From the NCBI RefSeq assembly GCF_019084045.1, contig NZ_JAHRED010000013.1, forward strand, positions 1 through 64,000: a DNA stretch of 64,000 nucleotides, in the 5' to 3' direction. The stretch comes from Paeniglutamicibacter quisquiliarum. Lineage in GTDB: Bacteria; Actinomycetota; Actinomycetes; Actinomycetales; Micrococcaceae. A model generated the notes under the pieces. The model was not told where the DNA came from, did no database searches, and worked only from the letters and a program-made list of their open reading frames with translations. Both the position numbers and the translations under genes were made by a program. This document shows positions 1 to 64,000 of the stretch, in pieces; positions within the stretch are counted from its first letter, which is position 1, and every line of letters begins with the position of its first letter.

Positions 1-2
1 TC

Positions 3-389
3 CCCGAGTCCATCGTGCTGGGCGTGGGATTGCTTTCCGGCGCCGCCGTCAACCCGACCATGCTGGCGGCGATCTTCATTTCCAACGTGCCCGAAGGGCT
101 GGCGAGCACGGCCGACATGAAGCGTGCGGGCAAGGGGCCGAAAGAGATCTTTGCGATCTGGGGGAGTATTGCGCTGCTTTCAGGGCTGGCGGCCATGATC
201 GGCTACCTGGCTCTCGACAACGCCCCGGGCGAGGTCATCGCGGTGGTCACCGCGATCGCAGCGGGCGGCATTCTGGCGATGCTCGCCGACACCATGATCC
301 CCGAGGCCTTCGAGGAACAGCACATGCTCACGGGATTCATTGCTGCGCTTGGTTTCCTCACGGCGCTGATCCTGCATTACGGCGCTTAG
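3..389 (+). CDS. ZIP-family divalent metal transporter, C-terminal part
   Basis: Membrane transporter for zinc or related divalent metals; only the C-terminal 128 residues lie in the window, because the reading frame is open through the left edge. The motif SNVPEGLAST matches the metal-binding (H/N)xPEG segment of ZIP transmembrane helix 4. A later DTMIPEAFEE matches the acidic pair of helix 5. Three more hydrophobic segments follow and the protein ends at a short tail (ILHYGA). The stop overlaps the stop of the convergent SRPBCC gene by four bases. The N-terminus, and so the ZupT or GufA type, cannot be judged. Confidence 0.85.
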   Translation, partial: PESIVLGVGLLSGAAVNPTMLAAIFISNVPEGLASTADMKRAGKGPKEIFAIWGSIALLSGLAAMIGYLALDNAPGEVIAVVTAIAAGGILAMLADTMIPEAFEEQHMLTGFIAALGFLTALILHYGA

Positions 390-823
390 GCGCGGGCTTC
401 GGCAAACTCCTTGAAGGCGGTCATCGTCTTCAGGTTTTGCTTCCTGAACATGGGGGCAAAGAGCAATGCCACGATTCGCATGAAACCGGTGAACTCAAAG
501 ACATTGTGGGCAACCCAGCGTGTGGCGGTTCCATCGAGATCATGGAATTCGTTCCGGCAGACATTGTGCACGCCCTTTGCGTCGTAGACGCCGTCGAATG
601 CCTCTGGCAGGTCGCGCCGCGTCACGGTCTCGACCATCTCCATGGTGCCCCTGCCCTGCTTGTAGACCAACCGGGACGTGGACCCGGGTTGGCCCGGCGT
701 GCCGGTGAGGGCCTCAAAGGAAATAAGCCCCTCCTGCCAGACTTTGAGGTTCTCGAGGTCGTCAAAGAGCTCGATGAAACGTGGTCGGGGGACATTGACG
801 GTGAGCTCCTGGGTGAATTCCAT
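386..823 (-). CDS. SRPBCC (START-like) family protein
   Basis: A 145-residue protein of the polyketide cyclase/START-like fold, a hydrophobic-cavity domain with no assigned substrate. The N-terminus MEFTQELTVNVPRPRFIEL is the usual first strand and helix, followed by WQEGL and a long C-terminal helix (residues about 115-145). The frame stays open upstream to 901, but the extension is low-complexity and unlike the family, so the ATG at 823 is preferred. An AGGA lies directly against it, which is close for a ribosome site; ATG at 844 is the alternative. It is convergent with the ZIP gene. Confidence 0.7.
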   Translation of the reverse strand: MEFTQELTVNVPRPRFIELFDDLENLKVWQEGLISFEALTGTPGQPGSTSRLVYKQGRGTMEMVETVTRRDLPEAFDGVYDAKGVHNVCRNEFHDLDGTATRWVAHNVFEFTGFMRIVALLFAPMFRKQNLKTMTAFKEFAEARA

Positions 824-939
824 TCCTGAAGCATATCCATGCATATCAACTGTTTGACCGCCTGAGTGGGCGAGGTTCCGGGTTCCTGGCCTGTCCGCCA
901 ATCCCGCGACCTGCGGGAGGGCATTGCTACGCTGGAGAG

Positions 940-1131
940 ATGACCAGCCATCCCTTGCCCAGGATCTCCGCTCCCGCGGCCCGCGCCCTGGAAGGGGCGG
1001 GAATCACGACTCTCGAGCAGGCCGCTGCCTACGGCGCCGGTGCGCTCTTGGACCTGCACGGGTTCGGGCCCAAGGGCATCGTAATCCTGCGCGCTGCGCT
1101 CACCGAACTTGGACTCGAACTCGCGGACTGA
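940..1131 (+). CDS. small helix-hairpin-helix protein
   Basis: A 63-residue protein made of little more than one helix-hairpin-helix pair: ISAPAARALEGAGITTLEQ, then LLDLHGFGPKGIVILRAAL. It resembles the stand-alone HhH proteins and the C-terminal domain of RNA polymerase alpha, which contact DNA without strong sequence preference. The GFGPKG hairpin is the most diagnostic part. No further domain is present, so a specific role cannot be given. It is a single gene convergent with the GNAT gene 16 bases downstream. Confidence 0.7.
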   Translation: MTSHPLPRISAPAARALEGAGITTLEQAAAYGAGALLDLHGFGPKGIVILRAALTELGLELAD

Positions 1132-1146
1132 TCCGCAGGCCGCGGC

Positions 1147-1479
1147 TCATGCCTTCGGCAGGATCGCCAGGTGCTCGGGTGTGGGCTTCACCAGTTCGGC
1201 GTCGAACTCGTGGTGCTTGGTCAGGTAGACCTTGATGTACGGGCAAACCGGGACGATCTTGTGGCCCTGTTCCACAGTGTCGGAAAGCGCGGCTGAAGCG
1301 AGCTTTCCGGCAAGTCCTTGTCCTGCGTAGGACCCGTCGACCACCGTGTGGAAGAAGACCCGCTCAACACCGCCGGCGGTTTCCAGCTCGCGGTAGTGCG
1401 CCGCCCCAATCGCCGTTTCCCCGTCCAGCAGGGCGTAGCGACTGCGTTCGGGCCTGTGCTCGACATGGATTTCGCTCAT
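1147..1479 (-). CDS. GNAT-like N-acetyltransferase (YjdJ/NATD1 type)
   Basis: A 110-residue minimal GNAT domain. SYAGQGLAGKLASAAL is the acetyl-CoA pyrophosphate loop (R/QxxGxG/A motif), and PVCPYIKVYLTKHHEF is the typical C-terminal end of the short YjdJ/NATD1 group (CPFVxxYL). The ATG at 1479 is chosen because CAGGAACAAGGA precedes it; the frame is also open to 1506. The substrate is unknown for this family. It sits 23 bases downstream of the RraB-type gene on the same strand. Confidence 0.75.
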   Translation of the reverse strand: MSEIHVEHRPERSRYALLDGETAIGAAHYRELETAGGVERVFFHTVVDGSYAGQGLAGKLASAALSDTVEQGHKIVPVCPYIKVYLTKHHEFDAELVKPTPEHLAILPKA

Positions 1480-1502
1480 TCCTTGTTCCTGTCCCTTGGG
1501 TG

Positions 1503-1907
1503 TCATTGGTTTCCAAAAAGTCGGCCGAAGAAGCCCCTGGGCTCGCTGTCGGGGGCATCGATGAACATGGCGCCGAAACCGTCGTAGGTCCCTCCGTGCT
1601 TGCCGGTGATGGCGTGCACGTTGCGCAGGGCATGCTCAGCGCTTTCCACGTCGATGGCCTGGTCTCGGTAGACGCGCAGCAGGTATCGGGAATTGGCATC
1701 TTGGCCCTCGGTCCGATCGACTTGCCATCCGGCGCGTTCAAAGTGGGCGGCGGCCTCGTTCATCTCGCGCAACGCGCGGAAGGAAACGAAGTGCTCCAAC
1801 TCGCGCTTGGCATCAAGCTGGTCGCCCAGCGCCGCGCGTTCGGCCAGGGCCCGGCGCAGCTTGGCCAGTTCCTCTTGCAGTGACACGGTGCCCACCGGCT
1901 CCTTCAT
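1503..1907 (-). CDS. RraB-domain protein (ribonuclease E inhibitor family)
   Basis: About 134 residues. The C-terminal two thirds match the RraB fold: a helix with EAAAHFERAGWQVDRT, a strand with YLLRVYRD, then AITGKHGGTYDGFGAMF, the conserved GGxYDG signature of PF06877. RraB in gammaproteobacteria binds and inhibits RNase E; whether the actinobacterial homologue does so is not known. The N-terminal 40 residues form a charged probable coiled coil (LQEELAKLRRALAERAAL). ATG at 1907 has no clear ribosome site. GTG at 1886 has AAGGAG 12 bases upstream and is an alternative start. It lies 16 bases downstream of the pirin stop. Confidence 0.65.
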   Translation of the reverse strand: MKEPVGTVSLQEELAKLRRALAERAALGDQLDAKRELEHFVSFRALREMNEAAAHFERAGWQVDRTEGQDANSRYLLRVYRDQAIDVESAEHALRNVHAITGKHGGTYDGFGAMFIDAPDSEPRGFFGRLFGNQ

Positions 1908-1923
1908 CTTGTTGGCGTCTTGC

Positions 1924-2931
1924 TCAGTCGCGGGGCCGCAATCGCACCGATGGCAGCGCCGGTGCAGGCAGTGCGGCGGGCTCGCCGGCGGGGAAGTCCC
2001 CGAAGCGCTTGGTGGAAGCGTCGCCGGATTCTGCACCGATCTCCGCTTGCCACTGCCGGCGGTATTCGGCCACTTCATCGTGGGTGCGGCCCACGAAGTT
2101 CCACCACATGAGGATCTGCTCGTTCAGCGGTTCCCCGCCGATGAGCAGCGCGCGCACCGGCTTCTCTCCCGCGGTGAGGGTGAGCTCTTGGCTCCCTGGC
2201 GGAAGGTAGGCCAAATGGTCCACGGGCAGCTCATCGGCCCCCACGGAAAGGGAACCCGAATCCAGCAGCACGCCATGCTCGTGGTGCGCCTTCACCGCCA
2301 GCCGGATGCTGGTGCCGGGCTCCAGGCGGATCTCTGCCCCCAGCAATTCGGTGTGGGTGGCGACGGGGGATTCGGAGTGTTGGTCGGCTCCGCCGTCGTT
2401 GGCCACGGACAGCTCGCCCAGGAAGACGCTGACATACCATCCGTCGCCGGCCAACGGTTCGGGGCGGTAGTGGGCGAAGGTCGGCGGCATGTGCCGCGCG
2501 GAATCGGGCAATGCGACCCACAGCTGGGCACCGTGCAGCGTCGTGGTTTCGGGGGTGGAGAACTCGGAGTGGCTAATCCCGCGGCCAGCGGTCATCAGGT
2601 TCACCTCGCCGGGGCGCACCATGGCATGGAAGCCCGCCGAATCGCGATGCTCGATTTCCCCGGTAAACAACCAGGAGACGGTTTGCAGTCCGGTGTGCGG
2701 GTGGCGCGGAACCTTCATCCCGCCGGATTCACCGACCGGATCCGGCCCGTAGTGGTCAAGGAAGCACCAGGCGCCGATGAGGCTGCGCTGCTTTTGCGGC
2801 AGCGTGCGGCGCACATCCATGGCGCGCGGCCCGCCGAGCGGGACATTGCGCGGGAGAAGCAACTCGATTCCGGCGTGCGCCTCATCCGATCCGCAAACCA
2901 ACTCGTCAGGGGCAGCCTCGAGGTTACTCAT
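1924..2931 (-). CDS. pirin family protein
   Basis: A 335-residue bicupin of the pirin family, a cytosolic metal-binding protein; some members have quercetinase-like dioxygenase activity. The N-terminal cupin holds the iron ligands in HPHTGLQTVSWLF and RGISHSEF, and the region DHYGPDP between them is also typical. A second cupin with degenerate ligands covers about residues 170-290. The ATG at 2931 (MSNLEAAPDELV) is chosen because everything upstream in the frame is arginine-rich shadow sequence. Pirins often sit beside oxidative-stress genes, but no such link is visible here. Confidence 0.85.
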   Translation of the reverse strand: MSNLEAAPDELVCGSDEAHAGIELLLPRNVPLGGPRAMDVRRTLPQKQRSLIGAWCFLDHYGPDPVGESGGMKVPRHPHTGLQTVSWLFTGEIEHRDSAGFHAMVRPGEVNLMTAGRGISHSEFSTPETTTLHGAQLWVALPDSARHMPPTFAHYRPEPLAGDGWYVSVFLGELSVANDGGADQHSESPVATHTELLGAEIRLEPGTSIRLAVKAHHEHGVLLDSGSLSVGADELPVDHLAYLPPGSQELTLTAGEKPVRALLIGGEPLNEQILMWWNFVGRTHDEVAEYRRQWQAEIGAESGDASTKRFGDFPAGEPAALPAPALPSVRLRPRD

Positions 2932-3069
2932 GTCTTCAGCGTAGTGCCGGGGGCGCTTTTCGGCACCCCCGCGACGCGCCCTGCTCCGTGGCATGCGGCG
3001 CCCTGTCGCGGCGGGGCAGGGGGAAAGGCCATGCGTGCCGTTCCCCGGACGGGCCCCGGTGAAGCACAA

Positions 3070-3357
3070 TCAGCCGCCGGCCACCGATTGCATGATCAGC
3101 ACGCTCTGCCCCTCCCGCACCGGCGAGCCCAGGCCGTCAAGGGTGCGGATATTGTCCGGCCCGACGAAGACGTTCACGAAGCGGCGCACCTCGCCGCGTT
3201 CGTCGCGCACCCGCCGTCCAAAGAGCGGGTATTTCTCGCCGAGCGCATCCAGGATCCCACCCACCGTGCCGTCCTCGGGCAGCGGGACCTGCAGGCTGCG
3301 TTGGCCCTCAAGCGTGGAAGCCAGCACCGAGGGCACCTCAACGGTAATGTCCGTCAT
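3070..3357 (-). CDS. MoaD/ThiS-type ubiquitin-like protein
   Basis: A 95-residue beta-grasp protein ending in Gly-Gly (MQSVAGG). That terminus is the signature of sulfur carriers and protein modifiers of the MoaD/ThiS/SAMP group, which are adenylated and then thiocarboxylated by an E1-like enzyme. The inner strand VRRFVNVFVGPDNIRTLDG is also typical. The start ATG overlaps the stop of the Asp-box repeat gene as ATGA, so the two are translationally coupled. No molybdopterin or thiamine gene is nearby, which argues against a plain cofactor role. No E1-like activating enzyme is in the window. Confidence 0.8.
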   Translation of the reverse strand: MTDITVEVPSVLASTLEGQRSLQVPLPEDGTVGGILDALGEKYPLFGRRVRDERGEVRRFVNVFVGPDNIRTLDGLGSPVREGQSVLIMQSVAGG

Positions 3358-4463
3358 TTCCCCGCACCGTTGACCTGGGCGGCCCGGACGCTGAGCACAT
3401 CGGGCAGGCGTTGGGCCACCGTGACAAAGTGCGCGCCCTCGTCGTTGCTGGCGAAGACCTCTCCGCCGCGGGTGCCGAAGTAGACGCCCACCGAGCCGGG
3501 GTGATCGTCCACCGCCGCCGCGTCGCGCAGCACTGCGTTCCAGTCGGCATCGGGCAATCCGGCGTGTTGCTCGTTCCAGGTGTCCCCGGCGTCCGTGGAG
3601 TGGAAGACGGAGAGCCTTCCGCCCACCGGGTTGCGTTCCTCGGCGCCCTTGAGCGGAATGGTCCACACGCTGCCGCCGGTGCGCGGGTGGGACAGGAAGA
3701 CAAAGCCGAATTCCGCCGGTAGGCCGTCAGCGATGCTGTTCCATTCATCGCCGGAATCGTCGCTCCGGTAAACACCGCCGTGGTTTTGGGCGTAGAGCCG
3801 GTCGGGGTTTTCGGCATCCGCGGTGATGTGGTGGACGCATTGGCCGAACTCGGGGAAGGGCTCGGGGAAAAAGTCCGCCTTGATGCCCTTGTTCCGGGGC
3901 TCCCAGGAGTTGCCGCCATCGGTGCTGCGATACACCCCGCCGGTGCTCATGGCAGCGTGGACGACGTTTTCGTCCACGGCGTTGGGCACGATGCTGTGCA
4001 CTGCCGCCCCGCCGAAGCCGGCACCCCATTCGCTGCGGTGCGGGTGGTCCCAGAGCCCCCTGTTCAGTTCAAAGTTTTCCCCAGAGTCCGTGGACTTGAA
4101 GACCGAGATCGGTTCGCAACCCGCCCACACAACCCCGGGGCGTTCTGCGGTGTCGGGGCGCAGGTGCCAGATCCGCGCCAATGCGGTGTCGGTGTCCGCG
4201 GGAAACTTGATGGCACCTTGCTCGGGTTCGGACCAGGTTGCGCCGGCGTCGTCGCTGTAGACGACAGTGGGTCCCCAGTGCCAGTCGTTGACCCCGGCCA
4301 GGATACGGGTCTTGCCGTCCCGGGTGTCGATGGCCACGGAGGGAACCTCGAGGTTGGCGAAGTGGGGCCCGGTGAGATTCCAGTTTTCGCGGTCTGTGCT
4401 TTCGGCCAGCCAGAGGCCCTTCTTGGTCCCGATGGCAAGGATGGTGCGTGCGTCGTTGTCCAT
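3354..4463 (-). CDS. Asp-box (BNR/sialidase-like) beta-propeller protein
   Basis: About 369 residues with six Asp-box repeats of the S-x-D-x-G-x-x-[WF] type: YSDDAGATW, KSTDSGENF, RSTDGGNSW, RSDDSGDEW, HSTDAGDTW and ASNDEGAHF. This number predicts a six- or seven-bladed propeller like the sialidase/VPS10/BNR superfamily. No signal peptide or lipobox is visible, so it is probably cytosolic. Sialidase catalytic residues (RIP motif, Tyr/Glu pair) are not seen, so sialidase activity should not be assumed. It is coupled to the MoaD-like gene by an ATGA overlap. ATG at 4463 is favoured over 4499. Confidence 0.8.
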   Translation of the reverse strand: MDNDARTILAIGTKKGLWLAESTDRENWNLTGPHFANLEVPSVAIDTRDGKTRILAGVNDWHWGPTVVYSDDAGATWSEPEQGAIKFPADTDTALARIWHLRPDTAERPGVVWAGCEPISVFKSTDSGENFELNRGLWDHPHRSEWGAGFGGAAVHSIVPNAVDENVVHAAMSTGGVYRSTDGGNSWEPRNKGIKADFFPEPFPEFGQCVHHITADAENPDRLYAQNHGGVYRSDDSGDEWNSIADGLPAEFGFVFLSHPRTGGSVWTIPLKGAEERNPVGGRLSVFHSTDAGDTWNEQHAGLPDADWNAVLRDAAAVDDHPGSVGVYFGTRGGEVFASNDEGAHFVTVAQRLPDVLSVRAAQVNGAGK

Positions 4464-4632
4464 GACATTTAGTGCAACACCGCGGCGACCCGGATTCAAG
4501 GGTTGTGGTGACCCCTAAAAGACCTAGTTGTGGATCGATGTGTTGCCTCACAAGAAAACCTCCGTTTCTTGGAGCATTTTCGTGTTTTCCTTGTTCGTTC
4601 CACGGTATCGGAGCCGTGCGGAAAAAGCTGAC

Positions 4633-5394
4633 ATGCCAATGTGGGAAGCTTGGTCAATGATCCCGCAGAGCCCGGACACTGCCCGACGGAGGTTTGCCGT
4701 CGCAGCCATGGTCGGCGTCGCCGTCTACGTCCTTGTCGACGTGGTGCTCCAGTTTCTGCCCCCGCACTACAGCGTGGTCAGTGACGCCGAAAGCAACCTG
4801 GCGGTTGGTCCGTTCGGGTGGATCATGAATCTGAATTTCCTCGGCCGGGCCGTCACCACCATGTGCGCCATTGCAGCCATGAACCGGGTCGGCCGGGTTT
4901 CGAGGCTTCGGCGCACCGGGACTCTTTTCTTGGGTATCGGGGGCTTGTGTTCGGCGGTCCTGGCCTTTTTCCCGACCGATGTTGGCCTCGGGTCCGGCCT
5001 GGGTGCGGCGACGGTTGCCGGCACCGTGCATCTCTACGTGGCCGGCGGGGGATTCCTTGCCGCGCTTGCCGGCATTCTTGTGCTGACCAGCTGGATGCGC
5101 TCCGTCCCGGAGCTGGCAAAGGCCTACCTGGCGGCGTTCGTTCTCGCGGCAATTACTGCCGTCGGGCTCGCATCGCTGGGACTGACTGCCGCCATTGAGC
5201 CGGGTCTGCTGGGGCTCGCCGAGCGGGTCTGCCTCGCCGGGGTGCTCGGCTGGGTGCTGGTGGTGTGCAATGCCATCAGGCGTCTATCCCGGCGGAGCGG
5301 GCCGATCCTTCCTGCCGGCACGGCGATTTCCGAGCAGGCTCCTCCGTCTGCGGGAACGGCGGTGCAGGGCCGACAGCGGAATGTCGGTTCCTAG
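4633..5394 (+). CDS. DUF998 integral membrane protein
   Basis: A roughly 250-residue membrane protein with six predicted hydrophobic helices. Its loop HYSVVSDAESNLAVGPFGW after helix 1 is the hallmark of DUF998 proteins, which have no assigned function. The helices fall at about residues 25-45, 75-95, 102-122, 133-155, 165-190 and 195-215 counted from the chosen start. The C-terminal 35 residues are polar and cytosolic. Candidate starts are ATG 4633, 4639 and 4657; none has a strong ribosome site. The stop is followed at once by the IS5 remnant, which may have replaced the original downstream DNA. Confidence 0.75.
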   Translation: MPMWEAWSMIPQSPDTARRRFAVAAMVGVAVYVLVDVVLQFLPPHYSVVSDAESNLAVGPFGWIMNLNFLGRAVTTMCAIAAMNRVGRVSRLRRTGTLFLGIGGLCSAVLAFFPTDVGLGSGLGAATVAGTVHLYVAGGGFLAALAGILVLTSWMRSVPELAKAYLAAFVLAAITAVGLASLGLTAAIEPGLLGLAERVCLAGVLGWVLVVCNAIRRLSRRSGPILPAGTAISEQAPPSAGTAVQGRQRNVGS

Positions 5395-5690
5395 GGAGTG
5401 TCTCCTAATCGTGAGTTTTAGAGGGCGGTGCTCCAGATGAGCACGGCACGGGGCACGGCGGACGATGGGTACGTCGGCGCGAGCTTGTCGTACCGGGTCG
5501 CCCGCCGCGCCATCGCTGCAGGGCGTTGAAGCTGCGTTCGACGACGTTGCGGCCCTTATAGGCCTCCTAAGTTATACGTCACCGACCTGTTACGCGCTTT
5601 TCCCCTGCGTTTGCGATGGACCTTCTGATCGTCGTTTTCGGGAATCACGCACTGGATGCCGCGCTCCCGCAAGAATTTCCTGTTGCCCCT
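5395..5690 (-). pseudogene. IS5-type transposase remnant
   Basis: Reading the minus strand gives pieces of an IS5-family DDE transposase in three frames. RGIQCVIPENDDQKVHRKRR comes first, then after a deletion KGRNVVERSFNALQRWRG, and after a one-base shift ATRYDKLAPTY and VLIWSTAL before a stop at 5418-5420. In intact IS5 copies these are the VIPE, GRN(V/T)VER and TRYDKLA motifs in this order. The sequence beginning GGAGTGTCTCCTAAT directly after the DUF998 stop looks like the terminal inverted repeat. Frameshifts and the internal deletion make it inactive; the 5' half of the element is lost. Confidence 0.75.
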
Positions 5691-5887
5691 GAACGAGTGG
5701 CGTTGTCAGCCATGGCCCTCGCCGGGCGGGTCCGGGTCCTCCCGGAGACGGGGTTTCTTTCCCCGTCCGGCGCGACGGCAGTGCAGCGTCGATTCCTGGA
5801 CCGGCGGGAGGGACGTGACTGACCCTCCCACACACCAACCATTTAGGAATCAACGCACGCCGGGACAGGCTGTAGGCCGCTGAAACC

Positions 5888-6137
5888 AAGGCGGGCGATG
5901 CGGCGCATCAGGCACAGCACCGATCCGTCCAGTCGAGGTTCCAGGGAAGCGACGGGTTCGCCGGCCAGGATGATGCGTGGTTCCTGCATCAGTGCGGGCT
6001 ATGGCGACCCGTTGCTGCTATCCGCCGGAAGGACTGCCCGCCCGTTGGCGGGCCTTGTCGCCCAGTTCAACCCGGTCCAGCAGCTCCAGGGCTCATTCGC
6101 GCTGCCGCCGGGGGACGATTCCCAGTGCGTTGGTCTG
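5888..6137 (-). pseudogene. PhnC-type ABC transporter ATPase remnant
   Basis: On the minus strand the pieces ALELLDRVELGDKARQRAG, SGG-stop-QQRVAIAR and LMQEPRIILAGEPVASLEP line up with the signature motif (LSGGQQQRVAIAR) and Walker B (IILADEPVASLDP) of phosphonate ABC ATPases. There are two in-frame stops (before ALELL and in place of the first Gln of the signature), one frameshift after IAR, and Walker B Asp replaced by Gly. Walker A is missing. No permease or binding protein remains nearby. This is an old, non-functional fragment lying between the IS5 remnant and the luciferase-like gene. Confidence 0.75.
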
Positions 6138-6220
6138 CACGGGGAATACAAGTGCGACAGACGGCCGTTGTCAGAAGTGAATGAATCCACTTTCCATGAA
6201 CGTAAGGAAGAGCTCCCAAA

Positions 6221-7210
6221 TTGTCTGTGCCTCTCAGCATCCTTGACTTGGTCACCATCTCCGAGGGGTCCACCGCCCGGGACGCCATCGCCGCCACCAT
6301 GGAATCGGCCCGTCTCGCCGACCGGCTTGGTTACCACCGGCTCTGGTTTGCCGAACACCACAACACCCCCAACCTCGCTGCCAGCGCCACGGCGCTGCTC
6401 ATTTCCCAGGCGGCTTCGGTGACAGAGCGGATCCGCGTGGGCTCAGGCGGGGTGATGCTGCCCAACCATGCCCCACTGATGGTGGCCGAGCAGTACGGCA
6501 CCCTGGCCGCCATGCATGGTGACCGGATCGATCTGGGGCTGGGCCGGGCCCCCGGGACGGACATGATGACCGCCCAGGCACTCAGCCGTTCCTCCTCCGA
6601 CCCGCAGGCTTTTGCCGGCAGCATTTACGACATGCAAGGCTGGTTCAGCGAAACCGGTACCGCCCACAGCATGGCGATCAAGTCCGCCGTGTCAGCCGGA
6701 ACTCAGGTCCCCATTTGGGTTCTGGGATCGACAGTCAACGGCGCGTCCATCGCCGGGCAGTTGGGCCTGCCGTTCTCGATTGCCTCGCACTTCGCTCCCG
6801 ACCAGGTTGATGACGCCATCAGGGTGTATCGGGAGTCATTCAGCACCGAGGCCCCCACCGCACAGATCGACAGGCCCTACGTGATGGCCGGCATCAACGT
6901 CCTCGTGGCCGACACGGATGATGAGGCCGAGCGGGAATTCACCGTGGTGGAGCAGATGTTCATGGACGTTCAGCATGGTCGGAGTCGCAAGATCCAGCCT
7001 CCGATGCATCCGGCAACGCTGGCCGGGCAAGGCGGAGGGAACCAGCCCATGCTGCGGATCAAGGCCGTGGGTGCTCCTGACACGGTTAAGGCACAGCTGG
7101 AGGAGTTTGTGCAGCGCACCGGTGCCGATGAGCTCATCATCACCACCTACGCGTACGACTCGGCGGTGAGGGACCGCTCACTGCAGCTGCTTGCCGATTG
7201 CTGGTTCTAG
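6221..7210 (+). CDS. LLM class flavin-dependent oxidoreductase (MsnO8-like)
   Basis: A 329-residue luciferase-like TIM barrel. The N-terminus LSILDLVTISEG and the block LWFAEHHNTPNLAASATALL are typical of the MsnO8 subgroup, as are GGVMLPNHAPLMVAEQYGTL and IDLGLGRAPG. Such proteins use FMN or F420; the substrate cannot be read from sequence. The start is TTG at 6221, supported by AAGGAAGAG eight bases upstream; no good ATG is available. It appears monocistronic and lies immediately beside the decayed region 5395-6137. Confidence 0.85.
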   Translation: MSVPLSILDLVTISEGSTARDAIAATMESARLADRLGYHRLWFAEHHNTPNLAASATALLISQAASVTERIRVGSGGVMLPNHAPLMVAEQYGTLAAMHGDRIDLGLGRAPGTDMMTAQALSRSSSDPQAFAGSIYDMQGWFSETGTAHSMAIKSAVSAGTQVPIWVLGSTVNGASIAGQLGLPFSIASHFAPDQVDDAIRVYRESFSTEAPTAQIDRPYVMAGINVLVADTDDEAEREFTVVEQMFMDVQHGRSRKIQPPMHPATLAGQGGGNQPMLRIKAVGAPDTVKAQLEEFVQRTGADELIITTYAYDSAVRDRSLQLLADCWF

Positions 7211-7526
7211 GCCCGGGGGCCCAGAGCAACGGTGGTGGAGGCCGGGGCGGGCACAGCGGTGTCTTGATGATGGCTGGCCCTTTACGGTAATGGAAGTTCA
7301 CGCTGCCATCCCGAAGACCACAAGGTGTTGGACGTTGCCCCTTGCCGAGTCTGGGCTGACTGCGTTGGTCTTCCGGAACGTGGTTCGGGGGCCGAACGCC
7401 TGTGAATCGCTGCGATAAATGGCCCCGTCTCTGCAGCGCTATTTGTCAACCCTGCTGCGCGTAAGCCGATGGTCAACCGGACACCTGTCCGCTCACACCG
7501 CAGCAGCTGCTCAGCATAGCTTGGAG
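7211..7526. other. intergenic stretch without recognisable gene
   Basis: This 316-base gap lies between two convergent genes. I find no coding frame with family features, no tRNA and no long hairpin; the short GC-rich dyad GGCCCGGGGGCC just after the stop at 7210 might help termination. It may be the edge of the older decayed segment. Confidence 0.4.
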
Positions 7527-8429
7527 TCAGTCGGTCAGGTTCTCTTTTCCCCATTGTCGTAGCGAGGTCGAGGGGCGGCCGGTGACGAACTCCACGTCGT
7601 CGCGGACTGTCCCGATGTAGCCCATCCGTCCGTCGATAACCTGCCGGTTGAATTCCACGCCCGCGTCGGCGTACCAGGACTCCACGGTGAGGCCACGCTT
7701 GGCGATCGAAGCTAGGAACTCCTCTGGACCGCGCACGTCGCAACTGATCTCTCGATCTAGGACATCGGACAAGATAGCCGCCACCTCGGGTCCCGAGGCC
7801 ACTTCGGTAGAGAGCCAATATTCCTTGCCGCCGTGTCGAGATGGCCCCTGCCGCAGCACCGTTGCGGCCACAGCGGCGATGTCGCGCGCAGCGATCCATC
7901 CGACGCGGCGATTATCCCAGTACACGGAGAAGGCACCGTCGTTGGTGGCGATCTCTGACGCCAGCCCGTCCATGAACACGTTGGGGTGCAAGTGCGTCCA
8001 CGCCAGGCCGCTTCCCTCGATGTAGCGTTCGATCATCTGGTGCCAGACGAAGTGCGGATCGGTGACGTCCCAATTCGCGAACACGCCCTGATGCACGATG
8101 TGACCAACACCTGCTTTGACGGCGGCGTCGACGAGCGTTTTGCTCTGCGCCAGCATGGCAACGGTGTAGCCGGTCAGAAGATAAACCCGGTCAACGCCGT
8201 ACAGTGCGTGGGCGAAGGTGCGAGGATCGTCCAGGTCGAGGCGCACCGCGTCCCGCCCAGCTGCGCGCAGTTCGTCCACCCGCTCGGGTTTCCGAGCGGC
8301 GTAGCGCACCCGGACATTCCCGAGGTCACGGTCGAACTCTTCGACGATGAGCTTGCCGACCTGGCCGGTCGTCCCGATGACAAGCACGATCGGGCTCGCC
8401 GGATCAGGCTTTGCAACATGGTTTTCCAC
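7527..8429 (-). CDS. NmrA-like NAD(P)-binding protein
   Basis: About 300 residues of an atypical short-chain dehydrogenase (NmrA/QOR2-like). The N-terminal dinucleotide motif is VLVIGTTGQVGKLIVEEF (GxxGxxG), followed by RYAARKPERVDELRAAG and LDLDDPRTFAHAL. The SDR Tyr-x-x-x-Lys catalytic pair is not evident, as usual in NmrA regulators and quinone-reductase-like members. GTG at 8429 is preferred because AAAAAAGGATG lies just upstream; ATG at 8489 has no ribosome site. It is the second gene behind the MFS exporter 8582-10084, with a 152-base gap. Confidence 0.75.
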   Translation of the reverse strand: MENHVAKPDPASPIVLVIGTTGQVGKLIVEEFDRDLGNVRVRYAARKPERVDELRAAGRDAVRLDLDDPRTFAHALYGVDRVYLLTGYTVAMLAQSKTLVDAAVKAGVGHIVHQGVFANWDVTDPHFVWHQMIERYIEGSGLAWTHLHPNVFMDGLASEIATNDGAFSVYWDNRRVGWIAARDIAAVAATVLRQGPSRHGGKEYWLSTEVASGPEVAAILSDVLDREISCDVRGPEEFLASIAKRGLTVESWYADAGVEFNRQVIDGRMGYIGTVRDDVEFVTGRPSTSLRQWGKENLTD

Positions 8430-8581
8430 AGTGTCATCCTTTTTTCGAAGTGGATTGTCGATTCGGCGTCCTTGCTGCGGCTCACCCATGGTGGCTCAAG
8501 ACGGTCGGTGTCTGACTGAGCGGTTTGGGTCTCGGCAGAACGAGACGCAACAGATAGCCGCAGTGATGGCTTGCTGCTCGT

Positions 8582-10084
8582 TCAGTCAGCTTCCGCGTTA
8601 CGTGCATGTCGCGGAAGGAACAACGCTGCGATGAGGGCAATACCTGCGATGACGGCGCCGACCGTGAATGCAGCCCGTGCACCATTCGCGATGGAGGCGG
8701 CGTCGGTGCCGCCGGCGATCGAGCTGAGAACCGCGATGAGCACTGCTAGGCCGGCTGCGCCGCCGAGCTGCTGAATGGTGTTCAGTGCGGCGCTGCCATG
8801 CGAAACGAGAGCGCTCGGAAGCGATCCCAGCGACATGGTGAAGACAGCGACCCAGGCGAATGCTTGGCCGGCGCAGATGAGCACGTAGGCGGCGAGGACC
8901 ACCCACATCGAGGTGTCCTCGGTGAAGGTGGTCATGAACCACCAGCCAGCACCGACGACAACGACTCCCGGGATCGCGAGCCCGCGGGCTCCGATGCGGT
9001 CGTAGTACCGGCCGACGAGAACAGACACGAGCCCGATCGTCACGCCGCCCGGCACCATGAGCAGCCCCGTCTCCAACGAGCCGAGTCCGAGCGACTCTTG
9101 CAGGATCAGAGGAAGCAGTGTGGGGAGGGTGAAGGCGCCCATCACCAGGAATGCGAAGACGATCACGGGCCGCGCGAACGAGGCGTGCGCAAAGATCCTC
9201 ATGTCGAGGACGGCTGCGTCGCGGCGCTGCAAACGGAGTTGACGCCACACGAAAGCTGCGATGCCCACCGCGCCCACCGGGACTGCAATCCAGAATGCAG
9301 GAGAGAGTCGACCGCTATCGGACTCGCCGGCGCTTGCCAGGCCGTAAACCAGGGCGCCGAATCCGATCGCGGAGAGCGCCAGCGACAGCGTGTCGAATCC
9401 AATTCGCCGCGGCCCGGTGAGGTTTGGCATCTTGATGGCCCCGATGATGAGGCCAAGTAGCGACAGCGGCAGGATGATGATGAACAGCCACCGCCAGGAC
9501 AGCTGCGACATCACGATCCCGGAGAAAGCGGGACCGACGGCGGGCGCGACAGCAGATACCGCAGTGACTAACGCCATCATCTGTCCTCGGCGAGACGGCG
9601 CAACCAAACCGATCGACGTCGTCATTAACAGCGGGACTAACACAGCTGTACCCAGTGCCTGCACGATTCGGCCGACGAGCAACAGTTCGAAGCCAGGTGC
9701 GACGGCCGCGATTAAGGTGCCGAGGGTGAATAATCCGACGCTGACAATGAAGATTGTCCGAAGCTGGAATCGCTGCATGATGTATCCGGTGGTCGGGATG
9801 ATCACCGCGAGGGTGAGTGCGTAGCCAGTGGTGAGCCACTGCCCGGTCGTAGCCGTGATGTTGAGGTCGTCCATGATCTGCGGCAGCGCCACCCCGAGCA
9901 CCATCTCGGACAGGAACGCCACGAATGCCGAGAAGACCAGGACGGTGATTGTCAGAACCTCTCCCGGAGACAATCGTTTCGTCGGTGCCGGGCTGGTCGC
10001 GACTAGGCCGGTAACCGCTCCTTGGGGATCGGCGACGACGCCGACGGCCCCTGTTGCAGGAGCGAGGTGAGTGTCACTACTCAT
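8582..10084 (-). CDS. MFS drug exporter, DHA2 (14-TM) family
   Basis: A 500-residue transporter with 14 hydrophobic helices, the size of the DHA2 proton/drug antiporters (LmrB, EmrB, QacA). Helix 1 carries VFSAFVAFLSEMVLGVALPQI and the following loop DDLNITATTGQWLTTGYALT, a classic motif D1 region. Motif C-like PAVGPAFSG falls near residue 170. The first 40 residues are cytosolic and polar. It is the first gene downstream of a MerR-type promoter at 10192-10223, which suggests induction by a compound sensed by the MerR protein at 10675. Confidence 0.88.
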   Translation of the reverse strand: MSSDTHLAPATGAVGVVADPQGAVTGLVATSPAPTKRLSPGEVLTITVLVFSAFVAFLSEMVLGVALPQIMDDLNITATTGQWLTTGYALTLAVIIPTTGYIMQRFQLRTIFIVSVGLFTLGTLIAAVAPGFELLLVGRIVQALGTAVLVPLLMTTSIGLVAPSRRGQMMALVTAVSAVAPAVGPAFSGIVMSQLSWRWLFIIILPLSLLGLIIGAIKMPNLTGPRRIGFDTLSLALSAIGFGALVYGLASAGESDSGRLSPAFWIAVPVGAVGIAAFVWRQLRLQRRDAAVLDMRIFAHASFARPVIVFAFLVMGAFTLPTLLPLILQESLGLGSLETGLLMVPGGVTIGLVSVLVGRYYDRIGARGLAIPGVVVVGAGWWFMTTFTEDTSMWVVLAAYVLICAGQAFAWVAVFTMSLGSLPSALVSHGSAALNTIQQLGGAAGLAVLIAVLSSIAGGTDAASIANGARAAFTVGAVIAGIALIAALFLPRHARNAEAD

Positions 10085-10191
10085 AAGCTGTTGACTCCAA
10101 GGTGCTCGTATGATTTATCGGCTCGGGGTCGGAATCCACAGGATCACCGCCCGGACAAAGCACCGCGCCATCGGAGAGCTTGTCGGAATTC

Positions 10192-10223
10192 AGTCTCCAC
10201 CTTCACACTAATGTGAATGTCAA
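10192..10223 (-). promoter_or_regulatory. MerR-type promoter of the DHA2 exporter
   Basis: On the minus strand TTGACA (10218-10223) and GAGACT (10192-10197) are 20 bp apart, the over-long spacing typical of MerR-activated promoters. The spacer holds a dyad, ACATTCAC-ATTA-GTGTGAAGGT. The same core TTCACATTAGTG occurs in the promoter at 11083-11114. Confidence 0.65.
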
Positions 10224-10674
10224 GTTGCTTCGTCGACCTCGCGTTCGGCGAGTTGAACCTTCTCCGTTTAGTCGGGCACGCCGAAGTGCGCAATCGCGGC
10301 TCCGTCCATGCGATGGAACGAATGGGACTGCTCGTGAAGGTCGCTTGGTCGCAAGCGAGCTGAAGCGGGGGTGGGCGTCCACAGTCCTATACGCGATCCT
10401 CGATAGCGGATGACCCCAACCCGGAACCGATTGTTACCGCAGGTCGACCTCCATATCGAAGGTGGCCGCCGTCCGATAGACGGTCGACTAACGCGCGGAG
10501 TTCATCGCGGATCGTCGGCCCGCCGCGTCGATTGCTGGGATGGGGTTTGGCCCGTCCGACGAAATTGCCCGCATCGGTGTGCCCTAACTGCAACACACAT
10601 CGCCCGGACCACGGCGACCCCGTCGTCTGCTTGTGCCCTGATGCGACGCCACCCTCCCGCTATCGGGCCTTTCG
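10224..10674. other. non-coding or unassigned gap
   Basis: These 451 bases separate the exporter promoter from the MerR stop. Several short frames are open on both strands but none shows a known motif or a ribosome site. I see no repeat or RNA gene. It could hold the 3' remnant of a lost gene. Confidence 0.35.
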
Positions 10675-11064
10675 TCAGCCGGCTTTGGTTCCCATCGGCT
10701 GGCTCGCTGCCCGCTCGAGTGCCCGGAGATACTCCGTGATCGCGTCGCGGTTCTGGGTGAGGAAGTCGATCTTCTCGCTCATCCGGTCGCGCTCGGCCTC
10801 GAGGAGGTCGAAGAGGCCGGGCTCGGCGTTCTCGGCGACAATCGAATCCGGGTGTCCGAGGCAGGGGAGGATGCAGGAGACGATGCGGGTCGGGATGCCC
10901 GAGTCGATCAGGCCGCGGATCTTGCGGACGCGGTCGACGAGGTAATCGTCGTAGACCCGATACCCGTTGTCGAGCCGACGGGGGGTGATCAGACCCTGTT
11001 CCTCGTAGTAGCGGAGCATCCGCGTTGCCACGCCCGTCTGCTTCGACAGTTCTCCAATACGCAT
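10675..11064 (-). CDS. MerR family transcriptional regulator
   Basis: A 129-residue DNA-binding activator. The N-terminal winged helix is canonical: MRIGELSKQTGVATRMLRYY, EEQGLITPRRLDNGYRVYDD. The dimerisation coiled coil runs from about residue 80 to 115 (LFDLLEAERDRMSEKIDFL). A single conserved Cys lies in SCILPCLGHPDS, but the metal-site Cys set of MerR/CueR is absent, so a small organic inducer is likely. The ribosome site GAGGAGG lies just before the ATG. It is transcribed divergently from the oxidoreductase at 11156, and the operator 11083-11114 lies between them. Confidence 0.9.
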   Translation of the reverse strand: MRIGELSKQTGVATRMLRYYEEQGLITPRRLDNGYRVYDDYLVDRVRKIRGLIDSGIPTRIVSCILPCLGHPDSIVAENAEPGLFDLLEAERDRMSEKIDFLTQNRDAITEYLRALERAASQPMGTKAG

Positions 11065-11082
11065 GCGTCCTCCTCGAACGAT

Positions 11083-11114
11083 TTGACCTTCACATTAGTG
11101 GCAAGGTGCACCAT
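11083..11114 (+). promoter_or_regulatory. MerR-type promoter of the 11156-14604 operon
   Basis: TTGACC (11083-11088) and CACCAT (11109-11114) are 20 bp apart around the dyad ACCTTCAC-ATTA-GTGGCAAGGT. The core matches the promoter at 10192-10223 over TTCACATTAGTG plus AAGGTG. It lies 18 bases before the MerR start codon on the opposite strand, so it may also mediate autoregulation. Confidence 0.7.
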
Positions 11115-11155
11115 TAGGAAATGCGTGTCGGAAAACAGGAAAAGTAGGGAGTCCC

Positions 11156-11914
11156 ATGAAGATAGGAATCATCGGTGCAGGTTCGATCGGCTCGACGATC
11201 GCGCGGCGTCTGAGCCGTCGCGGGCATGACGTCGTGATAGCGAACTCGCGCGGCCCCGAGACGATCGGCGAGGCCGCTCTGCGTACCGGAGCGCGGGCCG
11301 TGACTGCCGCAGAAGCCGTAAAGGGTGTCGACGTGCTCATCGTTTCGGTTCCAATGAACCGTAACGGGGACATCTCAACTCACGTCCGGTCCGCGCCGGA
11401 GGATGCGGTCGTCATTGATACTTCGAACTACTATCCGATGCGCGACGGAGCGGTGCGGGAGTTCCAGGAGGGTCTACCGGAAAGCGTCTGGCTGTCGGAG
11501 CTGTTCGGGCGCCCCATTGCGAAGGCGTGGAACGCGATTACTTCCCAGTCCTTTGATGCGAAGGCGGCGGAGCCGGGTGATCCTGATCGCGTGGCCATCC
11601 CGGTGGCAGCGGATCGTGATGCCGATCGCCGGATCGCCATGGACCTGGTGGAGCAGACCGGCTTCGATGCTTTCGACGCTGGTGCCCTTGCTGACTCGTG
11701 GCGCCAGCAGCCCGGTGCGCCCGTCTACTGCACCGATCGGACGCTCGACGAAATGCCGCGGTGGCTGGACGCTGCCGAGAAGGAACGAGTTCCACAGCGT
11801 CGCGATCTCGCGATGACCGTCATTGGTGAGTACGCAGGCGTGCCGCCATTCGGTGGCGGCCACAGCGTGACCGGTCCCTTCCTCGTGGCGATCAATCGCG
11901 CCTGCTACAGCTGA
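11156..11914 (+). CDS. NADPH-dependent F420 reductase-like oxidoreductase
   Basis: A 252-residue Rossmann protein. MKIGIIGAGSIGSTIARRLS is the GxGxxG dinucleotide fold, followed by VIANSRGPETIGE, the NADP phosphate-binding loop of the FNO/NpdG superfamily. Later blocks VIDTSNYYPMRDG and KAWNAITSQSF fit the same family (KAFN motif). True FNO enzymes are about 220 residues, so this is a longer relative, and real F420 use is not proven. GGGAG precedes the ATG. It is the first gene of the operon controlled by the promoter at 11083; the two luciferase-like proteins in the region could be partners in flavin or F420 supply. Confidence 0.75.
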   Translation: MKIGIIGAGSIGSTIARRLSRRGHDVVIANSRGPETIGEAALRTGARAVTAAEAVKGVDVLIVSVPMNRNGDISTHVRSAPEDAVVIDTSNYYPMRDGAVREFQEGLPESVWLSELFGRPIAKAWNAITSQSFDAKAAEPGDPDRVAIPVAADRDADRRIAMDLVEQTGFDAFDAGALADSWRQQPGAPVYCTDRTLDEMPRWLDAAEKERVPQRRDLAMTVIGEYAGVPPFGGGHSVTGPFLVAINRACYS

Positions 11915-11964
11915 CGCATTCCGTTAAAGCCATCCGCACCACTCAGAACCTAGAACGGACCTAC

Positions 11965-13188
11965 ATGACCATCCCAAATCCCTCCCTCGTGGAAGATGCC
12001 TCGCGCAGAGGATCCACGGCAGAGCGTGCGCTCCCACAGCATCCGACGTCCTGGATGGGAGTGATCTCGCTCAGCGTGGGCGTCTTCGCCCTCGTCACGG
12101 CGGAGTTCCTGCCGGCGAGTCTGCTGTCGCGGATAGCCGGTGACCTCGGAGTGACTGAAGGCGTGGCCGGGCAGTCCGTCAGCGTCACGGCCATCGTTGC
12201 TGCCGTCGCAGGACTGACCGTCCCCGTCCTGCTCTCCCGGGTCGATCGTCGACACCTGATGATCGTGCTCTCCGTGGTCGCTGTCCTGTCGAACGTGCTC
12301 GTCGCCCTGGCGCCGAGCTATCCCGTCCTCCTTCTGGCACGCGTGCTGCTCGGGATCACCATCGGCGGATTCTGGTCGCTCGCCATCTCCATGACCGCCA
12401 GACTCGTCCCGGCCTCGAAGCTCGGACTCGGGTTGACCATCGTCAACGTCGGTGTGTCCCTCGCCACGGTCGCAGCGGTCCCGTTGGGCACTCTTCTCGG
12501 CGAGCTCTGGGGATGGCGAGCGGTCTTCCTTCTTGCTGCCGCAGTCGGAGTCGTCGCCATCGTCATGCAGTTCGTCGCCCTTCCGTCCGTCCGTAGCGCC
12601 GGCTCGGACGGGTTCCGGCCGTTGTTCCAGACGCTCCGATCCCGCCTCATCTTGCTGTGCCTGACGGCGATGGCTCTCATGGGTGCAGGCCACTTCGCGG
12701 GCTTCACGTACATCCGACCGGCAGCGACGGAAATCGGAGGACTCAGCCCGGACCAGCTTGCCCTCATGCTGCTCGTATACGGGGTGGGGATCGTGGCCGG
12801 CAACCTCGTCGCAGGTCCGTTGGCCGATCGGCAGCTGCGCGTCGCGGCGTTCGTCTTCCCTCTGGTTCTCGGCGCCGCCATGATCTCGTTCGCGCTGCTG
12901 CAAGGCAGCGCTGTGCTGCTCTTCGTCGCCGTCGCCTTGTGGGGAGCCGGCTTCGGCGCGCTCCCCACCGTCATCTCCACCTGGCTGGCACGAGCCGAAC
13001 CCGAGAAACTGGAGAGCGTGGGTGGACTACAGACGGCGGCGTTCCAGGTGGCGATCGCTCTCGGCGCTTTAATAGGTGGCTTCCTCGTCGACGGAGCGGG
13101 CGTCCAGACGGCCCTGATCGTGGGCGGCGCCGCAGCGTTCGCCGGCAGCGTGGTCATCGTGCTGGTCAAGCCCCGTCCGCTGGCATGA
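11965..13188 (+). CDS. MFS transporter, DHA1 (12-TM) family
   Basis: A 407-residue protein with 12 hydrophobic helices of the AraJ/YdhP/sugar-efflux-like DHA1 group. Helix 1 SVGVFALVTAEFLPASLLS and the loop RIAGDLGVTEGVAGQSVS are characteristic (the F-x-x-x-T-x-E-F-x-P motif). Helix 4-5 holds LGITIGGFWSLAISM. It lies 50 bases downstream of the F420-reductase-like gene and is followed by the NtaA-like monooxygenase, so the operon combines export with oxidation. Confidence 0.85.
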   Translation: MTIPNPSLVEDASRRGSTAERALPQHPTSWMGVISLSVGVFALVTAEFLPASLLSRIAGDLGVTEGVAGQSVSVTAIVAAVAGLTVPVLLSRVDRRHLMIVLSVVAVLSNVLVALAPSYPVLLLARVLLGITIGGFWSLAISMTARLVPASKLGLGLTIVNVGVSLATVAAVPLGTLLGELWGWRAVFLLAAAVGVVAIVMQFVALPSVRSAGSDGFRPLFQTLRSRLILLCLTAMALMGAGHFAGFTYIRPAATEIGGLSPDQLALMLLVYGVGIVAGNLVAGPLADRQLRVAAFVFPLVLGAAMISFALLQGSAVLLFVAVALWGAGFGALPTVISTWLARAEPEKLESVGGLQTAAFQVAIALGALIGGFLVDGAGVQTALIVGGAAAFAGSVVIVLVKPRPLA

Positions 13189-13272
13189 CACCGCGTCAGA
13201 GGACGATATTCCGGGTGTGCGCCATCAGCGTGCGGCACCTGTACAACTCATCACGAACCGGAGCGCACTGAC

Positions 13273-14604
13273 ATGAGCACACGTAACGTCATCCTTGGGA
13301 TGACCCTGACCGACGGCTACGGCAACTTGCACGGTGCCTGGCGAGCACCGGGCGTGGACCCGGGCAACTACGCGAACATCGACGCGAGCATCCGGTATGC
13401 GCAGGCGGCGGAACGCGGCCTGTTCGCCTTCCTCTTCACTCCCGATTTCCCCGTCGTGCGCGGGGACCTCGAGCGCACGACGATCAGCAATGTCCTTGAC
13501 CCCATCGTCTCGCTCACTGCGATCGCCCGGGCGACCAAACGCATCGGATTCGTCGCGACCGGGTCGACCACGTTCCAGGAGCCGTTCAACCTTGCACGGC
13601 AGTTCAAGGCCCTCGATGTCATCAGCCACGGCCGTGCCGGATGGAACGCGGTGACGACGAGTGACCCCGCCGTCGCCGCTAACTACGGCCGACCTGTCGC
13701 CGAACGCGCCGAACGCTACACGCGGGCGCACGAGGCGATCCAGATCACCCAGGCGCTCTGGGGGAGTTGGGAGAAGGACGCTTGGGTCAAGGATCAGCCG
13801 GGAAACCGTTTCATCGACCAGTTGAAACTGCAGCCCATCAACCTGCAGGGCGAATATGTCGCATCTCGTGGACCTCTCGCTATCCCGCCTTCCGAGCAGG
13901 GGCAGCCGGTGCTGTTTACCTCGGGCGGCCCGAGTCCGCAGCTGCTGTCGATCGCGGGACGCTACGCCAGCGGGTTCATCGCCGAAGTGTGGACGATCGA
14001 GGAGGCCCGTGCCCAGCGCGAGCTTGTCCGCAACGCCGCCCGCGAAGCCGGCCGCGACCCGGACGAAGTCAAGTACTTCGCGGGGCTGATGACCACCGTC
14101 GCGCCGACCGTCCGCGAAGGCCTCGACCGGCGCCTCGCCCTGGCGGGCGACGTCCTCCAGGCGCGACTCGCACACCTCGGCGCCATGATCGGCCTGGACC
14201 TGCAGCCCGACCGGATTGACCGGCCGCTTTCCGAGCGGGAGCTCGCTGCAGCCCGACCGTCACCGGCAGATCCGCGTTCCGGGATCGCCCTCGAGGTGGC
14301 ACGCCAAGGCTGGTCTCCGCGCGACGTCCTCGCGCACGGTGTGATCGACTTCCACCCGACGGTCGTCGGGCCGGGTGCCCTGCACGCGGATCACATCCAG
14401 GAGTGGGTCGAGGCGGGAGCAGTCGACGGCTTTTGGATCTCGCCCGACGTCTACGAAGACGGCGTCGACGCGTTCGTGGATGAGGTCATCCCTCTCCTCC
14501 AGGAGCGCGGACTCTATCCGAACACCTACCCCGGCTCCACTTTGCGGGAGAACCTCGTTGTCCCCGCGCAGTACGGTCTCGACCCACGCATCACCAAAGC
14601 CTGA
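13273..14604 (+). CDS. NtaA/SnaA/DszA family FMN-dependent monooxygenase
   Basis: A 443-residue luciferase-like monooxygenase of the nitrilotriacetate/DszA/DmoA group, which needs FMNH2 from a separate reductase. Diagnostic blocks are GAWRAPGVDPGNYANIDASI at the N-terminus, FVATGSTTFQEPFNLARQF, SHGRAGWNAVTTSDPAVAAN, and VLFTSGGPSPQLLSIAGRYA. Family members cleave C-N or C-S bonds in chelators, sulfones and related compounds; the substrate here is unknown. GGAG lies upstream of the ATG. It is the third gene of the MerR-controlled operon. Confidence 0.88.
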   Translation: MSTRNVILGMTLTDGYGNLHGAWRAPGVDPGNYANIDASIRYAQAAERGLFAFLFTPDFPVVRGDLERTTISNVLDPIVSLTAIARATKRIGFVATGSTTFQEPFNLARQFKALDVISHGRAGWNAVTTSDPAVAANYGRPVAERAERYTRAHEAIQITQALWGSWEKDAWVKDQPGNRFIDQLKLQPINLQGEYVASRGPLAIPPSEQGQPVLFTSGGPSPQLLSIAGRYASGFIAEVWTIEEARAQRELVRNAAREAGRDPDEVKYFAGLMTTVAPTVREGLDRRLALAGDVLQARLAHLGAMIGLDLQPDRIDRPLSERELAAARPSPADPRSGIALEVARQGWSPRDVLAHGVIDFHPTVVGPGALHADHIQEWVEAGAVDGFWISPDVYEDGVDAFVDEVIPLLQERGLYPNTYPGSTLRENLVVPAQYGLDPRITKA

Positions 14605-14722
14605 GGACCCCGGACTCGAGGCGCGACTCCGCCCCGGCACCGCTCCCGAACCAAGACGGCCCGTCCAGGGGCCTCCCGCCACCGAGTGAGCTCCGAAGCG
14701 CCCGACGGTTCCCGACGCGCCG

Positions 14723-15355
14723 GCCAACCACTCCAGCTGGGTAATCGTTAAGAACGGACTGTTTGGCGTCTCGGCATCATTCGTTCCCCCTTCCGCGGCT
14801 TCCGCCGCCGACAACGACATACTGGTTCCCTATACCAAGGACAAGGACAAGGTCAAGGACGCCCCCAGGGTGGATGCGGACCGATACCTGAGCCCGGAAG
14901 AGGAAAACGAGCTCTACCGCTACTACGAGTTCGCAGGAACCATGGCATCCGTCCCCGGAACACCCAACCGACGATGCCATGACCCCCTCCGAGGAACAGG
15001 TTCGGGTGGGAACCGAGACGGTCGAAGCCGGACATGCGCGGCTGCGCAATTACGTGGTGACCGAAAACGTCACGACCACCGTTCCGGTCAGTCGCGATGA
15101 GGTCCGCGTCGAACGCGACCCATCACCGAGGCGAACCGCGGAGACGCCCTGGACGGGCATGCCCTCAGCGAAGACGATTACGAAGTCACCCTGCACGAGG
15201 AACGTCCCGTCGTGAAGAAGGAAGCCGTCCCGGTGGAGCGCGTCAGGCTGGAGAAGGAAACCGTAACGGAGCAACAGACCGTGAGCGAAAACGTGCGCAA
15301 GGAAAAGATCGAGACCGACGGTCACGATCTTCCGGACCACCGCGCCGGACGCTAA
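14723..15355 (+). pseudogene. PRC-barrel/DUF2382 (YsnF-like) gene with two frameshifts
   Basis: The sequence reads as a PRC-barrel end (ANHSSWVIVKNGLFGVSASF, then LSPEEENELYRYYEF) in one frame. After about 14945-14958 it shifts to TPSEEQVRVGTETVEAGHAR and VVTENVTTTVPVSRDEVRVE. Near 15120 a missing base returns it to the first frame: EVTLHEERPVVKKEAVPVER, ending EKIETDGHDLPDHRAGR. Together this is the two-domain stress protein of the YsnF type (PRC-barrel plus DUF2382). The start lies in poorly matching sequence upstream. Either it is a young pseudogene or there are two indel errors in the assembly, since the amino acid pattern is otherwise well kept. Confidence 0.8.
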
Positions 15356-15378
15356 GCCGACCCGCGCAGCCACGGGGT

Positions 15379-15391
15379 GGGCCTTTGGCCC
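15379..15391. terminator. short GC hairpin after the DUF2382 gene
   Basis: GGGCC-TTT-GGCCC forms a compact stem 23 bases after the stop at 15355. There is no T-run, as is common in high-GC actinobacteria. Confidence 0.3.
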
Positions 15392-15524
15392 GACCACACG
15401 CGTAACCGGCCAGCGCCACTCAACGGCATCGGCTGCCTACGTTTGGAAATACCGGATGTCGCCGTGCTCATGGGTCCACCCAGAAGCCGGGAGCGAGCCC
15501 AACATCCAGGCTCGGGCAGTGCTC

Positions 15525-15860
15525 CTAGGCCCCGCGCGGGCCGTACATGATCAGCCCGACCCCGGTCAGGGCAACCATGGCGCCGACGATGTCCCAGCGG
15601 TCCGGACGAAACCCGTCGAGGAAGACCGCCCACAACAGCGAACCGGCAATGAAGACGCCGCCGTATGCGGCCAGGATGCGGCCGAAGTTGGCATCTGGCT
15701 GGAGTGTGGCCACGATGCCGTATAGCCCCAAGGCCACGGCTCCGGCTCCGACCCACAGCCATCCGCGGTGTTCGCGGATGCCCTGCCAGACCAACCAGGC
15801 ACCACCGATTTCGAGCAGGGCGGCCACACCGAAGAGCAGGATTGATTTCATGACGGTCAT
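15525..15860 (-). CDS. YnfA/UPF0060 family small membrane protein
   Basis: A 111-residue protein with four transmembrane helices. The N-terminal helix [20 protein letters not shown], then [22 protein letters not shown] and [15 protein letters not shown], are the family signatures of YnfA. It is related to small multidrug resistance proteins; export has been proposed for some members. The ATG at 15860 has GGAAGGA eight bases upstream; ATG 15851 is the alternative. It is divergent from the AHSA1-type gene and shares no other context. Confidence 0.9.
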
Positions 15861-15956
15861 GCCGACAATCCTTCCATCAACCGGCTCTGCGTGTTTGCCC
15901 CCACAGAAGTCGGGAATTATTCGGTTCGTGGCTCGAAGCGGGGTAATCTCGTGCGC

Positions 15957-16403
15957 ATGGATATGGGCGAACTGGTCATCGAACGCGAATTCTCGGCACC
16001 CCGCACCGCGGTGTGGGCGGCATTTACCGAACCGGAAATCCTCGCCGAATGGTTCGGCCCGGAGGGCTGGGGCGTGCACGTGGATACCGTGACAATCGAA
16101 CCGCGGGTCGGAGGCGTGCAGAAATTCGTAATGCACCTGCTCGAGGACCACACCAAGACCTCTCCGGTGAATGCGACGTTCACCGAGGTCCGGGAGCATG
16201 AACTGCTCGTCGGGGAGGACGGACCGCATGAAATGACCCTGAACCTGGTCATCGAAATGCGCGTGGAGTTTGCCGATTGCCCGGCGGGCACCGCGCTGCG
16301 GATCGTTCAGGGTCCGCTTCCTGCCGAGGTCCTGGAACCGGCGCGTGCCGGATGGGAGTCCTCGTTCACCAAGCTCGACCGCTTGTTCGCCGCGCACCTT
16401 TAA
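15957..16403 (+). CDS. SRPBCC/AHSA1-type protein
   Basis: About 148 residues of the AHSA1 (Activator of Hsp90 ATPase homologue-like) START fold. [20 protein letters not shown] followed by AEWFGPEGW is the classic beginning, and the C-terminal helix carries [12 protein letters not shown]. Bacterial members bind hydrophobic ligands or act in stress, with no fixed function. The start ATG 15957 is chosen from domain alignment; no ribosome site is obvious. It is a single gene convergent with the SDR gene. Confidence 0.8.
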
Positions 16404-16410
16404 CCGGTCG

Positions 16411-16432
16411 GTCCTGTTGCCCGCAATAGGAC
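16411..16432. terminator. putative bidirectional terminator
   Basis: The arms GTCCTGTTGC and GCAATAGGAC pair with one G-T mismatch between the convergent AHSA1-type and SDR genes. No T-run follows on either side. Confidence 0.35.
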
Positions 16433-16480
16433 AGTGGGCAGGAACGCTCCCGCAACCAATAATTCACCGGTCGCGTCGGG

Positions 16481-17248
16481 TCACCAGATGACAAAGCCGC
16501 CGTCAACAAGCAAATCCGTTCCGGTGACGAAGGAAGCGGCGTCGCTCAGCAGGAATGCCACTGGACCCGCGATATCCTCCGGCTCGGCGTTGCGGCCCAA
16601 AGGGGTGTCATTGGCATAGCCCGCCATCGCACTGGCCTGCTCGGGGCGTTTGGTCATTGGTGTGTTGGTGTAGCCAGGGCTAACGCTATTGACACGAATG
16701 CCCCGCGATGCCCACTCCCATGCAAGACTCTTGCCTAGTTGAACCACGCCCGCCTTGGCCGCGTTGTAGTGTGCCTGGACCAACCCTCGGTTGGCAATCG
16801 TTGCCGACATCGACGCGATGTTGACAATGGCGCCGCCACCGTTGCGCAACATCGCGTTTCCTTCGGCTTGGCATGACAAGAAAACACCCGTCAGATCCAC
16901 ATCCAGGACCTTCTTCCATTGCTCGACTGCCATGGATTCAGCGGGCGCGGCGTTGGCGATGCCCGCTGCATTTACGGCCAGCGAGAGCGGGCCGAACTTC
17001 CCTTCAACGAAAGCCACGGCGGCCACCATGTCGTCGGCGCGAGTAACATCTGCCGAGATGGATGTTGCGCTCCCTCCGGTACTCCGGATTTCGTTCACGA
17101 CGCCGTCCAAGTCGCTACCTTCCAAGTCGATGCATCCGACCGAGGCGCCGAGCCCGGCCAACGCCAGAGCGATGGCCCTGCCTATGCCGCTACTGGCCCC
17201 GGTGACTACAGCGGTCTTCTTTTCGAGTGAAAATGACGGAATGGCCAT
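16481..17248 (-). CDS. SDR family oxidoreductase of the polyol/sugar operon
   Basis: A 255-residue classical short-chain dehydrogenase. TGASSGIG (about residues 16-23) binds the nucleotide, followed by VNAAGIAN and the catalytic YNAAK with upstream Ser in NIASMSATIA. The C-terminal motif VTGTDLLVDGGFVIW is typical. Asp in GCIDLEGSD after strand 2 suggests NAD(H) preference. ATG 17248 has TTTAGGAGA six bases upstream. It is the last gene of the operon that begins with the substrate-binding protein at 22907, so it probably oxidises or reduces the imported sugar/polyol or an intermediate. Confidence 0.88.
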   Translation of the reverse strand: MAIPSFSLEKKTAVVTGASSGIGRAIALALAGLGASVGCIDLEGSDLDGVVNEIRSTGGSATSISADVTRADDMVAAVAFVEGKFGPLSLAVNAAGIANAAPAESMAVEQWKKVLDVDLTGVFLSCQAEGNAMLRNGGGAIVNIASMSATIANRGLVQAHYNAAKAGVVQLGKSLAWEWASRGIRVNSVSPGYTNTPMTKRPEQASAMAGYANDTPLGRNAEPEDIAGPVAFLLSDAASFVTGTDLLVDGGFVIW

Positions 17249-17310
17249 GAGGTGTCTCCTAAAATATTCGGTTTGGCGCCCTGGCATAGTTTCCGGGCCG
17301 CCGGCGGCAA

Positions 17311-18879
17311 TCAATTGTTGGTCTGGTGGCGGCGAACTATGCTCTGAAGGTCGCGGAAATTTCCCTGTACGTTGGAATAGATGTCTTTGTAGAGCTGGAA
17401 GTACTCCATATACATTTCGTGGTTCTTTTCATCGGGTTCCAGATGCTCGCGGTATTTGCACCATTCCTTGGCGACACTGAAATCATCGAATACGCCTACA
17501 CCGACTCCGGCGAGGATGGCATCTCCAAGCGGCGCTCCGGTGCGGCCCTTGAGCATGGCGGTGGGAATGCCAAAGACATCGGTGATAATCCGGCGCCAGA
17601 CGTCGCTCTTGGCACCACCTTCGTTGAAGATCAGCGGGTGGTTGATTTGCAGACCGGTTTGTTTGAGCACCGAGTAGGAATCGAAGAGAGCGTAAGCAAC
17701 GCCTTCCATGAATGCGCGGAATACGTGCCCGCGGTGATGGTGCAGCGAGAGTCCGAACATAACGGCCCTGGCGGATGTGTCCCAGATGGGCGAACGTTCG
17801 CCCATCAAGTACGGCAGAACGAGGAGTCCCTCGCTGCCTGGTGGAATATCTCGTGCTTGAAGCGTGATGAGATCGTATGAACTGACCTTCAACATTCGCT
17901 CGACGTCTACTTCGCCTTCTCCGAAGGTGTCGCGCAGGTAGCGCAGGGCCTGTCCGCCAGTCGTCGTGACCGCCACAGCCGCGAAAGTATCCCGCGGTGA
18001 AGTGGTGTATGGAATATTGACCATGCGCAGCCCATCTGGGGAATTGAGATAATCCAGATTCTGATGCACTACCCCCAATACGCCGCTGGTGCCCAGGTTT
18101 AACTGCATGTCACCCGGTTCGACTGCGCCGCCAGCGATCCAACCGGCATTGCAGTCGACCTGTCCGCCAACCACTTTGGTGCCTGCCATGAGGCCCGTGG
18201 AGCGCGCCGCTTCCGCGGAGACTTCGCCGACGATGTCCGTGCTGTCGCAGAGTCGAGGTATGAGCTCGGGGGAAATCTGGAGGCTGTCCAGAATGTCGTC
18301 CCGGAAAACGCCTTTTCGAATGTCGAAGGCCACGCCATAGAAAACCGCGGAACTGCTGTTGAGCGTATATTCGCCCGTGAGCCTTGAGACGATGAAGCCG
18401 TCGATGGTCAAAGCCTTGTGAATCCGTTCATAGACCTGCGGCTTATTGCGCTGATACCAGTACAGGTTGACGAGGTTCGGATGGTCTTCGATACGGTTCG
18501 CGGTCACCTCTTCGATCAATGATTCTCCTACCAAGTCCCGAATGATATTGACTTCTTCGGTGGCTCTGCGGTCCATCAAATTCGTGGCGGCAGCGACGGG
18601 TAGGTTTTGATCATCTACCAGCACCATCGAAGGAAGTGCACTTGATACGGCGATGCCGGCGATTTCCTGTGGCAGGCACTGAGTGTCCCGCAGTACCTGC
18701 TGGATCATTTCGCAGGTGGCGGTCCAGTATGTCTCAGGATCGTGCTCGGACCACCCGGGACGGTGGTGGAAGATGGGGTACTCGCGGTAGGCGTACGCCA
18801 AGACTTCTCCTTGATCATCAATGATGCAGGCCTTGGCACCGCCCGTACCGAAATCGATTCCAAGAAGCCGAGTGGCCAT
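17311..18879 (-). CDS. FGGY-family carbohydrate kinase (xylulokinase-like)
   Basis: A 522-residue sugar kinase of the FGGY fold. Domain I starts with LLGIDFGTGGAKACIIDDQG (phosphate 1 loop), and domain II has NLGTSGVLGVV and FNEGGAKSDVWRRIITDVFG, the FGGY signature area, then GAPLGDAILAGVGVG. WSEHDPETYW is typical of xylulokinase-like members. It should phosphorylate the pentose, tetrose or polyol brought in by the ABC transporter encoded just upstream (76-base gap). A second FGGY kinase at 24274 is of a different subgroup, so the two kinases probably act on different steps or substrates. Confidence 0.88.
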   Translation of the reverse strand: MATRLLGIDFGTGGAKACIIDDQGEVLAYAYREYPIFHHRPGWSEHDPETYWTATCEMIQQVLRDTQCLPQEIAGIAVSSALPSMVLVDDQNLPVAAATNLMDRRATEEVNIIRDLVGESLIEEVTANRIEDHPNLVNLYWYQRNKPQVYERIHKALTIDGFIVSRLTGEYTLNSSSAVFYGVAFDIRKGVFRDDILDSLQISPELIPRLCDSTDIVGEVSAEAARSTGLMAGTKVVGGQVDCNAGWIAGGAVEPGDMQLNLGTSGVLGVVHQNLDYLNSPDGLRMVNIPYTTSPRDTFAAVAVTTTGGQALRYLRDTFGEGEVDVERMLKVSSYDLITLQARDIPPGSEGLLVLPYLMGERSPIWDTSARAVMFGLSLHHHRGHVFRAFMEGVAYALFDSYSVLKQTGLQINHPLIFNEGGAKSDVWRRIITDVFGIPTAMLKGRTGAPLGDAILAGVGVGVFDDFSVAKEWCKYREHLEPDEKNHEMYMEYFQLYKDIYSNVQGNFRDLQSIVRRHQTNN

Positions 18880-18955
18880 TGATTCTTCTCCTACGTTCGT
18901 GCGCTGGCTGGAGTCGGCGCAATATTGGTTGCTGTAGTTTATACGGGGCGGATGG

Positions 18956-19978
18956 CTACTTGACCACGGCCGCTGTTCGGCGGTCGAAGGTCAACAGGAC
19001 GGCGAGAATGACCACGATTCCCTGAACGATCTGCTGGGCTGCCGGCGGCAATCCGATGATCAGCATTCCATTGGTGAGCTCAACAAGGATCAAGGTGCCA
19101 ATCAGGCCGCGGGCTGCGCCGCCCTGGCCGCCCGAGAGAGGTGTTCCGCCCATGACGATGGCGGCGATGGAGGGCAACAGAAATGAGTTGCCGATGTCGG
19201 GGGTAGCGGCGGTCGTAGAGAACAGCACCAGTACGCCTGCCAGACCACAGCAGAGGCCTCCGGCGCCGAAAGCCAGGGACTTGACCCAACGGACATTGAC
19301 GCCGCAGACTTTTGCGGCGCGCTCGTTGCCTCCGATTGCGTAGATGAATCGCCCAGTAGCGGTGCGACGCAGCCAAACAATCAGCAACAGCCAGAGGATC
19401 ACGGCATAGACCAGCGGCATTGGGAAGATCCCGAAAAGGCTCTGGTGAAAGGCCGCGTTGAGCGATCCGCTTACCAACTGGACAGGGAAGCCGCCGGAGG
19501 CCAGGAGCGCAATTCCACCAAAGACGAAGGAAGTCCCCAAAGTAACAAGGAATGACGGCAGCTTTATGTAGGAAACGATCACTCCGTTGAACAGCCCGAT
19601 CAGCAGCCCGAGGGGAAGTACCCAGAAGACAGCGGACTGCCCCATTGATTGGGCGAACAAGGCTGCCGCAACGGCACAGAGAGACACTATCGCCCCGACG
19701 GAGAGGTCGATGGACCCCATCAAGATCGGTGCCGTGCCTGCGGCGACCACCAACAGCAGCACAGAGGCCTGACGCATCATGCTGTCGAGGTTTCCCGGCG
19801 AGAGGTACTGGGCGTTCATGGTGGTGAAGATTATTGGCAGGATGACCAAGGCCGCGACCAGGAAAACCATTTGGTATCGGTCGCGCCTTGAGGCCTTTAG
19901 CGTTCCCATCGGTTTAAAAGCAGGTCCAGTGGGCATTGAGGTGCCTCGTTTGCGGCCAGTGAGTGGTTCGGTAATCAT
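18956..19978 (-). CDS. sugar ABC transporter permease (RbsC/AraH type)
   Basis: A 340-residue integral membrane protein with eight to ten helices. The segment LLLVVAAGTAPILMGSIDLS followed by VGAIVSL is the ribose/AI-2-type permease signature. YAIGGNERAAKVCGVNV is the EAA-like cytoplasmic loop that docks the ATPase. ATG 19978 has AGAGGGAG eight bases upstream. It is the only permease in the operon, so it probably works as a homodimer. It lies 20 bases downstream of the ATPase gene. Confidence 0.92.
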   Translation of the reverse strand: MITEPLTGRKRGTSMPTGPAFKPMGTLKASRRDRYQMVFLVAALVILPIIFTTMNAQYLSPGNLDSMMRQASVLLLVVAAGTAPILMGSIDLSVGAIVSLCAVAAALFAQSMGQSAVFWVLPLGLLIGLFNGVIVSYIKLPSFLVTLGTSFVFGGIALLASGGFPVQLVSGSLNAAFHQSLFGIFPMPLVYAVILWLLLIVWLRRTATGRFIYAIGGNERAAKVCGVNVRWVKSLAFGAGGLCCGLAGVLVLFSTTAATPDIGNSFLLPSIAAIVMGGTPLSGGQGGAARGLIGTLILVELTNGMLIIGLPPAAQQIVQGIVVILAVLLTFDRRTAAVVK

Positions 19979-19998
19979 CAGTGTTGCTCCCTCTAAGA

Positions 19999-21519
19999 CT
20001 AAGAAATTGACTCGGCCAGTTCGCCCAGCGTTGGTTCGGACTCGGAACGACAATCGAATTCGGCACTTACAACCCCGTCGCGAAACGCGATAATACGATC
20101 GCAAATGGGCATTAACTCTTCAGGTTCATCGCTGGCAATGAGAATCGCGACACCGCGGTCAGAAGCCTCTAGGACCAGACGAAAGATCTCTGCTTTGGCA
20201 TGGACATCGATACCACGGGTAGGTTTGTCCAGAACCACTACTCGGGCATCTTCCGACAGCGCGCGGGCGACCAGAAGCTTCTGCTGGTTTCCACCCGAGA
20301 GCGACCCGGCTGACTGGTTCAGACTCGACACCTTGACACCGAACTTGGTGACGAGGTCCTGGGCAAAAGCCTTCGCGGCATGGGGTTTGCGGGCCAGATC
20401 CTGGCGCCCCTCCGCGGCCATCGCCCCGAGTGACAAGTTGTCCTGGACCGAGTGCAGCAATGAAAGGCCCTCTCCAGCGCGGTCTGCAGGAACGAAACGG
20501 ATCCCCGCTTCCAAGGAACCTCGCACTCCGGCAGAGACCGGCTCGCCGTCGACGTTGATTGTGCCATCCTTGGCCTTGACCAGGCCCGAGACGCAACGGG
20601 CGACTGCGGTCTTCTCCTCCGACTCGCCAATGAGAGCAACGATCTCTCCTGGACGCAGTGTCATGCTAAACGGTTCGGCAATACTGGGCAGCGTCAGGCG
20701 TCGCAGTTCAAGCCGGTCCCGGTCGCCATCGATTCGTTTGTCGCGCCGGGTATGACGGACGACCTCGGTATCTCCGAGCAATAGACGGCTAAGTTGTTCG
20801 GGAGTGGTGGTTTTCGGATCAGGGGTGCCGACTACCTGTCCGTCGCGAAGCACAACGACACGGTCACTCCATTCGAGCAACTCACTGCCCCGGTGCGTGG
20901 TGAGGATGATTCCCATACTGGAACGCAGGTTGTTGATATGTTCCTCGAGGAAATCCACCTGAGATTGCGTGAGCCCGCTGGTTGGCTCATCCAACAGCAG
21001 GACAGGCTTCTCGATCTTAGCCAACCGCGCCATATACATCGCCTTGGCGATCTCCACCAGTTGTTTCTCCGCCATGGTCAGCTGGTCGACTCGCTTGGTG
21101 GCATCCAGGTCACCAAGACCGACGTCGTCAAGGAAGCCGCCGGCGATGTTGTTAATGCGATTGGGCGTAATCAGCCCAAACTTGCGGATATGGCGTTCGG
21201 TTCCTAGCGTTAGATTTTCCGCCACGGTGAGGTTGTCCATGACCGAGAGTTCCTGATAAATACGGAACACCCCCGCGCGCGTTGAATCATTGTAGGAAGA
21301 CGGCTGGAATGGGGTCCCATCGAGGGTCATCGAACCGCTGGTCGGGGCGAAATTCCCGGAGAGTATGTTTAGCAGGGTGGATTTACCGGCACCGTTGTGG
21401 CCAGCCAATCCCACTACTTCACCGAGCTTCAAGTCGAAGGAGACCGAATCCAGCGCCTTGAAGCCTTTGAAGACCTTGGTGAGATTCGTGATCTGGAGCA
21501 ATGAATCATCTGTATTCAT
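19999..21519 (-). CDS. sugar ABC transporter ATP-binding protein (two ABC domains)
   Basis: A 506-residue double ATPase like RbsA/MglA. The first domain holds Walker A GHNGAGKSTLLN and Walker B VLLLDEPTSGL; its signature motif is weakly kept (QLTMAEKQLVEIAK). The second domain has a degenerate Walker A (IGESEEKTAVAR), a good signature SLSGGNQQKLLVARAL and VVVLDKPTRGID, where Lys stands in for the catalytic Glu of DEPTRG. Such asymmetry is usual in this family. ATG 21519 follows the SBP stop after two bases, so translation is coupled. The long frame upstream to 21954 is shadow sequence. Confidence 0.92.
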   Translation of the reverse strand: MNTDDSLLQITNLTKVFKGFKALDSVSFDLKLGEVVGLAGHNGAGKSTLLNILSGNFAPTSGSMTLDGTPFQPSSYNDSTRAGVFRIYQELSVMDNLTVAENLTLGTERHIRKFGLITPNRINNIAGGFLDDVGLGDLDATKRVDQLTMAEKQLVEIAKAMYMARLAKIEKPVLLLDEPTSGLTQSQVDFLEEHINNLRSSMGIILTTHRGSELLEWSDRVVVLRDGQVVGTPDPKTTTPEQLSRLLLGDTEVVRHTRRDKRIDGDRDRLELRRLTLPSIAEPFSMTLRPGEIVALIGESEEKTAVARCVSGLVKAKDGTINVDGEPVSAGVRGSLEAGIRFVPADRAGEGLSLLHSVQDNLSLGAMAAEGRQDLARKPHAAKAFAQDLVTKFGVKVSSLNQSAGSLSGGNQQKLLVARALSEDARVVVLDKPTRGIDVHAKAEIFRLVLEASDRGVAILIASDEPEELMPICDRIIAFRDGVVSAEFDCRSESEPTLGELAESIS

Positions 21520-21521
21520 GG

Positions 21522-22907
21522 CTAGAACTTCGTCCCAAAGACGGTGGCACCGGTTGAAGTTAACCGGATGGCCTCGGCGTACGGGTTCTGTACGGCGTGC
21601 TCGGAATAGAGTTTGGTGAGCCGCTGAATGGCTCCGCCGTCGAGCGAGTCCTGCAAGGCGGGCGGGAACTCGAAGCCCTCGGGACGTTTGGTATTCAGGT
21701 CTTCGGTAAAGAACGGCACGGGATCCACCGGCGCCAGTGCCACCTGGCTGTCCCAGTCGTCCGGATGAAGGTGACGGGACATCTTCTTCCAATCGAATCC
21801 TGACGTGGCGCCTGTAGCAACACGCTTGTATTCGATGGCTGATTCCTTCGTATCGAGGACCAGCGAATCTTGGAACATCATGCGCTCGGCAGGGTCGTAC
21901 TGGATGCCATTGGTCAGGTCGAAGTTTCGTACCAACATGTACCCGCCGAGCCAAGTGCCGAAGATCGATTGAACGGCGACCACATTGGGGCCTTGAATCA
22001 ACTTGTCGAGGATCGCCAGCTGTTCGTCAGTACCACCCACCTTGATCCGGTCGTTTCCTTTTTCCTCGAGAACCGAGACAGCGCCGAGGGCAGAGGAAGA
22101 ATTGTGGCAGATGATTGCATCGATCTTGTCGAAGCGCGAGAGCATCGCTTGGACAACCGGACGAGTGTCTTGTCCGTTTTCCTTCCCGTCCTGTCGCGCC
22201 AAGACCTTGATGCCCGGGAAGCCAGCCACTGCCATGTCAAAGCCCTTCTCTCGGGCGTTGGAAGTGCGGTTGGTTGGCGCGCCCTGGATGTAGACCACGT
22301 TTCCGGAGCCTCCGATGGCCTTGAATACCGCCTCGCTTAGTGCCTTCTGGCCCAGGACTTCCCGTGGTGTGAACAACGTGGAGTACAAGTCCTGGAAGCC
22401 GGGTTCGGAAGGAACCATCCAGGGCGTTGCGGAGAATGAGGTCCCCAAAGGAATGTCCTGTTCGGCGAGGATTTCACCCATCTGTCGAACGGCGTCGTTG
22501 TTGATAGGGAAGGTTACGACCTGGCTGGCCCCGGCCGCCTTGGCGGAACGCAACTGGTTGATTTGGGTTGCCGCAGAGCCCTCGTAGCTTTGCATTCGAT
22601 AGGACAAGCCCAGGGCTGTGGCCGCCTCCTTCCCGCTTGCATTCCACATGGTGAAGTACTCGTTGGTCAGCGTGGGCACTGACGCAAGCGCGACGCCTGG
22701 GCCGGCGGCCGCGGTCTGACCGGAACCTGAACCCAAAGGCGCACTGCAGCCTGTCAGGGCCCCTCCGGATGCCAGGGCCACGGCGCCAAGGCCGAGCCCC
22801 TGAAGGAACTGTCGACGCCGCACTCCCGAGAACGCGTTGAGCTGCGCGGATGGACCGGAGGCTACGCCTGCTTCGGAATTCTTTGGATCGATCATGGGGG
22901 CTCGCAT
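21522..22907 (-). CDS. sugar ABC transporter substrate-binding lipoprotein
   Basis: A 461-residue periplasmic-binding-protein type 1 (ribose/AI-2-type) receptor. The N-terminus has a twin-arginine signal (VRRRQFLQGLGLG) and a lipobox LTGC, so it is exported folded by Tat and lipid-anchored. The mature part has the family blocks INQLRSAKAAGASQVVTFPI and KIDAIICHNSSSALGAVSVL, matching the hinge-facing ligand loops. It is longer than RbsB because of a C-terminal extension of about 90 residues. It is the first gene of the importer operon, with a 100-base leader carrying two operators. Confidence 0.9.
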   Translation of the reverse strand: MRAPMIDPKNSEAGVASGPSAQLNAFSGVRRRQFLQGLGLGAVALASGGALTGCSAPLGSGSGQTAAAGPGVALASVPTLTNEYFTMWNASGKEAATALGLSYRMQSYEGSAATQINQLRSAKAAGASQVVTFPINNDAVRQMGEILAEQDIPLGTSFSATPWMVPSEPGFQDLYSTLFTPREVLGQKALSEAVFKAIGGSGNVVYIQGAPTNRTSNAREKGFDMAVAGFPGIKVLARQDGKENGQDTRPVVQAMLSRFDKIDAIICHNSSSALGAVSVLEEKGNDRIKVGGTDEQLAILDKLIQGPNVVAVQSIFGTWLGGYMLVRNFDLTNGIQYDPAERMMFQDSLVLDTKESAIEYKRVATGATSGFDWKKMSRHLHPDDWDSQVALAPVDPVPFFTEDLNTKRPEGFEFPPALQDSLDGGAIQRLTKLYSEHAVQNPYAEAIRLTSTGATVFGTKF

Positions 22908-22990
22908 TTCATCTGAGTGTTTGCTCGACCGCTATCGGGTGGACTCTTTTGCGCGGATTCGAGGAAGTGCATCAAGGTGGAAAACGTGAA

Positions 22991-23053
22991 TCACATTTGT
23001 GAACACAGTCACGTATGTGATTCAAGGTTAGTGTCAGGCATCACATATGTCAA
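22991..23053 (-). promoter_or_regulatory. promoter and triple operator of the importer operon
   Basis: On the minus strand TTGACA (23048-23053) and TAACCT (23025-23030) are 17 bp apart. Three copies of a TCACRTATGTGA-like dyad surround them: TCACATATGTCA (23041-23052, over the -35), TCACGTATGTGA (23009-23020, just past the -10) and TCACATTTGTGA (22991-23002). The last two start 18 bp apart. A 12-base identical site and the same pair spacing occur at 30791-30820, so one regulator, most likely the SorC protein, should control both operons. The region 22908-23242 otherwise holds no gene. Confidence 0.75.
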
Positions 23054-23168
23054 CGAGCTATTGATGAATTGAAAGCCGCGCACACCCGGTCGGGCGCTCG
23101 CGAGGAAACACACAAGGTGTGGAGGGCGAGATTGGAGCAGCACGCGCAGCAGTTACGCGCACGACGAA

Positions 23169-23205
23169 TAAGGCCCTCTTGAGTGGTGAACTCGAGAGGG
23201 CCTTA
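23169..23205 (-). terminator. terminator hairpin of the SorC operon
   Basis: TAAGGCCCTCTTGAG and CTCGAGAGGGCCTTA form a nearly perfect 15-bp stem with a seven-base loop, 37 bases after the SorC stop on the minus strand. No strong T-run follows. It separates the enzyme operon from the importer operon. Confidence 0.7.
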
Positions 23206-23242
23206 ACCAAAATCCTCGGTGGTGGGTTTCGCAGCCGCTGAG

Positions 23243-24205
23243 CTACGATGCGGCGAGTGCCTTGCCCAGGGGGCTATCGACGATTAGCACATTGACAAGT
23301 CCGCCTTCGATGGCGGCCGTGACGGCCTGTGCCTTGGATTCTCCGCTGGCCACGGCCACGACCGTTTCAATCGCTTGCAGGTCGCTAAGGTCGAGGGAGA
23401 TGATGCGCTTGTTGATGGCCAGATCCAGCTGCCGTCCGGCGGAATCGTAAAACCGGCCGGAGATCTGTCCAATGGCACCGCGCTCGATCGCCTCCTCGAT
23501 TTCCTCGTCGGAGGCCCCGGCCCGCTGCAGGAACAGGTTTGAGCTGTCTAATCCGTAATGGCCGACGCCGAGAACCGCGACGTTAGAGGTTCGACCAAGT
23601 GCCAGCGCGTTGGAAACCTGTTCCGTGCGCATCAAAGCTGCGGCTGCTTGTTCATCCTGCATGGTTGCCGGCGCATTAAAGTATTGGTAGCGACCACCTA
23701 GCTTTTCAGCGAGGTTGCGCACCAGATCGTGACCCGAGAATCGGGAGTCGATGCTCAATTCCCCAGCAAGCTGAACCACTTGCACATCAACGCGGCGACT
23801 GAAGCTGGCGCTTTCGACCATCGCCTCCACTGTGCTGCCCCAACATAATCCCAGGGTCTGTCCATCGTTGAGATTTTTCTCCAGCCAGTCACAAGCGGCC
23901 TGGCCAACTGCCAGTAATCCGCGGCTTGATTCGCCGGGGTCGCTAGCTCGGCCCGGAACGACAACTACTTCGTTCACGCCCGAGTCCGAGAATTTGGCCA
24001 GCAGGCGCTGTTCGAGAGCTGGATCGCGATCCAGGGGGTATGCAATCTCGAACTTCACGATGTACTGCTCCCTGGCGGCCCGCAACATGCGTGAGACATT
24101 CGATCGTGTGACGCCGAGTTGCTTGGCGACATCCATTTGCGACTGCCCTTGGATGTAATAGAGGAACGCGGCGTGTGCGAGCCTCTCGGCACTGAGTCTT
24201 GCCAT
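23243..24205 (-). CDS. SorC family sugar-responsive transcriptional regulator
   Basis: A 320-residue regulator of the SorC/DeoR-B. subtilis/LsrR type. The N-terminal helix-turn-helix is AAFLYYIQGQSQMDVAKQLG, then VTRSNVSRMLRAAREQYIVK. The large effector domain has the sugar-phosphate-binding blocks GLLAVGQAACDWLEKNL, LGLCWGSTVEAMVESAS, VAVLGVGHY and GQISGRFYDSAGRQLDL. Family members bind phosphorylated sugars and usually repress until the phospho-inducer appears. It ends the enzyme operon 68 bases after the kinase and is the natural candidate for the TCACRTATGTGA operators. EryD of erythritol loci belongs to the same family. Confidence 0.92.
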   Translation of the reverse strand: MARLSAERLAHAAFLYYIQGQSQMDVAKQLGVTRSNVSRMLRAAREQYIVKFEIAYPLDRDPALEQRLLAKFSDSGVNEVVVVPGRASDPGESSRGLLAVGQAACDWLEKNLNDGQTLGLCWGSTVEAMVESASFSRRVDVQVVQLAGELSIDSRFSGHDLVRNLAEKLGGRYQYFNAPATMQDEQAAAALMRTEQVSNALALGRTSNVAVLGVGHYGLDSSNLFLQRAGASDEEIEEAIERGAIGQISGRFYDSAGRQLDLAINKRIISLDLSDLQAIETVVAVASGESKAQAVTAAIEGGLVNVLIVDSPLGKALAAS

Positions 24206-24273
24206 GCTGCTCCCCTTACCGGCACATCATGCGCCTTGAATGAACTTTGTACCCATTCTAGATCGAGAAAGGA

Positions 24274-25761
24274 TTAACGCTCCGGAACCGGATTTTGGGC
24301 AAGACTACGCGTGACCACCTCGCTCCACTGGTCATAGCCCTCATTGGCATAGCCGCGTTCGCCGTCTGGGCGGAAGTGCTCCCGGTCATCACCAACGGCC
24401 ATGTCGTCCTCGGGTAGATCAGCGCCAAAGGTTTTCAGGGCGACTCGGGCGACTCCGCGCGCGGTCAGTTCCCGGCTGGCAGGACGAACTATCTGACGAC
24501 CAGTCAAATCGGCCAGAAGCTGGCAAAGGTAATTGTTGCCTGCGCCCCCGCCATCGACCGACAGCGGCTCGGCGTTGGGTAGTCCACCCATCGCTTTGAA
24601 GAGGTCGAAGGCCTGGAACGCCATGCTTTCGAGGCCGGCACGCATCAAATCGTCAGGCCCAGTGTCCATGTGCAAGCCGCTGATCGTCGCCCCTGAGCCG
24701 CCAAGCCATCGCGGTGCCCCCAACTCGGTGAATGACGGCACCACGTAGATGCGTTCATCAGCAGTCAGGCCGCTGCGCTCTGGTTCCGGGATACGATCCG
24801 GCGGCAACGACAAGAGCCGGGATAACCAAGAGAGCGTGTAGCCGCTGTGGAAGGCGGACCCTTCGAGTTCGTAATCGGCACCGGCGGAATCGGTGGTCCA
24901 CGCCACCGAAGTAACCAGGGCCTCGGCACGCAACGGGTGCGGACCCAAATTCGAGCTAACGACGCAGGAGGTGCCGAACGTGACCTTGGTGTCTCCCGGC
25001 GAGTCGCACCCGTGGCCCAGCAGTGAGGCTTGCTGGTCCCCGATCATGCCTGTAATGGGGATGCGTTCGCCGATGATGCCCGGATCTGTGTGTCCAAAAT
25101 GTGATGACGTGGGGCGCAGCTCCGGTAGTGCTTGCCTGGGGATTCCCAATGCTTCCGGAAGCTGCCCGTCCCAGTCGAGCGTGTCCAGGTTCAACAGCTG
25201 ATAACGCGATGCATTGGAAAGGTCCGTGGCGTGCACCGCCCCGCCGGTCAGGGAATATAGGAGCCACGAGTCGATGGTACCCACCGCGAGCCTGCCACTA
25301 TCCGCCAGTGCGGCGAGTTCCGGACGTGCATCAAGCAACCACGCGATCTTGGAACCAAAGAAGAACGTATGGTTTCCCAGCCCGGTTGCCGCTTGGATCA
25401 GCGGGGCAAGCCCCTGGAGATCCCAGCGGCGCACGATGTCGGCGCTTTGCTGGGACATCCACATGATGCCGTCGTGTACTGGCCTTCCGGTGTCACGAGA
25501 CCATGCGATGGCTGATTCGCGCATATTGGTGATGCCAATACACAAGGGCTTCACCTCGCAGCGAGCAAGGGCCGCCCGCAACACCCTGATCGTTGCCGAG
25601 ACCAATGCGACTGGATCGATCTCTACGTGGTGCGGCCCCGTGACCTTGAGCGTGAGTTTTTCCGACGCGCCAACATGGTGGGCACCGGTCAACGGGTCAA
25701 TAATCAGGCAACGCACGGACTGCGTTCCGCAGTCAATCGCCAGAACTTGTGGATGTGCCAC
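24274..25761 (-). CDS. FGGY-family kinase (glycerol/erythritol kinase-like)
   Basis: A 495-residue kinase. VLAIDCGTQSVRCLIIDPLT is the phosphate-1 loop; GMIGDQQASLLGHGC followed by KVTFGTSC is the glycerol-kinase-type motif with catalytic Asp in GDQQ, and SVDGGGAGNNYLCQLLADLT fits the FGGY adenosine region. GTG 25761 is chosen because AAAGGAG lies six bases upstream. The glycerol-kinase-like GDQQ core plus the GlpD-like gene in the same operon point to a polyol or polyol-like triose/tetrose substrate that is phosphorylated at a terminal hydroxyl. The exact substrate is unknown. Confidence 0.88.
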   Translation of the reverse strand: MAHPQVLAIDCGTQSVRCLIIDPLTGAHHVGASEKLTLKVTGPHHVEIDPVALVSATIRVLRAALARCEVKPLCIGITNMRESAIAWSRDTGRPVHDGIMWMSQQSADIVRRWDLQGLAPLIQAATGLGNHTFFFGSKIAWLLDARPELAALADSGRLAVGTIDSWLLYSLTGGAVHATDLSNASRYQLLNLDTLDWDGQLPEALGIPRQALPELRPTSSHFGHTDPGIIGERIPITGMIGDQQASLLGHGCDSPGDTKVTFGTSCVVSSNLGPHPLRAEALVTSVAWTTDSAGADYELEGSAFHSGYTLSWLSRLLSLPPDRIPEPERSGLTADERIYVVPSFTELGAPRWLGGSGATISGLHMDTGPDDLMRAGLESMAFQAFDLFKAMGGLPNAEPLSVDGGGAGNNYLCQLLADLTGRQIVRPASRELTARGVARVALKTFGADLPEDDMAVGDDREHFRPDGERGYANEGYDQWSEVVTRSLAQNPVPER

Positions 25762-25841
25762 GTCGTTCTCCTTTAAAAACGCGTCGGTTCGCGCCCCAAC
25801 GAAGGAAACGGGGCGCGAACCGACCACCTGAATGGCGATTA

Positions 25842-26099
25842 TTATGCGTCGGGGACGCTTTCGCCTTCTTCGCCGATGTAGGCGATGATGCTGCCGGCAT
25901 TGACCGTGCTGCCCTCGGGGCAGACGATCTTATGCAGGATTCCGTCGGCAACGCACTCAACCTCGATTGTGGCCTTATCGGTTTCCACGCTCAGCAGCGG
26001 TTGGCCCATTTCGACCTCATCACCCTCTGCGGCGAGCCACTCTTCGATGTACGCTTCGTCGCTGGTCTGACCCAGCGCGGGCATGACGATGGCTTCCAT
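25842..26099 (-). CDS. free-standing lipoyl-domain protein
   Basis: An 85-residue protein consisting of one lipoyl/biotinyl domain: MEAIVMPALGQTSDEAYIEE, then the lipoylation site VETDKATIEVE with Lys42. In ordinary E2 enzymes this domain is fused to the catalytic core. Here it is separate, as is the core at 31216. It should carry acyl groups between the fused E1 encoded six bases upstream and the E2 core. No lipoyl synthase or ligase is nearby, so it must use the general lipoylation machinery. Confidence 0.9.
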   Translation of the reverse strand: MEAIVMPALGQTSDEAYIEEWLAAEGDEVEMGQPLLSVETDKATIEVECVADGILHKIVCPEGSTVNAGSIIAYIGEEGESVPDA

Positions 26100-26105
26100 G
26101 GTCCG

Positions 26106-28199
26106 CTACTCGCTTTCAGTTCGATTGTGATTGGCAGACAGTACTTCGCGTACCGCTGCTTCGATGTGCTCGGCCAACGGCAGCACGGCTGCTTCAAGCG
26201 GCGGGGAGAACGGCATCGGGATATCGCGGCTCGCGACGCGGCGCACCGGGGCCTTGAGGTCCGCAAACAATTCATCGGAGACGCGCGCGCTGACCTCGGC
26301 ACCCCAGCCTCCCGTCAGATGCGCCTCGTGGGCGATCACCAGGCGTCCGGTGCGCTTGACGCTCTCCATCACCGTGTCCCAGTCGAAGGGATTGAGCCAG
26401 ACCGGATCAATGACCTCCAGTTCGATTCCTTCTTCGGCCAACTTCTCGGCCAGTTCCAGAGCCTTGTAAAGCTCCGTGAAGGTCGCGACCACGGTGGCGT
26501 GCTTTCCGCGGCGTCTCACCCTGGCCTGTCCCACTGGAAGAGCGAAGTTCTCTTCGGGAACGTAGGCCTTGGTGTTGATGGATCCGGCCTCCTGACGTTT
26601 GGCCCCGTAGAGCAACTTGTGCTCGAACACCAGCACGGGGTCGTCGTCGCGGATCGCTGCGGTCAGTGCACCCTTGGCGGTGTAGGGATCGGAGATGCAC
26701 AGGACCTTGATGCCAGGGACGTGCATGAAGAAGCTCTCCGGGCACTGGGAGTGCTGTGCACCGCGCTGGGAGGCACCGACCGGGCAACGCAACACCATCG
26801 GGATGGTGAGCTTGCCGTTGGACATATAGCGCTGCTTGGCCGCCTCGTTGACCAGCTCGTCCATGGCCTCGAAGACGAAATCCGCATACTGCAGGTCCGG
26901 GACGGTGCGCATTCCGCCGATGGCTGCGCCGATGGACGCGCCGATGATGGCCTTCTCACTGATCGGGGTGTCGATCACGCGGTCGCGGCCGTATTCTTCG
27001 GCCAAACCCTGGTAGACACCGAATGCTCCGCCGAAGCCGCCGGGTACGCCGACGTCCTCGCCCAGCAATACCAGGTCCGGGTCCGTCGCAAGTTCCCGGT
27101 GCAGGGTCTCCCGGATTGATTCCGCGATCGAGATGAAACGATCCTCCTCCCCATCTTCCGCGAGGGGACCGGCCCCCTCAACCTTCTGTGGTGGGTTTCC
27201 ATAGATGATGTTCGGGGCCAATGCGGTCTCGGGATCCGGCCACGGCGCCTGCTGAGCGTGCTTCAGTGCCTCGGCAATACGCTTCTTCGCCCGCTTGGTG
27301 CTTTCCTTGACCTGCTCTTCGGTAGCGGTACCCTCTTCGACCAAGGCCTCGCCGAAGGTCTTGATCGGGTCCTTAGCCGTCCAGTAGGCCTCTTCTTCCT
27401 TGGTGCGGTAGCCGCGGGCATCGCCGCGGCTATGGCCCACATATCTGTACGTCAGGAATTCGAGGAGGACCGGACCCTTGCCGCTGCGGGCAGTCTCCAG
27501 TGCTCGTTGCATGGCACCGCGCACTGCTCGGACATCCATGCCGTCTGCCTGCTCGGACGGGATCCCATAGGACTCGCCCCTCGAGGCCACATTGATGTTT
27601 CTGGTCGTTTCATGGAACGGGGTCGAAGCTCCGTACATGTTGTTTTCGCAAACGAAAATGACCGGAAGATTGAGTGCTGCCGCATAGTTGACGCCTTCAT
27701 GGAAAGCGCCTTCGTTAACTGCTCCGTCACCGAAGAAGCAAACCACGACGTTGTCGGTGCCCTTGTGCTTGAGCGCGTGGGCCAATCCCGGGGCGATCGT
27801 GATGCCGCCCCCGACGATGGCAATGGAAGGCAGGATTCCCAAGGCAGGATCGCCCAGGTGCATCGATCCGCCGCGTCCGCCCAAACATCCGGTCTCACGA
27901 CCATAGATCTCGGCCATGCCGGCTGCCGGGTCGAGTCCCTTGGCCAAGGCGTGTCCGTGAGGGCGGTGCGTGGACGTGATCCAGTCCTCAGTGCGCAATA
28001 GTGAGCACACGCCGACCGCGACGGCTTCCTGTCCTTGTGACTGGTGCAGCGTACCGGGGATCTCACCCTGCAGGTAGCGCAAGTACGCCGTTTGCTCGAA
28101 CTGGCGGATGAGCACCATTTCCTCGAGCAAGTGAAGGCTTTCGTCAGTGCCCAAGGCTGGGGCCTGGATGGAGCTTGCCTGTGGGGACATTAGCGACAT
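26106..28199 (-). CDS. fused E1 alpha-beta subunit, 2-oxoacid/acetoin-type dehydrogenase
   Basis: A 697-residue thiamine-diphosphate enzyme. Residues 1-330 are the alpha part, with GDGAVNEG (157-164) and ENN (185-187), the TPP/Mg site, and YVGHSRGDARGYRTKEE, the loop near the phosphorylation region of E1 alpha. Residues 365-690 are the beta part with VLLGEDVGVPGGFGGAFGVY, DTPISEKAIIGASIGAAIGG and GAQHSQCPESFF. Fusion of alpha and beta is known but less common than separate genes. It decarboxylates or cleaves a 2-oxo or acetoin-like compound and passes the acyl group to lipoate. The start overlaps the aldolase stop by one base. E3 is not in the window. Confidence 0.9.
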   Translation of the reverse strand: MSLMSPQASSIQAPALGTDESLHLLEEMVLIRQFEQTAYLRYLQGEIPGTLHQSQGQEAVAVGVCSLLRTEDWITSTHRPHGHALAKGLDPAAGMAEIYGRETGCLGGRGGSMHLGDPALGILPSIAIVGGGITIAPGLAHALKHKGTDNVVVCFFGDGAVNEGAFHEGVNYAAALNLPVIFVCENNMYGASTPFHETTRNINVASRGESYGIPSEQADGMDVRAVRGAMQRALETARSGKGPVLLEFLTYRYVGHSRGDARGYRTKEEEAYWTAKDPIKTFGEALVEEGTATEEQVKESTKRAKKRIAEALKHAQQAPWPDPETALAPNIIYGNPPQKVEGAGPLAEDGEEDRFISIAESIRETLHRELATDPDLVLLGEDVGVPGGFGGAFGVYQGLAEEYGRDRVIDTPISEKAIIGASIGAAIGGMRTVPDLQYADFVFEAMDELVNEAAKQRYMSNGKLTIPMVLRCPVGASQRGAQHSQCPESFFMHVPGIKVLCISDPYTAKGALTAAIRDDDPVLVFEHKLLYGAKRQEAGSINTKAYVPEENFALPVGQARVRRRGKHATVVATFTELYKALELAEKLAEEGIELEVIDPVWLNPFDWDTVMESVKRTGRLVIAHEAHLTGGWGAEVSARVSDELFADLKAPVRRVASRDIPMPFSPPLEAAVLPLAEHIEAAVREVLSANHNRTESE

Positions 28200-29095
28200 T
28201 AGCGGCCTGCCTGACCGGTCGATCCGAATACGTCCATGAGACGCTGGATTTCCTTGGTGAGCGCGACACCTGCACGGGAGTTGGCGTCACCTTCGAAACG
28301 CGATCCGAACACGAGGTTGGGATCTTCGACCGGCCGGCCCAGCTCGGCCACGAGGGCTTGACCGAACACGTGCTTGAGCTTGGTTCCGACATTGACCTTC
28401 GTAATACCTGCTTCGACGGCGCGACGCGTCTGATCGTCAGGCGTGCCCGAACCGCCGTGCAGCACCAACGGGACATTCACGGCGTTGCCAATCTCCTTGA
28501 TGAGGTCGACCTGAACCGTAGGGATGTGTCCGCCCGTGACGAAGTGAACGTTTCCAACAGCGACTGCCAAGCAATCGACGCCGGTTTCCTTGACGAAGAA
28601 TTCTGCGGATTCCGGGCTGGTGTAGGAGGCCCCGGCCTCATCGAGCACACCGTCCTTGATCTCTGCCAACGCGCCGATCTCGCCTTCGACCGCGATGTTC
28701 AATGCGTGTGCGGCTGCCACCAGCGAAGCGGTATCGGCGATGAGTTTGTCCTGATCCCATCCCTGGGTGTGCATCATGACGGAGTTGAAGCCCGCTCCGA
28801 GGCCGCCGGCGGCCTCGGAGAAGCTTTCTGCTTCGTTGAACAGCGTAGCCACGGGGACCTTGGCACGGTCCGCCAGTGTACGGCAAGCTGCGCCGTACAG
28901 TTCGAGACCACCGGACTGCAGCCATTCATGGTTGCCCGACAGGCCACCGATACCGAGGATGACCGGGGAACGGTTGGCTTCGGCCGCTGCAATGGTGGCT
29001 TCGAGGCTGTAGATGTCCCAAGACTCGAAGTAACCAACAGCGTAGCGGTTCTTGCCGGCGTGCTCGAGCAGTTCTGGAAGGGTGACGAGAGACAT
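28199..29095 (-). CDS. class II aldolase-family protein with altered metal site
   Basis: A 298-residue member of the class II fructose/tagatose-bisphosphate aldolase family. It keeps VEGEIG (Glu139), VGNVHF (His184) and VLHGGSG (His213), which hold zinc ligands, and the overall barrel pattern. However, the normal ALHLDHG block reads TLFNEAE (residues 84-90): the catalytic Asp is Asn87 and the first zinc His is Glu88. The usual KINxDT phosphate loop reads KVNVGT. So ordinary ketose-bisphosphate cleavage is unlikely, and a different substrate, chemistry or metal geometry is probable. It is in one operon with GlpD-like, E1, lipoyl, kinase and SorC genes. Confidence 0.85.
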   Translation of the reverse strand: MSLVTLPELLEHAGKNRYAVGYFESWDIYSLEATIAAAEANRSPVILGIGGLSGNHEWLQSGGLELYGAACRTLADRAKVPVATLFNEAESFSEAAGGLGAGFNSVMMHTQGWDQDKLIADTASLVAAAHALNIAVEGEIGALAEIKDGVLDEAGASYTSPESAEFFVKETGVDCLAVAVGNVHFVTGGHIPTVQVDLIKEIGNAVNVPLVLHGGSGTPDDQTRRAVEAGITKVNVGTKLKHVFGQALVAELGRPVEDPNLVFGSRFEGDANSRAGVALTKEIQRLMDVFGSTGQAGR

Positions 29096-29145
29096 TGTTA
29101 GAGCTCCATTTTCTGGTTGGTGGTTCGTTCTTGTAACTTGCGGGG

Positions 29146-30777
29146 TTATGCGGGAAAGAGGTCTTTAGCGAAGCGCGGTCTGCGTTGGAGTATCCATTCG
29201 CGGTAGGCCTCGATTTCTGTTGTGGTCTGTTGCCGGTCCCATTTCAATTCCGTTGCAGCCAATTCGGCGACAGCTTCAAGGGATTGCAATCCGGCATCAT
29301 CAGACCATGCCAGAAGTAACCGTCGTGCGACGATATCGGTCAGTGTCACGGCGAATTCCTCCCGGACAGCGATGGCAACCTCTGCGCCGATGGCGTGGGC
29401 CGTTCCGCTGATGGGTGCCGCGAGCGCCGGATCGCTGCGGGCAAGCGCCTCCACGGATTCGGCACGGATTCCGTAGAGGTCCAGAAGCCTCCGTGCGGTG
29501 GGCTCGGGCAGGATGCTTCGCTTCAGGAATTCGGCCTGATAACCGTTCCAGTCCGCGCAGCGGGCACCCGGCAACTTCATCCGACGCGTCCGCGAGCGGG
29601 ACTCGCCAGGACAGCGACCGAGGCCGTGGACGTGGCGTTTCAGCACCCTCATCGTCAGTTCGCCCAACGCGCGGTGCGTGGTGAGCTTTCCGCCGCTGAT
29701 GCTGAATAAGCCGGGCAGCGTCGGGTGAGCGATGACCTGGTGGTCCCGGCTAACCTGCGCGGCCGACTTTGCTTTGGGTGCATAGGGTAGCGGACGCACA
29801 CCGGCCACTGAATGCACGATGTCCTCCGGTGCAAGCCTGGCCTGCGGAATGAGGGCGTTGACTTCCTGCAACAGATAACTGACTTCGTCATCGCTCATGA
29901 TGGCTTCGGAAGGGTCACCCTCAAAGAACAGGTCGGTCGATCCGATCAGGTAGTTCCCGTCCGGTAGCGGCAGAACCAAAATCGCTCGACCATCACTGGT
30001 CGCTTCGTAGTGAACCCCTGTGGACGGGGCACCAGGAAACCGCTTTACGGTCAGATGGGAACCCTTTGTCCCGCCAATCAACTGGTTGCTTGTTTCGGAC
30101 GAATGGCTGAGGACCTTGTCTACCCAGGGGCCGGCTGCGTTGACCACCGTCCTCGCTGGTTGCAAGAACTTCCTCCCGGTCAGCGTATTGACGATCTGGA
30201 CGCGCAGTTCCTTTCCGTCTCTTGCCAGCCCGACGACTCGGTGGTGATTGTCTACCCGACCACCTTGGTTGGCAATGTCCAAGGCTTGTTCAATGCACAG
30301 CCTTTCCGCATGGGCGGCTTGGGCGTCGTAGTAGAGCACGGCGCCGGAGAGCCCACGGGTTTCGATGCCCGGGGAGTCTTTGATGACCTCGGCGGCGGAA
30401 AGGGACCTGTGACGCCCCGTGGACTTGTCGAATGACAAAACGTCATACAAGAACATCCCCAGACGCAATATGCGGGCCGACCGGCTGTTATGGCTAAAGA
30501 AGGGAATGAGCAACGGGAACGGTTTGACTAGATGCGGTGCGTTTTGCAGGAGTCGTTCCCGCTCACACAGCGACTCCCGGACCAAGCGGACCTCGAAGTT
30601 TTCCAAGTATCGGATGCCTCCGTGTATCAGCCGACTCGAAGCTGCGGACGTACCGGCCCCGAAGTCTTCGGCTTCGGCTACTGCCACCGACCATCCGCTG
30701 AAGGCAGCTTCGCGCCCCACTGCCAGGCCGTTGACGCCCCCGCCGATTACGAGAACGTCAACCGATGGGAGCACCAT
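29146..30777 (-). CDS. GlpD-like FAD-dependent polyol-phosphate dehydrogenase
   Basis: A 543-residue flavoprotein of the glycerol-3-phosphate dehydrogenase family. VDVLVIGGGVNGLAVGREAA binds FAD, SSRLIHGGIRYLENFEVRLV and GTKGSHLTVKRFPGAPSTGV are the GlpD signatures, and PDGNYLIGSTDLFFEGDPSE is the typical FAD/substrate region. Besides GlpD itself the family includes EryB, which oxidises erythritol 4-phosphate. In this operon, with a glycerol-kinase-like enzyme, it should oxidise the polyol phosphate to a ketose phosphate and pass electrons to quinone. ATG 30777 leaves both operators untranslated. ATG 30825 coincides with the predicted transcription start and could give a leaderless, 16-residue longer protein. 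Confidence 0.9.
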   Translation of the reverse strand: MVLPSVDVLVIGGGVNGLAVGREAAFSGWSVAVAEAEDFGAGTSAASSRLIHGGIRYLENFEVRLVRESLCERERLLQNAPHLVKPFPLLIPFFSHNSRSARILRLGMFLYDVLSFDKSTGRHRSLSAAEVIKDSPGIETRGLSGAVLYYDAQAAHAERLCIEQALDIANQGGRVDNHHRVVGLARDGKELRVQIVNTLTGRKFLQPARTVVNAAGPWVDKVLSHSSETSNQLIGGTKGSHLTVKRFPGAPSTGVHYEATSDGRAILVLPLPDGNYLIGSTDLFFEGDPSEAIMSDDEVSYLLQEVNALIPQARLAPEDIVHSVAGVRPLPYAPKAKSAAQVSRDHQVIAHPTLPGLFSISGGKLTTHRALGELTMRVLKRHVHGLGRCPGESRSRTRRMKLPGARCADWNGYQAEFLKRSILPEPTARRLLDLYGIRAESVEALARSDPALAAPISGTAHAIGAEVAIAVREEFAVTLTDIVARRLLLAWSDDAGLQSLEAVAELAATELKWDRQQTTTEIEAYREWILQRRPRFAKDLFPA

Positions 30778-30790
30778 CCAATCTTCATTC

Positions 30791-30861
30791 TCACAATTGT
30801 GCACTTGCTCACGTATGTGATTCATAAGTAGAGTATGACTCAGGTCACGACCGGCTGTCAA
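30791..30861 (-). promoter_or_regulatory. promoter and double operator of the enzyme operon
   Basis: On the minus strand TTGACA (30856-30861) and CATACT (30832-30837) have an 18-bp spacer, placing transcription start near 30825. Directly downstream lie TCACGTATGTGA (30809-30820) and TCACAATTGTGC (30791-30802), 18 bp apart start to start. The first is identical to the site at 23009-23020 and is followed by the same TTCA. The placement past the -10 implies repression. Confidence 0.75.
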
Positions 30862-31215
30862 TGCGGAAGCAGGGTTGTGAGGAATCGAATGTGGTTCCCG
30901 CTATTGATGAGGAAACACCGTTGTCCGTGGGGCCGGCAGGGCAAGCTTGCCAAGCCGAAGGTGGTGAGTCGAATCAATGGTTGTGCTCGCGCCTTTGGGT
31001 GCGAACGGCCTAGCTGATTGGATTAATGGCGAAATGCGAACTCGCGGCATGCGCAAATCACCGGTCAAGTCGTGCCGGGCAAACCCTCGAATCGCAACAA
31101 CCGCGGTCCGGAACGGGTGGCTTTGGCGCCAGCGAATTGGGCGGATATGTCGCGCAAGATGCGATTCGATACGGCAACAACATCTGAGCAACACGAAAAG
31201 AAGGAAGCACATCGC
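30862..31215. other. divergent intergenic region between GlpD-like and E2 genes
   Basis: These 354 bases contain the upstream part of the GlpD promoter and presumably a promoter for the E2 gene. A perfect 12-base palindrome GGCAAGCTTGCC lies at 30940-30951. I see no copy of the TCACRTATGTGA operator near the E2 start and no coding frame with support. Confidence 0.4.
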
Positions 31216-31893
31216 ATGAAAACCCAGAACGACATTCCTGAACTGGTAGGAACGCTTGTCCCGTTGAAAGGAATTCGGCGTGCAGCGGCGCGTCAAATGG
31301 TTGCCGCCTGGCAAGCGCCTGCATTCCACCTGACCATGGAAGTCGACATGTCCAATGTCCTGAAGATTAAGGCCGCGTCCCCTGAATCAACGGTCACCGA
31401 CAGGCTCATCAGCGCTACGGCACTGGCTCTATTGGATCATCCCGGTCTTAATGCACACTACTCAGAGGATGGGATCACAACCTTCGAGGATGTGAACATT
31501 GGCATCGCGGTGGCAACCGAGGCAGGCCTGACCGTTCCCGTTGTGCACGGAGCACCAAAACTGAGCTTGCCGGAAATCGCGGATCGAAGGCGTGAGGTGG
31601 TTGAAAAGGCCCGGGCCAAAAAGCTTGGACTGGCCGACATTTCCGCAGGCACCTTCACAATTTCGAATTTGGGGATGCTCGGCGTTGATCGGTTTGACGC
31701 AATCATTAACGTCCCGCAGGTGGCAATCCTGGCGGTCGCCGCGACTAGGCAGCGTTACGTGATGACTGAAGCGGGTGCTGAATGGCGTCCCATCACCGAG
31801 CTGACGTTGACTTGTGATCACCGGGCGGTTGACGGGTCCATGGGTGCGCGGTTCCTTGCCCGACTCAAGGAAGTTCTCGAATCGGAGCTCTGA
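31216..31893 (+). CDS. E2 acyltransferase core without lipoyl domain
   Basis: A 225-residue catalytic domain of 2-oxoacid dehydrogenase acyltransferases. LVPLKGIRRAAARQMVAAWQ opens the domain, VNIGIAVATEAGLTVPVVHG and FTISNLGMLGVDRFDAIIN follow, and DHRAVDG holds the catalytic His202 and Asp206. Normal E2 proteins are 400-550 residues with lipoyl and subunit-binding domains; both are absent here, and the lipoyl domain is encoded separately at 25842. ATG 31216 has AAGGAAG eight bases upstream. It is transcribed divergently from the operon with E1 and lipoyl protein and should transfer their acyl group to CoA. Confidence 0.9.
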   Translation: MKTQNDIPELVGTLVPLKGIRRAAARQMVAAWQAPAFHLTMEVDMSNVLKIKAASPESTVTDRLISATALALLDHPGLNAHYSEDGITTFEDVNIGIAVATEAGLTVPVVHGAPKLSLPEIADRRREVVEKARAKKLGLADISAGTFTISNLGMLGVDRFDAIINVPQVAILAVAATRQRYVMTEAGAEWRPITELTLTCDHRAVDGSMGARFLARLKEVLESEL

Positions 31894-32300
31894 TAGTGCC
31901 GAGGTAGACTGCTTCGATGCCGTCTTGACGGGCGATACGGAGCCGGAGTGTCGGCAATTCTTCGTAACCGCGCTGACATTCCGGGGCTGTTTGGGCGGCA
32001 CGAACTCGGCGAGAGTGCTCTGATCATGAGCCCGGCATGTGTGAGTTCCTCACGGGCGTTTCTCGACGGAAACGAATTGCAGATGCGGTAGAGAACGTAA
32101 CGCCGGCAACCCTGCAAGGGGCTCGAGAAGTTTTCGCTTTTCGAGCCGAGGGTCCCGGCAACTATCGTGGCGTCGCCAGGCATCAGTAAGAACGGTGGCG
32201 CATTTGTCGCATGACGGAATCGTGCCAAATGCGTAGTTCGTTCCCCAGCGGAGAGGCGTTGATTGGCGGTTCCGCGCACCTCTGCGATGCGGGCGCCCGC
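31894..32300. other. unassigned gap after the E2 gene
   Basis: About 407 bases between convergent genes. A minus-strand frame is open here but overlaps the E2 gene, lacks a ribosome site and shows no known motif. I see no RNA gene or transposon end. Confidence 0.35.
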
Positions 32301-33068
32301 CTAGCCGCGGCCGATGAACGGCATCCCGGCGGCGGTGATGGTGACGTGGTTGATGGACACCTTGGCCGGGGCGGCGGCTATGAACTCGGTGGTGGCCGCG
32401 GCCTGTTCCATGTCGAAGGTCGGTTCGACCTTCCGGCTCCCGTCGGCCTGCAGCGCACCCGATGTTGCGCCGACATCCTTCATCATTTCAGAGGCGGCGT
32501 TGCCGATGTCGACTTGTGAACAAGCAATGCCGTAGGGCCGGCCGTCCAGTTCGATGGACTTGGTTAGTCCCGTGATTGCGTGCTTGGTCACCGCGTAGGC
32601 AACCGACGCGGGTCGGGGCACCTGGGCACTGATCGAACCGTTGTTGATGATGCGCCCGCCGCCGGATTCCTGCATGTGCCTGAACGCGGCGCCGGCGCAA
32701 TACATGGCTCCGCTGAGGTTGACGGCACAGACCTCGTGCCATTGCTGCGTCGTGAGCTCACCGATGGTTGCGGCGGGACCGAAGACCCCGGCGTTGTTGA
32801 AGAGCACGTCGATCTTGCCGAAGCGGTCGATTGCGGCGGCGAAAAGCCGATCCACGGCCGATGGGTCGGTGACGTCGGTGGGGACCACGAGTGCGTTGGG
32901 GTGCTTGGCGGCGCTCTGCTGAAGCTGTGGCTCACGTCTACCGGCAAGGACCACGTTCCACCCCGCGTCGAGCATCCGTCGGGTGACCGCGCGCCCGATT
33001 CCGGAACCGGCGCCGGTGACCAGCATGGTTCGCGGCGCGGGCCTGGCTTGATTGTGGAGTGGATTCAA
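32301..33068 (-). CDS. SDR family oxidoreductase
   Basis: A 255-residue classical SDR: MLVTGAGSGIGRAVTRRML (TGxxxGxG), FNNAGVFGPAATIG, NNGSISAQVPRPASVAYAVTK with catalytic Ser, Tyr and Lys. LAGRREPQL after strand 2 has Arg residues, favouring NADP(H). The start is TTG at 33068, supported by AAAGGA about ten bases upstream. It is a single gene, divergent from the sugar-acid cluster, and might be an ancillary enzyme of it, but there is no direct evidence. Confidence 0.85.
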   Translation of the reverse strand: MNPLHNQARPAPRTMLVTGAGSGIGRAVTRRMLDAGWNVVLAGRREPQLQQSAAKHPNALVVPTDVTDPSAVDRLFAAAIDRFGKIDVLFNNAGVFGPAATIGELTTQQWHEVCAVNLSGAMYCAGAAFRHMQESGGGRIINNGSISAQVPRPASVAYAVTKHAITGLTKSIELDGRPYGIACSQVDIGNAASEMMKDVGATSGALQADGSRKVEPTFDMEQAAATTEFIAAAPAKVSINHVTITAAGMPFIGRG

Positions 33069-33267
33069 GTGGAATCATCCTTTGGAAGTGGAGCTGACGA
33101 TTATCTGTAATCGGGGTTTACCCGCGATTGGCCGGGGTTAGTTTAGCGCCGAAGTGTGGCGCGGCGCCTTTCGCCCCCGGCTCCTTGCCCGTCGGAGGCG
33201 GCGTGCACACAGGGGAAAAAGTACACCCGGCGGGTCATTCGGCGTGCAAGACTTGACGTCGACACCC

Positions 33268-33309
33268 ATTGGTCGACCGGTTGACCAATGCGAGTTGATG
33301 TCATAGTGT
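33268..33309 (+). promoter_or_regulatory. promoter with FadR-type operator of the sugar-acid cluster
   Basis: The dyad ATTGGTC-GACCGGTT-GACCAAT (33268-33289) contains two overlapping GGT-N2-ACC elements, the kind of half-sites bound by FadR-subfamily GntR regulators. It overlaps a possible -35 TTGACC (33281-33286), with TAGTGT 17 bp further at 33304-33309. Binding would block the promoter of the NIPSNAP operon. The regulator at 37164 is the obvious candidate. Confidence 0.55.
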
Positions 33310-33354
33310 CATCACAGGTCGTGACGTCGGCCACATATCACTGAAGGGAACAGC

Positions 33355-33741
33355 ATGCTTCTGGAACAACGCACCTACGACATATCCCCGGGTGTTCCGA
33401 TGACCGATTTCCTGCGCGAGTATTCCAAGCGCGGGCTTCCTGCACAGAAGCGGATCCTTGAGGGATTCGTGGGATATTTCGTGACGGAGTTCGGAACCCA
33501 GAACCAGGTGAACCACTTTTGGGCCTTTGCCGATCTTGAGGACCGGCGTCGCCGGCGCGCCGCGCTGGCCGCAGACCCGGAGTGGCAGGACTGCATTTCG
33601 GTGGTACGTCCCATGATCGTTCGATGGGACAACAAGATCATGTACCCCACAGATTTTTCCCCCATCAATTCTCTTCCCGTGGGCAGCGACGAGCCGTTCA
33701 CGGCATTCACCTACACCGGGACGGGAACGAACGCATCATGA
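33355..33741 (+). CDS. NIPSNAP family protein
   Basis: A 128-residue dimeric alpha-beta-barrel protein of the NIPSNAP family, with no assigned chemistry. MLLEQRTYDISPGVPMTDFL is the typical start, and FVGYFVTEFGTQNQVNHFWA with the following DLEDRRRRRAALAADPEW are the family signatures. Members often sit in catabolic operons for unusual sugars and acids. Its stop overlaps the start of the next gene as ATGA, indicating coupled translation with the SAF-type dehydrogenase. Confidence 0.85.
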   Translation: MLLEQRTYDISPGVPMTDFLREYSKRGLPAQKRILEGFVGYFVTEFGTQNQVNHFWAFADLEDRRRRRAALAADPEWQDCISVVRPMIVRWDNKIMYPTDFSPINSLPVGSDEPFTAFTYTGTGTNAS

Positions 33742-35087
33742 ACCTCCACTCACTGCTTCAGAAGCGCCACGAAGCCGCAGGGCCTATCCGGGTCGGTGTC
33801 ATCGGCGCCGGAAAATTTGCCTCGATGTTCCTGACCCAGGCAGTCAACATGCCAGAACTACATATTGTTGCCATTGCCGACATTGCTCCCACGCGCGCCT
33901 TTGAGGCGTTGGAACGCACGGGGTGGCCACGGGAACGCTATGGTTCCATGAGCATTGGCGAGGCAGCGAAAAGCGGCCGCACCGCGGTGATCGATGACTC
34001 TGCCGCGCTTGTCTCCTCGGACCACATTGAAGTGGTCCTTGAGGTCACTGGGAATCCGTTGGTGGGGGTCACCCACGCGATCGGTGCCATCGATAATGGC
34101 AAGCACATCATCATGGTGAACGTCGAGGCAGATTGTCTGGTCGGACCCCTGCTGCGCCAGCGCGCCGATCGCGCCGGCGTCGTGTACTCAATGGCCTATG
34201 GGGATCAGCCTGCGTTGATCGCCGAAATGGTCGATTGGTGCCGCACTGTCGGCTACGAAGTAACGGCCGCAGGGAAAGGAACGAAATACCTGCCCGAGTA
34301 CAGGTATTCAACCCCGGACACTGTCTGGGACTACTACGGCTTCACCGAGGACCAACTCGCCCACGGAGATTTCAATCCAAAGATGTTCAACTCATTTCTC
34401 GATGGCACCAAATCAGCCATCGAAATGGCGGCGGTCTCGAATGCCTGCGGGCTGGTCCCAGCCGCGGAAGGCCTTCAGTTCCCCGTGGTTTCCGTCGACG
34501 AGTTGTCTGACCAGATGGTTCCGCGCAGTGCCGGGGGAACCCTCGAGGGCCCCGGCATGGTTGAAGTTATTTCCAGCCTCAACCGCGACGGCAGCGAAGT
34601 CGAACGTGATCTGCGGTGGGGCGTCTACGTGACGTTCCGCGCCCAAACCGAATACGCGCGCTCATGCTTTTCGGAATACGGCGTGCGCACCGATAAAAGC
34701 GGATGGTATGGGTCGCTTTACCGCCCTTATCACATGATCGGCATGGAGCTAGGCGTCAGTGTCGCCTCCGCCGTGCTGCGTGGTGAGGCTACGGGCGCAC
34801 CGGTGGGTTTCTCGGGCGACGTGGTCACCATGGCCAAGCGCGACCTTCGAGCCGGAGAGACCCTGGATGGCGAAGGGGGGTACTGCGTGACCGGCACGCT
34901 CGCCCCCGCCAGCGTTTCCCTGGCACAAAAAGCCCTCCCCATGGGACTTTCACACAACGCCAAACTTGTGCGCAACGTTGCCAAGGACCATGTGGTCACA
35001 TGGGACGACGTTGAGCTGCCGGAGGACACCCTCGCCGTGCAAGTGCGCCGCGAGATGGAGGCACAGTACCAGCCGGTCGGGGCATGA
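33738..35087 (+). CDS. NAD(P)-dependent oxidoreductase with C-terminal SAF domain
   Basis: A 449-residue protein. The N-terminal Rossmann fold IRVGVIGAGKFASMFLTQA resembles homoserine dehydrogenase, with VVLEVTGNPLVGVTHAIGAI and a mid-domain YSMAYGDQPALIAEMVDWCR. The C-terminal part has an SAF-like segment (AKRDLRAGETLDGEGGYC), as in sugar-acid dehydratases and sialic-acid-synthase-type antifreeze domains. This combination is annotated as homoserine dehydrogenase-like in databases, but the operon with a KdgT permease and an HpaI-type aldolase points to a sugar-acid substrate. Its reaction is unknown to me. Confidence 0.75.
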   Translation: MNLHSLLQKRHEAAGPIRVGVIGAGKFASMFLTQAVNMPELHIVAIADIAPTRAFEALERTGWPRERYGSMSIGEAAKSGRTAVIDDSAALVSSDHIEVVLEVTGNPLVGVTHAIGAIDNGKHIIMVNVEADCLVGPLLRQRADRAGVVYSMAYGDQPALIAEMVDWCRTVGYEVTAAGKGTKYLPEYRYSTPDTVWDYYGFTEDQLAHGDFNPKMFNSFLDGTKSAIEMAAVSNACGLVPAAEGLQFPVVSVDELSDQMVPRSAGGTLEGPGMVEVISSLNRDGSEVERDLRWGVYVTFRAQTEYARSCFSEYGVRTDKSGWYGSLYRPYHMIGMELGVSVASAVLRGEATGAPVGFSGDVVTMAKRDLRAGETLDGEGGYCVTGTLAPASVSLAQKALPMGLSHNAKLVRNVAKDHVVTWDDVELPEDTLAVQVRREMEAQYQPVGA

Positions 35088-35135
35088 CCGGACTACCAAC
35101 CCATCACTTGAGTCAAGTTCAACGGAGAACTTCAC

Positions 35136-36245
35136 ATGGAAACAGCTACCCCCGCCACCACTAGGCGGTCAAACAACTCACTCGAGCGCATCGGATCCTT
35201 GTTTGGAAAGATCCCCGGCGCCAGCATGGTCATCCCGCTTTTTCTGGGCGCAATAGTCAACACCTTCTTTCCCCACCTCCTCGACGTAGGCAATTTCACG
35301 ACGGCACTGTTCCGCGACGGCACGGGCGCGCTGCTCGGCTTGTTCTTTTTCTGCATGGGTGCACAGCTCGATTTCCGCACCACGGGAGTCACCCTGGAAA
35401 AAGGTTTCGCCATCCTGATCGGCAAAGTTGGCATCGGAGTCGCGGTCGGTCTCGCAGTTGCCTTCTGGATACCTGGAGGAATGCTGTTCGGTTTGCTTCC
35501 GCTCGCGATCATTGCGGCCATGACCAACTCGAACTCGGCTCTTTATGTGGCCCTGATGAAGCAGTTCGGCAATACCAGCGACCGGGCTGCGGTTTCCGTG
35601 ATTTCCCTCAACGATGGACCCTTCTTTACCCTCATCGCACTGGGCGCTGCCGGGCTGGCGGCATTCCCAGCTGAGATGCTAGTCGGACTGCTCATCCCCT
35701 TGGCGCTCGGCTTTGTCCTGGGCAACGTCAGTCCCAAAGCCAGGGCCTTCTTGGCCCCCGGCGAGACACTGCTCATTCCCTTCCTGGGGTTTGCCGTGGG
35801 CCGCGGCATCGACTTTGGCACCCTGGGCGTCGCCGGTATGCAGGGCATCCTCCTGGGCCTGATGACGGTCGTCCTCTCCGGCGGCGCGGCCATGTTCGCG
35901 CTTTGGCTTGTCCATGTCCTGCGGCGACGCCCCAAACCAGCACGCAACCTCATAGCAGGGGCCGGGGAGGCCACCACGGCTGGAAACGCGATTGCCACAC
36001 CTGCCGCCATTGCTCTCGTCGACCCCACATATCAATCCATCCAAGCGCTGGCCACGGCTCAAATCGCGGCCGCAACAATCACTACAGCGATCCTCATCCC
36101 GTTCATTGTCGTCCTGGTGTCGCGCTGGCAACTTAAACGGAACATCTCCCCTGCGAACGAGGACACCTGGAACCTCCACAAGAGCTTCCCGGCTTCGACG
36201 TCACCGCCCGTACGCGACATTGACGTATCCACACACCCCGCCTGA
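35136..36245 (+). CDS. 2-keto-3-deoxygluconate permease family transporter
   Basis: A 369-residue membrane protein of the KdgT family, which imports 2-keto-3-deoxygluconate with protons. The N-terminal GKIPGASMVIPLFLGAIVNT, the core IIAAMTNSNSALYVALMKQF and GNAIATPAAIALVDPTYQ are family hallmarks. About ten hydrophobic helices. A polar C-terminal tail of 40 residues is longer than in E. coli KdgT. Its presence sets the cluster substrate as a keto-deoxy or related sugar acid. Confidence 0.88.
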   Translation: METATPATTRRSNNSLERIGSLFGKIPGASMVIPLFLGAIVNTFFPHLLDVGNFTTALFRDGTGALLGLFFFCMGAQLDFRTTGVTLEKGFAILIGKVGIGVAVGLAVAFWIPGGMLFGLLPLAIIAAMTNSNSALYVALMKQFGNTSDRAAVSVISLNDGPFFTLIALGAAGLAAFPAEMLVGLLIPLALGFVLGNVSPKARAFLAPGETLLIPFLGFAVGRGIDFGTLGVAGMQGILLGLMTVVLSGGAAMFALWLVHVLRRRPKPARNLIAGAGEATTAGNAIATPAAIALVDPTYQSIQALATAQIAAATITTAILIPFIVVLVSRWQLKRNISPANEDTWNLHKSFPASTSPPVRDIDVSTHPA

Positions 36246-36267
36246 TTAATAACGAAAGAGAAAAACC

Positions 36268-37050
36268 ATGATGAACGAAGCACTACGCGGCAAGCTCGAC
36301 CGCAACGAAACGGCCTTCGGCCTGTGGGTCACTTCCGAATCGTCCGCTGTCACCGAAGTTGCGGCGTTGTTGGGAATTGACTGGATATGCATCGACATGG
36401 AGCACGGCTACCTGGACTACAAGGCCATTTCAGGACATCTCGCCGCTGCCCGGGGTACGAACCTGTCCGTCTTTGTGCGTCCCCCAAGCCAAGACTTGGA
36501 GCCGATCAAACGGGCCCTCGATCTGGGTGCCCATGGCGTCATCCTGCCCCTCGTCGACTCGGCGGAGGAGGTCCGGTCCGTCTACGATCACTTCTACTAC
36601 CCCCCAACGGGCCGGCGCGGTATCGGCGGTGAGGCAAGTGTCAAGTGGGGTCTGGACCTAGAGAACTACGTTCAATCTGCCAACGAGGAACTGATGTTTA
36701 TCCCGATGATCGAGACGCAGAAGTCCTACGTCAACCTAGATCACATCCTGGATGTTCCAGGGATCAGGCACATCTTCTTGGGCCCCGGTGACATGTCTGC
36801 CAGCATGGGATACGTCGGTGAATGGGAAGGCCCCGGTGTTGCGGAGATCAACCTGGACATTCTGGAACGAGCTTCCAAGCGCGGGGTTACCTCCGGCATC
36901 GTCGCCCGCAGCTCGGAGGAAGCGATTATGCGCCGCGACCAGGGCTTCGGCATGGTCTCGCTCGGTTCCGACATCGGACTGATGATCAGGCAGATCCGCC
37001 AGATGTCTGAAGCCCTCGGCAAAACCGCCGTTGGCCACCGCTGGTTCTAA
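36268..37050 (+). CDS. HpcH/HpaI-family aldolase (keto-deoxy sugar acid aldolase type)
   Basis: A 260-residue class II pyruvate-dependent aldolase like GarL, HpaI and YfaU. IDWICIDMEHGYLDYKAI holds the catalytic Asp-Glu-His block, RGIGGEASVKWG the conserved Arg-Gly loop, MFIPMIETQKSYVNLDHIL the metal-binding Glu, and FLGPGDMSASMGY the Asp ligand. It should cleave a 2-keto-3-deoxy acid to pyruvate and an aldehyde. It is the fourth gene of the operon with KdgT, 23 bases after it. The exact substrate depends on the SAF-type dehydrogenase. Confidence 0.88.
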   Translation: MMNEALRGKLDRNETAFGLWVTSESSAVTEVAALLGIDWICIDMEHGYLDYKAISGHLAAARGTNLSVFVRPPSQDLEPIKRALDLGAHGVILPLVDSAEEVRSVYDHFYYPPTGRRGIGGEASVKWGLDLENYVQSANEELMFIPMIETQKSYVNLDHILDVPGIRHIFLGPGDMSASMGYVGEWEGPGVAEINLDILERASKRGVTSGIVARSSEEAIMRRDQGFGMVSLGSDIGLMIRQIRQMSEALGKTAVGHRWF

Positions 37051-37060
37051 CACAAGATGG

Positions 37061-37098
37061 GGTGCCCGGATGATAGAGTCCATGATCATCCGGGCACC
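37061..37098 (+). terminator. strong hairpin between aldolase and FadR-type gene
   Basis: GGTGCCCGGATGAT and ATCATCCGGGCACC form a perfect 14-bp stem with a ten-base loop, 11 bases after the aldolase stop. No T-run follows. It may end most transcripts or lower expression of the regulator gene 65 bases further. Confidence 0.7.
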
Positions 37099-37163
37099 GT
37101 CAGGTCTCAATAAGGGCCGATACAGCCTGCACAACACCTCGAGACAATCGGAGCAAGCGAGAT

Positions 37164-37907
37164 ATGAGTCAGAGGGCTACAACCGCGGATGACACGTGGC
37201 AGTTTACATTCGTAGGGGACCGTCGAGCCTTGACCCTTCCAGATCTCGTCACTGCCCTCGTCGAAGGGATCGCCCACTCTGCTATTGCGCCGGGCGACAA
37301 ACTACCGCCCGAACGCCGACTTGCCGAACTGCTCGGTGTCGGCCGATCAGCGCTCCGCGAGGCACTCAAAAGCCTCGACCTGCTGGGACTCATTGAGATC
37401 CGGCAAGGCGACGGCACCTACCTTTCGGCGAGCCATAGTTCCATGCTGACGCGTGCCGTCGGTTGGGGGGTCTTCCTCAATGCGGAGCACACGCGACAGC
37501 TTGTGGACGCGCGGTATTTCGTTGAGGCCGGACTCGCGCGGCTCGCCGCCAGGAACCGCAAGGAGAGGGACTTGGATCTTCTCGAGGAGAGCTTGGCCCG
37601 CATGCGGGCGGCGACGAATTCGGCGGACTTCGCCGAGGCGGACACTAAGTTTCACTTTGCCATCGCTCAAGCCGCGGACAACACGGTCCTTGCGTCCGTT
37701 CTGGAAAGCACCCGGACTCTGCTAACCCAATGGGTCGTGCGCGTAGCCGCTGGACTTAAGGATCAAGGAGCGCTTATCGAACAGCACCAAGCTATCGCCA
37801 ACGCCATCACTGAAATGGATGAAGAGGGGGCAGAAACCGCCATGCGAGTCCACATCGCAGAAGTCACTCGTCGGTTGTACGAAGAAATAGAGCTCCCGAA
37901 GCGGTAG
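37164..37907 (+). CDS. FadR/GntR family transcriptional regulator (FCD domain)
   Basis: A 247-residue regulator. The winged helix is GIAHSAIAPGDKLPPERRLA then ELLGVGRSALREALKSLDLL, and the C-terminal FCD domain begins near residue 100 with ARYFVEAGLARLAARNRKER and ends with HQAIANAITEMDEEGAETAM, including the metal-binding His set. Such regulators sense sugar acids or their products. It probably binds the dyad at 33268-33289 and controls the NIPSNAP-to-aldolase operon, whose last gene it follows. Confidence 0.9.
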   Translation: MSQRATTADDTWQFTFVGDRRALTLPDLVTALVEGIAHSAIAPGDKLPPERRLAELLGVGRSALREALKSLDLLGLIEIRQGDGTYLSASHSSMLTRAVGWGVFLNAEHTRQLVDARYFVEAGLARLAARNRKERDLDLLEESLARMRAATNSADFAEADTKFHFAIAQAADNTVLASVLESTRTLLTQWVVRVAAGLKDQGALIEQHQAIANAITEMDEEGAETAMRVHIAEVTRRLYEEIELPKR

Positions 37908-38436
37908 TCCCAAGGCCCTGGAATCCAGTGGAGCGAGGACCCACGGGTTACGGTGATGCGGCGTAGTGCTGCACTAGGAATGTTGCCCACGTAGCCTCAG
38001 CCCTCCGTGTGGATTGGATCCAGTTCCCCGTCCGGCTATCGCGGTCTCAGCAGGCTGGGCACCGGCAAGCCATCCGACCCGCAGGTCCACGCCGGGGCAG
38101 CGCGGCGCGGCGGATATAACCTGCCGGGCGTCCATGCGGTCGAACCTCGAGTTCCGCAATGCTTTCCCACCCCGTTGTCGAGGCATGCCTGCGATTTTGG
38201 CGTCGATAAACATACTTGAGGGCACTTGCATTGGGGGAAATTAGTGACTGGCCGTGCCGGAAGGGACACAGCCATTGAAACCGGCCCAAGCGCAACACGA
38301 TTTGCTACTGCGCAACTCCCTACATGAGGGAACAATAAATGAAATCCCTGCTGTGGTCGTGTTCTTCCTAAGCAGATTCCCGTAGCCGGAGCGGAATCTG
38401 AGGGAATCAAGGCCCCTCGGGCTGTGCGTCCGGTGA
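37908..38436. other. gap with a small dyad, no gene recognised
   Basis: Over these 529 bases I see no frame with family features. CAGATTCC (38373-38380) and GGAATCTG (38393-38400) can pair and lie 37 bases after the stop of the small minus-strand gene, so this may be its terminator. The rest looks non-coding. Confidence 0.4.
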
Positions 38437-38628
38437 CTAGACCCGAGCTGCGCGCAAACGCGACCAGAGCCCTGCGCGTGGCTTGGGGTTCCGCGGGCCG
38501 CGGCTCATGTCGGGATCTAGCCCGCCAATGGGGTGGAACATTCCGGTGCTGAGTGCCGAGGAGGTTTCCGGAACTACGCGCGGATTTTTCTCGCTGGATG
38601 CTCCGGCGATGGGCTGGGTGGTGTTCAT
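38437..38628 (-). CDS. small protein of unknown function, 63 residues
   Basis: The ATG at 38628 is preceded by GAGGAGG at ideal distance, which is the main support. The product starts MNTTQPIAGASSEKNPR and ends in a basic tail (KPRAGLWSRLRAARV). No signal peptide, Cys pair or membrane helix is present, and I do not recognise the family. Codon third positions are G/C-rich. It is divergent from the urate cluster, whose promoter region 38629-38945 also contains the hairpin CCGGTT-CCA-AACCGG (38866-38880). Confidence 0.5.
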   Translation of the reverse strand: MNTTQPIAGASSEKNPRVVPETSSALSTGMFHPIGGLDPDMSRGPRNPKPRAGLWSRLRAARV

Positions 38629-38945
38629 GCGGTCCTCCTCGAAACAGCAAAGATTCCAAGATATGAAATCTAAATTTTGGTTAGTGAAATTAAGTATGTA
38701 CGCGGATCGGGGGAATGGCAAGGGTTTGATGTAATTTACTTCACACGCCTGCCCGCCGCGTCCCGTAGGCGGAAAAGATTCGCCAGAGCCCTTGACGGGA
38801 GGGGTGTGACCCGAGTTACATGGTGTGAAAGCAGAGTTCCACCATCCAGAAACATCGAGTCGAAGCCGGTTCCAAACCGGTGGTAAGGGTGTTCAGCCCT
38901 GGATGGTGCAGGCAACCAAGCAGGATTGAAAGAGCTGATCACCCG

Positions 38946-39452
38946 ATGGATATTTCCCGTTTCAACGCACTCGACCCGAATGACGCCGCCGCCTTGCTGC
39001 GGCCATGTGTCGATATCGACCGCTGGGTTGAGGCGGTTCTCGGCACCCGCCCCTTCGCTTCCGTTGACGAGCTCCTGGCCTGTGCCCAAGCGGCCGCCGC
39101 GCCCTTCACCGAAGCGGAAATCGACGCCGCACTCGCCCACCATCCCCGTATCGGGGAGCGTGCGGCCGGTTCCTCGGCGGAGGCCGCGCTCAGCCGCAGC
39201 GAACAATCGGGCCTTAACCTCGACGAACAGTTGACCGCCGCGCTCGTGTCCGGGAACCGCGCGTACGAAGAGCGGTTCTCCCGCGTCTTTCTCATCCGTG
39301 CCTCCGGCCGAAGCAGCGCAGAAATCCTCGCTGAACTGCGCCGCCGACTGGACAACGACCCCGAGGTCGAACTGGCGGAAGTAGGAGAACAGTTGCGCGT
39401 CATCGCGCTCCTGCGCCTGGCCGCGGCCTTCGATCGTGCCCCCGCGCGCTAA
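38946..39452 (+). CDS. uraD: OHCU decarboxylase
   Basis: A 168-residue 2-oxo-4-hydroxy-4-carboxy-5-ureidoimidazoline decarboxylase, the third step of urate breakdown, giving (S)-allantoin. The signature HHPRIGER (catalytic His) is present, with a C-terminal block EVGEQLRVIALLRLA in place of the usual EL..I...R. ATG 38946 has GAAAGAG upstream. It is the first gene of the cluster uraD-uraH-uricase-permease. Confidence 0.92.
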   Translation: MDISRFNALDPNDAAALLRPCVDIDRWVEAVLGTRPFASVDELLACAQAAAAPFTEAEIDAALAHHPRIGERAAGSSAEAALSRSEQSGLNLDEQLTAALVSGNRAYEERFSRVFLIRASGRSSAEILAELRRRLDNDPEVELAEVGEQLRVIALLRLAAAFDRAPAR

Positions 39453-39512
39453 GCGGGCGCCCACATGCATCCAGGTTTTTCTTTCCCCTCAACGAATCCA
39501 AAGGAGTCCTCG

Positions 39513-39869
39513 ATGAGCGCCACCCAAGCTGCGAGAAGCCACATCACCACCCATGTACTCGACACCGGGACCGGGAGGCCTGCCTCCGGTGTCAAGGCCA
39601 CGCTGGAAGCCAAGACGGCATCCGGATGGCAAGAAATCGGATCAGGAGTCACCGATGCCGACGGACGCATCGAGTCGCTCGGTCCGACAAAGGTTGAAGC
39701 CGGTCACCACCGAATCGCATTCGGCACCGGTGACTACTTCGGAAAGACGGATACGGAAACCTTTTTTCCCGCGGTAAACATTGATTTCGTCGTCGACGAC
39801 ACCTCAGCTCACTACCACGTACCTCTTCTTCTCAGCCCGTTTGCATATTCCACGTACCGAGGGAGCTAG
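39513..39869 (+). CDS. uraH: 5-hydroxyisourate hydrolase
   Basis: A 118-residue transthyretin-like enzyme that opens 5-hydroxyisourate to OHCU. ITTHVLDTGTGRPASGV holds the N-terminal catalytic His, and the C-terminus reads YSTYRGS, the active-site tetrapeptide of the family (YRGS). AAAGGAG lies six bases before the ATG. It sits between uraD and the uricase gene and acts on the product of the latter. Confidence 0.95.
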   Translation: MSATQAARSHITTHVLDTGTGRPASGVKATLEAKTASGWQEIGSGVTDADGRIESLGPTKVEAGHHRIAFGTGDYFGKTDTETFFPAVNIDFVVDDTSAHYHVPLLLSPFAYSTYRGS

Positions 39870-39874
39870 AAAAC

Positions 39875-40801
39875 ATGAACACCTTTGCATCCGCAAGCCG
39901 GACCGGCACCAAGATCGTGCTTGGCGCCAACCAATACGGCAAGGCAGAAGTCCGGCTGGTGAAGATCACGCGGGACACCGACCGTCACGAGATCGAGGAC
40001 CTGAACGTGACCTCGCAGCTTCACGGCGACTTCCTCGCCGCGCACATCGACGGGGACAACCGGCACGTTGTCCCAACCGATACACAGAAAAACACGGTCT
40101 ACGGCTTTGCCCGGGACGGCGTTGGCTCGCCGGAGGCGTTCCTGCTGCGGCTCGGTGCGCACTTCACCACGGAATTCGACTGGGTCACCGGCGGTCGCTG
40201 GGCCGCCGAGCAATACTTCTGGGACCGCATCCAGGACCACGACCACGCATTCTCCCGGAACAAGTCCGAAGTGCGCACCGCGGTTCTGGAAATCAAGGAC
40301 GGCGAGGCCTCGGTGCTCGCCGGGATCAAGGACCTGACCGTTCTCAAGTCCACCGCCAGCGAATTCCGCAACTTCCCCGTTGACCGCTACACCACGCTGC
40401 AGGAAACCGGCGACCGGATCCTGGCCACCGACGTCAGCAGCCGCTGGCGCTACAACTCGACCGCGGTTGCCAACGGGGGACTGGACTTCAACGCCGTCTA
40501 CGCCTCGGTGCGGGAACTGCTGCTGGCGGGCTTCGCCGCCAAGCATTCCTTCGCGTTGCAGCAGACCATGTTCGACATGGGCGAGGCAGTCCTGGAGGCG
40601 CATCCGGAAATCGAGGAAATCAGGTTCTCGCTGCCCAACAAGCACCACTTCCTGGTCGACCTGTCTCCGTTTGGCCAGGACAACCCCAATGAGGTCTTCT
40701 TTGCGGCGGATCGCCCGTACGGCCTGATCGAGGCCGCGATCACCCGCGAGGGTGCCTCCGCAGCCCATCCGATCTGGGAAAACACACCCGGATTCTGCTA
40801 G
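39875..40801 (+). CDS. pucL: factor-independent urate oxidase
   Basis: A 308-residue cofactor-free uricase converting urate to 5-hydroxyisourate and H2O2. Family blocks: ANQYGKAEVRLVKITRD at the start, DNRHVVPTDTQKNTVYG with the catalytic Thr-Asp, DFNAVYASVRELLLAGFA and EEIRFSLPNKHHFLVDLSPF. Unlike Bacillus PucL it lacks the fused decarboxylase domain, which is encoded by uraD here. It lies six bases after uraH. Confidence 0.95.
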   Translation: MNTFASASRTGTKIVLGANQYGKAEVRLVKITRDTDRHEIEDLNVTSQLHGDFLAAHIDGDNRHVVPTDTQKNTVYGFARDGVGSPEAFLLRLGAHFTTEFDWVTGGRWAAEQYFWDRIQDHDHAFSRNKSEVRTAVLEIKDGEASVLAGIKDLTVLKSTASEFRNFPVDRYTTLQETGDRILATDVSSRWRYNSTAVANGGLDFNAVYASVRELLLAGFAAKHSFALQQTMFDMGEAVLEAHPEIEEIRFSLPNKHHFLVDLSPFGQDNPNEVFFAADRPYGLIEAAITREGASAAHPIWENTPGFC

Positions 40802-40876
40802 CCGATGAGGTCTCGGGGGTGCGCGCGGTGCAACGCGTGCACCCCCGATGCGTCGCAACCCATCAAGGAGTCAGAT

Positions 40877-42481
40877 ATGAAGGCCGCGCAAGCCAAACGT
40901 TCTACACACCGTCCAGAGGACGAGCGGTTGCCGCTGGGCAAAACCATTGCCTACGGGCTCCAGCACGTACTGACCATGTACGGCGGCATCATCGCCCCGC
41001 CGTTGATCATTGGAGGGGCGGCCGGACTATCCCCGGAACAAATCGGCGTGCTGGTTGCCAGCTGCCTCTTTGTCGGCGGCCTGGCCACGATCCTGCAAAC
41101 AGTCGGCGTTCCGTTCTTCGGTGCCCAGCTGCCCCTGGTCCAAGGCACCTCCTTCGCCTCGGTGTCCACCATGGTGGCCATCGTCAACGGCGACGGCGGC
41201 ATCCAATCGGTCTTGGGCGCCGTCCTCGCCGCATCGGTGATCGGCTTCCTGGTGGCCCCGTTCTTCGCGAAGATCGTGCGGTTCTTCCCGCCCGTGGTGA
41301 CCGGCGTCGTGATCACCATGATCGGGCTCTCACTCACCCCGGTGGCCGCTAACTGGGCCATGGGCGGAAACGCCAAGGCCGATGGCTACGGTTCGCTGGC
41401 CAACATCGGGCTCGCCGGAATGACGATGGCCATCGTGCTGCTGCTCTCCAAGGTCGGCAATGCGGCGATCTCGCGCCTGTCGATCCTGCTGGCCATGGTC
41501 ATCGGCACCATCATCGCGGTGTTCCTCGGTGTGGCGGACTTCTCGGCCGTGGGCCACGGCGCCATCTTCGCCTTCCCGCAGCCCTTCGCCTTCGGGTGGC
41601 CGGTGTTCGAGATCGGCGCCATCGTCTCGATGACGATTGTCGTCATCGTGATCCTCACCGAAACCACCGCCGACATCCTCGCGGTGGGGGAGATCGCCAA
41701 GACCCGCGTCGATTCGCGGCGCATCGCCGACGGCCTGCGCGCCGACATGGCTTCCAGCATCCTGGCTCCGGTCTTCAACACCTTCACCCAGAGCGCGTTT
41801 GCGCAGAACGTCGGGCTGGTGGCCATCACGGGGGTGAAGTCCCGCTTCGTGGTCACGGCCGGCGGCGGCATCCTGGTAGTCCTCGGTCTGCTCCCGGTGC
41901 TCGGCCGCGTGGTCGCCGCGATCCCCACCCCAGTCCTGGGCGGGGCCGGGATCGTGCTCTTCGGCACCGTTGCGGCATCGGGAATCCGCACCCTGGCGAG
42001 CGTGAAGTACGACAACAACCTGAACATGATCATCGTCGCCACCTCCATCGCCTTCGGTGCGCTGCCGATCGTCAAGACCGATTTCTACGACGCGTTTCCA
42101 ACCTGGTTCGCGACCATCTTCCACTCGGGCATCAGCTCGGCCGCGGTCATGGCCGTGGCACTGAACCTGTTGTTCAACGAGCTGAAGATCGGCACCCCGA
42201 AGCGTCACGGTTCGGCCTATGCCGCGGCCCCGCCGCGCATGCTCATTGCCGACCAGGTCCCGCGCATCGTCAAGGCGGAGGAAGTCCGCGGGCTGCTGGA
42301 TGGGGACCGGTTCAAGTCCGGCAAGCTCATCGCCGCCGACGGCGAGGAAATCCCCGTCGTGGACGACGATGAATTCAAGGGCATCGTCGAGGAGTACCGC
42401 AAGAAATGCGAGGCGGCCGGCGTCCGGTGCCCGGACGAGTCCGAGTTCGTGCGATCCGGGAAGCCCCCGCAGCTTCACTGA
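40877..42481 (+). CDS. NCS2 family urate/xanthine permease
   Basis: A 534-residue nucleobase:cation symporter-2. GKTIAYGLQHVLTMYGGIIA opens the first helix, QLPLVQGTSFASVSTMVAI is the signature region with the QH-like motif, and TETTADILAVGEI the substrate-binding Glu stretch, with FTQSAFAQNVGLVAITGVKS near helix 10. It should import urate or xanthine for the adjacent enzymes. About 80 C-terminal residues after the last helix form a hydrophilic tail that usual NCS2 proteins lack. AAGGAG precedes the ATG. Confidence 0.92.
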   Translation: MKAAQAKRSTHRPEDERLPLGKTIAYGLQHVLTMYGGIIAPPLIIGGAAGLSPEQIGVLVASCLFVGGLATILQTVGVPFFGAQLPLVQGTSFASVSTMVAIVNGDGGIQSVLGAVLAASVIGFLVAPFFAKIVRFFPPVVTGVVITMIGLSLTPVAANWAMGGNAKADGYGSLANIGLAGMTMAIVLLLSKVGNAAISRLSILLAMVIGTIIAVFLGVADFSAVGHGAIFAFPQPFAFGWPVFEIGAIVSMTIVVIVILTETTADILAVGEIAKTRVDSRRIADGLRADMASSILAPVFNTFTQSAFAQNVGLVAITGVKSRFVVTAGGGILVVLGLLPVLGRVVAAIPTPVLGGAGIVLFGTVAASGIRTLASVKYDNNLNMIIVATSIAFGALPIVKTDFYDAFPTWFATIFHSGISSAAVMAVALNLLFNELKIGTPKRHGSAYAAAPPRMLIADQVPRIVKAEEVRGLLDGDRFKSGKLIAADGEEIPVVDDDEFKGIVEEYRKKCEAAGVRCPDESEFVRSGKPPQLH

Positions 42482-42506
42482 GCGACTCTGGCCCGTGCGC
42501 CCACTG

Positions 42507-42552
42507 GCACGGATCCAGGAACCACAGTCGACCCGGTTCCCTGGGTCCGTGC
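42507..42552. terminator. bidirectional hairpin terminator
   Basis: GCACGGATCCAGGAACC and GGTTCCCTGGGTCCGTGC can pair with one bulge and one mismatch, between the convergent permease and CocE genes. No T-run is seen. Confidence 0.6.
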
Positions 42553-42620
42553 GGACGCGCATTTTCGGGTTGTCCACATCGCTTCCATTACCGGTTCTGC
42601 CCACCCGCGAGGCAATGGAC

Positions 42621-44495
42621 CTAGTCGGATAACACGTCTAGTGAAAGCGACGTCGGATGGGCATCCGACATGTGCACGGTGTTTTCGGCCACGATCTTGA
42701 TCCTGTCGGCGGCAACCACCCCACCGGTATTTGAGTTCACATCAAAGCGCGGAAAGTTGCTCGACGAAACATCAAGCCGGATCCGGTGCCCGACGGCAAA
42801 GAGATTTGCCGTCGCCGGAGCCTCGACCGTAATGCGGTAAATCTGGTCGGGCTCCAGTAGTTCAGGTTCGGTGTAGGACTCGCGGTAACGCACGCGCATG
42901 ATTCCCTCGGTGAGATTCATGGCAAAACCCTGGGGGAAGTCAAGACTCGGCGGGTACTCGTCGATCAACTTGATGGTCAGGTCCGTGTCGCTGGCCGAGG
43001 ACGAGAGGAAGATCTCGGCCGTCACCCCACCCGCGATGCTCACTTGTTCCCGCAGGGGATCGGTGCGGAACACCAACACATCGGGCCTGGCGCTCAGTGG
43101 CAAGTGCGGTCGGCTTGCTCCGAAGATTTCGTCGCTGGGCACCTGGTCGTAAGCCCCGCCGCGCATGACTGGTTCGCCGCTGGTGACCTGCCCTCCGATG
43201 GTCGGAACCGGGTGGCTCGGGTCAAAGGCGTAGGTGATAGAGGCATCTTGTGAAACCGGTTCGGGGATCAGTCCCCCGTCTGGCGAGCAGTACAGGGTGA
43301 CCCTTTGCGCGTTTTCCGGGGGCCACGAGGCCGCGCGTTCCCATCGGCCGCCATGATCAAGCCGGCCCTGTTGGGTGGCTTTTCCGCTGCCGCCACCCAT
43401 CAGGAAATAGGTGACAGCGGTCCGTTGCACGGTAGTGGTGCTGCGTCCCAGCACCTCATCCATCCAATCAGCCCTAAAATCCAGGTAAGACGGCGCGAGA
43501 TTGCCGTCAAAATATGAGGCAGGGCCAAAGTCGACATCGCCCGCGTAGCTCAGGCAGCGTTTCCCGTGGGTCCAGGGTCCCAGGAGCAGGTAGGCCGGAC
43601 TGGACTTGCGGTCTCCCAGCTGCTGAAAATTCTCAATGGCTGAAGAAATGTAAGGGTCGTACCAGCTGGAGATGTGGAAACTAGGCACATCGGGGAACTT
43701 GTCGTAGGAACCGCGGGCATAGATTGCAGGCTGTGCCCAGTAGTCGTCAAAGTTCTCATGGGCCCACTGCTCCAGCAAATAGCCCTCGTAAGCGGGGGCC
43801 AGGCTCAGCGGTGAACTGCCCCGCCGCCATGGTGTCTGGTGGAACCAGTCCGCCACGTTCAGCGCGGTCAGTCCCGAAGCAATCACGGGATCGACCGTCG
43901 CTTCCGGACTTCGCGCCGCATGGCGGAAGGCCCACGTGGCCTGCTTGAGTTCGAAGGCTCCGCCCATGCGCATGCCCACTTCATAGGCCGAGGAGAATCC
44001 GCCCGAGTCCATGAACATGGCAGCTAGTCCGGTGGGTGCCAAAGCCGCTGCGGCAGTTTGCACATGGGCCGAGTAGGAAACCCCAATCATCAGAACACGC
44101 CCGTCGCACCAAGGCTGCGCCGTGATCCAGGAGATCGTATCCGCCCCGTCCTGTCCCTCGTTGAGGTATTTGACGAACTCACCTTCGGAGCTGCCTCGGC
44201 CGCGGCAGTCCTGACGAATCACGATGTAGCCGCGGTCGACGAAAAAAGCAGCTATTTCTTGCGGCAGCGGTATTGGTTGGTCATGCCTGGACTGATCCGA
44301 ATCCCGGGTTGAACGCTTCCCATAGGGTGTGCGCTCCAACAGTACGGGCCGGGGTTTTTCGCCGGCGTCACCTAGATATACATCGGTGGCAAGCCGGCAT
44401 CCATCACCCATCTCAACCATGAATTCCTGCGGATGGCCGGCGTCCTCAGACAGCAAGGATCTGTCGTCGATATATCTGGTCAACTGTGATCTCAT
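42621..44495 (-). CDS. CocE/NonD family hydrolase (S15 peptidase-like)
   Basis: A 624-residue alpha/beta-hydrolase. The nucleophile elbow GVSYSA (Ser in GxSYxA) lies in GRVLMIGVSYSAHVQ, preceded by the oxyanion region IVIRQDCRGRGSSEGEFV; the catalytic His is in LLLGPWTHGKR. The C-terminal jelly-roll starts near residue 350 and holds VFRTDPLREQVSIAGGVTAE. Family members are cocaine esterase, X-Pro dipeptidyl peptidase and glutaryl acylases; no signal peptide is visible, so it acts in the cytoplasm on an ester or amide. It is divergent from the DUF5937 regulator. Confidence 0.88.
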   Translation of the reverse strand: MRSQLTRYIDDRSLLSEDAGHPQEFMVEMGDGCRLATDVYLGDAGEKPRPVLLERTPYGKRSTRDSDQSRHDQPIPLPQEIAAFFVDRGYIVIRQDCRGRGSSEGEFVKYLNEGQDGADTISWITAQPWCDGRVLMIGVSYSAHVQTAAAALAPTGLAAMFMDSGGFSSAYEVGMRMGGAFELKQATWAFRHAARSPEATVDPVIASGLTALNVADWFHQTPWRRGSSPLSLAPAYEGYLLEQWAHENFDDYWAQPAIYARGSYDKFPDVPSFHISSWYDPYISSAIENFQQLGDRKSSPAYLLLGPWTHGKRCLSYAGDVDFGPASYFDGNLAPSYLDFRADWMDEVLGRSTTTVQRTAVTYFLMGGGSGKATQQGRLDHGGRWERAASWPPENAQRVTLYCSPDGGLIPEPVSQDASITYAFDPSHPVPTIGGQVTSGEPVMRGGAYDQVPSDEIFGASRPHLPLSARPDVLVFRTDPLREQVSIAGGVTAEIFLSSSASDTDLTIKLIDEYPPSLDFPQGFAMNLTEGIMRVRYRESYTEPELLEPDQIYRITVEAPATANLFAVGHRIRLDVSSSNFPRFDVNSNTGGVVAADRIKIVAENTVHMSDAHPTSLSLDVLSD

Positions 44496-44585
44496 TCCTT
44501 GATTTTCACTTCCCGGTGTTACTTTTAGGTTGCGCCGGCGGAGCCCTACATCATGAAGTTAGCCAGTGAACCGGCGATCCGCGCG

Positions 44586-44611
44586 ACAGTTGGCGAAATT
44601 GAGCCAACTGT
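44586..44611. promoter_or_regulatory. perfect inverted repeat in the CocE/regulator intergenic region
   Basis: ACAGTTGGC-GAAATTGA-GCCAACTGT has nine-base perfect arms. It lies 34 bases before the regulator start and 91 bases before the CocE start, so one dimer could control both directions. The DUF5937/ArsR protein is the likely ligand. Confidence 0.65.
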
Positions 44612-44644
44612 TCGTAACAAGGCCGGCATGGCAGAGGAGGTCTC

Positions 44645-45733
44645 ATGGCCATTGCACTTCAATTTGCAGGATTCGACATCAACAACCTGCGCGTATCGGT
44701 CTCCCCCCTGTCCGAACTGATGGCGGTTCTCCACGTCTTGGCGGAACCTGACCATCACTTCGAATCGTCCGCCAAAGTTCAGGCCATCGCGCGAAAGCTG
44801 GACGATCGGCTGATCGCCGAGTTCAACGCTCTCTCGCCCCTGTGGGCTCGGTTCCGCGCACGATTCTTCTTTCCGGTGTCCACCGAACCAAAGCAGAATC
44901 TTGACCTGGAACTCGCTGGCATGGCCGCCCTACCGCTTGAGGCTTTCGTCTCCATGGCGGCCGAAGCCATTCGCGGTTTCAGCAAGGACCTCCCCGCAGC
45001 CCAGCAGCTGCTGCAGGATGAAAAAGTCCGTCGCGAGTTCCTGGATACGTGCCGATCTCGATCTTTGGGACGATTCGAGCTGGCCGAACAACTTCTGAAT
45101 GACCCGGAGCAGTTCAGGCAAAGGATCATCGAATTCTGCCTGGATTGTTGGAATTCGTTCTTCAAGATGGAGTGGGACGATCTCGCCCTCTCCGTCGGCC
45201 GCGCAGCGGCCCAACTCGCGGGCAAGCTGAATCAAACCGACCCCATTGCGACGATCGCGTCACTCAGTGTCACCGCCAAGGCCTTTCGCGGAGCGTCCGA
45301 GGTTCGCTTCGACAAGCTCCAACAGCGCAGGGTCAAGATGGCCGAACGCGAGCTGCTGCTCGTCCCTTCACGTTGGATCGGAAACCATCTCACGGTTAAG
45401 GACAATGCCGGATACCCGGTCATTGTCCATTTTCCAGCGCAGACACGGCAGGAGGACCTCCTGCAGATCCATCAGATGCGTGGCAGGCTCAGCGCGCTCA
45501 GCGCCGATTCCCGGATGGAACTGTTCCGGCACATTTCGGCCGAACCCATGACGACCTCCGAACTTGCCGTCCGGCTTGGTCAGCCTGCGGCACAGATATC
45601 CCGATCCCTGCGGGTGCTGCGCGAAGCCGGACTCGTGGTCTCGGACCGCAACGGGAAGCTGGTTTACCACCGCATCGACACGGCAACGGTGCTCAGGATG
45701 GGTCCGGACCTGCTGGCCACACTGACCAGATGA
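44645..45733 (+). CDS. DUF5937/ArsR-type winged-helix regulator
   Basis: A 362-residue protein. The first 260 residues are the DUF5937 domain (SVSPLSELMAVLHVLAEPDH near the start), of unknown fold role and probably a ligand-sensing part. The C-terminal 80 residues are an ArsR-like winged helix: LSADSRMELFRHISAEPMTT, then AQISRSLRVLREAGLVVSDR. AGAGGAGG lies six bases before the ATG. It is divergent from the CocE hydrolase and followed by an AbgT transporter, so it may sense the substrate of that pair. Confidence 0.88.
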   Translation: MAIALQFAGFDINNLRVSVSPLSELMAVLHVLAEPDHHFESSAKVQAIARKLDDRLIAEFNALSPLWARFRARFFFPVSTEPKQNLDLELAGMAALPLEAFVSMAAEAIRGFSKDLPAAQQLLQDEKVRREFLDTCRSRSLGRFELAEQLLNDPEQFRQRIIEFCLDCWNSFFKMEWDDLALSVGRAAAQLAGKLNQTDPIATIASLSVTAKAFRGASEVRFDKLQQRRVKMAERELLLVPSRWIGNHLTVKDNAGYPVIVHFPAQTRQEDLLQIHQMRGRLSALSADSRMELFRHISAEPMTTSELAVRLGQPAAQISRSLRVLREAGLVVSDRNGKLVYHRIDTATVLRMGPDLLATLTR

Positions 45734-45987
45734 CTTCCGCCTACAGGGCGGCACCTTCCCGACGTCGGCGAATGGTGGGCATCATTGGTGTGCATTCATG
45801 GACCCGTCCATATGCATCTCGCAGGACAGTTTCCAAATCCTTGCCGCAACTTCCGGAACGATTGTCGAAAATTGGATAATCATCTCCCAGCACCGCGGTG
45901 CTTGTAATACAAATCACGGGTGGGGTTTTCGATTCCCACGCTACTGGGCAATCCGCGGCTCAGGGTTACCGCACTACTGGAGGATCC

Positions 45988-47544
45988 ATGACCATCACCA
46001 AAATCGGAGGCCGGAGCGAATCGCTCGGGCTCCGTTTGCTCGCCAGCGTGGAAAGGGCAGGCAATGCACTGCCGCATCCGTTCTGGCTGTTCTGGATTCT
46101 CTTCGGCGTGCTTGCCGTCGCCAGCTGGATATTGTCGAGCGCAGGGGTGCGCGTCACGGATCCCGCGACCGGAGAGACTGTCGGGGTCAACAATGCGTTG
46201 AGCGTCGAGGCCATTCGCTCCCTGCTGACCGGCGCGGAGGAATCCTTCGTCACGTTTGGGCCGCTGGGGACGGTGCTGATCGTCATGCTGGGCGTTGCAG
46301 TGGCGGACAGGTCCGGACTCTTTGAAGTAATTGCCCGACGTGCGCTAAGCAATGTGTCGCCGCGTTCCGTCGTATTTGCCGTTGCTCTGGGCGGCGCGCT
46401 TTCCAAGTTCCTCTCCGACTCCGCCTACGTGGTGTTGATTCCGCTGGGCGCGGTGGCTTTTAAAGCCGTAGGCCGCTCTCCGATGCTGGGCATGATCGTA
46501 GCCTTCGTCTCGATCAATGCAGCCGGAGATGCCAATCCACTGATCGCCCCCGGCGATGTGGTCTTTGCAAAGGTAGCCACCGAGGCCGCCCACCTCATCG
46601 ATCCGAGTGTCACCGTTCGAGCCACGGACAACATGTACTTCACGACGGTCTCAGCCATAGTGTTGGCGATTACGGTCACCCTGGTCACCGAGCTGATCCT
46701 GAAGAAGCGTGAGCACACCCTGGTGGTCGACACCGAGCAGGCCGACACGGCGGCAATGTCCGCCATGGCCCCCAGCGCCCTGCTCTCCGACGAGCAGGAA
46801 CGCCGTGGACTGCGCGTCACGGGACTCTCCGCGGTGGCCTTCCTCGCGCTGCTGGCCGCGGCCATCATTCCTGCGGGATCACCGCTGCGTGGAGCGGGCG
46901 GGGAGTTCCTGGAATCGCCGTTTCTGGACGGCATAGCATTCTTCCTGTCGATGTTCTTTCTGGTTCTGGGCACGGCTTTCGCCTCTGGTTCCCGGCAACT
47001 GGACTCCGCCTCAGACATCCCTCGCTTTATGGCCGACGGCGTTCGTTCGATTGCGCCGCTGATCGTCCTGTTCTTTGCCGTCTCCCAGTTTTTGGCGTTG
47101 TTCAAGTTCACGAAAATCAGCACCGTAGTGGCCGTGGTCGGTTCCGATGCCATTCAAGGCCTGGGGATCAACAGCGTTGGCCTCTTCTTGATTGTTGTGG
47201 TCTGCATCGCGGTCCTTAACCTGATGATCACTTCCGGTCAGGCCCTGTGGGCGCTCGTTGCACCGGTCATCGTCCCGATGATGATGCTGCTCGGGACGAA
47301 TCCTGCCACCACTATGGCGCTCTACCGCATCGCCGATTCGTGCACCAATTCCATCACCCCGATGAGCACCAGCTTCGTTCTCTGTGTGGGCTACCTCCAA
47401 ACGCTGAACAAGAAGGCGGGCATAGGCACGCTGATCTCCTTCACGTTGCCGTGTGCGTTGATCATGTTCGTGGTGTGGCTCGGTTTGTTCCTCGCCTGGT
47501 GGGCGCTGGGCATTCCGCTCGGTCCCGGTGCCCCGGTGCGGTAG
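45988..47544 (+). CDS. AbgT family transporter
   Basis: A 518-residue membrane protein of the AbgT family, which takes up p-aminobenzoyl-glutamate or exports sulfonamides. VERAGNALPHPFWLFWILFG is the family start, SKFLSDSAYVVLIPLGAVAF and NAAGDANPLIAPGD form hairpin 1, and DSCTNSITPMSTSFVLCVGY the second binding hairpin. The substrate could be an aminoacyl compound cleaved by the CocE hydrolase, by analogy with abgT next to abgA/B amidohydrolases. GGAGG lies just upstream of the ATG. A 254-base gap separates it from the regulator. Confidence 0.9.
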   Translation: MTITKIGGRSESLGLRLLASVERAGNALPHPFWLFWILFGVLAVASWILSSAGVRVTDPATGETVGVNNALSVEAIRSLLTGAEESFVTFGPLGTVLIVMLGVAVADRSGLFEVIARRALSNVSPRSVVFAVALGGALSKFLSDSAYVVLIPLGAVAFKAVGRSPMLGMIVAFVSINAAGDANPLIAPGDVVFAKVATEAAHLIDPSVTVRATDNMYFTTVSAIVLAITVTLVTELILKKREHTLVVDTEQADTAAMSAMAPSALLSDEQERRGLRVTGLSAVAFLALLAAAIIPAGSPLRGAGGEFLESPFLDGIAFFLSMFFLVLGTAFASGSRQLDSASDIPRFMADGVRSIAPLIVLFFAVSQFLALFKFTKISTVVAVVGSDAIQGLGINSVGLFLIVVVCIAVLNLMITSGQALWALVAPVIVPMMMLLGTNPATTMALYRIADSCTNSITPMSTSFVLCVGYLQTLNKKAGIGTLISFTLPCALIMFVVWLGLFLAWWALGIPLGPGAPVR

Positions 47545-48053
47545 CGCGGGCGACAACCGGCCGCCTGCGGCTCGATGCCGGGGGCAGGTTCAAGGGATGA
47601 AACCAAAGGGATCATCAGTTGCTGGGCCCACTTTCCGGGTCGGAACTGGCGTGGCCGCAAGGACCATTCCACCGATCGCGGACTTCCAGCGCCCCACTTT
47701 CCCCGGAGGATCCGCCCATGGATCCCGGCCCGACAGCGATCGTCGCTGCCTTCTCGACGTTCCTTGGGGCCCAAGGGGCCGACCTCCCCGGCGGGAACTT
47801 GGATGACTTGGTCCACGGGAACGGACTCCCCACCGTTGTGAGCTATGCAATGCACTGTTTCGTGGAGCCCCGCGGTCGGCAGCAAAACGACGATCTTGGC
47901 TCCGGAGGCCTTGGCGGGTGATGCCAAAGAACACTCCATCATGACTAGCCAGACGTCACTGGCAGGAGTGGGCTACATAGAAGCTGCCCTCTGGCAGTCC
48001 TCCACGGGGAGTGTTTCGGTTCCACGCGGCGTCCCCATTTGCAGGTGGTAGCC
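47545..48053. other. unassigned region before the IS481 remnant
   Basis: The minus strand stays open over 47391-47942 (including KIVVLLPTAGLHETVHC) with moderate GC bias at third positions, but it runs into the AbgT gene, shows no ribosome site and no family I recognise. I therefore do not call it a gene. The arms at 48054-48067 and 48088-48101 (CCAGCTGGTGGGCT and AGCCCACGAGCTGG) form a near-perfect hairpin at the broken end of the IS481 fragment. Confidence 0.35.
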
Positions 48054-48109
48054 CCAGCTGGTGGGCTCCGGTTACCAGGCTTAGGGAAGCCCACGAGCTG
48101 GTCGGCCCG

Positions 48110-48507
48110 GTGACCCAGTCCTGCCAGGCGAGCCGGGGCATCCCGTACCGGGAGAGGACCTTGTGGACGGTGGAGGGGTGCAGGCCCAGCAGGTAGCCGA
48201 TCCTGGCGGGGCCCCAGCGCCGGTTCACCCGCAGCCCGATGATCCGCCGTTCGGTGCGCACGCGGGTGCGCCGCGGGGACCGGGCGGGTCGGCTGGAGCG
48301 GTCCTGCATCCCGTCCTCGCCGTGCTCGCGGTAGCGGGAGGCCCAGCGGGCGGCGGTGGTGACGGAGACCTGGAACCGCTCGGCCGCCCGGCGCAGCGGC
48401 CAGCGGTCCTCCACGATGCACCGGGCCGGCAGCAGGCGGCCCTTGGGCGCGAGGATGGCATTATCATGGGACATGAAGAAGACCTCCGGGATGTCGTGAA
48501 CGTTGTC
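48110..48507 (-). pseudogene. IS481 family transposase fragment
   Basis: From ATG 48474 the minus strand encodes the N-terminal DNA-binding part of an IS481 transposase: AAERFQVSVTTAARWASRY, MQDRSSRPARSPRRTR and RRIIGLRVNRRWGPARIGY, then GLHPSTVHKVL. After WQDWVTG (about 48110) the similarity stops, so the DDE catalytic domain is missing and the element is dead. The left end TGTTTGCGACAACGTTCACG (about 48488-48513) resembles the IS481 terminal repeat. GGAGG lies eight bases before the ATG. Confidence 0.8.
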
Positions 48508-48537
48508 GCAAACACCACTTCACTTGGAGGTCTTCTT
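48476..48537 (-). repeat. inverted repeat covering the transposase ribosome site
   Basis: On the minus strand an upstream AAGAAGACCTCC (48526-48537) can pair over 12 bases with the ribosome site GGAGGTCTTCTT (48476-48487) in front of the transposase ATG. Read-through transcripts would fold this hairpin and hide the ribosome site. Confidence 0.65.
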
Positions 48538-48586
48538 TTTGTCATTCAGCCACGCCGCAAGTCCCCAACGACCGTGGTCAATACAC

Positions 48587-49351
48587 CTAGCCCGTCGTGA
48601 CGGCCAGTGCCGCGGAAAGCTGGGCCGTGGCTGCACGAAGGTGCGGAATCGCCCGGGAGGTGAACTCGTCAGTCACGCGGGTGACGGGCCCGGAGACGGA
48701 GATGGCCATCGGCGTCGGCGCGCCCGGGACCGACATGCCCAGGCAACGCACTCCCAGTTCCTGCTCTTCCTCGTCGATGGCATAACCGCGGGAGCGCACC
48801 AGTTCGAGTTCGTCGAAGAGCTGGTGCATGGTTGTGATGGTCTTGGGCGTGTGGGCGGGCATGCCGGCCTGGTTGACCAGCCGCTGGACCCGGTCGTTAT
48901 CCAGCACCGCCAAAATGGCCTTGCCCACGCTCGTGCCGTGCAGCGAGGAGCGACGTCCGACCTCGGTGATCATGCGCATCGCGTGCGGCGACTGGGCCTG
49001 GGAAATGTAGGTGACCATGTCGCCGTCGAGCACCGCGATGCTGGCGGATTCGCCCAGCTCGTTCACCAGGTTCTGCAGGATGGGCGTGGACAGGGCCCCC
49101 AGCTGGCGGTTGGCGACCTCGCCCAGGCGGATCAGCCGCGGTCCCAGCGCGTAGCGGCGGTTGTTCAGCTGGCGGACGTATCCAATGCCGACCAGGGTGC
49201 GCAGCAGCCTGTGGATGGTGGGAAGCGGAAGCGGGGTGTCCATGGCAAGTTCACTCAGGGCCGCCTCCCCGCCGGCCCGGCCAATGAGTTCAAGGAGCTC
49301 GAAGGCGCGCTCGACGGATTGGACGCCCGATGTCGTCTTTACTTCAGCCAC
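48587..49351 (-). CDS. IclR family transcriptional regulator
   Basis: A 254-residue regulator. The winged helix is SVERAFELLELIGRAGGEAA, SELAMDTPLPLPTIHRLLRT; the effector domain holds GSSLHGTSVGKAILAV-like SSLHGTSVGKAILAVLDND and GYAIDEEEQELGVRCLGMSV. It resembles AllR-type glyoxylate/allantoin sensors, in keeping with the ureide and glyoxylate genes it is divergent from. The start is GTG 49351 with CAGGAG upstream. Binding near 49534-49550 would control the malic enzyme operon. Confidence 0.9.
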   Translation of the reverse strand: MAEVKTTSGVQSVERAFELLELIGRAGGEAALSELAMDTPLPLPTIHRLLRTLVGIGYVRQLNNRRYALGPRLIRLGEVANRQLGALSTPILQNLVNELGESASIAVLDGDMVTYISQAQSPHAMRMITEVGRRSSLHGTSVGKAILAVLDNDRVQRLVNQAGMPAHTPKTITTMHQLFDELELVRSRGYAIDEEEQELGVRCLGMSVPGAPTPMAISVSGPVTRVTDEFTSRAIPHLRAATAQLSAALAVTTG

Positions 49352-49533
49352 GGCGATGCTCCTGGGTCTGCTGGTGCGCGGGCGGGACCGTCAAAAGGTC
49401 CCGCAAACGGTCAAGTCTTGTGATGCAACACTACCGGAACCCTGGCCTGTTCTTCCACGATCCGAAACTTTGGTGCAAAATTCCCGTGACCCACTCCACA
49501 TAAGTGCTTGTAATTTCACTCCGCAGATAATAG

Positions 49534-49550
49534 TATCCACTATACGGAAA
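49534..49550 (+). promoter_or_regulatory. candidate IclR operator before malic enzyme
   Basis: TATCCACTATACGGAAA is an imperfect dyad with TCC/GGA arms around a 7-base centre, the pattern of many IclR boxes. It ends 19 bases before the malic enzyme start and is AT-rich compared with its surroundings. Confidence 0.45.
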
Positions 49551-49569
49551 CTTTTTTCAGGAGGACGAT

Positions 49570-50958
49570 ATGGCTGTACCTAGCCCGGGATATTCACTGA
49601 CGCTGCGTGTCCAAACGCCCGTCTCGATCACTGCAACCAGCGAACTGGCCGCGGCCGTGGGCCGCGCCGGAGGGTCGATCACGGCACTTGACGTGGCCGA
49701 ATCCGGCCATGACCACATGGTCGTCGACGTCAGCTGCAACACCACCGACGCCGCACACGGCCAGTCCGTCCGCGACGCCCTCGATGCGCTGGACGGCGTG
49801 AACGTCCGCAACGTCTCGGATCGCACCTTCCTCATGCACCTGGGCGGCAAGCTCGAGGTCGTCCCGAAGGTGGCCCTGCGCAACCGCGACGACCTCTCCC
49901 GCGCCTACACCCCCGGGGTGGCCCGCGTGTGCATGGCCATTGCCGAGAACCCCGAGGACGCCCGCAACCTCACCATCAAGCGCAACACCATTGCCGTGGT
50001 CACCGACGGCTCCGCCGTCCTGGGCCTGGGCAACATCGGCCCGGCCGCCGCGCTTCCGGTCATGGAAGGCAAGGCCGCGCTGTTCAAGCAGTTCGCCAAC
50101 GTCGATGCCTGGCCGGTCTGCCTGGACACCCAGGACACCGAGGAGATCATCATGATCGTCAAGGCGCTCGCCCCGGTCTACGGCGGCGTGAACCTCGAGG
50201 ACATCGCCGCACCGCGCTGCTTCGAGATCGAGGCCCGCCTGCGCGAGGAACTCGACATCCCGGTCTTCCACGACGACCAGCACGGCACCGCCATCGTCAC
50301 CCTCGCCGCGTTGACCAACGCGCTGTTGGTGGTCGGCAAGCAGATCGACAAGGTCCGCATCGTCGTCTCCGGCGTCGGCGCAGCGGGCAACGCCATCATC
50401 CAGCTCCTGGCCGCCCGCGGCGCCAAGAACATCATCGCCGCCGGCCGCAACGGCGCCATCAGCCGCACCGATGTCTCCGCCGACCCGCACCGCCAGTGGC
50501 TGGCCGACAACACCAACCCGGAGCAGTTCACCGGAACGCTCAAGGAAGCCATGGTTGGCGCCGACGTCTTCATCGGCGTCTCCGCCCCCAACGTCCTGGA
50601 CGAGGCGGACATCGAGGCCATGAACGAGAACGCCATCGTCTTCGCCATGGCCAACCCCGACCCGGAGGTCGACCCGGCCGCCGCCGGCCGCCACGCCGCC
50701 GTGGTCGCCACGGGCCGTTCCGACTTCCCGAACCAGATCAACAACGTGTTGGCCTTCCCGGGCTTCTTTCGCGGACTGCTCGACGCACGCGTTTCAGACA
50801 TCACCGACGAAATGTTGTTGGCTGCAGCCGATGCCATTTCCGCCCGGGTAAGCCAAGATGAACTCAACCCAGGTTTCATCATTCCCTCCGTCTTCGACCC
50901 GCACGTGGCCGCAGACGTTGCCGAGGCCGTCTCCTCCGCGGCAGCGAAGAACAAGTAG
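49570..50958 (+). CDS. NAD-dependent malic enzyme with N-terminal ACT-like domain
   Basis: A 462-residue oxidative decarboxylase turning malate into pyruvate. Residues 1-80 form an ACT-like regulatory domain ([20 protein letters not shown]). The catalytic part has [45 protein letters not shown] with the metal ligands, and [20 protein letters not shown] for NAD. AGGAGGACGAT precedes the ATG. It leads the operon with malate synthase, so malate formed from glyoxylate can go directly to pyruvate. Confidence 0.93.
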
Positions 50959-50980
50959 CAAGAAAGTCTGGTCCACCACG

Positions 50981-52609
50981 ATGAGCATCACACTGACCCA
51001 CACCCCGTCCGTTGCCAAGGCCGATGAGATCCTCTCCGCCGAGGCGCTGGCCTTCGTCTTGAAGTTGCACGAGAAGTTCACCGGAACCCGCGAGGAGCTG
51101 CTTGAGGCACGCACCAGGGCCCGTGCCGAGGTCGCCAAGACCGGCACCATGGACTTCGACCCGGCCACCGCGCAGGTCCGCGCCGGCGACTGGAAGGTCG
51201 CCCCGGCGCCGGCCGCCCTGCAGGACCGACGCGTGGAAATCACCGGCCCGGCTTCCCCGGCCAAGATGGCCATCAACGCGCTGAACTCCGGTGCCAAGGT
51301 CTGGCTTGCGGACCTCGAGGATGCCTCGACCCCGACCTGGCACAACGTCATCGACGCGCTGGTGAACCTCACCGAGGCGGCCGCCGGCACGCTGTCCTTC
51401 GAGGACGCGGGCAACGGCAAGTCCTACGCGCTGCGCACCGACGCACCGCTGGCCACCGTCGTGGTCCGCCCGCGCGGCTGGCACCTGCCGGAGGCCAACG
51501 TGCTCATCAACGGCGCACCGGCAATCGGAGCGCTGGTCGACTTCGGCCTGCATTTCTTCCACAACGCCAAGGTGTTGGCAGAGTCGGGCCAGGGCCCGTT
51601 CTACTACCTGCCCAAGATGGAGTCCTACCTCGAGTCCCGACTGTGGAACGAGGTGTTCGCCTTCGCCGAGGCGGAACTGGGCATCGAACACGGCACCATC
51701 CGCGCCACCATGCTCATCGAAACCATCCCGGCCGCGTTCCAGATGGACGAGATGCTCTACGAGCTGCGCGACTACGCCTCGGGCCTGAATGCCGGTCGCT
51801 GGGACTACCTCTTCTCCATCATCAAGTACTTCCGCGAGGCCGGCGAAAAGTTCGTCATGCCCGACCGCGCCGACGTGGCCATGACGGCGCCGATGATGCG
51901 CGCCTACACCGAACTGCTGGTGCAGACCTGCCACAAGCGCGGCGCCTTTGCGATGGGCGGCATGGCCGCCGTCATCCCGAACCGCCGCGAACCGGAGGTC
52001 ACCGCAGCCGCGTTCGAGAAGGTCCGGGCCGACAAGACCCGCGAGGCCAACGACGGCTTCGACGGCTCCTGGGTGGCGCACCCGGACCTGGTCCCGATCT
52101 GCGTGGAGGTCTTCGACTCCGTGCTCGGCGCGAAGCCCAACCAGATCGACCGCCAGCGCCCCGAGGTCGCCGTCACCGCCGAGGCACTGCTCGACGTCGC
52201 CTCGGCACCGGGCTCGGTCACCGAGGCCGGGGTCAACACCAACCTTTACGTGGCCGTCGCCTACACCGCGGTCTGGCTCTCGGGCAACGGGGCCGTGGCC
52301 ATCCACAACCTCATGGAGGACGCGGCAACCGCCGAGATCTCCCGGTCGCAGATCTGGCAGCAGATCCGCAATAAGGTCGTCGCCGCCGACACCGGCAACA
52401 CCATCACCGCCGAGCTCGTCGCCAAGGCACTCGAGGTCCAGGTCGAGAAGCTGCGCGGCGAGGTCAACGACGAGGAAGCCTTCGCCGCGTACTACGCCCC
52501 CGCGGCAGACCTCATCGGCCGCCTGGTCTCCGGGCGCGACGAGGACTTCGAGGACTTCCTCACGCTGCCTGCCTACCGCCTGCTAAGCACCGAGCTGGTG
52601 GCAAAATGA
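50981..52609 (+). CDS. aceB: malate synthase A
   Basis: A 542-residue malate synthase A condensing glyoxylate and acetyl-CoA. [60 protein letters not shown] and [20 protein letters not shown] are the family blocks with the active-site Arg, Glu and Asp; [18 protein letters not shown] is also typical. Length agrees with isoform A. No isocitrate lyase is adjacent, so the glyoxylate more likely comes from ureide breakdown. It lies 22 bases after malic enzyme, with only a weak ribosome site. Confidence 0.95.
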
Positions 52610-53883
52610 GTCGGCTAGGCGCGCTGGGCGCGGCCGCACTGGCACGCATCGAAAGCGATCTGGCCGCCACCGACGAGTTGCTGGAGCAGAACTACCCGGG
52701 CGACGACGGACGGCGCCAGCCGATCCACACCGCCTATGTCCCGGCCGACCGCTTCACCCCCGGGCTGCCCGCGGCCTGGGGCGCCGCTGCCCTTGAGGCC
52801 GCCGGCGGCGTGGCGGGCCTGGCCGCCTTGGCCGAAAAGCTGGGACTGGCGCAGCCGGAGGAACTTGCCGCGCTGGTCGCAGCGAAGCTGGGCCGCGAGC
52901 CCATCGAGGACCTGCGCCTGGACTTCGAGGACGGATACGGCAACCGCGGCGACGAGGCCGAGGACGCCGCGGCCGTGGCGGCGGCCGAACAGGTAGCCAA
53001 GGCCGTGGCCGCAGGTCTCGCCCCGCCGTTCATCGGCATCCGCTTCAAGTGCCTCGAGGCACCCACCCGGGCCCGCGGGCTGCGCACGCTGGATTTGTTC
53101 GTCTCCACGCTGGCCAGCGCCGGCGAATTGCCCGAAGGGCTGGTGCTGACCCTGCCGAAGGTCACCACCGTCGCCCAGGTCCGGGCCATGGTCTTCGTCT
53201 GCGAGCAGCTGGAGGCGGCGCACTCGCTGCCCGCCGGGCGCCTGCGCTTCGAGGTCCAGATGGAAACCCCGCAGCTGATCCTCTCGCACGAGGGCACCGT
53301 CCCGTCGGCTACGCTGCTGCACGCGGGCAAGGGGCGGATTTCCTCGCTGCACTACGGCACCTACGACTACTCGGCCTCGCTGGGCATCGCGGCTGCCTAC
53401 CAGTCCATGGAGCATCCGGCCGCCGACTACGCCAAGAACGTCATGCAGGTGGCCATCGCCGGCACCGGCGTGCACATGTCCGACGGCTCGACCAACATCC
53501 TGCCCCTGGGCGACCCGGAACAGGTCCAGGCCGCCTGGGCGCTGCATGCCCGTCTGGTGCGCCGCCACCTGGAGCGCGGGATCTACCAGGGCTGGGACCT
53601 GCACGAAAACCAGCTGCCCACCCGCTACCTGGCGACCTACGCGTTCTACCGCGAGGGCTTTGCCGCCGCGGCGGCACGCCTGCGCAACTACGTGCACCGC
53701 ATCGAGTCGGCCATCATGGACGAACCGGCAACCGCCAAGGCGCTGGCCAACTTCATCCGCCGCGGCCTGGTCTGCGGCGCACTGACGGCCGAGGAGATCG
53801 CCGCGGAGGCCGAGATTTCCCTATCCACCCTTGAATCAATCGCCCTGGCGCGAGCAACACAGACGGAGGACTCGAATGTCTAA
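52606..53883 (+). CDS. DUF6986 aldolase/citrate lyase-like protein
   Basis: A 425-residue protein related to the HpcH/HpaI and CitE TIM barrels. LRLDFEDGYGNRGDEAEDAA corresponds to the CitE acidic metal loop, RFEVQMETPQLI to the Glu ligand, and SLHYGTYDYSASLGI to the GTxDYxA phosphate/acid loop. The reaction is not established. Position between malate synthase (ATGA overlap) and ureidoglycine aminohydrolase (eight-base overlap) suggests a carbon-carbon lyase or a glyoxylate-related step in ureide use. Confidence 0.85.
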   Translation: MSRLGALGAAALARIESDLAATDELLEQNYPGDDGRRQPIHTAYVPADRFTPGLPAAWGAAALEAAGGVAGLAALAEKLGLAQPEELAALVAAKLGREPIEDLRLDFEDGYGNRGDEAEDAAAVAAAEQVAKAVAAGLAPPFIGIRFKCLEAPTRARGLRTLDLFVSTLASAGELPEGLVLTLPKVTTVAQVRAMVFVCEQLEAAHSLPAGRLRFEVQMETPQLILSHEGTVPSATLLHAGKGRISSLHYGTYDYSASLGIAAAYQSMEHPAADYAKNVMQVAIAGTGVHMSDGSTNILPLGDPEQVQAAWALHARLVRRHLERGIYQGWDLHENQLPTRYLATYAFYREGFAAAAARLRNYVHRIESAIMDEPATAKALANFIRRGLVCGALTAEEIAAEAEISLSTLESIALARATQTEDSNV

Positions 53884-54712
53884 GATCCAGACTCGTGCGG
53901 ATGCAAGCTACTACACGAACTACGGCGGGCACCCGCCGCAGACCGACCTGTTGACCGACCGCGCCATCGTCACCGAGGCGTACACGGTCATCCCGCGCGG
54001 GGTGCTGCGCGACATCGTCACCTCGGTCTTCCCGGAGTGGACCGGCACCCGCGCCTGGGTGCTGAACCGCCCGGTCGCCGGCGGCTCGACCACCTTCGCC
54101 CAGTCCATCGTGGAGGTCTCCCCGGGCGGCGGCTCGGATCACCCGGAGCCGCAGGCCGAGGTCCAGTCCTTCGTCTTCGTGGTCTCCGGCCGGCTGACCG
54201 TGACCATCGACGGCGCCGCGCACACCCTGGAGGAGGGCGGCTTTGCCTACGTCCCGGCCGGCACACAGTGGCAGGCCCACAACAACGGCGTCGAGGTGGC
54301 AACCTTCCATTGGATCCGCAAGCGCTACGAGGTCCTGGCGGGCGTCGCCGCCCCGGGTCCGGTCGTCGGCAACGAGCGCGACATCGAGCCCGGAGCGATG
54401 CCCGAGACCGAGGGCAAGTGGCGCACCACGCGCATGCTTGACCCGCAGGACGTGGCGTTCGACTTCGGCGTGAACATCGTGACCTTCGAGCCCGGCGCCT
54501 CGATCCCGTTCGCCGAGACCCACGTGATGGAGCACGGACTGTACGTGCTGGAGGGCAAGGCCGTCTACCGGTTGAACGCCGACTGGGTCGAGGTCGAGGC
54601 GGGGGACTACATGTCGCTGCGCGCCTTCTGCCCGCAGGCTTGTTACGCCGGCGGACCGTCGAACTTCCGCTACCTGCTCTACAAGGACCAGAACCGCCAG
54701 ATCGCCTTGTAA
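53876..54712 (+). CDS. allE: (S)-ureidoglycine aminohydrolase
   Basis: A 278-residue bicupin that releases ammonia from (S)-ureidoglycine, giving (S)-ureidoglycolate. SHPEPQAEVQSFVFVVSG-like PEPQAEVQSFVFVVSGRLTV is the first cupin; ETHVMEHGLYVLEGKAVYRL holds the manganese ligands Glu and His, with DYMSLRAFCPQACYAGGPS and the C-terminal YLLYKDQNRQ. ACGGAGGA lies just before the ATG. It links the operon to allantoin degradation, whose earlier genes are outside the window. Confidence 0.93.
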   Translation: MSKIQTRADASYYTNYGGHPPQTDLLTDRAIVTEAYTVIPRGVLRDIVTSVFPEWTGTRAWVLNRPVAGGSTTFAQSIVEVSPGGGSDHPEPQAEVQSFVFVVSGRLTVTIDGAAHTLEEGGFAYVPAGTQWQAHNNGVEVATFHWIRKRYEVLAGVAAPGPVVGNERDIEPGAMPETEGKWRTTRMLDPQDVAFDFGVNIVTFEPGASIPFAETHVMEHGLYVLEGKAVYRLNADWVEVEAGDYMSLRAFCPQACYAGGPSNFRYLLYKDQNRQIAL

Positions 54713-54731
54713 CGCGGCACTCCGCTTAACC

Positions 54732-54779
54732 CCGTCGGGCCCCTCGAACGCGATGCGTTCGAGGGGCCCGACGGTGTTT
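54732..54779 (+). terminator. intrinsic terminator after allE
   Basis: CCGTCGGGCCCCTCGAACGC and its exact complement form a 20-bp stem with a GAT loop, followed by TGTTT. It lies 20 bases after the allE stop and can also serve the convergent gene at 54855. Confidence 0.92.
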
Positions 54780-54854
54780 GGGGGAGGGGGAAACCCTGCC
54801 CCCGTCTCGGCCGGCGCCCGTTGGGAAAGGGGTGGTGCCGGAGAGATGCGTTTC

Positions 54855-55553
54855 CTACCAGGCCGGGAGCACCGGCAGGGGTCCGCTGGCTTCAATGTAG
54901 CGTGCCTGGCCGCGCGCGAGCCACTCGATCAGGCCCTCGCGGTCCGACTTGACCTGCAGGGCGCCGTCGCCGATGACCCACTCGTCGCCTTCCTCGGTCA
55001 CCAGGGTCATGCCCGGGGCGTCCTTGGCCCGCATGGTGCGCACCGCCGCCTCCACGGCGTTGAGCTGCGAGTCCGGGTCGGCCTCCTCGATGGTCCAGGC
55101 GGTGTCCAGGTCGTGGTGGTGCACGACGACCTCGGCGATGCGCAGGGCCACGATGGAGGTGGCGGGGATGACCTTGCCGTGCAGGTCCACTTCCTGGACC
55201 GCGAGCTCCCCGGCCAGGCGCTCGGCCTGCTCGGCGAAGTACTCCGCGGCGCTGCGGAATTTCCCGACCAGTTCCTCGCGCGGCAGGGCCGCCAGCGCGG
55301 CGATCTCCTCGTTGCGGGCCTCGGGCGAGGCATAGAGCTGCTGCTCTTCCCCGGTGGCGGCCCAGTCGATGAGCTTGACCAGCGAGCGGCCGTTGGAGGC
55401 CAGGTGGGCGATGACATCGGCCCGGCTCCACCCCTCGCACAGGGACGGCGCGGACATTTCGTCGGCGGACAGGGTGTCGATCGTGGCCAGCATCATGTTG
55501 GTTTCGCGGCCGAGTCGGGAAAGGTCCGAGTGCAGGCGGGCAGTGTTGATCAT
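54855..55553 (-). CDS. mycothiol-dependent maleylpyruvate isomerase-like protein (TIGR03084)
   Basis: A 232-residue member of the DinB/MDMPI fold. LCEGWSRADVIAHLASNGRS is the N-terminal helix with the first metal His, and RIAEVVVHHHDLDTAW provides the others; the C-terminal SCP-like part ends REGLIEWLARGQARYI. Such proteins use mycothiol, the actinobacterial thiol, as cofactor for isomerase or transferase reactions of unknown substrate. It is a single gene converging on the terminator at 54732-54779. Confidence 0.85.
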   Translation of the reverse strand: MINTARLHSDLSRLGRETNMMLATIDTLSADEMSAPSLCEGWSRADVIAHLASNGRSLVKLIDWAATGEEQQLYASPEARNEEIAALAALPREELVGKFRSAAEYFAEQAERLAGELAVQEVDLHGKVIPATSIVALRIAEVVVHHHDLDTAWTIEEADPDSQLNAVEAAVRTMRAKDAPGMTLVTEEGDEWVIGDGALQVKSDREGLIEWLARGQARYIEASGPLPVLPAW

Positions 55554-55713
55554 GCAGACACCCTACCAATGTGCGGGCCGGGGATGGGCCCGGAATCCAA
55601 TACATATCGAACCGGTATTGACTCATATGCAGGCGCGTGGCGCGGTGCCGGACCCGCCGGGGCCCGGAGTCGCCATTCCCGGCTTTTTGCCGCCCGGGCG
55701 GTAGTTTGGTGGG

Positions 55714-56322
55714 ATGATCCCGGACCGGCAGATGACGCAACGACTACGGCTCGATCCACCGGTGCCCGGGGACCTGGAGGAGGTCTACGCGATCTCCGGC
55801 GATCCGCGGACCTGGGCGCACATCCCCGGGGAACGGGTCACGGATCCGCGGCAGACCGAGGCCTCGCTGGAAACGTTTGGCGCCGGCTGGCGGGAGCACG
55901 GCCTCTCGCACTGGGTCGTGCGGCTGGGGGAGGCCGGCGCGTACCCGCCCCTGGAGCCCGGCCGGGTACTGGGCACCGGGGGAGTGCACCTGTTTGCGGC
56001 GGTCGCCGGCAAACACGTCTGGAACCTTGGCTACCGGCTGGACCCTGCCTGCTGGGGACACGGATTCGCCACCGAACTTGCCCGGTACGCGGTGGAACGC
56101 GCCCACGCCGCCAGGGAATCGGTGCCGGTGATCGCCCGGGTGCTTTCCACCAACCCCGCATCGGTCAAGGTGGCGCAGAAGGCCGGGCTCCAACTCCGTT
56201 GGGAAGGACCTCCGTCGCCGAAGACCGCTGCAGCAGTCGGTGACGGGTCGGTTTCCCGGCTCATCCTTGCGGACCGTGAGCTGGATGGCGACGTGCTGGC
56301 ATGGCTGGTCTCCCGCGGCTAG
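55714..56322 (+). CDS. GNAT family N-acetyltransferase (RimJ type)
   Basis: A 202-residue acetyltransferase. LRLDPPVPGDLEEVYAISGD is the usual opening of the RimJ/RimL group; WNLGYRLDPACWGHGFATEL contains the acetyl-CoA loop (WGHGFA), and ARVLSTNPASVKVAQKAGL the C-terminal motif (NxxSxxVxxKxGF). Members acetylate ribosomal protein N-termini, spermidine or drugs. ATG 55732 is an alternative start. Single gene between mycothiol-type and LacI genes. Confidence 0.88.
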   Translation: MIPDRQMTQRLRLDPPVPGDLEEVYAISGDPRTWAHIPGERVTDPRQTEASLETFGAGWREHGLSHWVVRLGEAGAYPPLEPGRVLGTGGVHLFAAVAGKHVWNLGYRLDPACWGHGFATELARYAVERAHAARESVPVIARVLSTNPASVKVAQKAGLQLRWEGPPSPKTAAAVGDGSVSRLILADRELDGDVLAWLVSRG

Positions 56323-56368
56323 GAAGCCGCAGGAACAAACCCGGCGCCTGCGGAACCGCGGCGCGTGG

Positions 56369-57394
56369 CTAGGGGCGGGCCGGCAGGCCCGCGCCGGTTG
56401 ATGCGCGCTGCACCAATTTGGGGGTGAACACGAACTGCTCGCGCACCGCGTCGGGCCCGGCTTCGGCCTCGCGCAGCAGGACGTCAACAGCGGTCCGCCC
56501 GATTTCGACGGCCGGCTGGCGCACCGAGGTAATGGGCACCACCGCCGATTCCGCGAAGGCGATATCGTCGTAGCCGACCAGCGCGATGTCCTCCGGGACC
56601 CTGACCTTTCCGCTCATGACCAGTGCCTGTAGCACGCCCATGGCCAGGAGGTCGTTGGCGGCGAAGATGGCCTCGGGCCGGCGGGCGGCGGGCAGCGCAG
56701 CGATCCGTTCCCCGGCGGCGCGGCCCTCGAACACGCTCAGCGCTTTCGTGCCGAAGATTTCAAGGCTGGCACCCGGCACCGCTGCAACCACCGATTGGGC
56801 GCCCTCCAGGCGGTGGCGCACCTGTTCGATTTCCATCGGGCCGCCGACAAACCCGATGCGTCGCCGTGAGGCATCAATCAGGTGCTGGGCAGCAATGCGC
56901 CCGCCTTCGACGTCGTTGACCGAGACCGAGGAGAAGGACTGGTCGCCGCTGCCGCGGTCGACCAGCACCACGGGGGTCCCGGCCTCGCGAATCCGCCACA
57001 GCCTGCTCAGGTCCGTGCGCACCGGGGAAATGAGCAACCCCGCCACGCGTTGTTCCTCGAAAAGATCCAGCAGTCGCCCTTCATTGGACACCGAGTCGTC
57101 GCTGGCGCCCATCAGCACACTGTAGCCGTTGTCCAGGGCCCGCTGCTGCGCGCCATGGGTTACGTCCATGAAAAAGGGGTTGCGGGCATCGAGGACGACC
57201 AGGCCGAAGCTGCGGCTTCGGCCCGCGCGAAGTTGCCGGGCCGCATCGTTGCGCACGAAGCCCAGGCGTTCGATGACTTCGGTGACGCGGGTGACAGTGG
57301 AGGGCGAGACCATGGCCGGGCGATTGAGCACATTGGAGACGGTTCCCACGGAGACGCCGGCCTCGCGGGCCACGTCCCGGACACTGATTGCCAA
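56369..57394 (-). CDS. LacI family regulator of the rhamnose operon
   Basis: A 341-residue LacI/GalR repressor. The HTH is VRDVAREAGVSVGTVSNVLN, the hinge follows at about residue 50, and the periplasmic-binding-like domain holds FGLVVLDARNPFFMDVTHGA and VPEDIALVGYDDIAFAESAV. The start is TTG 57394 with GGAAGGGG upstream. Two LacI-type dyads lie between it and rhaM, and the enzymes downstream make L-rhamnose or a phosphorylated intermediate the likely inducer. Confidence 0.92.
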   Translation of the reverse strand: MAISVRDVAREAGVSVGTVSNVLNRPAMVSPSTVTRVTEVIERLGFVRNDAARQLRAGRSRSFGLVVLDARNPFFMDVTHGAQQRALDNGYSVLMGASDDSVSNEGRLLDLFEEQRVAGLLISPVRTDLSRLWRIREAGTPVVLVDRGSGDQSFSSVSVNDVEGGRIAAQHLIDASRRRIGFVGGPMEIEQVRHRLEGAQSVVAAVPGASLEIFGTKALSVFEGRAAGERIAALPAARRPEAIFAANDLLAMGVLQALVMSGKVRVPEDIALVGYDDIAFAESAVVPITSVRQPAVEIGRTAVDVLLREAEAGPDAVREQFVFTPKLVQRASTGAGLPARP

Positions 57395-57474
57395 AGTGGG
57401 CCCCTTCCGCCTGCCGTGTATGCGTCATTGCGAGTATATCGCCCGGGGCCGCCGCCCGGGCCCGAACGACACCT

Positions 57475-57578
57475 ATTGAAAGGATTCAATTTATTTGGTT
57501 CCGGCGGCCCAAAGCACTTGAAATTCATTGTGATCTTGGTCTAGTATCGGGACGTTCCATTGAATTGAAACGATTCAT
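57475..57578. promoter_or_regulatory. two LacI-type operators in the rhamnose intergenic region
   Basis: ATTGAAAGGATTCAAT (57475-57490) and ATTGAAACGATTCAT (57564-57578) share the form TGAA-N4-TTCA and start 89 bp apart. Such spacing allows DNA looping by a tetrameric or paired repressor and could control both the LacI gene and rhaM. Confidence 0.7.
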
Positions 57579-57639
57579 AATCTGGTGCCGGAGCCCCGAA
57601 TGTGACATCGGCACGCAAGCACACGAAGGGGGAAGCGGC

Positions 57640-57981
57640 ATGACGAGGGTCTGTTTCCAGTTGCAGGTGAAGCCCGAGCGGCTCACCGAGTACATCGAAC
57701 GCCACGCCGCGGTATGGCCCCAGATGCTCCAGGCCATCGAGCAGGCGGGCCGCCGCAACTACTCGCTCTTCGTGCGCGGCGACGGTTTCCTGGTCGGCTA
57801 CTACGAGACCGACGACGACCAGGCGGCCCAGCGTGCGCTGGATGCCGACCCGCGCACCGCGGCCTGGGAAGCGCAGATGTCCGGGTTCTTTGTGTCCCTG
57901 GACGGGCGCCCCGACCAGGGCGCCGAACGACTGACCGAGGTTTTCCACCTCGAAGACCAGCTGGCGACGCTCAACTCCTGA
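57640..57981 (+). CDS. rhaM: L-rhamnose mutarotase
   Basis: A 113-residue alpha-beta barrel of the RhaM family that interconverts L-rhamnose anomers. MTRVCFQLQVKPERLTEYIE then RHAAVWPQMLQAI and NYSLFVRGDGFLVGYYE are the conserved blocks, with catalytic His22 in ERHAAVWP. AAGGGGGAAG lies upstream of the ATG. First gene of the rhamnose operon. Confidence 0.93.
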   Translation: MTRVCFQLQVKPERLTEYIERHAAVWPQMLQAIEQAGRRNYSLFVRGDGFLVGYYETDDDQAAQRALDADPRTAAWEAQMSGFFVSLDGRPDQGAERLTEVFHLEDQLATLNS

Positions 57982-58024
57982 GCGCACCGACACCCCCCCA
58001 CCCCACCAACGAAAAGGAGACCTC

Positions 58025-59197
58025 ATGGGCACGACGTTGAGCCCCGAGATCCTCGCCACCCTTGAACGCCAGGCCATTGAAGTTCCCTCCTGGGCCTACG
58101 GAAACTCGGGAACCCGCTTCAAGGTCTACGGCACCGACGGCACCCCGCGCGATCCGTTTGAAAAGATCGCCGACGCGGCCGAGGTCAACCGGCTCACCGG
58201 CCTGGCCCCGTCCGTGGCACTGCACATCCCGTGGGACAGGGTGGATGACTACGGCGCCCTGCGCGTCTACGCGAACGACCTGGGCATCGAGCTGGGGACC
58301 ATCAACTCAAACACCTTCCAGGACGACGTCTACAAGTTCGGTGCCCTGACCCACGAGGATCCGGCCGTCCGCCGCAAGGCCGTTGACCACCACCTCGAAT
58401 GCGTCGACGTCATGGACGCCACCGGCTCGCGCGACCTGAAGATCTGGCTCGCCGAGGGCTCGAACTACCCCGGCCAGGCAGACATGCGCGGCCGTCAGGA
58501 CCGCCTGGCCGAGTCCCTGCAGCAGATCTACGCCCGCCTGGGCGGCGACCAGCGGTTGATGCTCGAGTACAAGTTCTTCGAGCCGTCGTTCTACCACACC
58601 GACGTGCCCGACTGGGGAACCTCCTACGCCCAGGTCGCCGCACTCGGGGACCGAGCCAAGGTCTGCCTGGACACCGGCCACCACGCGCCGGGCACCAACA
58701 TCGAATTCATCGTGATGCAGCTCCAGCGCCTGGGCAAGCTCGGCTCCTTCGACTTCAACTCGCGCTTCTACGCGGACGACGACTTGATCGTGGGTGCCGC
58801 CGACCCGTTCCAGCTCTTCCGGATCATGTTCGAGGTCATCCGCGGCGGGGGCCTTGACGCCGACACCGAGATCGCGTTCATGCTCGACCAGTGCCACAAC
58901 GTCGAAAACAAGATCCAAGGCCAGATCCGCTCGGTGCTCAACGTGCAGGAAATGACGGCCCGCGCCCTGCTGGTGGACCTCGACGCCCTGGCCGCCGCGC
59001 AGCGTTCAGGCGACGTACTGGCCGCCAACGCGGTGTTCATGGACGCGTTCTACACCGACGTGCGCGCCGAGCTCGCGCAGTGGCGCGAATCCCGCGGACT
59101 GCCGGCGGATCCGGAGGCCGCATTCCGCGCCTCGGACTACCAATCGCGCATCGAGGCCGCCCGCGTCGGCGGCGTCCAGGCCGGATGGGGTGCCTGA
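58025..59197 (+). CDS. rhaI: L-rhamnose isomerase (actinobacterial/TIM type)
   Basis: A 390-residue isomerase converting L-rhamnose to L-rhamnulose, of the RhaI type rather than E. coli RhaA. SWAYGNSGTRFKVYGTDGTP, LKIWLAEGSNYPGQADMRGR, LMLEYKFFEPSFYHTDVPDW and VCLDTGHHAPGTNIEF supply metal ligands (Glu, Asp, His). AAAAGGAG precedes the ATG. It lies 43 bases after rhaM. Confidence 0.93.
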   Translation: MGTTLSPEILATLERQAIEVPSWAYGNSGTRFKVYGTDGTPRDPFEKIADAAEVNRLTGLAPSVALHIPWDRVDDYGALRVYANDLGIELGTINSNTFQDDVYKFGALTHEDPAVRRKAVDHHLECVDVMDATGSRDLKIWLAEGSNYPGQADMRGRQDRLAESLQQIYARLGGDQRLMLEYKFFEPSFYHTDVPDWGTSYAQVAALGDRAKVCLDTGHHAPGTNIEFIVMQLQRLGKLGSFDFNSRFYADDDLIVGAADPFQLFRIMFEVIRGGGLDADTEIAFMLDQCHNVENKIQGQIRSVLNVQEMTARALLVDLDALAAAQRSGDVLAANAVFMDAFYTDVRAELAQWRESRGLPADPEAAFRASDYQSRIEAARVGGVQAGWGA

Positions 59198-59198
59198 G

Positions 59199-60515
59199 AT
59201 GGGAACCGGCACATTGGCCCCGCGCAAGGCACCGCGCTCCATCAGCGGCTGGAAGGCCACCGCGGCCGTTGCCATGTCCAACTACATGGAGGCCGGGGCG
59301 ATCATCGCGCTGGCCACCAGCCTCACGCTCTGGCAGGGCGCCTTCGGCTTTGACGACGCACTAGTCGGCGTCATCGCCGCGGTGTCCGCCAACGCATTCG
59401 GCTCGGCACTGGGGGCGGCGATCGGCGGCCCGCTCTGCGACCGCCTGGGCCGCAAGTTCATCTACACCTACGACCTGCTGGTCTTCATGCTCGGCGCCCT
59501 GATGCTCACCTTCGCCACCGGCGTCGTGCCGCTGATGATCGGCGTGGTCCTCATGGGCATCGCCGTCGGCGCCGGGGTGCCCGCATCCTGGACCTACATT
59601 GCCGAGGAGGCACCGAGCGAACACCGCGCGGCCCACGTGGGCGCCGCGCAGCTGGCCTGGTCGATCGGCCCGGCCATCGGATTCGCGCTGGCCATCCTGG
59701 TCGGACCGCTGGGGGTCACCGGAAGCCGGCTGATCTTCTTCCACCTGTTCATCATCGCCGGCATCACCTGGTGGGTACGCCGCGGGCTGCCCGAATCCAG
59801 GTCCTGGAAAAACCAGCGCAAGGAAGACGTGCGCCTGGGCGTGAAGGTCTCCTTCTTCTCCGGCATCCGCGGGCTGCTGGGCAACCGCAAGAACTTCGGC
59901 GCCCTGGCGTTCCTGCTCGGCGTCTACGGACTGTGGAACACCGTCGCCGGCCAGTCGGGCATCTTCCAGCCGCGCGTCTACGCCGCCGCGGGCGTGGAAA
60001 GCGCCACCCACCAGAACCTGCTGCAGGTCCTGGTCTGGACCCTCACGGCCCTGGCCACCTACTTCGGCTTCATGCGCTACGGGGACCGGGTCAGCCGCCG
60101 CTGGCTGTACTTCGCCGGCGCGCTGCTGGGCGTCGCCGCCTGGGCCGTGCTGATCTTCGCGCCTCCCGGCGCCTTCTCGCTCTTCTTCTTCGCCATCGGC
60201 TGGGGCATCTCGGCGGGCCTGGGGGCGCAGGCGTTCTACGGCCTGTGGGCCGCGGAGCTCTTCGCCACCCAGTACCGCGCCAGCGCCCAGGGCGTGCTGT
60301 TCATGCTCGCCCGCGTCATGGTCGGCTTGCTGTCCCTGGTCTTCCCGGTGCTGCTGAACACCATCGGCCTGGAGAAGGTCGGGCTCATCATCCTCGGCCT
60401 GCTGCTGCTCGCCCTGCTCATCGGCACCATCTGGGCACCGGAAACCCGGGGCAAGTCCCTGGAAGAGATCGAAGCCGAGCGCTACGGCACCGAGCGTGCC
60501 CGGGCCAACGCCTAA
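59199..60515 (+). CDS. MFS sugar transporter, probably L-rhamnose uptake
   Basis: A 438-residue MFS permease with 12 helices. Motif A GGPLCDRLGRKFIYTYDLLV after helix 2 and PETRGKSLEEIEAE at the C-terminus are the sugar-porter signatures. Its place inside the rhamnose operon makes L-rhamnose the likely substrate, though no such porter signature is known to me. ATG 59199 follows the rhaI stop by one base; GTG 59190 is an alternative start that overlaps it. Confidence 0.88.
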   Translation: MGTGTLAPRKAPRSISGWKATAAVAMSNYMEAGAIIALATSLTLWQGAFGFDDALVGVIAAVSANAFGSALGAAIGGPLCDRLGRKFIYTYDLLVFMLGALMLTFATGVVPLMIGVVLMGIAVGAGVPASWTYIAEEAPSEHRAAHVGAAQLAWSIGPAIGFALAILVGPLGVTGSRLIFFHLFIIAGITWWVRRGLPESRSWKNQRKEDVRLGVKVSFFSGIRGLLGNRKNFGALAFLLGVYGLWNTVAGQSGIFQPRVYAAAGVESATHQNLLQVLVWTLTALATYFGFMRYGDRVSRRWLYFAGALLGVAAWAVLIFAPPGAFSLFFFAIGWGISAGLGAQAFYGLWAAELFATQYRASAQGVLFMLARVMVGLLSLVFPVLLNTIGLEKVGLIILGLLLLALLIGTIWAPETRGKSLEEIEAERYGTERARANA

Positions 60516-60539
60516 ACATTCACCAAGCTGGAGAAAACA

Positions 60540-62576
60540 ATGACATCGACGACTGCACAAGAGCTGATCACCCGCTCCAACCGACTGGGCGCGGACAAGA
60601 AGAACACCAACTACGCCGGGGGCAACACGTCGGCCAAGGGCACCGACTGCGACCCGGTCACCGGCGAGGCCATCGAGCTGCTCTGGGTCAAGGGCTCCGG
60701 CGGGGACCTGGGAACGCTGAGGGAATCCGGGCTCTCCACGCTGCGCCTGGACCGCATGCGCGCCCTGGCCGGCGTCTATCCCGGGCTGGAGCGCGAGGAC
60801 GAGATGGTCGCTGCCTTCGACTACTGCCTGCACGGCAAGGGCGGGGCGGCCCCGTCGATCGACACCGCCATGCACGGGCTGGTTGACGCGGCACACGTGG
60901 ACCACCTGCACCCGGATTCGGGCATCGCCATCGCCACCGCCGCGGACGGAGAGGCGCTGACCGACAAGATCTTCGGTTCCAAAGTCGTGTGGGTGCCCTG
61001 GCGCCGCCCCGGCTTCCAGCTGGGCCTGGACATCGCGAAGATCAAGGAGGCCAACCCGGAGGCCATCGGCTGCATCCTGGGCGGCCACGGCATCACCGCC
61101 TGGGCCGAGACCAGCGAAGAATGCGAGGCGAACTCGCTGTGGATCATCGACACCGCCGCCGCCTACATCGAGGCCAACGGCGCCCCCGAGCCCTTCGGCA
61201 CCGTGGTGCCGGGCTTCGAGGCCTTGGGCGAGTCCGAGCGCCGGGCCCGCGCGGCCGCCCTGGCCCCCACGATCCGCGGGCTGGCCGGCGCCGACAAGCC
61301 CATGGTCGGGCACTTCAGCGACGATGCGCGCGTGCTCGACTTCCTGTCCCGCGAAAAGCTCTCCGCCCTGGCGGCCCTGGGCACCTCCTGCCCGGACCAC
61401 TTCCTGCGCACCAAGATCAAGCCGATGGTCCTTGACCTGCCGGCCACCGCCACGCTCGAAGCACAGCTCGAGCGCCTGCGCGAACTGCACACCGAATACC
61501 GCGCCGACTACCGGGCCTACTACGAGGCGCATGCCGATGCCTCCAGCCCGGCGATGCGCGGGGCCGACCCGCTGATCGTGCTGGTGCCCGGGGTGGGCAT
61601 GTTCTCCTACGGGGCGAACAAGCAGACCGCCCGGGTGGCCGGGGAGTTCTACCTCAACGCCATCAACGTGATGCGCGGGGCCGAGGCACTGTCCACCTAC
61701 ACCCCGATCAACGACGCGGAGAAGTTCCGCATCGAGTACTGGGCGCTGGAGGAAGCCAAGCTGGCCCGCCTGCCCAGGCCCAAGACCCACCAGGGGCGGA
61801 TCGCCTTTGTCACCGGCGCGGCCTCGGGCATCGGCAAGGCCATCGCCACCCGGCTGGCCGCCGAGGGCGCCTGCGTGGTGGTCGCCGACCTGGACCTGGC
61901 CAAGGCCCAGGCGGCGGCGGCCGAGCTGGGCAATGAAGATGTGGCCATCGGCGTGGCCGCAAACGTCGCCGACGCCGCGGGCGTGCAGGCGGCCATCGAC
62001 GCGACGGTGCTGGCCTTCGGCGGCATCGACCTGGTGGTCAACAACGCCGGGCTCTCGCTGTCCAAGCCGCTGCTGGAAACCACCGAGGCCGACTGGGATC
62101 TGCAGCACGACGTGATGGCCAAGGGTTCCTTCCTGGTCTCCAAGGCCGCCGCGAAGGCACTGGTGGAACAGGGCATGGGCGGGGACGTCATCTACATCTC
62201 CTCCAAGAACTCCGTCTTCGCCGGCCCGAACAACATCGCCTACTCCGCCACCAAGGCCGACCAGGCGCACCAGGTGCGCCTGCTGGCCGTGGAACTCGGC
62301 GAGCACGGGGTGCGCGTGAACGGGATCAACCCCGACGGGGTGGTCCGCGGGTCCGGGATCTTCGCCTCCGGCTGGGGCGCGAACCGCGCGGCCACCTACG
62401 GGGTCGAGGAGCAGGACCTGGGGCAGTTTTATGCCAACCGCACCATCCTCAAGCGCGAGGTCGTCCCGGAGAACGTGGCCGACGCCGTGTACGTGCTCAC
62501 CGGACCGGAGCTCACCCGCACCACCGGCCTGCACATCCCGGTTGACTCCGGCGTCGCGGCGGCATTCCTGCGATGA
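60540..62576 (+). CDS. bifunctional rhamnulose-1-phosphate aldolase/lactaldehyde dehydrogenase
   Basis: A 678-residue fusion. Residues 1-400 are a class II aldolase/adducin-type domain: KKNTNYAGGNTSAKGTD, HVDHLHPDSGIAIATAADG with zinc His ligands, and GGHGITAWAETSEECE. Residues 415-678 form an SDR: IAFVTGAASGIGKAIATRLA, NNAGLSLSKPLLE and YSATKADQAHQVRLLAVEL. It cleaves L-rhamnulose 1-phosphate to DHAP and L-lactaldehyde and converts the latter, in one chain. Fusions of this type (TIGR02632) are established. Starts at ATG 60540, after GGAG. Confidence 0.94.
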   Translation: MTSTTAQELITRSNRLGADKKNTNYAGGNTSAKGTDCDPVTGEAIELLWVKGSGGDLGTLRESGLSTLRLDRMRALAGVYPGLEREDEMVAAFDYCLHGKGGAAPSIDTAMHGLVDAAHVDHLHPDSGIAIATAADGEALTDKIFGSKVVWVPWRRPGFQLGLDIAKIKEANPEAIGCILGGHGITAWAETSEECEANSLWIIDTAAAYIEANGAPEPFGTVVPGFEALGESERRARAAALAPTIRGLAGADKPMVGHFSDDARVLDFLSREKLSALAALGTSCPDHFLRTKIKPMVLDLPATATLEAQLERLRELHTEYRADYRAYYEAHADASSPAMRGADPLIVLVPGVGMFSYGANKQTARVAGEFYLNAINVMRGAEALSTYTPINDAEKFRIEYWALEEAKLARLPRPKTHQGRIAFVTGAASGIGKAIATRLAAEGACVVVADLDLAKAQAAAAELGNEDVAIGVAANVADAAGVQAAIDATVLAFGGIDLVVNNAGLSLSKPLLETTEADWDLQHDVMAKGSFLVSKAAAKALVEQGMGGDVIYISSKNSVFAGPNNIAYSATKADQAHQVRLLAVELGEHGVRVNGINPDGVVRGSGIFASGWGANRAATYGVEEQDLGQFYANRTILKREVVPENVADAVYVLTGPELTRTTGLHIPVDSGVAAAFLR

Positions 62577-64000
62577 GTCGGCACGCACCACGCCCCGCCG
62601 GTTCCCTTGCGCCGGTGGCCGCCATCGACCTGGGGGCGACCAGCGGCCGGGTGATGCTCGGGGAGCTGGTCGACGGGAAGGTGGTGCTCACCCAGGTGCA
62701 CCGCTTCGCCAACGGGGCGCACCCGCTCTCGGACTTCGAGGAAGCGGCGGCGCCCGGCGCCCTGGCCTGGGACCTGGACGGGTTGTGGGCCGAAGTCCGC
62801 CGCGGCCTGGCCCTGGCCTTCGCCCAACGCCCCGACATCGCCTCCATCGGCGTTGATTCCTGGGCCGTTGACTATGCGCTGCTGCGCGACGGCGAGCGTC
62901 TGGGGCAGGTGCGGCACTACCGCGACCCGCGCAACGAGCGGGCGGTGGCGCAGCTGGAACAATCGTTTTCGCGCGCCGCGCTGTTTGGGCGCAACGGACT
63001 GCAGTTCCTGCCGTTCAACACCGTCTACCAGCTCGAGGCCGAGCGCGGCGAAGGCCGCCTGGCCGCGGCCGACACGCTGCTGTTGGTGCCCGACTACCTG
63101 AACTGGCTGCTGACCGGGGCGGTGCGTGCCGAGCGCACCAATGCCTCGACCACCGGGCTGCTCAACATTTCCACCGGCACCTGGGATGCCGAACTGGCCG
63201 GGCACCTGGGCGTGGCCGGGCTCCTGCCGGACCTGGTGGAACCAGGGGACACGGTCGGGATGCTGCGCCCCGAGTTGGCACACGAGCTTGGCGCCACCGG
63301 GGAAGTGTCGGTCACGGCCGTTGCCTCGCACGACACCGCCAGCGCCGTGGCGGCCGCACCCCTGGGTTCGCCGCGCTCGGCCTACGTCTCCTGCGGCACC
63401 TGGGGCCTGGTGGGCGTGGAACTGCCGCGCCCGGCCCTCACCGAGGAGGCCAGGCAGGCCGGCTTCACCAACGAGCTTGGCCTGGACGGGACGGTCCGCC
63501 TTCTCAAGAACGTGACGGGCACCTGGCTGCTGAGCGAGTCGATCAGGTACTGGAACGAATCCGCCGCCGCCGGCACCACCGGAGGGGTCACCCTTGAGTC
63601 CCTGTTGCCGGCCGTCGAGGCCCTGGAGGCCCCGGCCGTCTTGATCGACCCTGCCCAGGAGCGCTTCATGGCGCCGGGGAACCTGCCCGAACGGATCGTT
63701 GCCGCCGTCCTTGAGGCCGGTGGCGACTTGCCGGAATCGCGCGAGCAGATCCTGCGCATCATCCTGGAGAGCCTTGCGGCCAGCTTCGCCACCGAGGCCT
63801 TCGCGGCGGCCGGGCAGGGCGGTTTCGTACCCGATGCCATCCACATGCTGGGCGGCGGATCCCAGAGTGGACTCTTGTGCCAGCTCACGGCCGACCGGGC
63901 GGGCGTCCCGGTCTTCGCGGGACCTGTCGAATGCACCGCGTTGGGCAACGTGCTGGTGCAATTGCGTACGCGCTCGGGCGAGCCATGGACGATGGGCCGG
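62573..64000 (+). CDS. rhaB: rhamnulokinase, truncated at the window edge
   Basis: An FGGY kinase, at least 476 residues in the window with the C-terminal end missing at 64000. VAAIDLGATSGRVMLGELVD is the phosphate-1 loop with the ATSGR variant of rhamnulokinases, IGVDSWAVDYALL follows, and ASHDTASAVAAAP, SCGTWGLVGVELP and MLGGGSQSGLLCQLTADRAG complete it. It makes L-rhamnulose 1-phosphate for the fused aldolase, whose stop overlaps its ATG (ATGA). Confidence 0.94.
   Translation, partial: MSRHAPRPAGSLAPVAAIDLGATSGRVMLGELVDGKVVLTQVHRFANGAHPLSDFEEAAAPGALAWDLDGLWAEVRRGLALAFAQRPDIASIGVDSWAVDYALLRDGERLGQVRHYRDPRNERAVAQLEQSFSRAALFGRNGLQFLPFNTVYQLEAERGEGRLAAADTLLLVPDYLNWLLTGAVRAERTNASTTGLLNISTGTWDAELAGHLGVAGLLPDLVEPGDTVGMLRPELAHELGATGEVSVTAVASHDTASAVAAAPLGSPRSAYVSCGTWGLVGVELPRPALTEEARQAGFTNELGLDGTVRLLKNVTGTWLLSESIRYWNESAAAGTTGGVTLESLLPAVEALEAPAVLIDPAQERFMAPGNLPERIVAAVLEAGGDLPESREQILRIILESLAASFATEAFAAAGQGGFVPDAIHMLGGGSQSGLLCQLTADRAGVPVFAGPVECTALGNVLVQLRTRSGEPWTMGR

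Follow-up and report, generated by a model that had tools for sequence, protein, structure and literature searches.

Introduction

Several described systems share parts with the gene cluster of Paeniglutamicibacter quisquiliarum that is analyzed here. The acetoin dehydrogenase (aco) complex forms acetyl-CoA by acyloin cleavage, and the autoinducer-2 Lsr pathway combines a SorC-type regulator, an FGGY kinase, and an importer with a CoA-dependent final step. In the erythritol (ery) loci of Rhizobiales and Brucella, EryA is an FGGY kinase and EryB a GlpD-like enzyme. The passages of PMC3599248 that deal with locus content list EryA, EryB, EryD, and a transporter, and give an identity cut-off of 65% for EryB. 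In class II aldolases, it is the zinc of the active site that positions the side chain of the catalytic aspartate (PMC8119897).

In comparison with these systems, the present locus resembles the ery loci in its FGGY kinase, its GlpD-like, putatively EryB-type enzyme, its regulator, and its transporter. However, EryC, RpiB, and TpiA/TpiB families are not among the listed matches of the 12 locus genes (best 25 for the SDR and the ATPase), and an aldolase-like enzyme and E1/lipoyl/E2 components are found instead. The first-pass annotation, which saw a module of acyl-CoA type taking the place of the ery isomerases, is borne out on this point; the ery resemblance that it proposed holds for the shared gene families but not beyond them, and the likeness appears superficial. 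The aco complex has similar E1 alpha/beta, lipoyl, and E2 parts, whereas here E1 is fused, the lipoyl and E2 catalytic domains are separate genes, and all lie within a probable polyol regulon with an aldolase. The Lsr pathway differs in that LsrF and LsrG are not among the listed matches of the 12 genes and the CoA step would belong to a TPP/lipoyl complex. In other clades the aldolase sits with a PfkB kinase, as in the inositol IolC/IolJ branch, and IolC was the best model, below its cut-off, for the one kinase scanned; there, however, E1/E2 follows and no other iol genes were noticed. An inositol route was set aside, its sole support being this kinase resemblance. A methylerythritol route was also set aside for the locus: the DRL-family gene at 33582 belongs to a separate transcription unit lacking an operator-like site, and no such gene is annotated in the two stretches of an Arthrobacter plasmid that were viewed.

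Composition and Probable Co-regulation of the Locus

The window, that is, the whole 64-kb stretch of DNA analyzed, contains every part named at first pass (an importer, two FGGY kinases, a GlpD-like enzyme, an aldolase, an SDR, a SorC regulator, and E1/lipoyl/E2), each observed as an open reading frame with family matches (Table 1). The SDR is probably a polyol/ketose dehydrogenase, the XylB-like enzyme probably a ketose kinase, and the GlpK-like enzyme probably a polyol kinase, which is not named glycerol kinase because its TIGR01311 score falls under the cut-off. The GlpD family model similarly gives 335 bits against a cut-off of 360. The true GlpD start is probably 30777, since the longer reading frame would enclose both an operator-like site and a site resembling a promoter, the latter of a type no more numerous in the window than in shuffles. 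The regulator is the sole PF04198 match in the genome.

Table 1. Features of the P. quisquiliarum locus (window coordinates).
Feature	Position	Strand	Evidence
SDR oxidoreductase	16481..17248	-	NCBIfam NF004774, 360.2 bits (cut-off 360, barely passed); ATG at 17248
FGGY kinase, XylB-like	17311..18879	-	Pfam FGGY_N/C; XylB 326 bits (cut-off 380)
Sugar ABC importer permease	18956..about 19978	-	Family match
Two-domain ATPase of the sugar ABC importer	19999..21519	-	Family match
Importer sugar-binding protein	21522..22907	-	RbsB/XylF matches, weak
Three operator-like palindromes (22990, 23008, 23040)	22990..23053		Upstream of importer; each 2 mismatches to ATCACATATGTGAT
SorC/DeoR-type sugar-binding regulator	23243..24205	-	PF04198, 193 bits
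FGGY kinase, GlpK-like	24274..about 25761	-	TIGR01311, 403 bits (cut-off 590)
Free-standing lipoyl domain, 85 aa	25842..26099	-	PF00364, 73.5 bits; ETDKA in translation
Fused E1 alpha/beta, TPP-dependent	26106..28199	-	E1_dh, Transket_pyr, Transketolase_C
Class II aldolase-like enzyme, NE subfamily	28199..29095	-	PF01116
GlpD-like FAD polyol-phosphate dehydrogenase	29146..about 30777	-	DAO + DAO_C
Operator-like palindrome	30808..30821		Before GlpD, just past promoter-like site 30861-30832
E2 catalytic domain alone, 225 aa	31216..31893	+ (divergent)	PF00198, 228 bits; DHRAVDG in translation

A TPP-fold E1, a lipoyl domain, and an E2 catalytic domain, the parts of a 2-oxoacid dehydrogenase, are thus all present. 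The ETDKA and DHRAVDG sequences are presumably the motifs of the lipoyl and E2 catalytic domains. The E2 protein gave no lipoyl match and lacks its own lipoyl and subunit-binding domains, the lipoyl domain being a separate gene. None of the 30 genome matches of the E3 model lies on the contig of the window, and the sole match above cut-off is located on contig 34. No match was obtained when the window was scanned for Rfam families and tRNAs.

A palindrome near TCACATATGTGA was observed in four copies in the 64 kb against 0.82 expected, located only before the importer and before GlpD. Operator-like sites recur in loci L028-L033 and on the Arthrobacter plasmid when up to 3 mismatches are allowed. 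Because the importer and GlpD upstream regions have this palindrome in common, the sugar half and the 2-oxoacid dehydrogenase half probably form one regulon, as judged from sequence. That the two halves belong together, as first suggested, also agrees with the retention of the pairing across many phyla.

Aldolase-Like Enzyme and Its Linkage to E1

The aldolase-like protein retains the TIM-barrel class II aldolase fold, as indicated by PF01116 and a predicted model with a pLDDT of 94.5 (Foldseek TM 0.77-0.93 to class II aldolases among the 50 listed matches). Its active site is changed: the Asp-His pair of class II aldolases, which is present in 6/6 controls, is replaced by Asn87-Glu88 in the window protein and in 81/81 members of its subfamily (NE), so that the catalytic Asp and the adjacent zinc-ligand His are lost. 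In addition, Asn is replaced by Glu at position 24 in all 81 members, although E24 and W26 were partly selected by the scan seeds, which contained FES and WD.YS; N87 and E88 were not. Residues G181 and H213 (each 81/81) and H184 and N235 (each 79/81) are kept, and are taken here to be metal/DHAP-side residues. H184, H213, and N235, together with the fold, are common to class II fructose/tagatose-bisphosphate aldolases, YdjI, and SqiA, from which the NE enzyme differs at the Asn-Glu pair and E24. In a tree of 30 of the 81 NE members and 22 canonical rows, 21 of which passed a simple DH pattern, the NE-aldolases occupy their own side of a branch with an SH-aLRT of 99.

Of 80 NE-aldolase loci (17 named phyla), the best of 138, 56 carry both E1 halves at a distance of up to 9 kb, 59 a lipoyl gene, and 51 a kinase. 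Where 6 kb was available on both sides (n = 38), E1 and lipoyl genes were each found in 32 loci and a kinase in 28, E1 thus being absent from six. By contrast, E1, lipoyl, and kinase were each found in 0/20 canonical-aldolase control loci, drawn from actinobacterial relatives only, with one PfkB match at 1e-6 lying under the threshold applied. In 14 of the 32 E1-bearing NE loci with full flanks, the E2 catalytic domain is absent within 9 kb. The tandem of NE-aldolase and TPP/lipoyl genes was seen in 14 named phyla, mostly in metagenome-assembled genomes. Canonical aldolases were also found with E1, in Rubrobacter and Shinella.

The compact operon L081 comprises DeoR, NE-aldolase, PfkB kinase, E2, separate alpha and beta genes of E1, and a cupin resembling lyxose isomerase, whose family was judged from an alignment of 14 of 15 cluster members. 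A kinase alignment that included one aldolase was left out of the analysis. Operons of this type would hold a whole aldose-to-acyl-CoA set. No aldehyde dehydrogenase was noticed in them among reading frames with kin in other loci, the only ones that the gene maps show, so that absences there mean little.

The operator, the recurrence of the cluster in Actinomycetota and on a plasmid, and an aldolase/E1 linkage far above the controls argue against a chance neighborhood.

Probable Acquisition and Recurrence of the Cluster

The locus is probably a mobile or horizontally acquired gene set in a soil bacterium, because its aldolase has no counterpart of more than 39% identity in any of 14 congeners and its GC content (59.4%) is below that of its flanks (64.4% and 64.8%). 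The same cluster is present in other Actinomycetota and on a conjugative plasmid of Arthrobacter sp. FW306-07-I, there together with E2, E3, and thiC, lpdA adjoining E2. This comparison was made in protein mode, after megablast of the locus against plasmids covered 1%. The plasmid counterparts of the SDR and the importer binding protein are 80% and 75% identical, respectively, and its NE protein is annotated as a class II fructose-bisphosphate aldolase. Both in the window and on the plasmid, the genes for the aldolase, E1, and the lipoyl domain adjoin one another, flanked by those for GlpD and the GlpK-like kinase. GlpD matches were found in 418 plasmid records, of which 417 were below 60% identity and one, that of the FW306-07-I cluster, reached 60-80%; apart from that cluster, the best plasmid relatives of GlpD lie in E1/lipoyl/aldolase clusters. 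The strain bearing the plasmid grew on 47 of 58 sources, and the portion of PMC9723602 concerned gives no link to the cluster. No relative was found in viral contigs scanned with the aldolase.

In Rubrobacter and Shinella, aldolase, E1, and lipoyl genes lie near importer and GlpD genes. The GlpD encoded with E1 and lipoyl genes is 47% identical to that of the window in Rubrobacter and 45% in Shinella, which is consistent with the proposed reading of an entry from polyol to ketose phosphate. Between these two, a GlpK-like kinase (42% identical) is kept in Rubrobacter only; the Shinella FGGY kinases are 24-30% identical to either window kinase. Here the aldolase slot is filled by a canonical Asp-His enzyme, suggesting that a normal-looking aldolase can occupy it. 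The E1 of these canonical-aldolase clusters is 38-44% identical to that of the window (30-39% for the other E1s of the host) and differs at subfamily positions, and it may therefore have a different substrate. Regarding the operator, no site was found in one canonical-aldolase cluster (L117), and one intragenic site with 3 mismatches was found in another (L118). Lipoyl synthase genes occur in two clusters, as lipA annotated in Shinella and a LIAS_N match in L029.

Proposed Pathway and Alternatives

The best explanation of the whole, offered tentatively, is a SorC-controlled, probably acquired polyol regulon in which an aldolase would act first and a TPP/lipoyl complex would then form acyl-CoA. 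The substrate of the ABC importer would be a polyol, with a pentitol or a related compound as the likeliest candidate. In one route, the GlpK-like kinase would phosphorylate the polyol and the GlpD-like enzyme would oxidize the carbon adjoining the phosphate, giving a ketose 1-phosphate; in the other, oxidation by the SDR followed by phosphorylation by the XylB-like kinase would give a product of this type as well. The NE-aldolase, assumed to cleave still despite the lost catalytic Asp, would cleave the ketose phosphate, releasing dihydroxyacetone phosphate along with a short hydroxyaldehyde, for example glycolaldehyde. Finally, E1/lipoyl/E2, with an E3 encoded at another genomic site, would use TPP to convert the hydroxyaldehyde to acyl-CoA, which would be glycoloyl-CoA if it is oxidized or acetyl-CoA if it is dehydrated, as in phosphoketolase. 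We infer every substrate of this pathway, the order of its last two steps, and its product; to our knowledge, no E1 complex has a free hydroxyaldehyde as its normal substrate. The aldolase-first order is favored because a canonical aldolase occupies the slot in the Rubrobacter and Shinella clusters, which speaks for dihydroxyacetone phosphate and aldehyde as the first products and against the original suggestion of an E1 that acts directly on the ketose phosphate.

That suggestion nevertheless survives as a possible, if doubtful, alternative, in which E1 would attack the ketose phosphate as an acyloin, in the manner of acetoin dehydrogenase or an oxidative transketolase, to yield acyl-CoA and aldose phosphate, and the NE-aldolase would be an epimerase or isomerase preparing the substrate. 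The missing catalytic Asp speaks for this scheme, as do E1 relatives annotated acoA (45% identical). Moreover, residue 191 of E1 alpha is Ala in 60/60 module members and Met (three loci), Ile (three), Ser (one), or Val (one) in 11 comparison rows from eight loci, six of these rows being the three loci of the host counted twice and gapped at alpha 121-127; Ala may imply a wider pocket. On another plasmid, a DRL-type oxidoreductase gene occurs together with genes for E1-E2 and a PTS, which fits cleavage of deoxyxylulose 5-phosphate. Conversely, the canonical aldolase in the slot in Rubrobacter and Shinella needs no epimerase or isomerase role, and we know of no epimerase activity in the NE subfamily. 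The direct-cleavage scheme in its earlier form leaves the aldolase without a role, though it is the constant partner.

It is unlikely that E1/lipoyl/E2 is a dedicated pyruvate dehydrogenase oxidizing pyruvate derived from dihydroxyacetone phosphate, which would require no new chemistry. Pyruvate dehydrogenase models are the top family matches of E1 and E2, but both fall under curated cut-offs (PDH_E1_alph_y, 341.5 bits against 393.85 for E1), E1 accompanies the NE-aldolase but none of the 20 canonical aldolases of relatives, and the genome has three further E1 alpha/beta loci. Elimination of phosphate from a ketose 1-phosphate by the NE enzyme, similar to methylglyoxal synthase, to give a 1-deoxy-2,3-dione from which E1 would release acetyl-CoA, leaving a sugar acid, is more improbable still: the kept G181, H213, H184, and N235 and the loss of Asp and one His would suit it, but the phosphate added by the kinase would be wasted, the canonical-aldolase clusters fit poorly, and no precedent in a class II aldolase fold is known to us. 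That two unrelated pathways adjoin here, one for polyols and one with a branched-chain oxoacid dehydrogenase, is scarcely credible in spite of the opposite strand of E2: operator-like sites are common to both halves, and the genes for the aldolase, E1, and the lipoyl domain lie side by side, enclosed by those for GlpD and the GlpK-like kinase here and on the plasmid, and close to an importer and GlpD in the Rubrobacter and Shinella clusters.

Beyond this locus, the recurrence of the same odd pairing of an aldolase with a pyruvate dehydrogenase-like complex in many unrelated bacteria suggests that it may serve an undescribed conversion of sugar to acyl-CoA. We give even chances to a more general route, in which an Asn-Glu class II aldolase and a dedicated TPP/lipoyl complex would convert a ketose phosphate or its hydroxyaldehyde to acyl-CoA, aldoses entering by lyxose- or fucose-type isomerases with PfkB/FGGY kinases and polyols by GlpK/GlpD or dehydrogenase/kinase pairs. 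No description of the aldolase/E1 pairing or its possible chemistry was found in the literature, which was partially covered. Class II aldolases and pyruvate dehydrogenase-like complexes are among the best-studied enzymes, yet the plasmid copy of the NE protein is labeled an aldolase though the catalytic Asp is missing from its subfamily. If correct, a sugar route with a TPP/lipoyl complex as its last step would explain why genes labeled "pyruvate dehydrogenase" accompany those for sugar kinases in Planctomycetota, Verrucomicrobiota, Chloroflexota, and gut Bacillota, and it might supply an acyl-CoA-forming step for engineering. In four gut Bacillota loci (L094, L100, L103, and L105), a kinase 48-50% identical to the XylB-like kinase lies beside an NE-aldolase and E1.

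Content of the locus

The contig is 99,942 bases long, with the window covering its first 64 kb, and belongs to a genome of 4.44 Mb that the genera of its relatives mark as actinobacterial. ORF listing and family scans recovered every locus part named in the first-pass annotation, with the corrected starts tabulated below. The window E2 consists of the catalytic domain alone, a protein of its own with 85 residues carries the lipoyl domain, and E1 alpha and E1 beta are fused in one protein, which makes for an unusual split of the 2-oxoacid dehydrogenase. Of 30 matches to the E3 model in the genome, none is on this contig, and the single match above the model cut-off is located on contig 34. Three further E1 alpha/beta loci, 30-39% identical to the window E1, are present elsewhere in the genome. 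At 33582-35087 (+) of the window, a DRL_cat/SAF-domain oxidoreductase of the DXP-reductoisomerase-like family (PF21135) is adjoined by genes for a transporter of kdgT-like type (35136) and an HpaI-like aldolase (36268), forming a unit separate from the locus, possibly for a sugar acid.

Corrected gene starts in the locus (window positions)
Gene	Corrected start
SDR	17248
Permease	about 19978
ATPase	21519
GlpK-like kinase	about 25761
GlpD-like	about 30777
E2	31216

The NE-subfamily aldolase

Alignment of the window aldolase with solved class II aldolases places its Asn-Glu pair on the catalytic Asp and the adjacent zinc-ligand His of these enzymes. A catalytic aspartyl is also described in PMC8119897. 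The structure matches listed include PDB 3gb6, a Giardia D83A mutant with fructose bisphosphate. One genome from each of 84,980 species was scanned for relatives with a four-member alignment, and the best 80 of 138 were kept. Across these and the window protein, N87, E88, E24, W26, S30, and H213 are each invariant (81/81), with H184 and N235 found in 79/81; all six canonical controls carry Asn at 24, Asp at 87, and His at 88. It should be noted that conservation of E24-W26 was partly selected, because the scan seeds contained part of that stretch; N87 and E88 were not selected in this way. In a tree of 30 of the 81 subfamily rows and 22 canonical sequences, a branch with an SH-aLRT of 99 sets the subfamily apart. 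No NCBIfam model among the matches listed reaches its cut-off for the window aldolase. Its structure is predicted confidently (pLDDT 94.5), and the structures nearest to this model are class II sulfofructose-phosphate and fructose-bisphosphate aldolases. Judged by its residues, the protein is not a normal aldolase.

Pairing with the E1 module

Partner genes were counted within 9 kb of the aldolase in 80 subfamily loci (best 80 of 138), many of them on short contigs. E1 alpha was found in 58, E1 beta in 57, both in 56, a lipoyl domain in 59, an E2 catalytic domain in 33, a PfkB or FGGY kinase in 51, and a lyxose-isomerase-like, D-lyxose-isomerase, or fucose-isomerase-like gene in 23. In the 38 loci flanked on each side by 6 kb or more of sequence, the corresponding counts were 32 for both E1 halves, 32 for lipoyl, 19 for E2, 28 for kinase, and 11 for isomerase; around 20 canonical class II aldolases from actinobacterial relatives, every partner scored 0. 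Counting against the pairing, E1 is lacking in six of the 38, of which two carry lipoyl/E2 and two others, L062 and L093, have no partner gene at all, and 14 of the 32 E1-bearing loci have no E2 catalytic domain nearby. The 80 loci span 17 named phyla (Aerophobetes counted once), with E1 and the aldolase together in 14 when two listings are read jointly; single phyla may be binning errors, because many loci are metagenome-assembled genomes.

In four loci (L055, L059, L063, L095), a lipoyl domain and E1 alpha seemingly share one reading frame of 466-527 residues, with the E2 catalytic domain unmatched. URO-D family proteins recur beside the aldolase in L050, L063, L069, L070, and L072 (the L050 member scanned, the others by clustering). 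A beta-keto acid cleavage enzyme (BKACE) gene precedes SorC in L031 (4631-5578, scanned) and L032 (about 7446, by clustering); in neither of these relatives was a gene of XylB-like or E2 type found close to the module.

The feeder genes vary. Both a GlpK-like/GlpD-like pair and an XylB-like/SDR pair are present in the window clade. Gut Bacillota loci (L094, L100, L103, L105) are arranged E1-E1-aldolase-E2, followed by a gene grouped by clustering, presumably E3, and by a kinase that shares 48-50% identity with the window XylB-like kinase. Scans matched dihydroxyacetone kinase in L094 and L028, and a transketolase N-half in L094, with which genes of L100 and L103 cluster. In Verrucomicrobiota, Planctomycetota, and Chloroflexota, the kinase is of PfkB type at many loci; the one member scanned matched IolC best, under the cut-off. 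All 14 scanned members of a 15-member small cupin cluster match PF07385, and the profile aligns with a solved D-lyxose/D-mannose isomerase at 3.8e-86, so that by sequence comparison the cupin matches D-lyxose isomerases. Some loci also encode what we take, from sequence features, to be GH38 enzymes.

Shared operator-like sites

Within the 64 kb window, the palindrome ATCACATATGTGAT occurs four times at up to three mismatches against 0.82 expected, a number reached in 0 of 100 shuffles. Of these sites, three precede the importer and one precedes GlpD, the latter directly after a promoter-like sequence of a kind no commoner than in shuffles. All eight further loci scanned (L028-L033 and the Arthrobacter plasmid pair L108/L109) carry the palindrome at up to three mismatches, and all except L033 at up to two. 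It stands before both halves in L028, L029, and the plasmid pair, and before the importer ATPase and the aldolase in L031; a few extra sites occur elsewhere in L028, L031, and L109. None was found in the Rubrobacter cluster, and the Shinella cluster has a single intragenic site with three mismatches. At the sequence level only, the sites before importer and GlpD answer the co-induction test of the first-pass annotation, and the sugar and 2-oxoacid dehydrogenase halves probably constitute one regulon.

Probable acquisition

Arthrobacter sp. FW306-07-I also has the gene set, on a 101,757-base plasmid that was classed as conjugative; the encoded proteins are 65-91% identical to those of the window. 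The order from GlpD to SDR is the same, running across the record ends, and E2, lpdA, and thiC precede GlpD. There, thiC (L109, 20369-22099) adjoins E2/E3, as if the cluster brought its own thiamine supply for E1. None of 14 congeners has an aldolase match above 39% identity, and of 394 genomes sampled from the class, only three others had a relative at E 1e-55 or better. The locus has a GC content of 59.4%, and its flanks have 64.4% and 64.8%. The locus looks acquired.

Proposed mechanism

The sequence shows the parts, the shared operator-like sites, the recurrence, and the residue changes. In the scheme proposed here, a polyol would be taken up, two routes would lead to a ketose phosphate, the NE enzyme would cleave or rearrange it, and E1/lipoyl/E2/E3 would convert the product to acyl-CoA. 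Apart from the FW306-07-I cluster, the GlpD-like protein has its best plasmid matches in Rubrobacter indicoceani (47% identity) and Shinella (45%, from two records). Both clusters combine GlpD with E1 alpha, E1 beta, a lipoyl protein, importer genes, and a class II aldolase with canonical HLDHG; Shinella additionally has E2 (51%) and lipA. The Rubrobacter GlpK-like kinase is 42% identical to that of the window, while the Shinella FGGY kinases are 24-30% identical to either FGGY kinase of the window. A GlpD/E1/lipoyl set can therefore function alongside an aldolase that is presumably normal and would cleave a ketose 1-phosphate to DHAP and an aldehyde. It is mainly for this reason that the aldolase step is placed before E1. 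Formation of DHAP and a short hydroxyaldehyde, followed by TPP-dependent oxidation (or phosphoketolase-like dehydration) of the aldehyde to acyl-CoA, is accordingly our tentative first choice, at a probability well short of even. The E1s of these two clusters differ, however, being 38-44% identical to the window E1. A127 and A191 of E1 alpha (60/60 in NE clusters) are Gly and Leu there, and R479 and Y506 of E1 beta (58/58) are absent; these E1s could use other substrates.

Ranked next is the route of the first-pass annotation, in which E1 cleaves the ketose phosphate itself. Acetoin dehydrogenase is the closest known chemical model for the window E1, and E1 relatives are annotated acoA. E1/lipoyl/E2 may also be a plain pyruvate dehydrogenase, but this leaves unexplained why E1 accompanies the NE subfamily and not the canonical controls.

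The likeness to erythritol loci drawn in that annotation extends to the gene families but not to the pathway: ery loci contain isomerases, according to PMC3599248, whereas none of these is among the matches listed for the window locus genes. Text searches of part of the open literature showed, among the hits listed, no description of the NE-aldolase/E1 pairing or its chemistry, which is weak evidence. All locus enzymes fall within known superfamilies, and there is a real possibility that the pathway is new. On the Pseudoroseomonas cervicalis plasmid NZ_CP115854 (L121, 6577-11334), a DRL_cat gene lies directly 5' of E1 alpha, E1 beta, and E2, flanked by glucitol-type and other PTS genes; this set looks like one that would convert a methylerythritol-type phosphate via deoxyxylulose 5-phosphate to acetyl-CoA.
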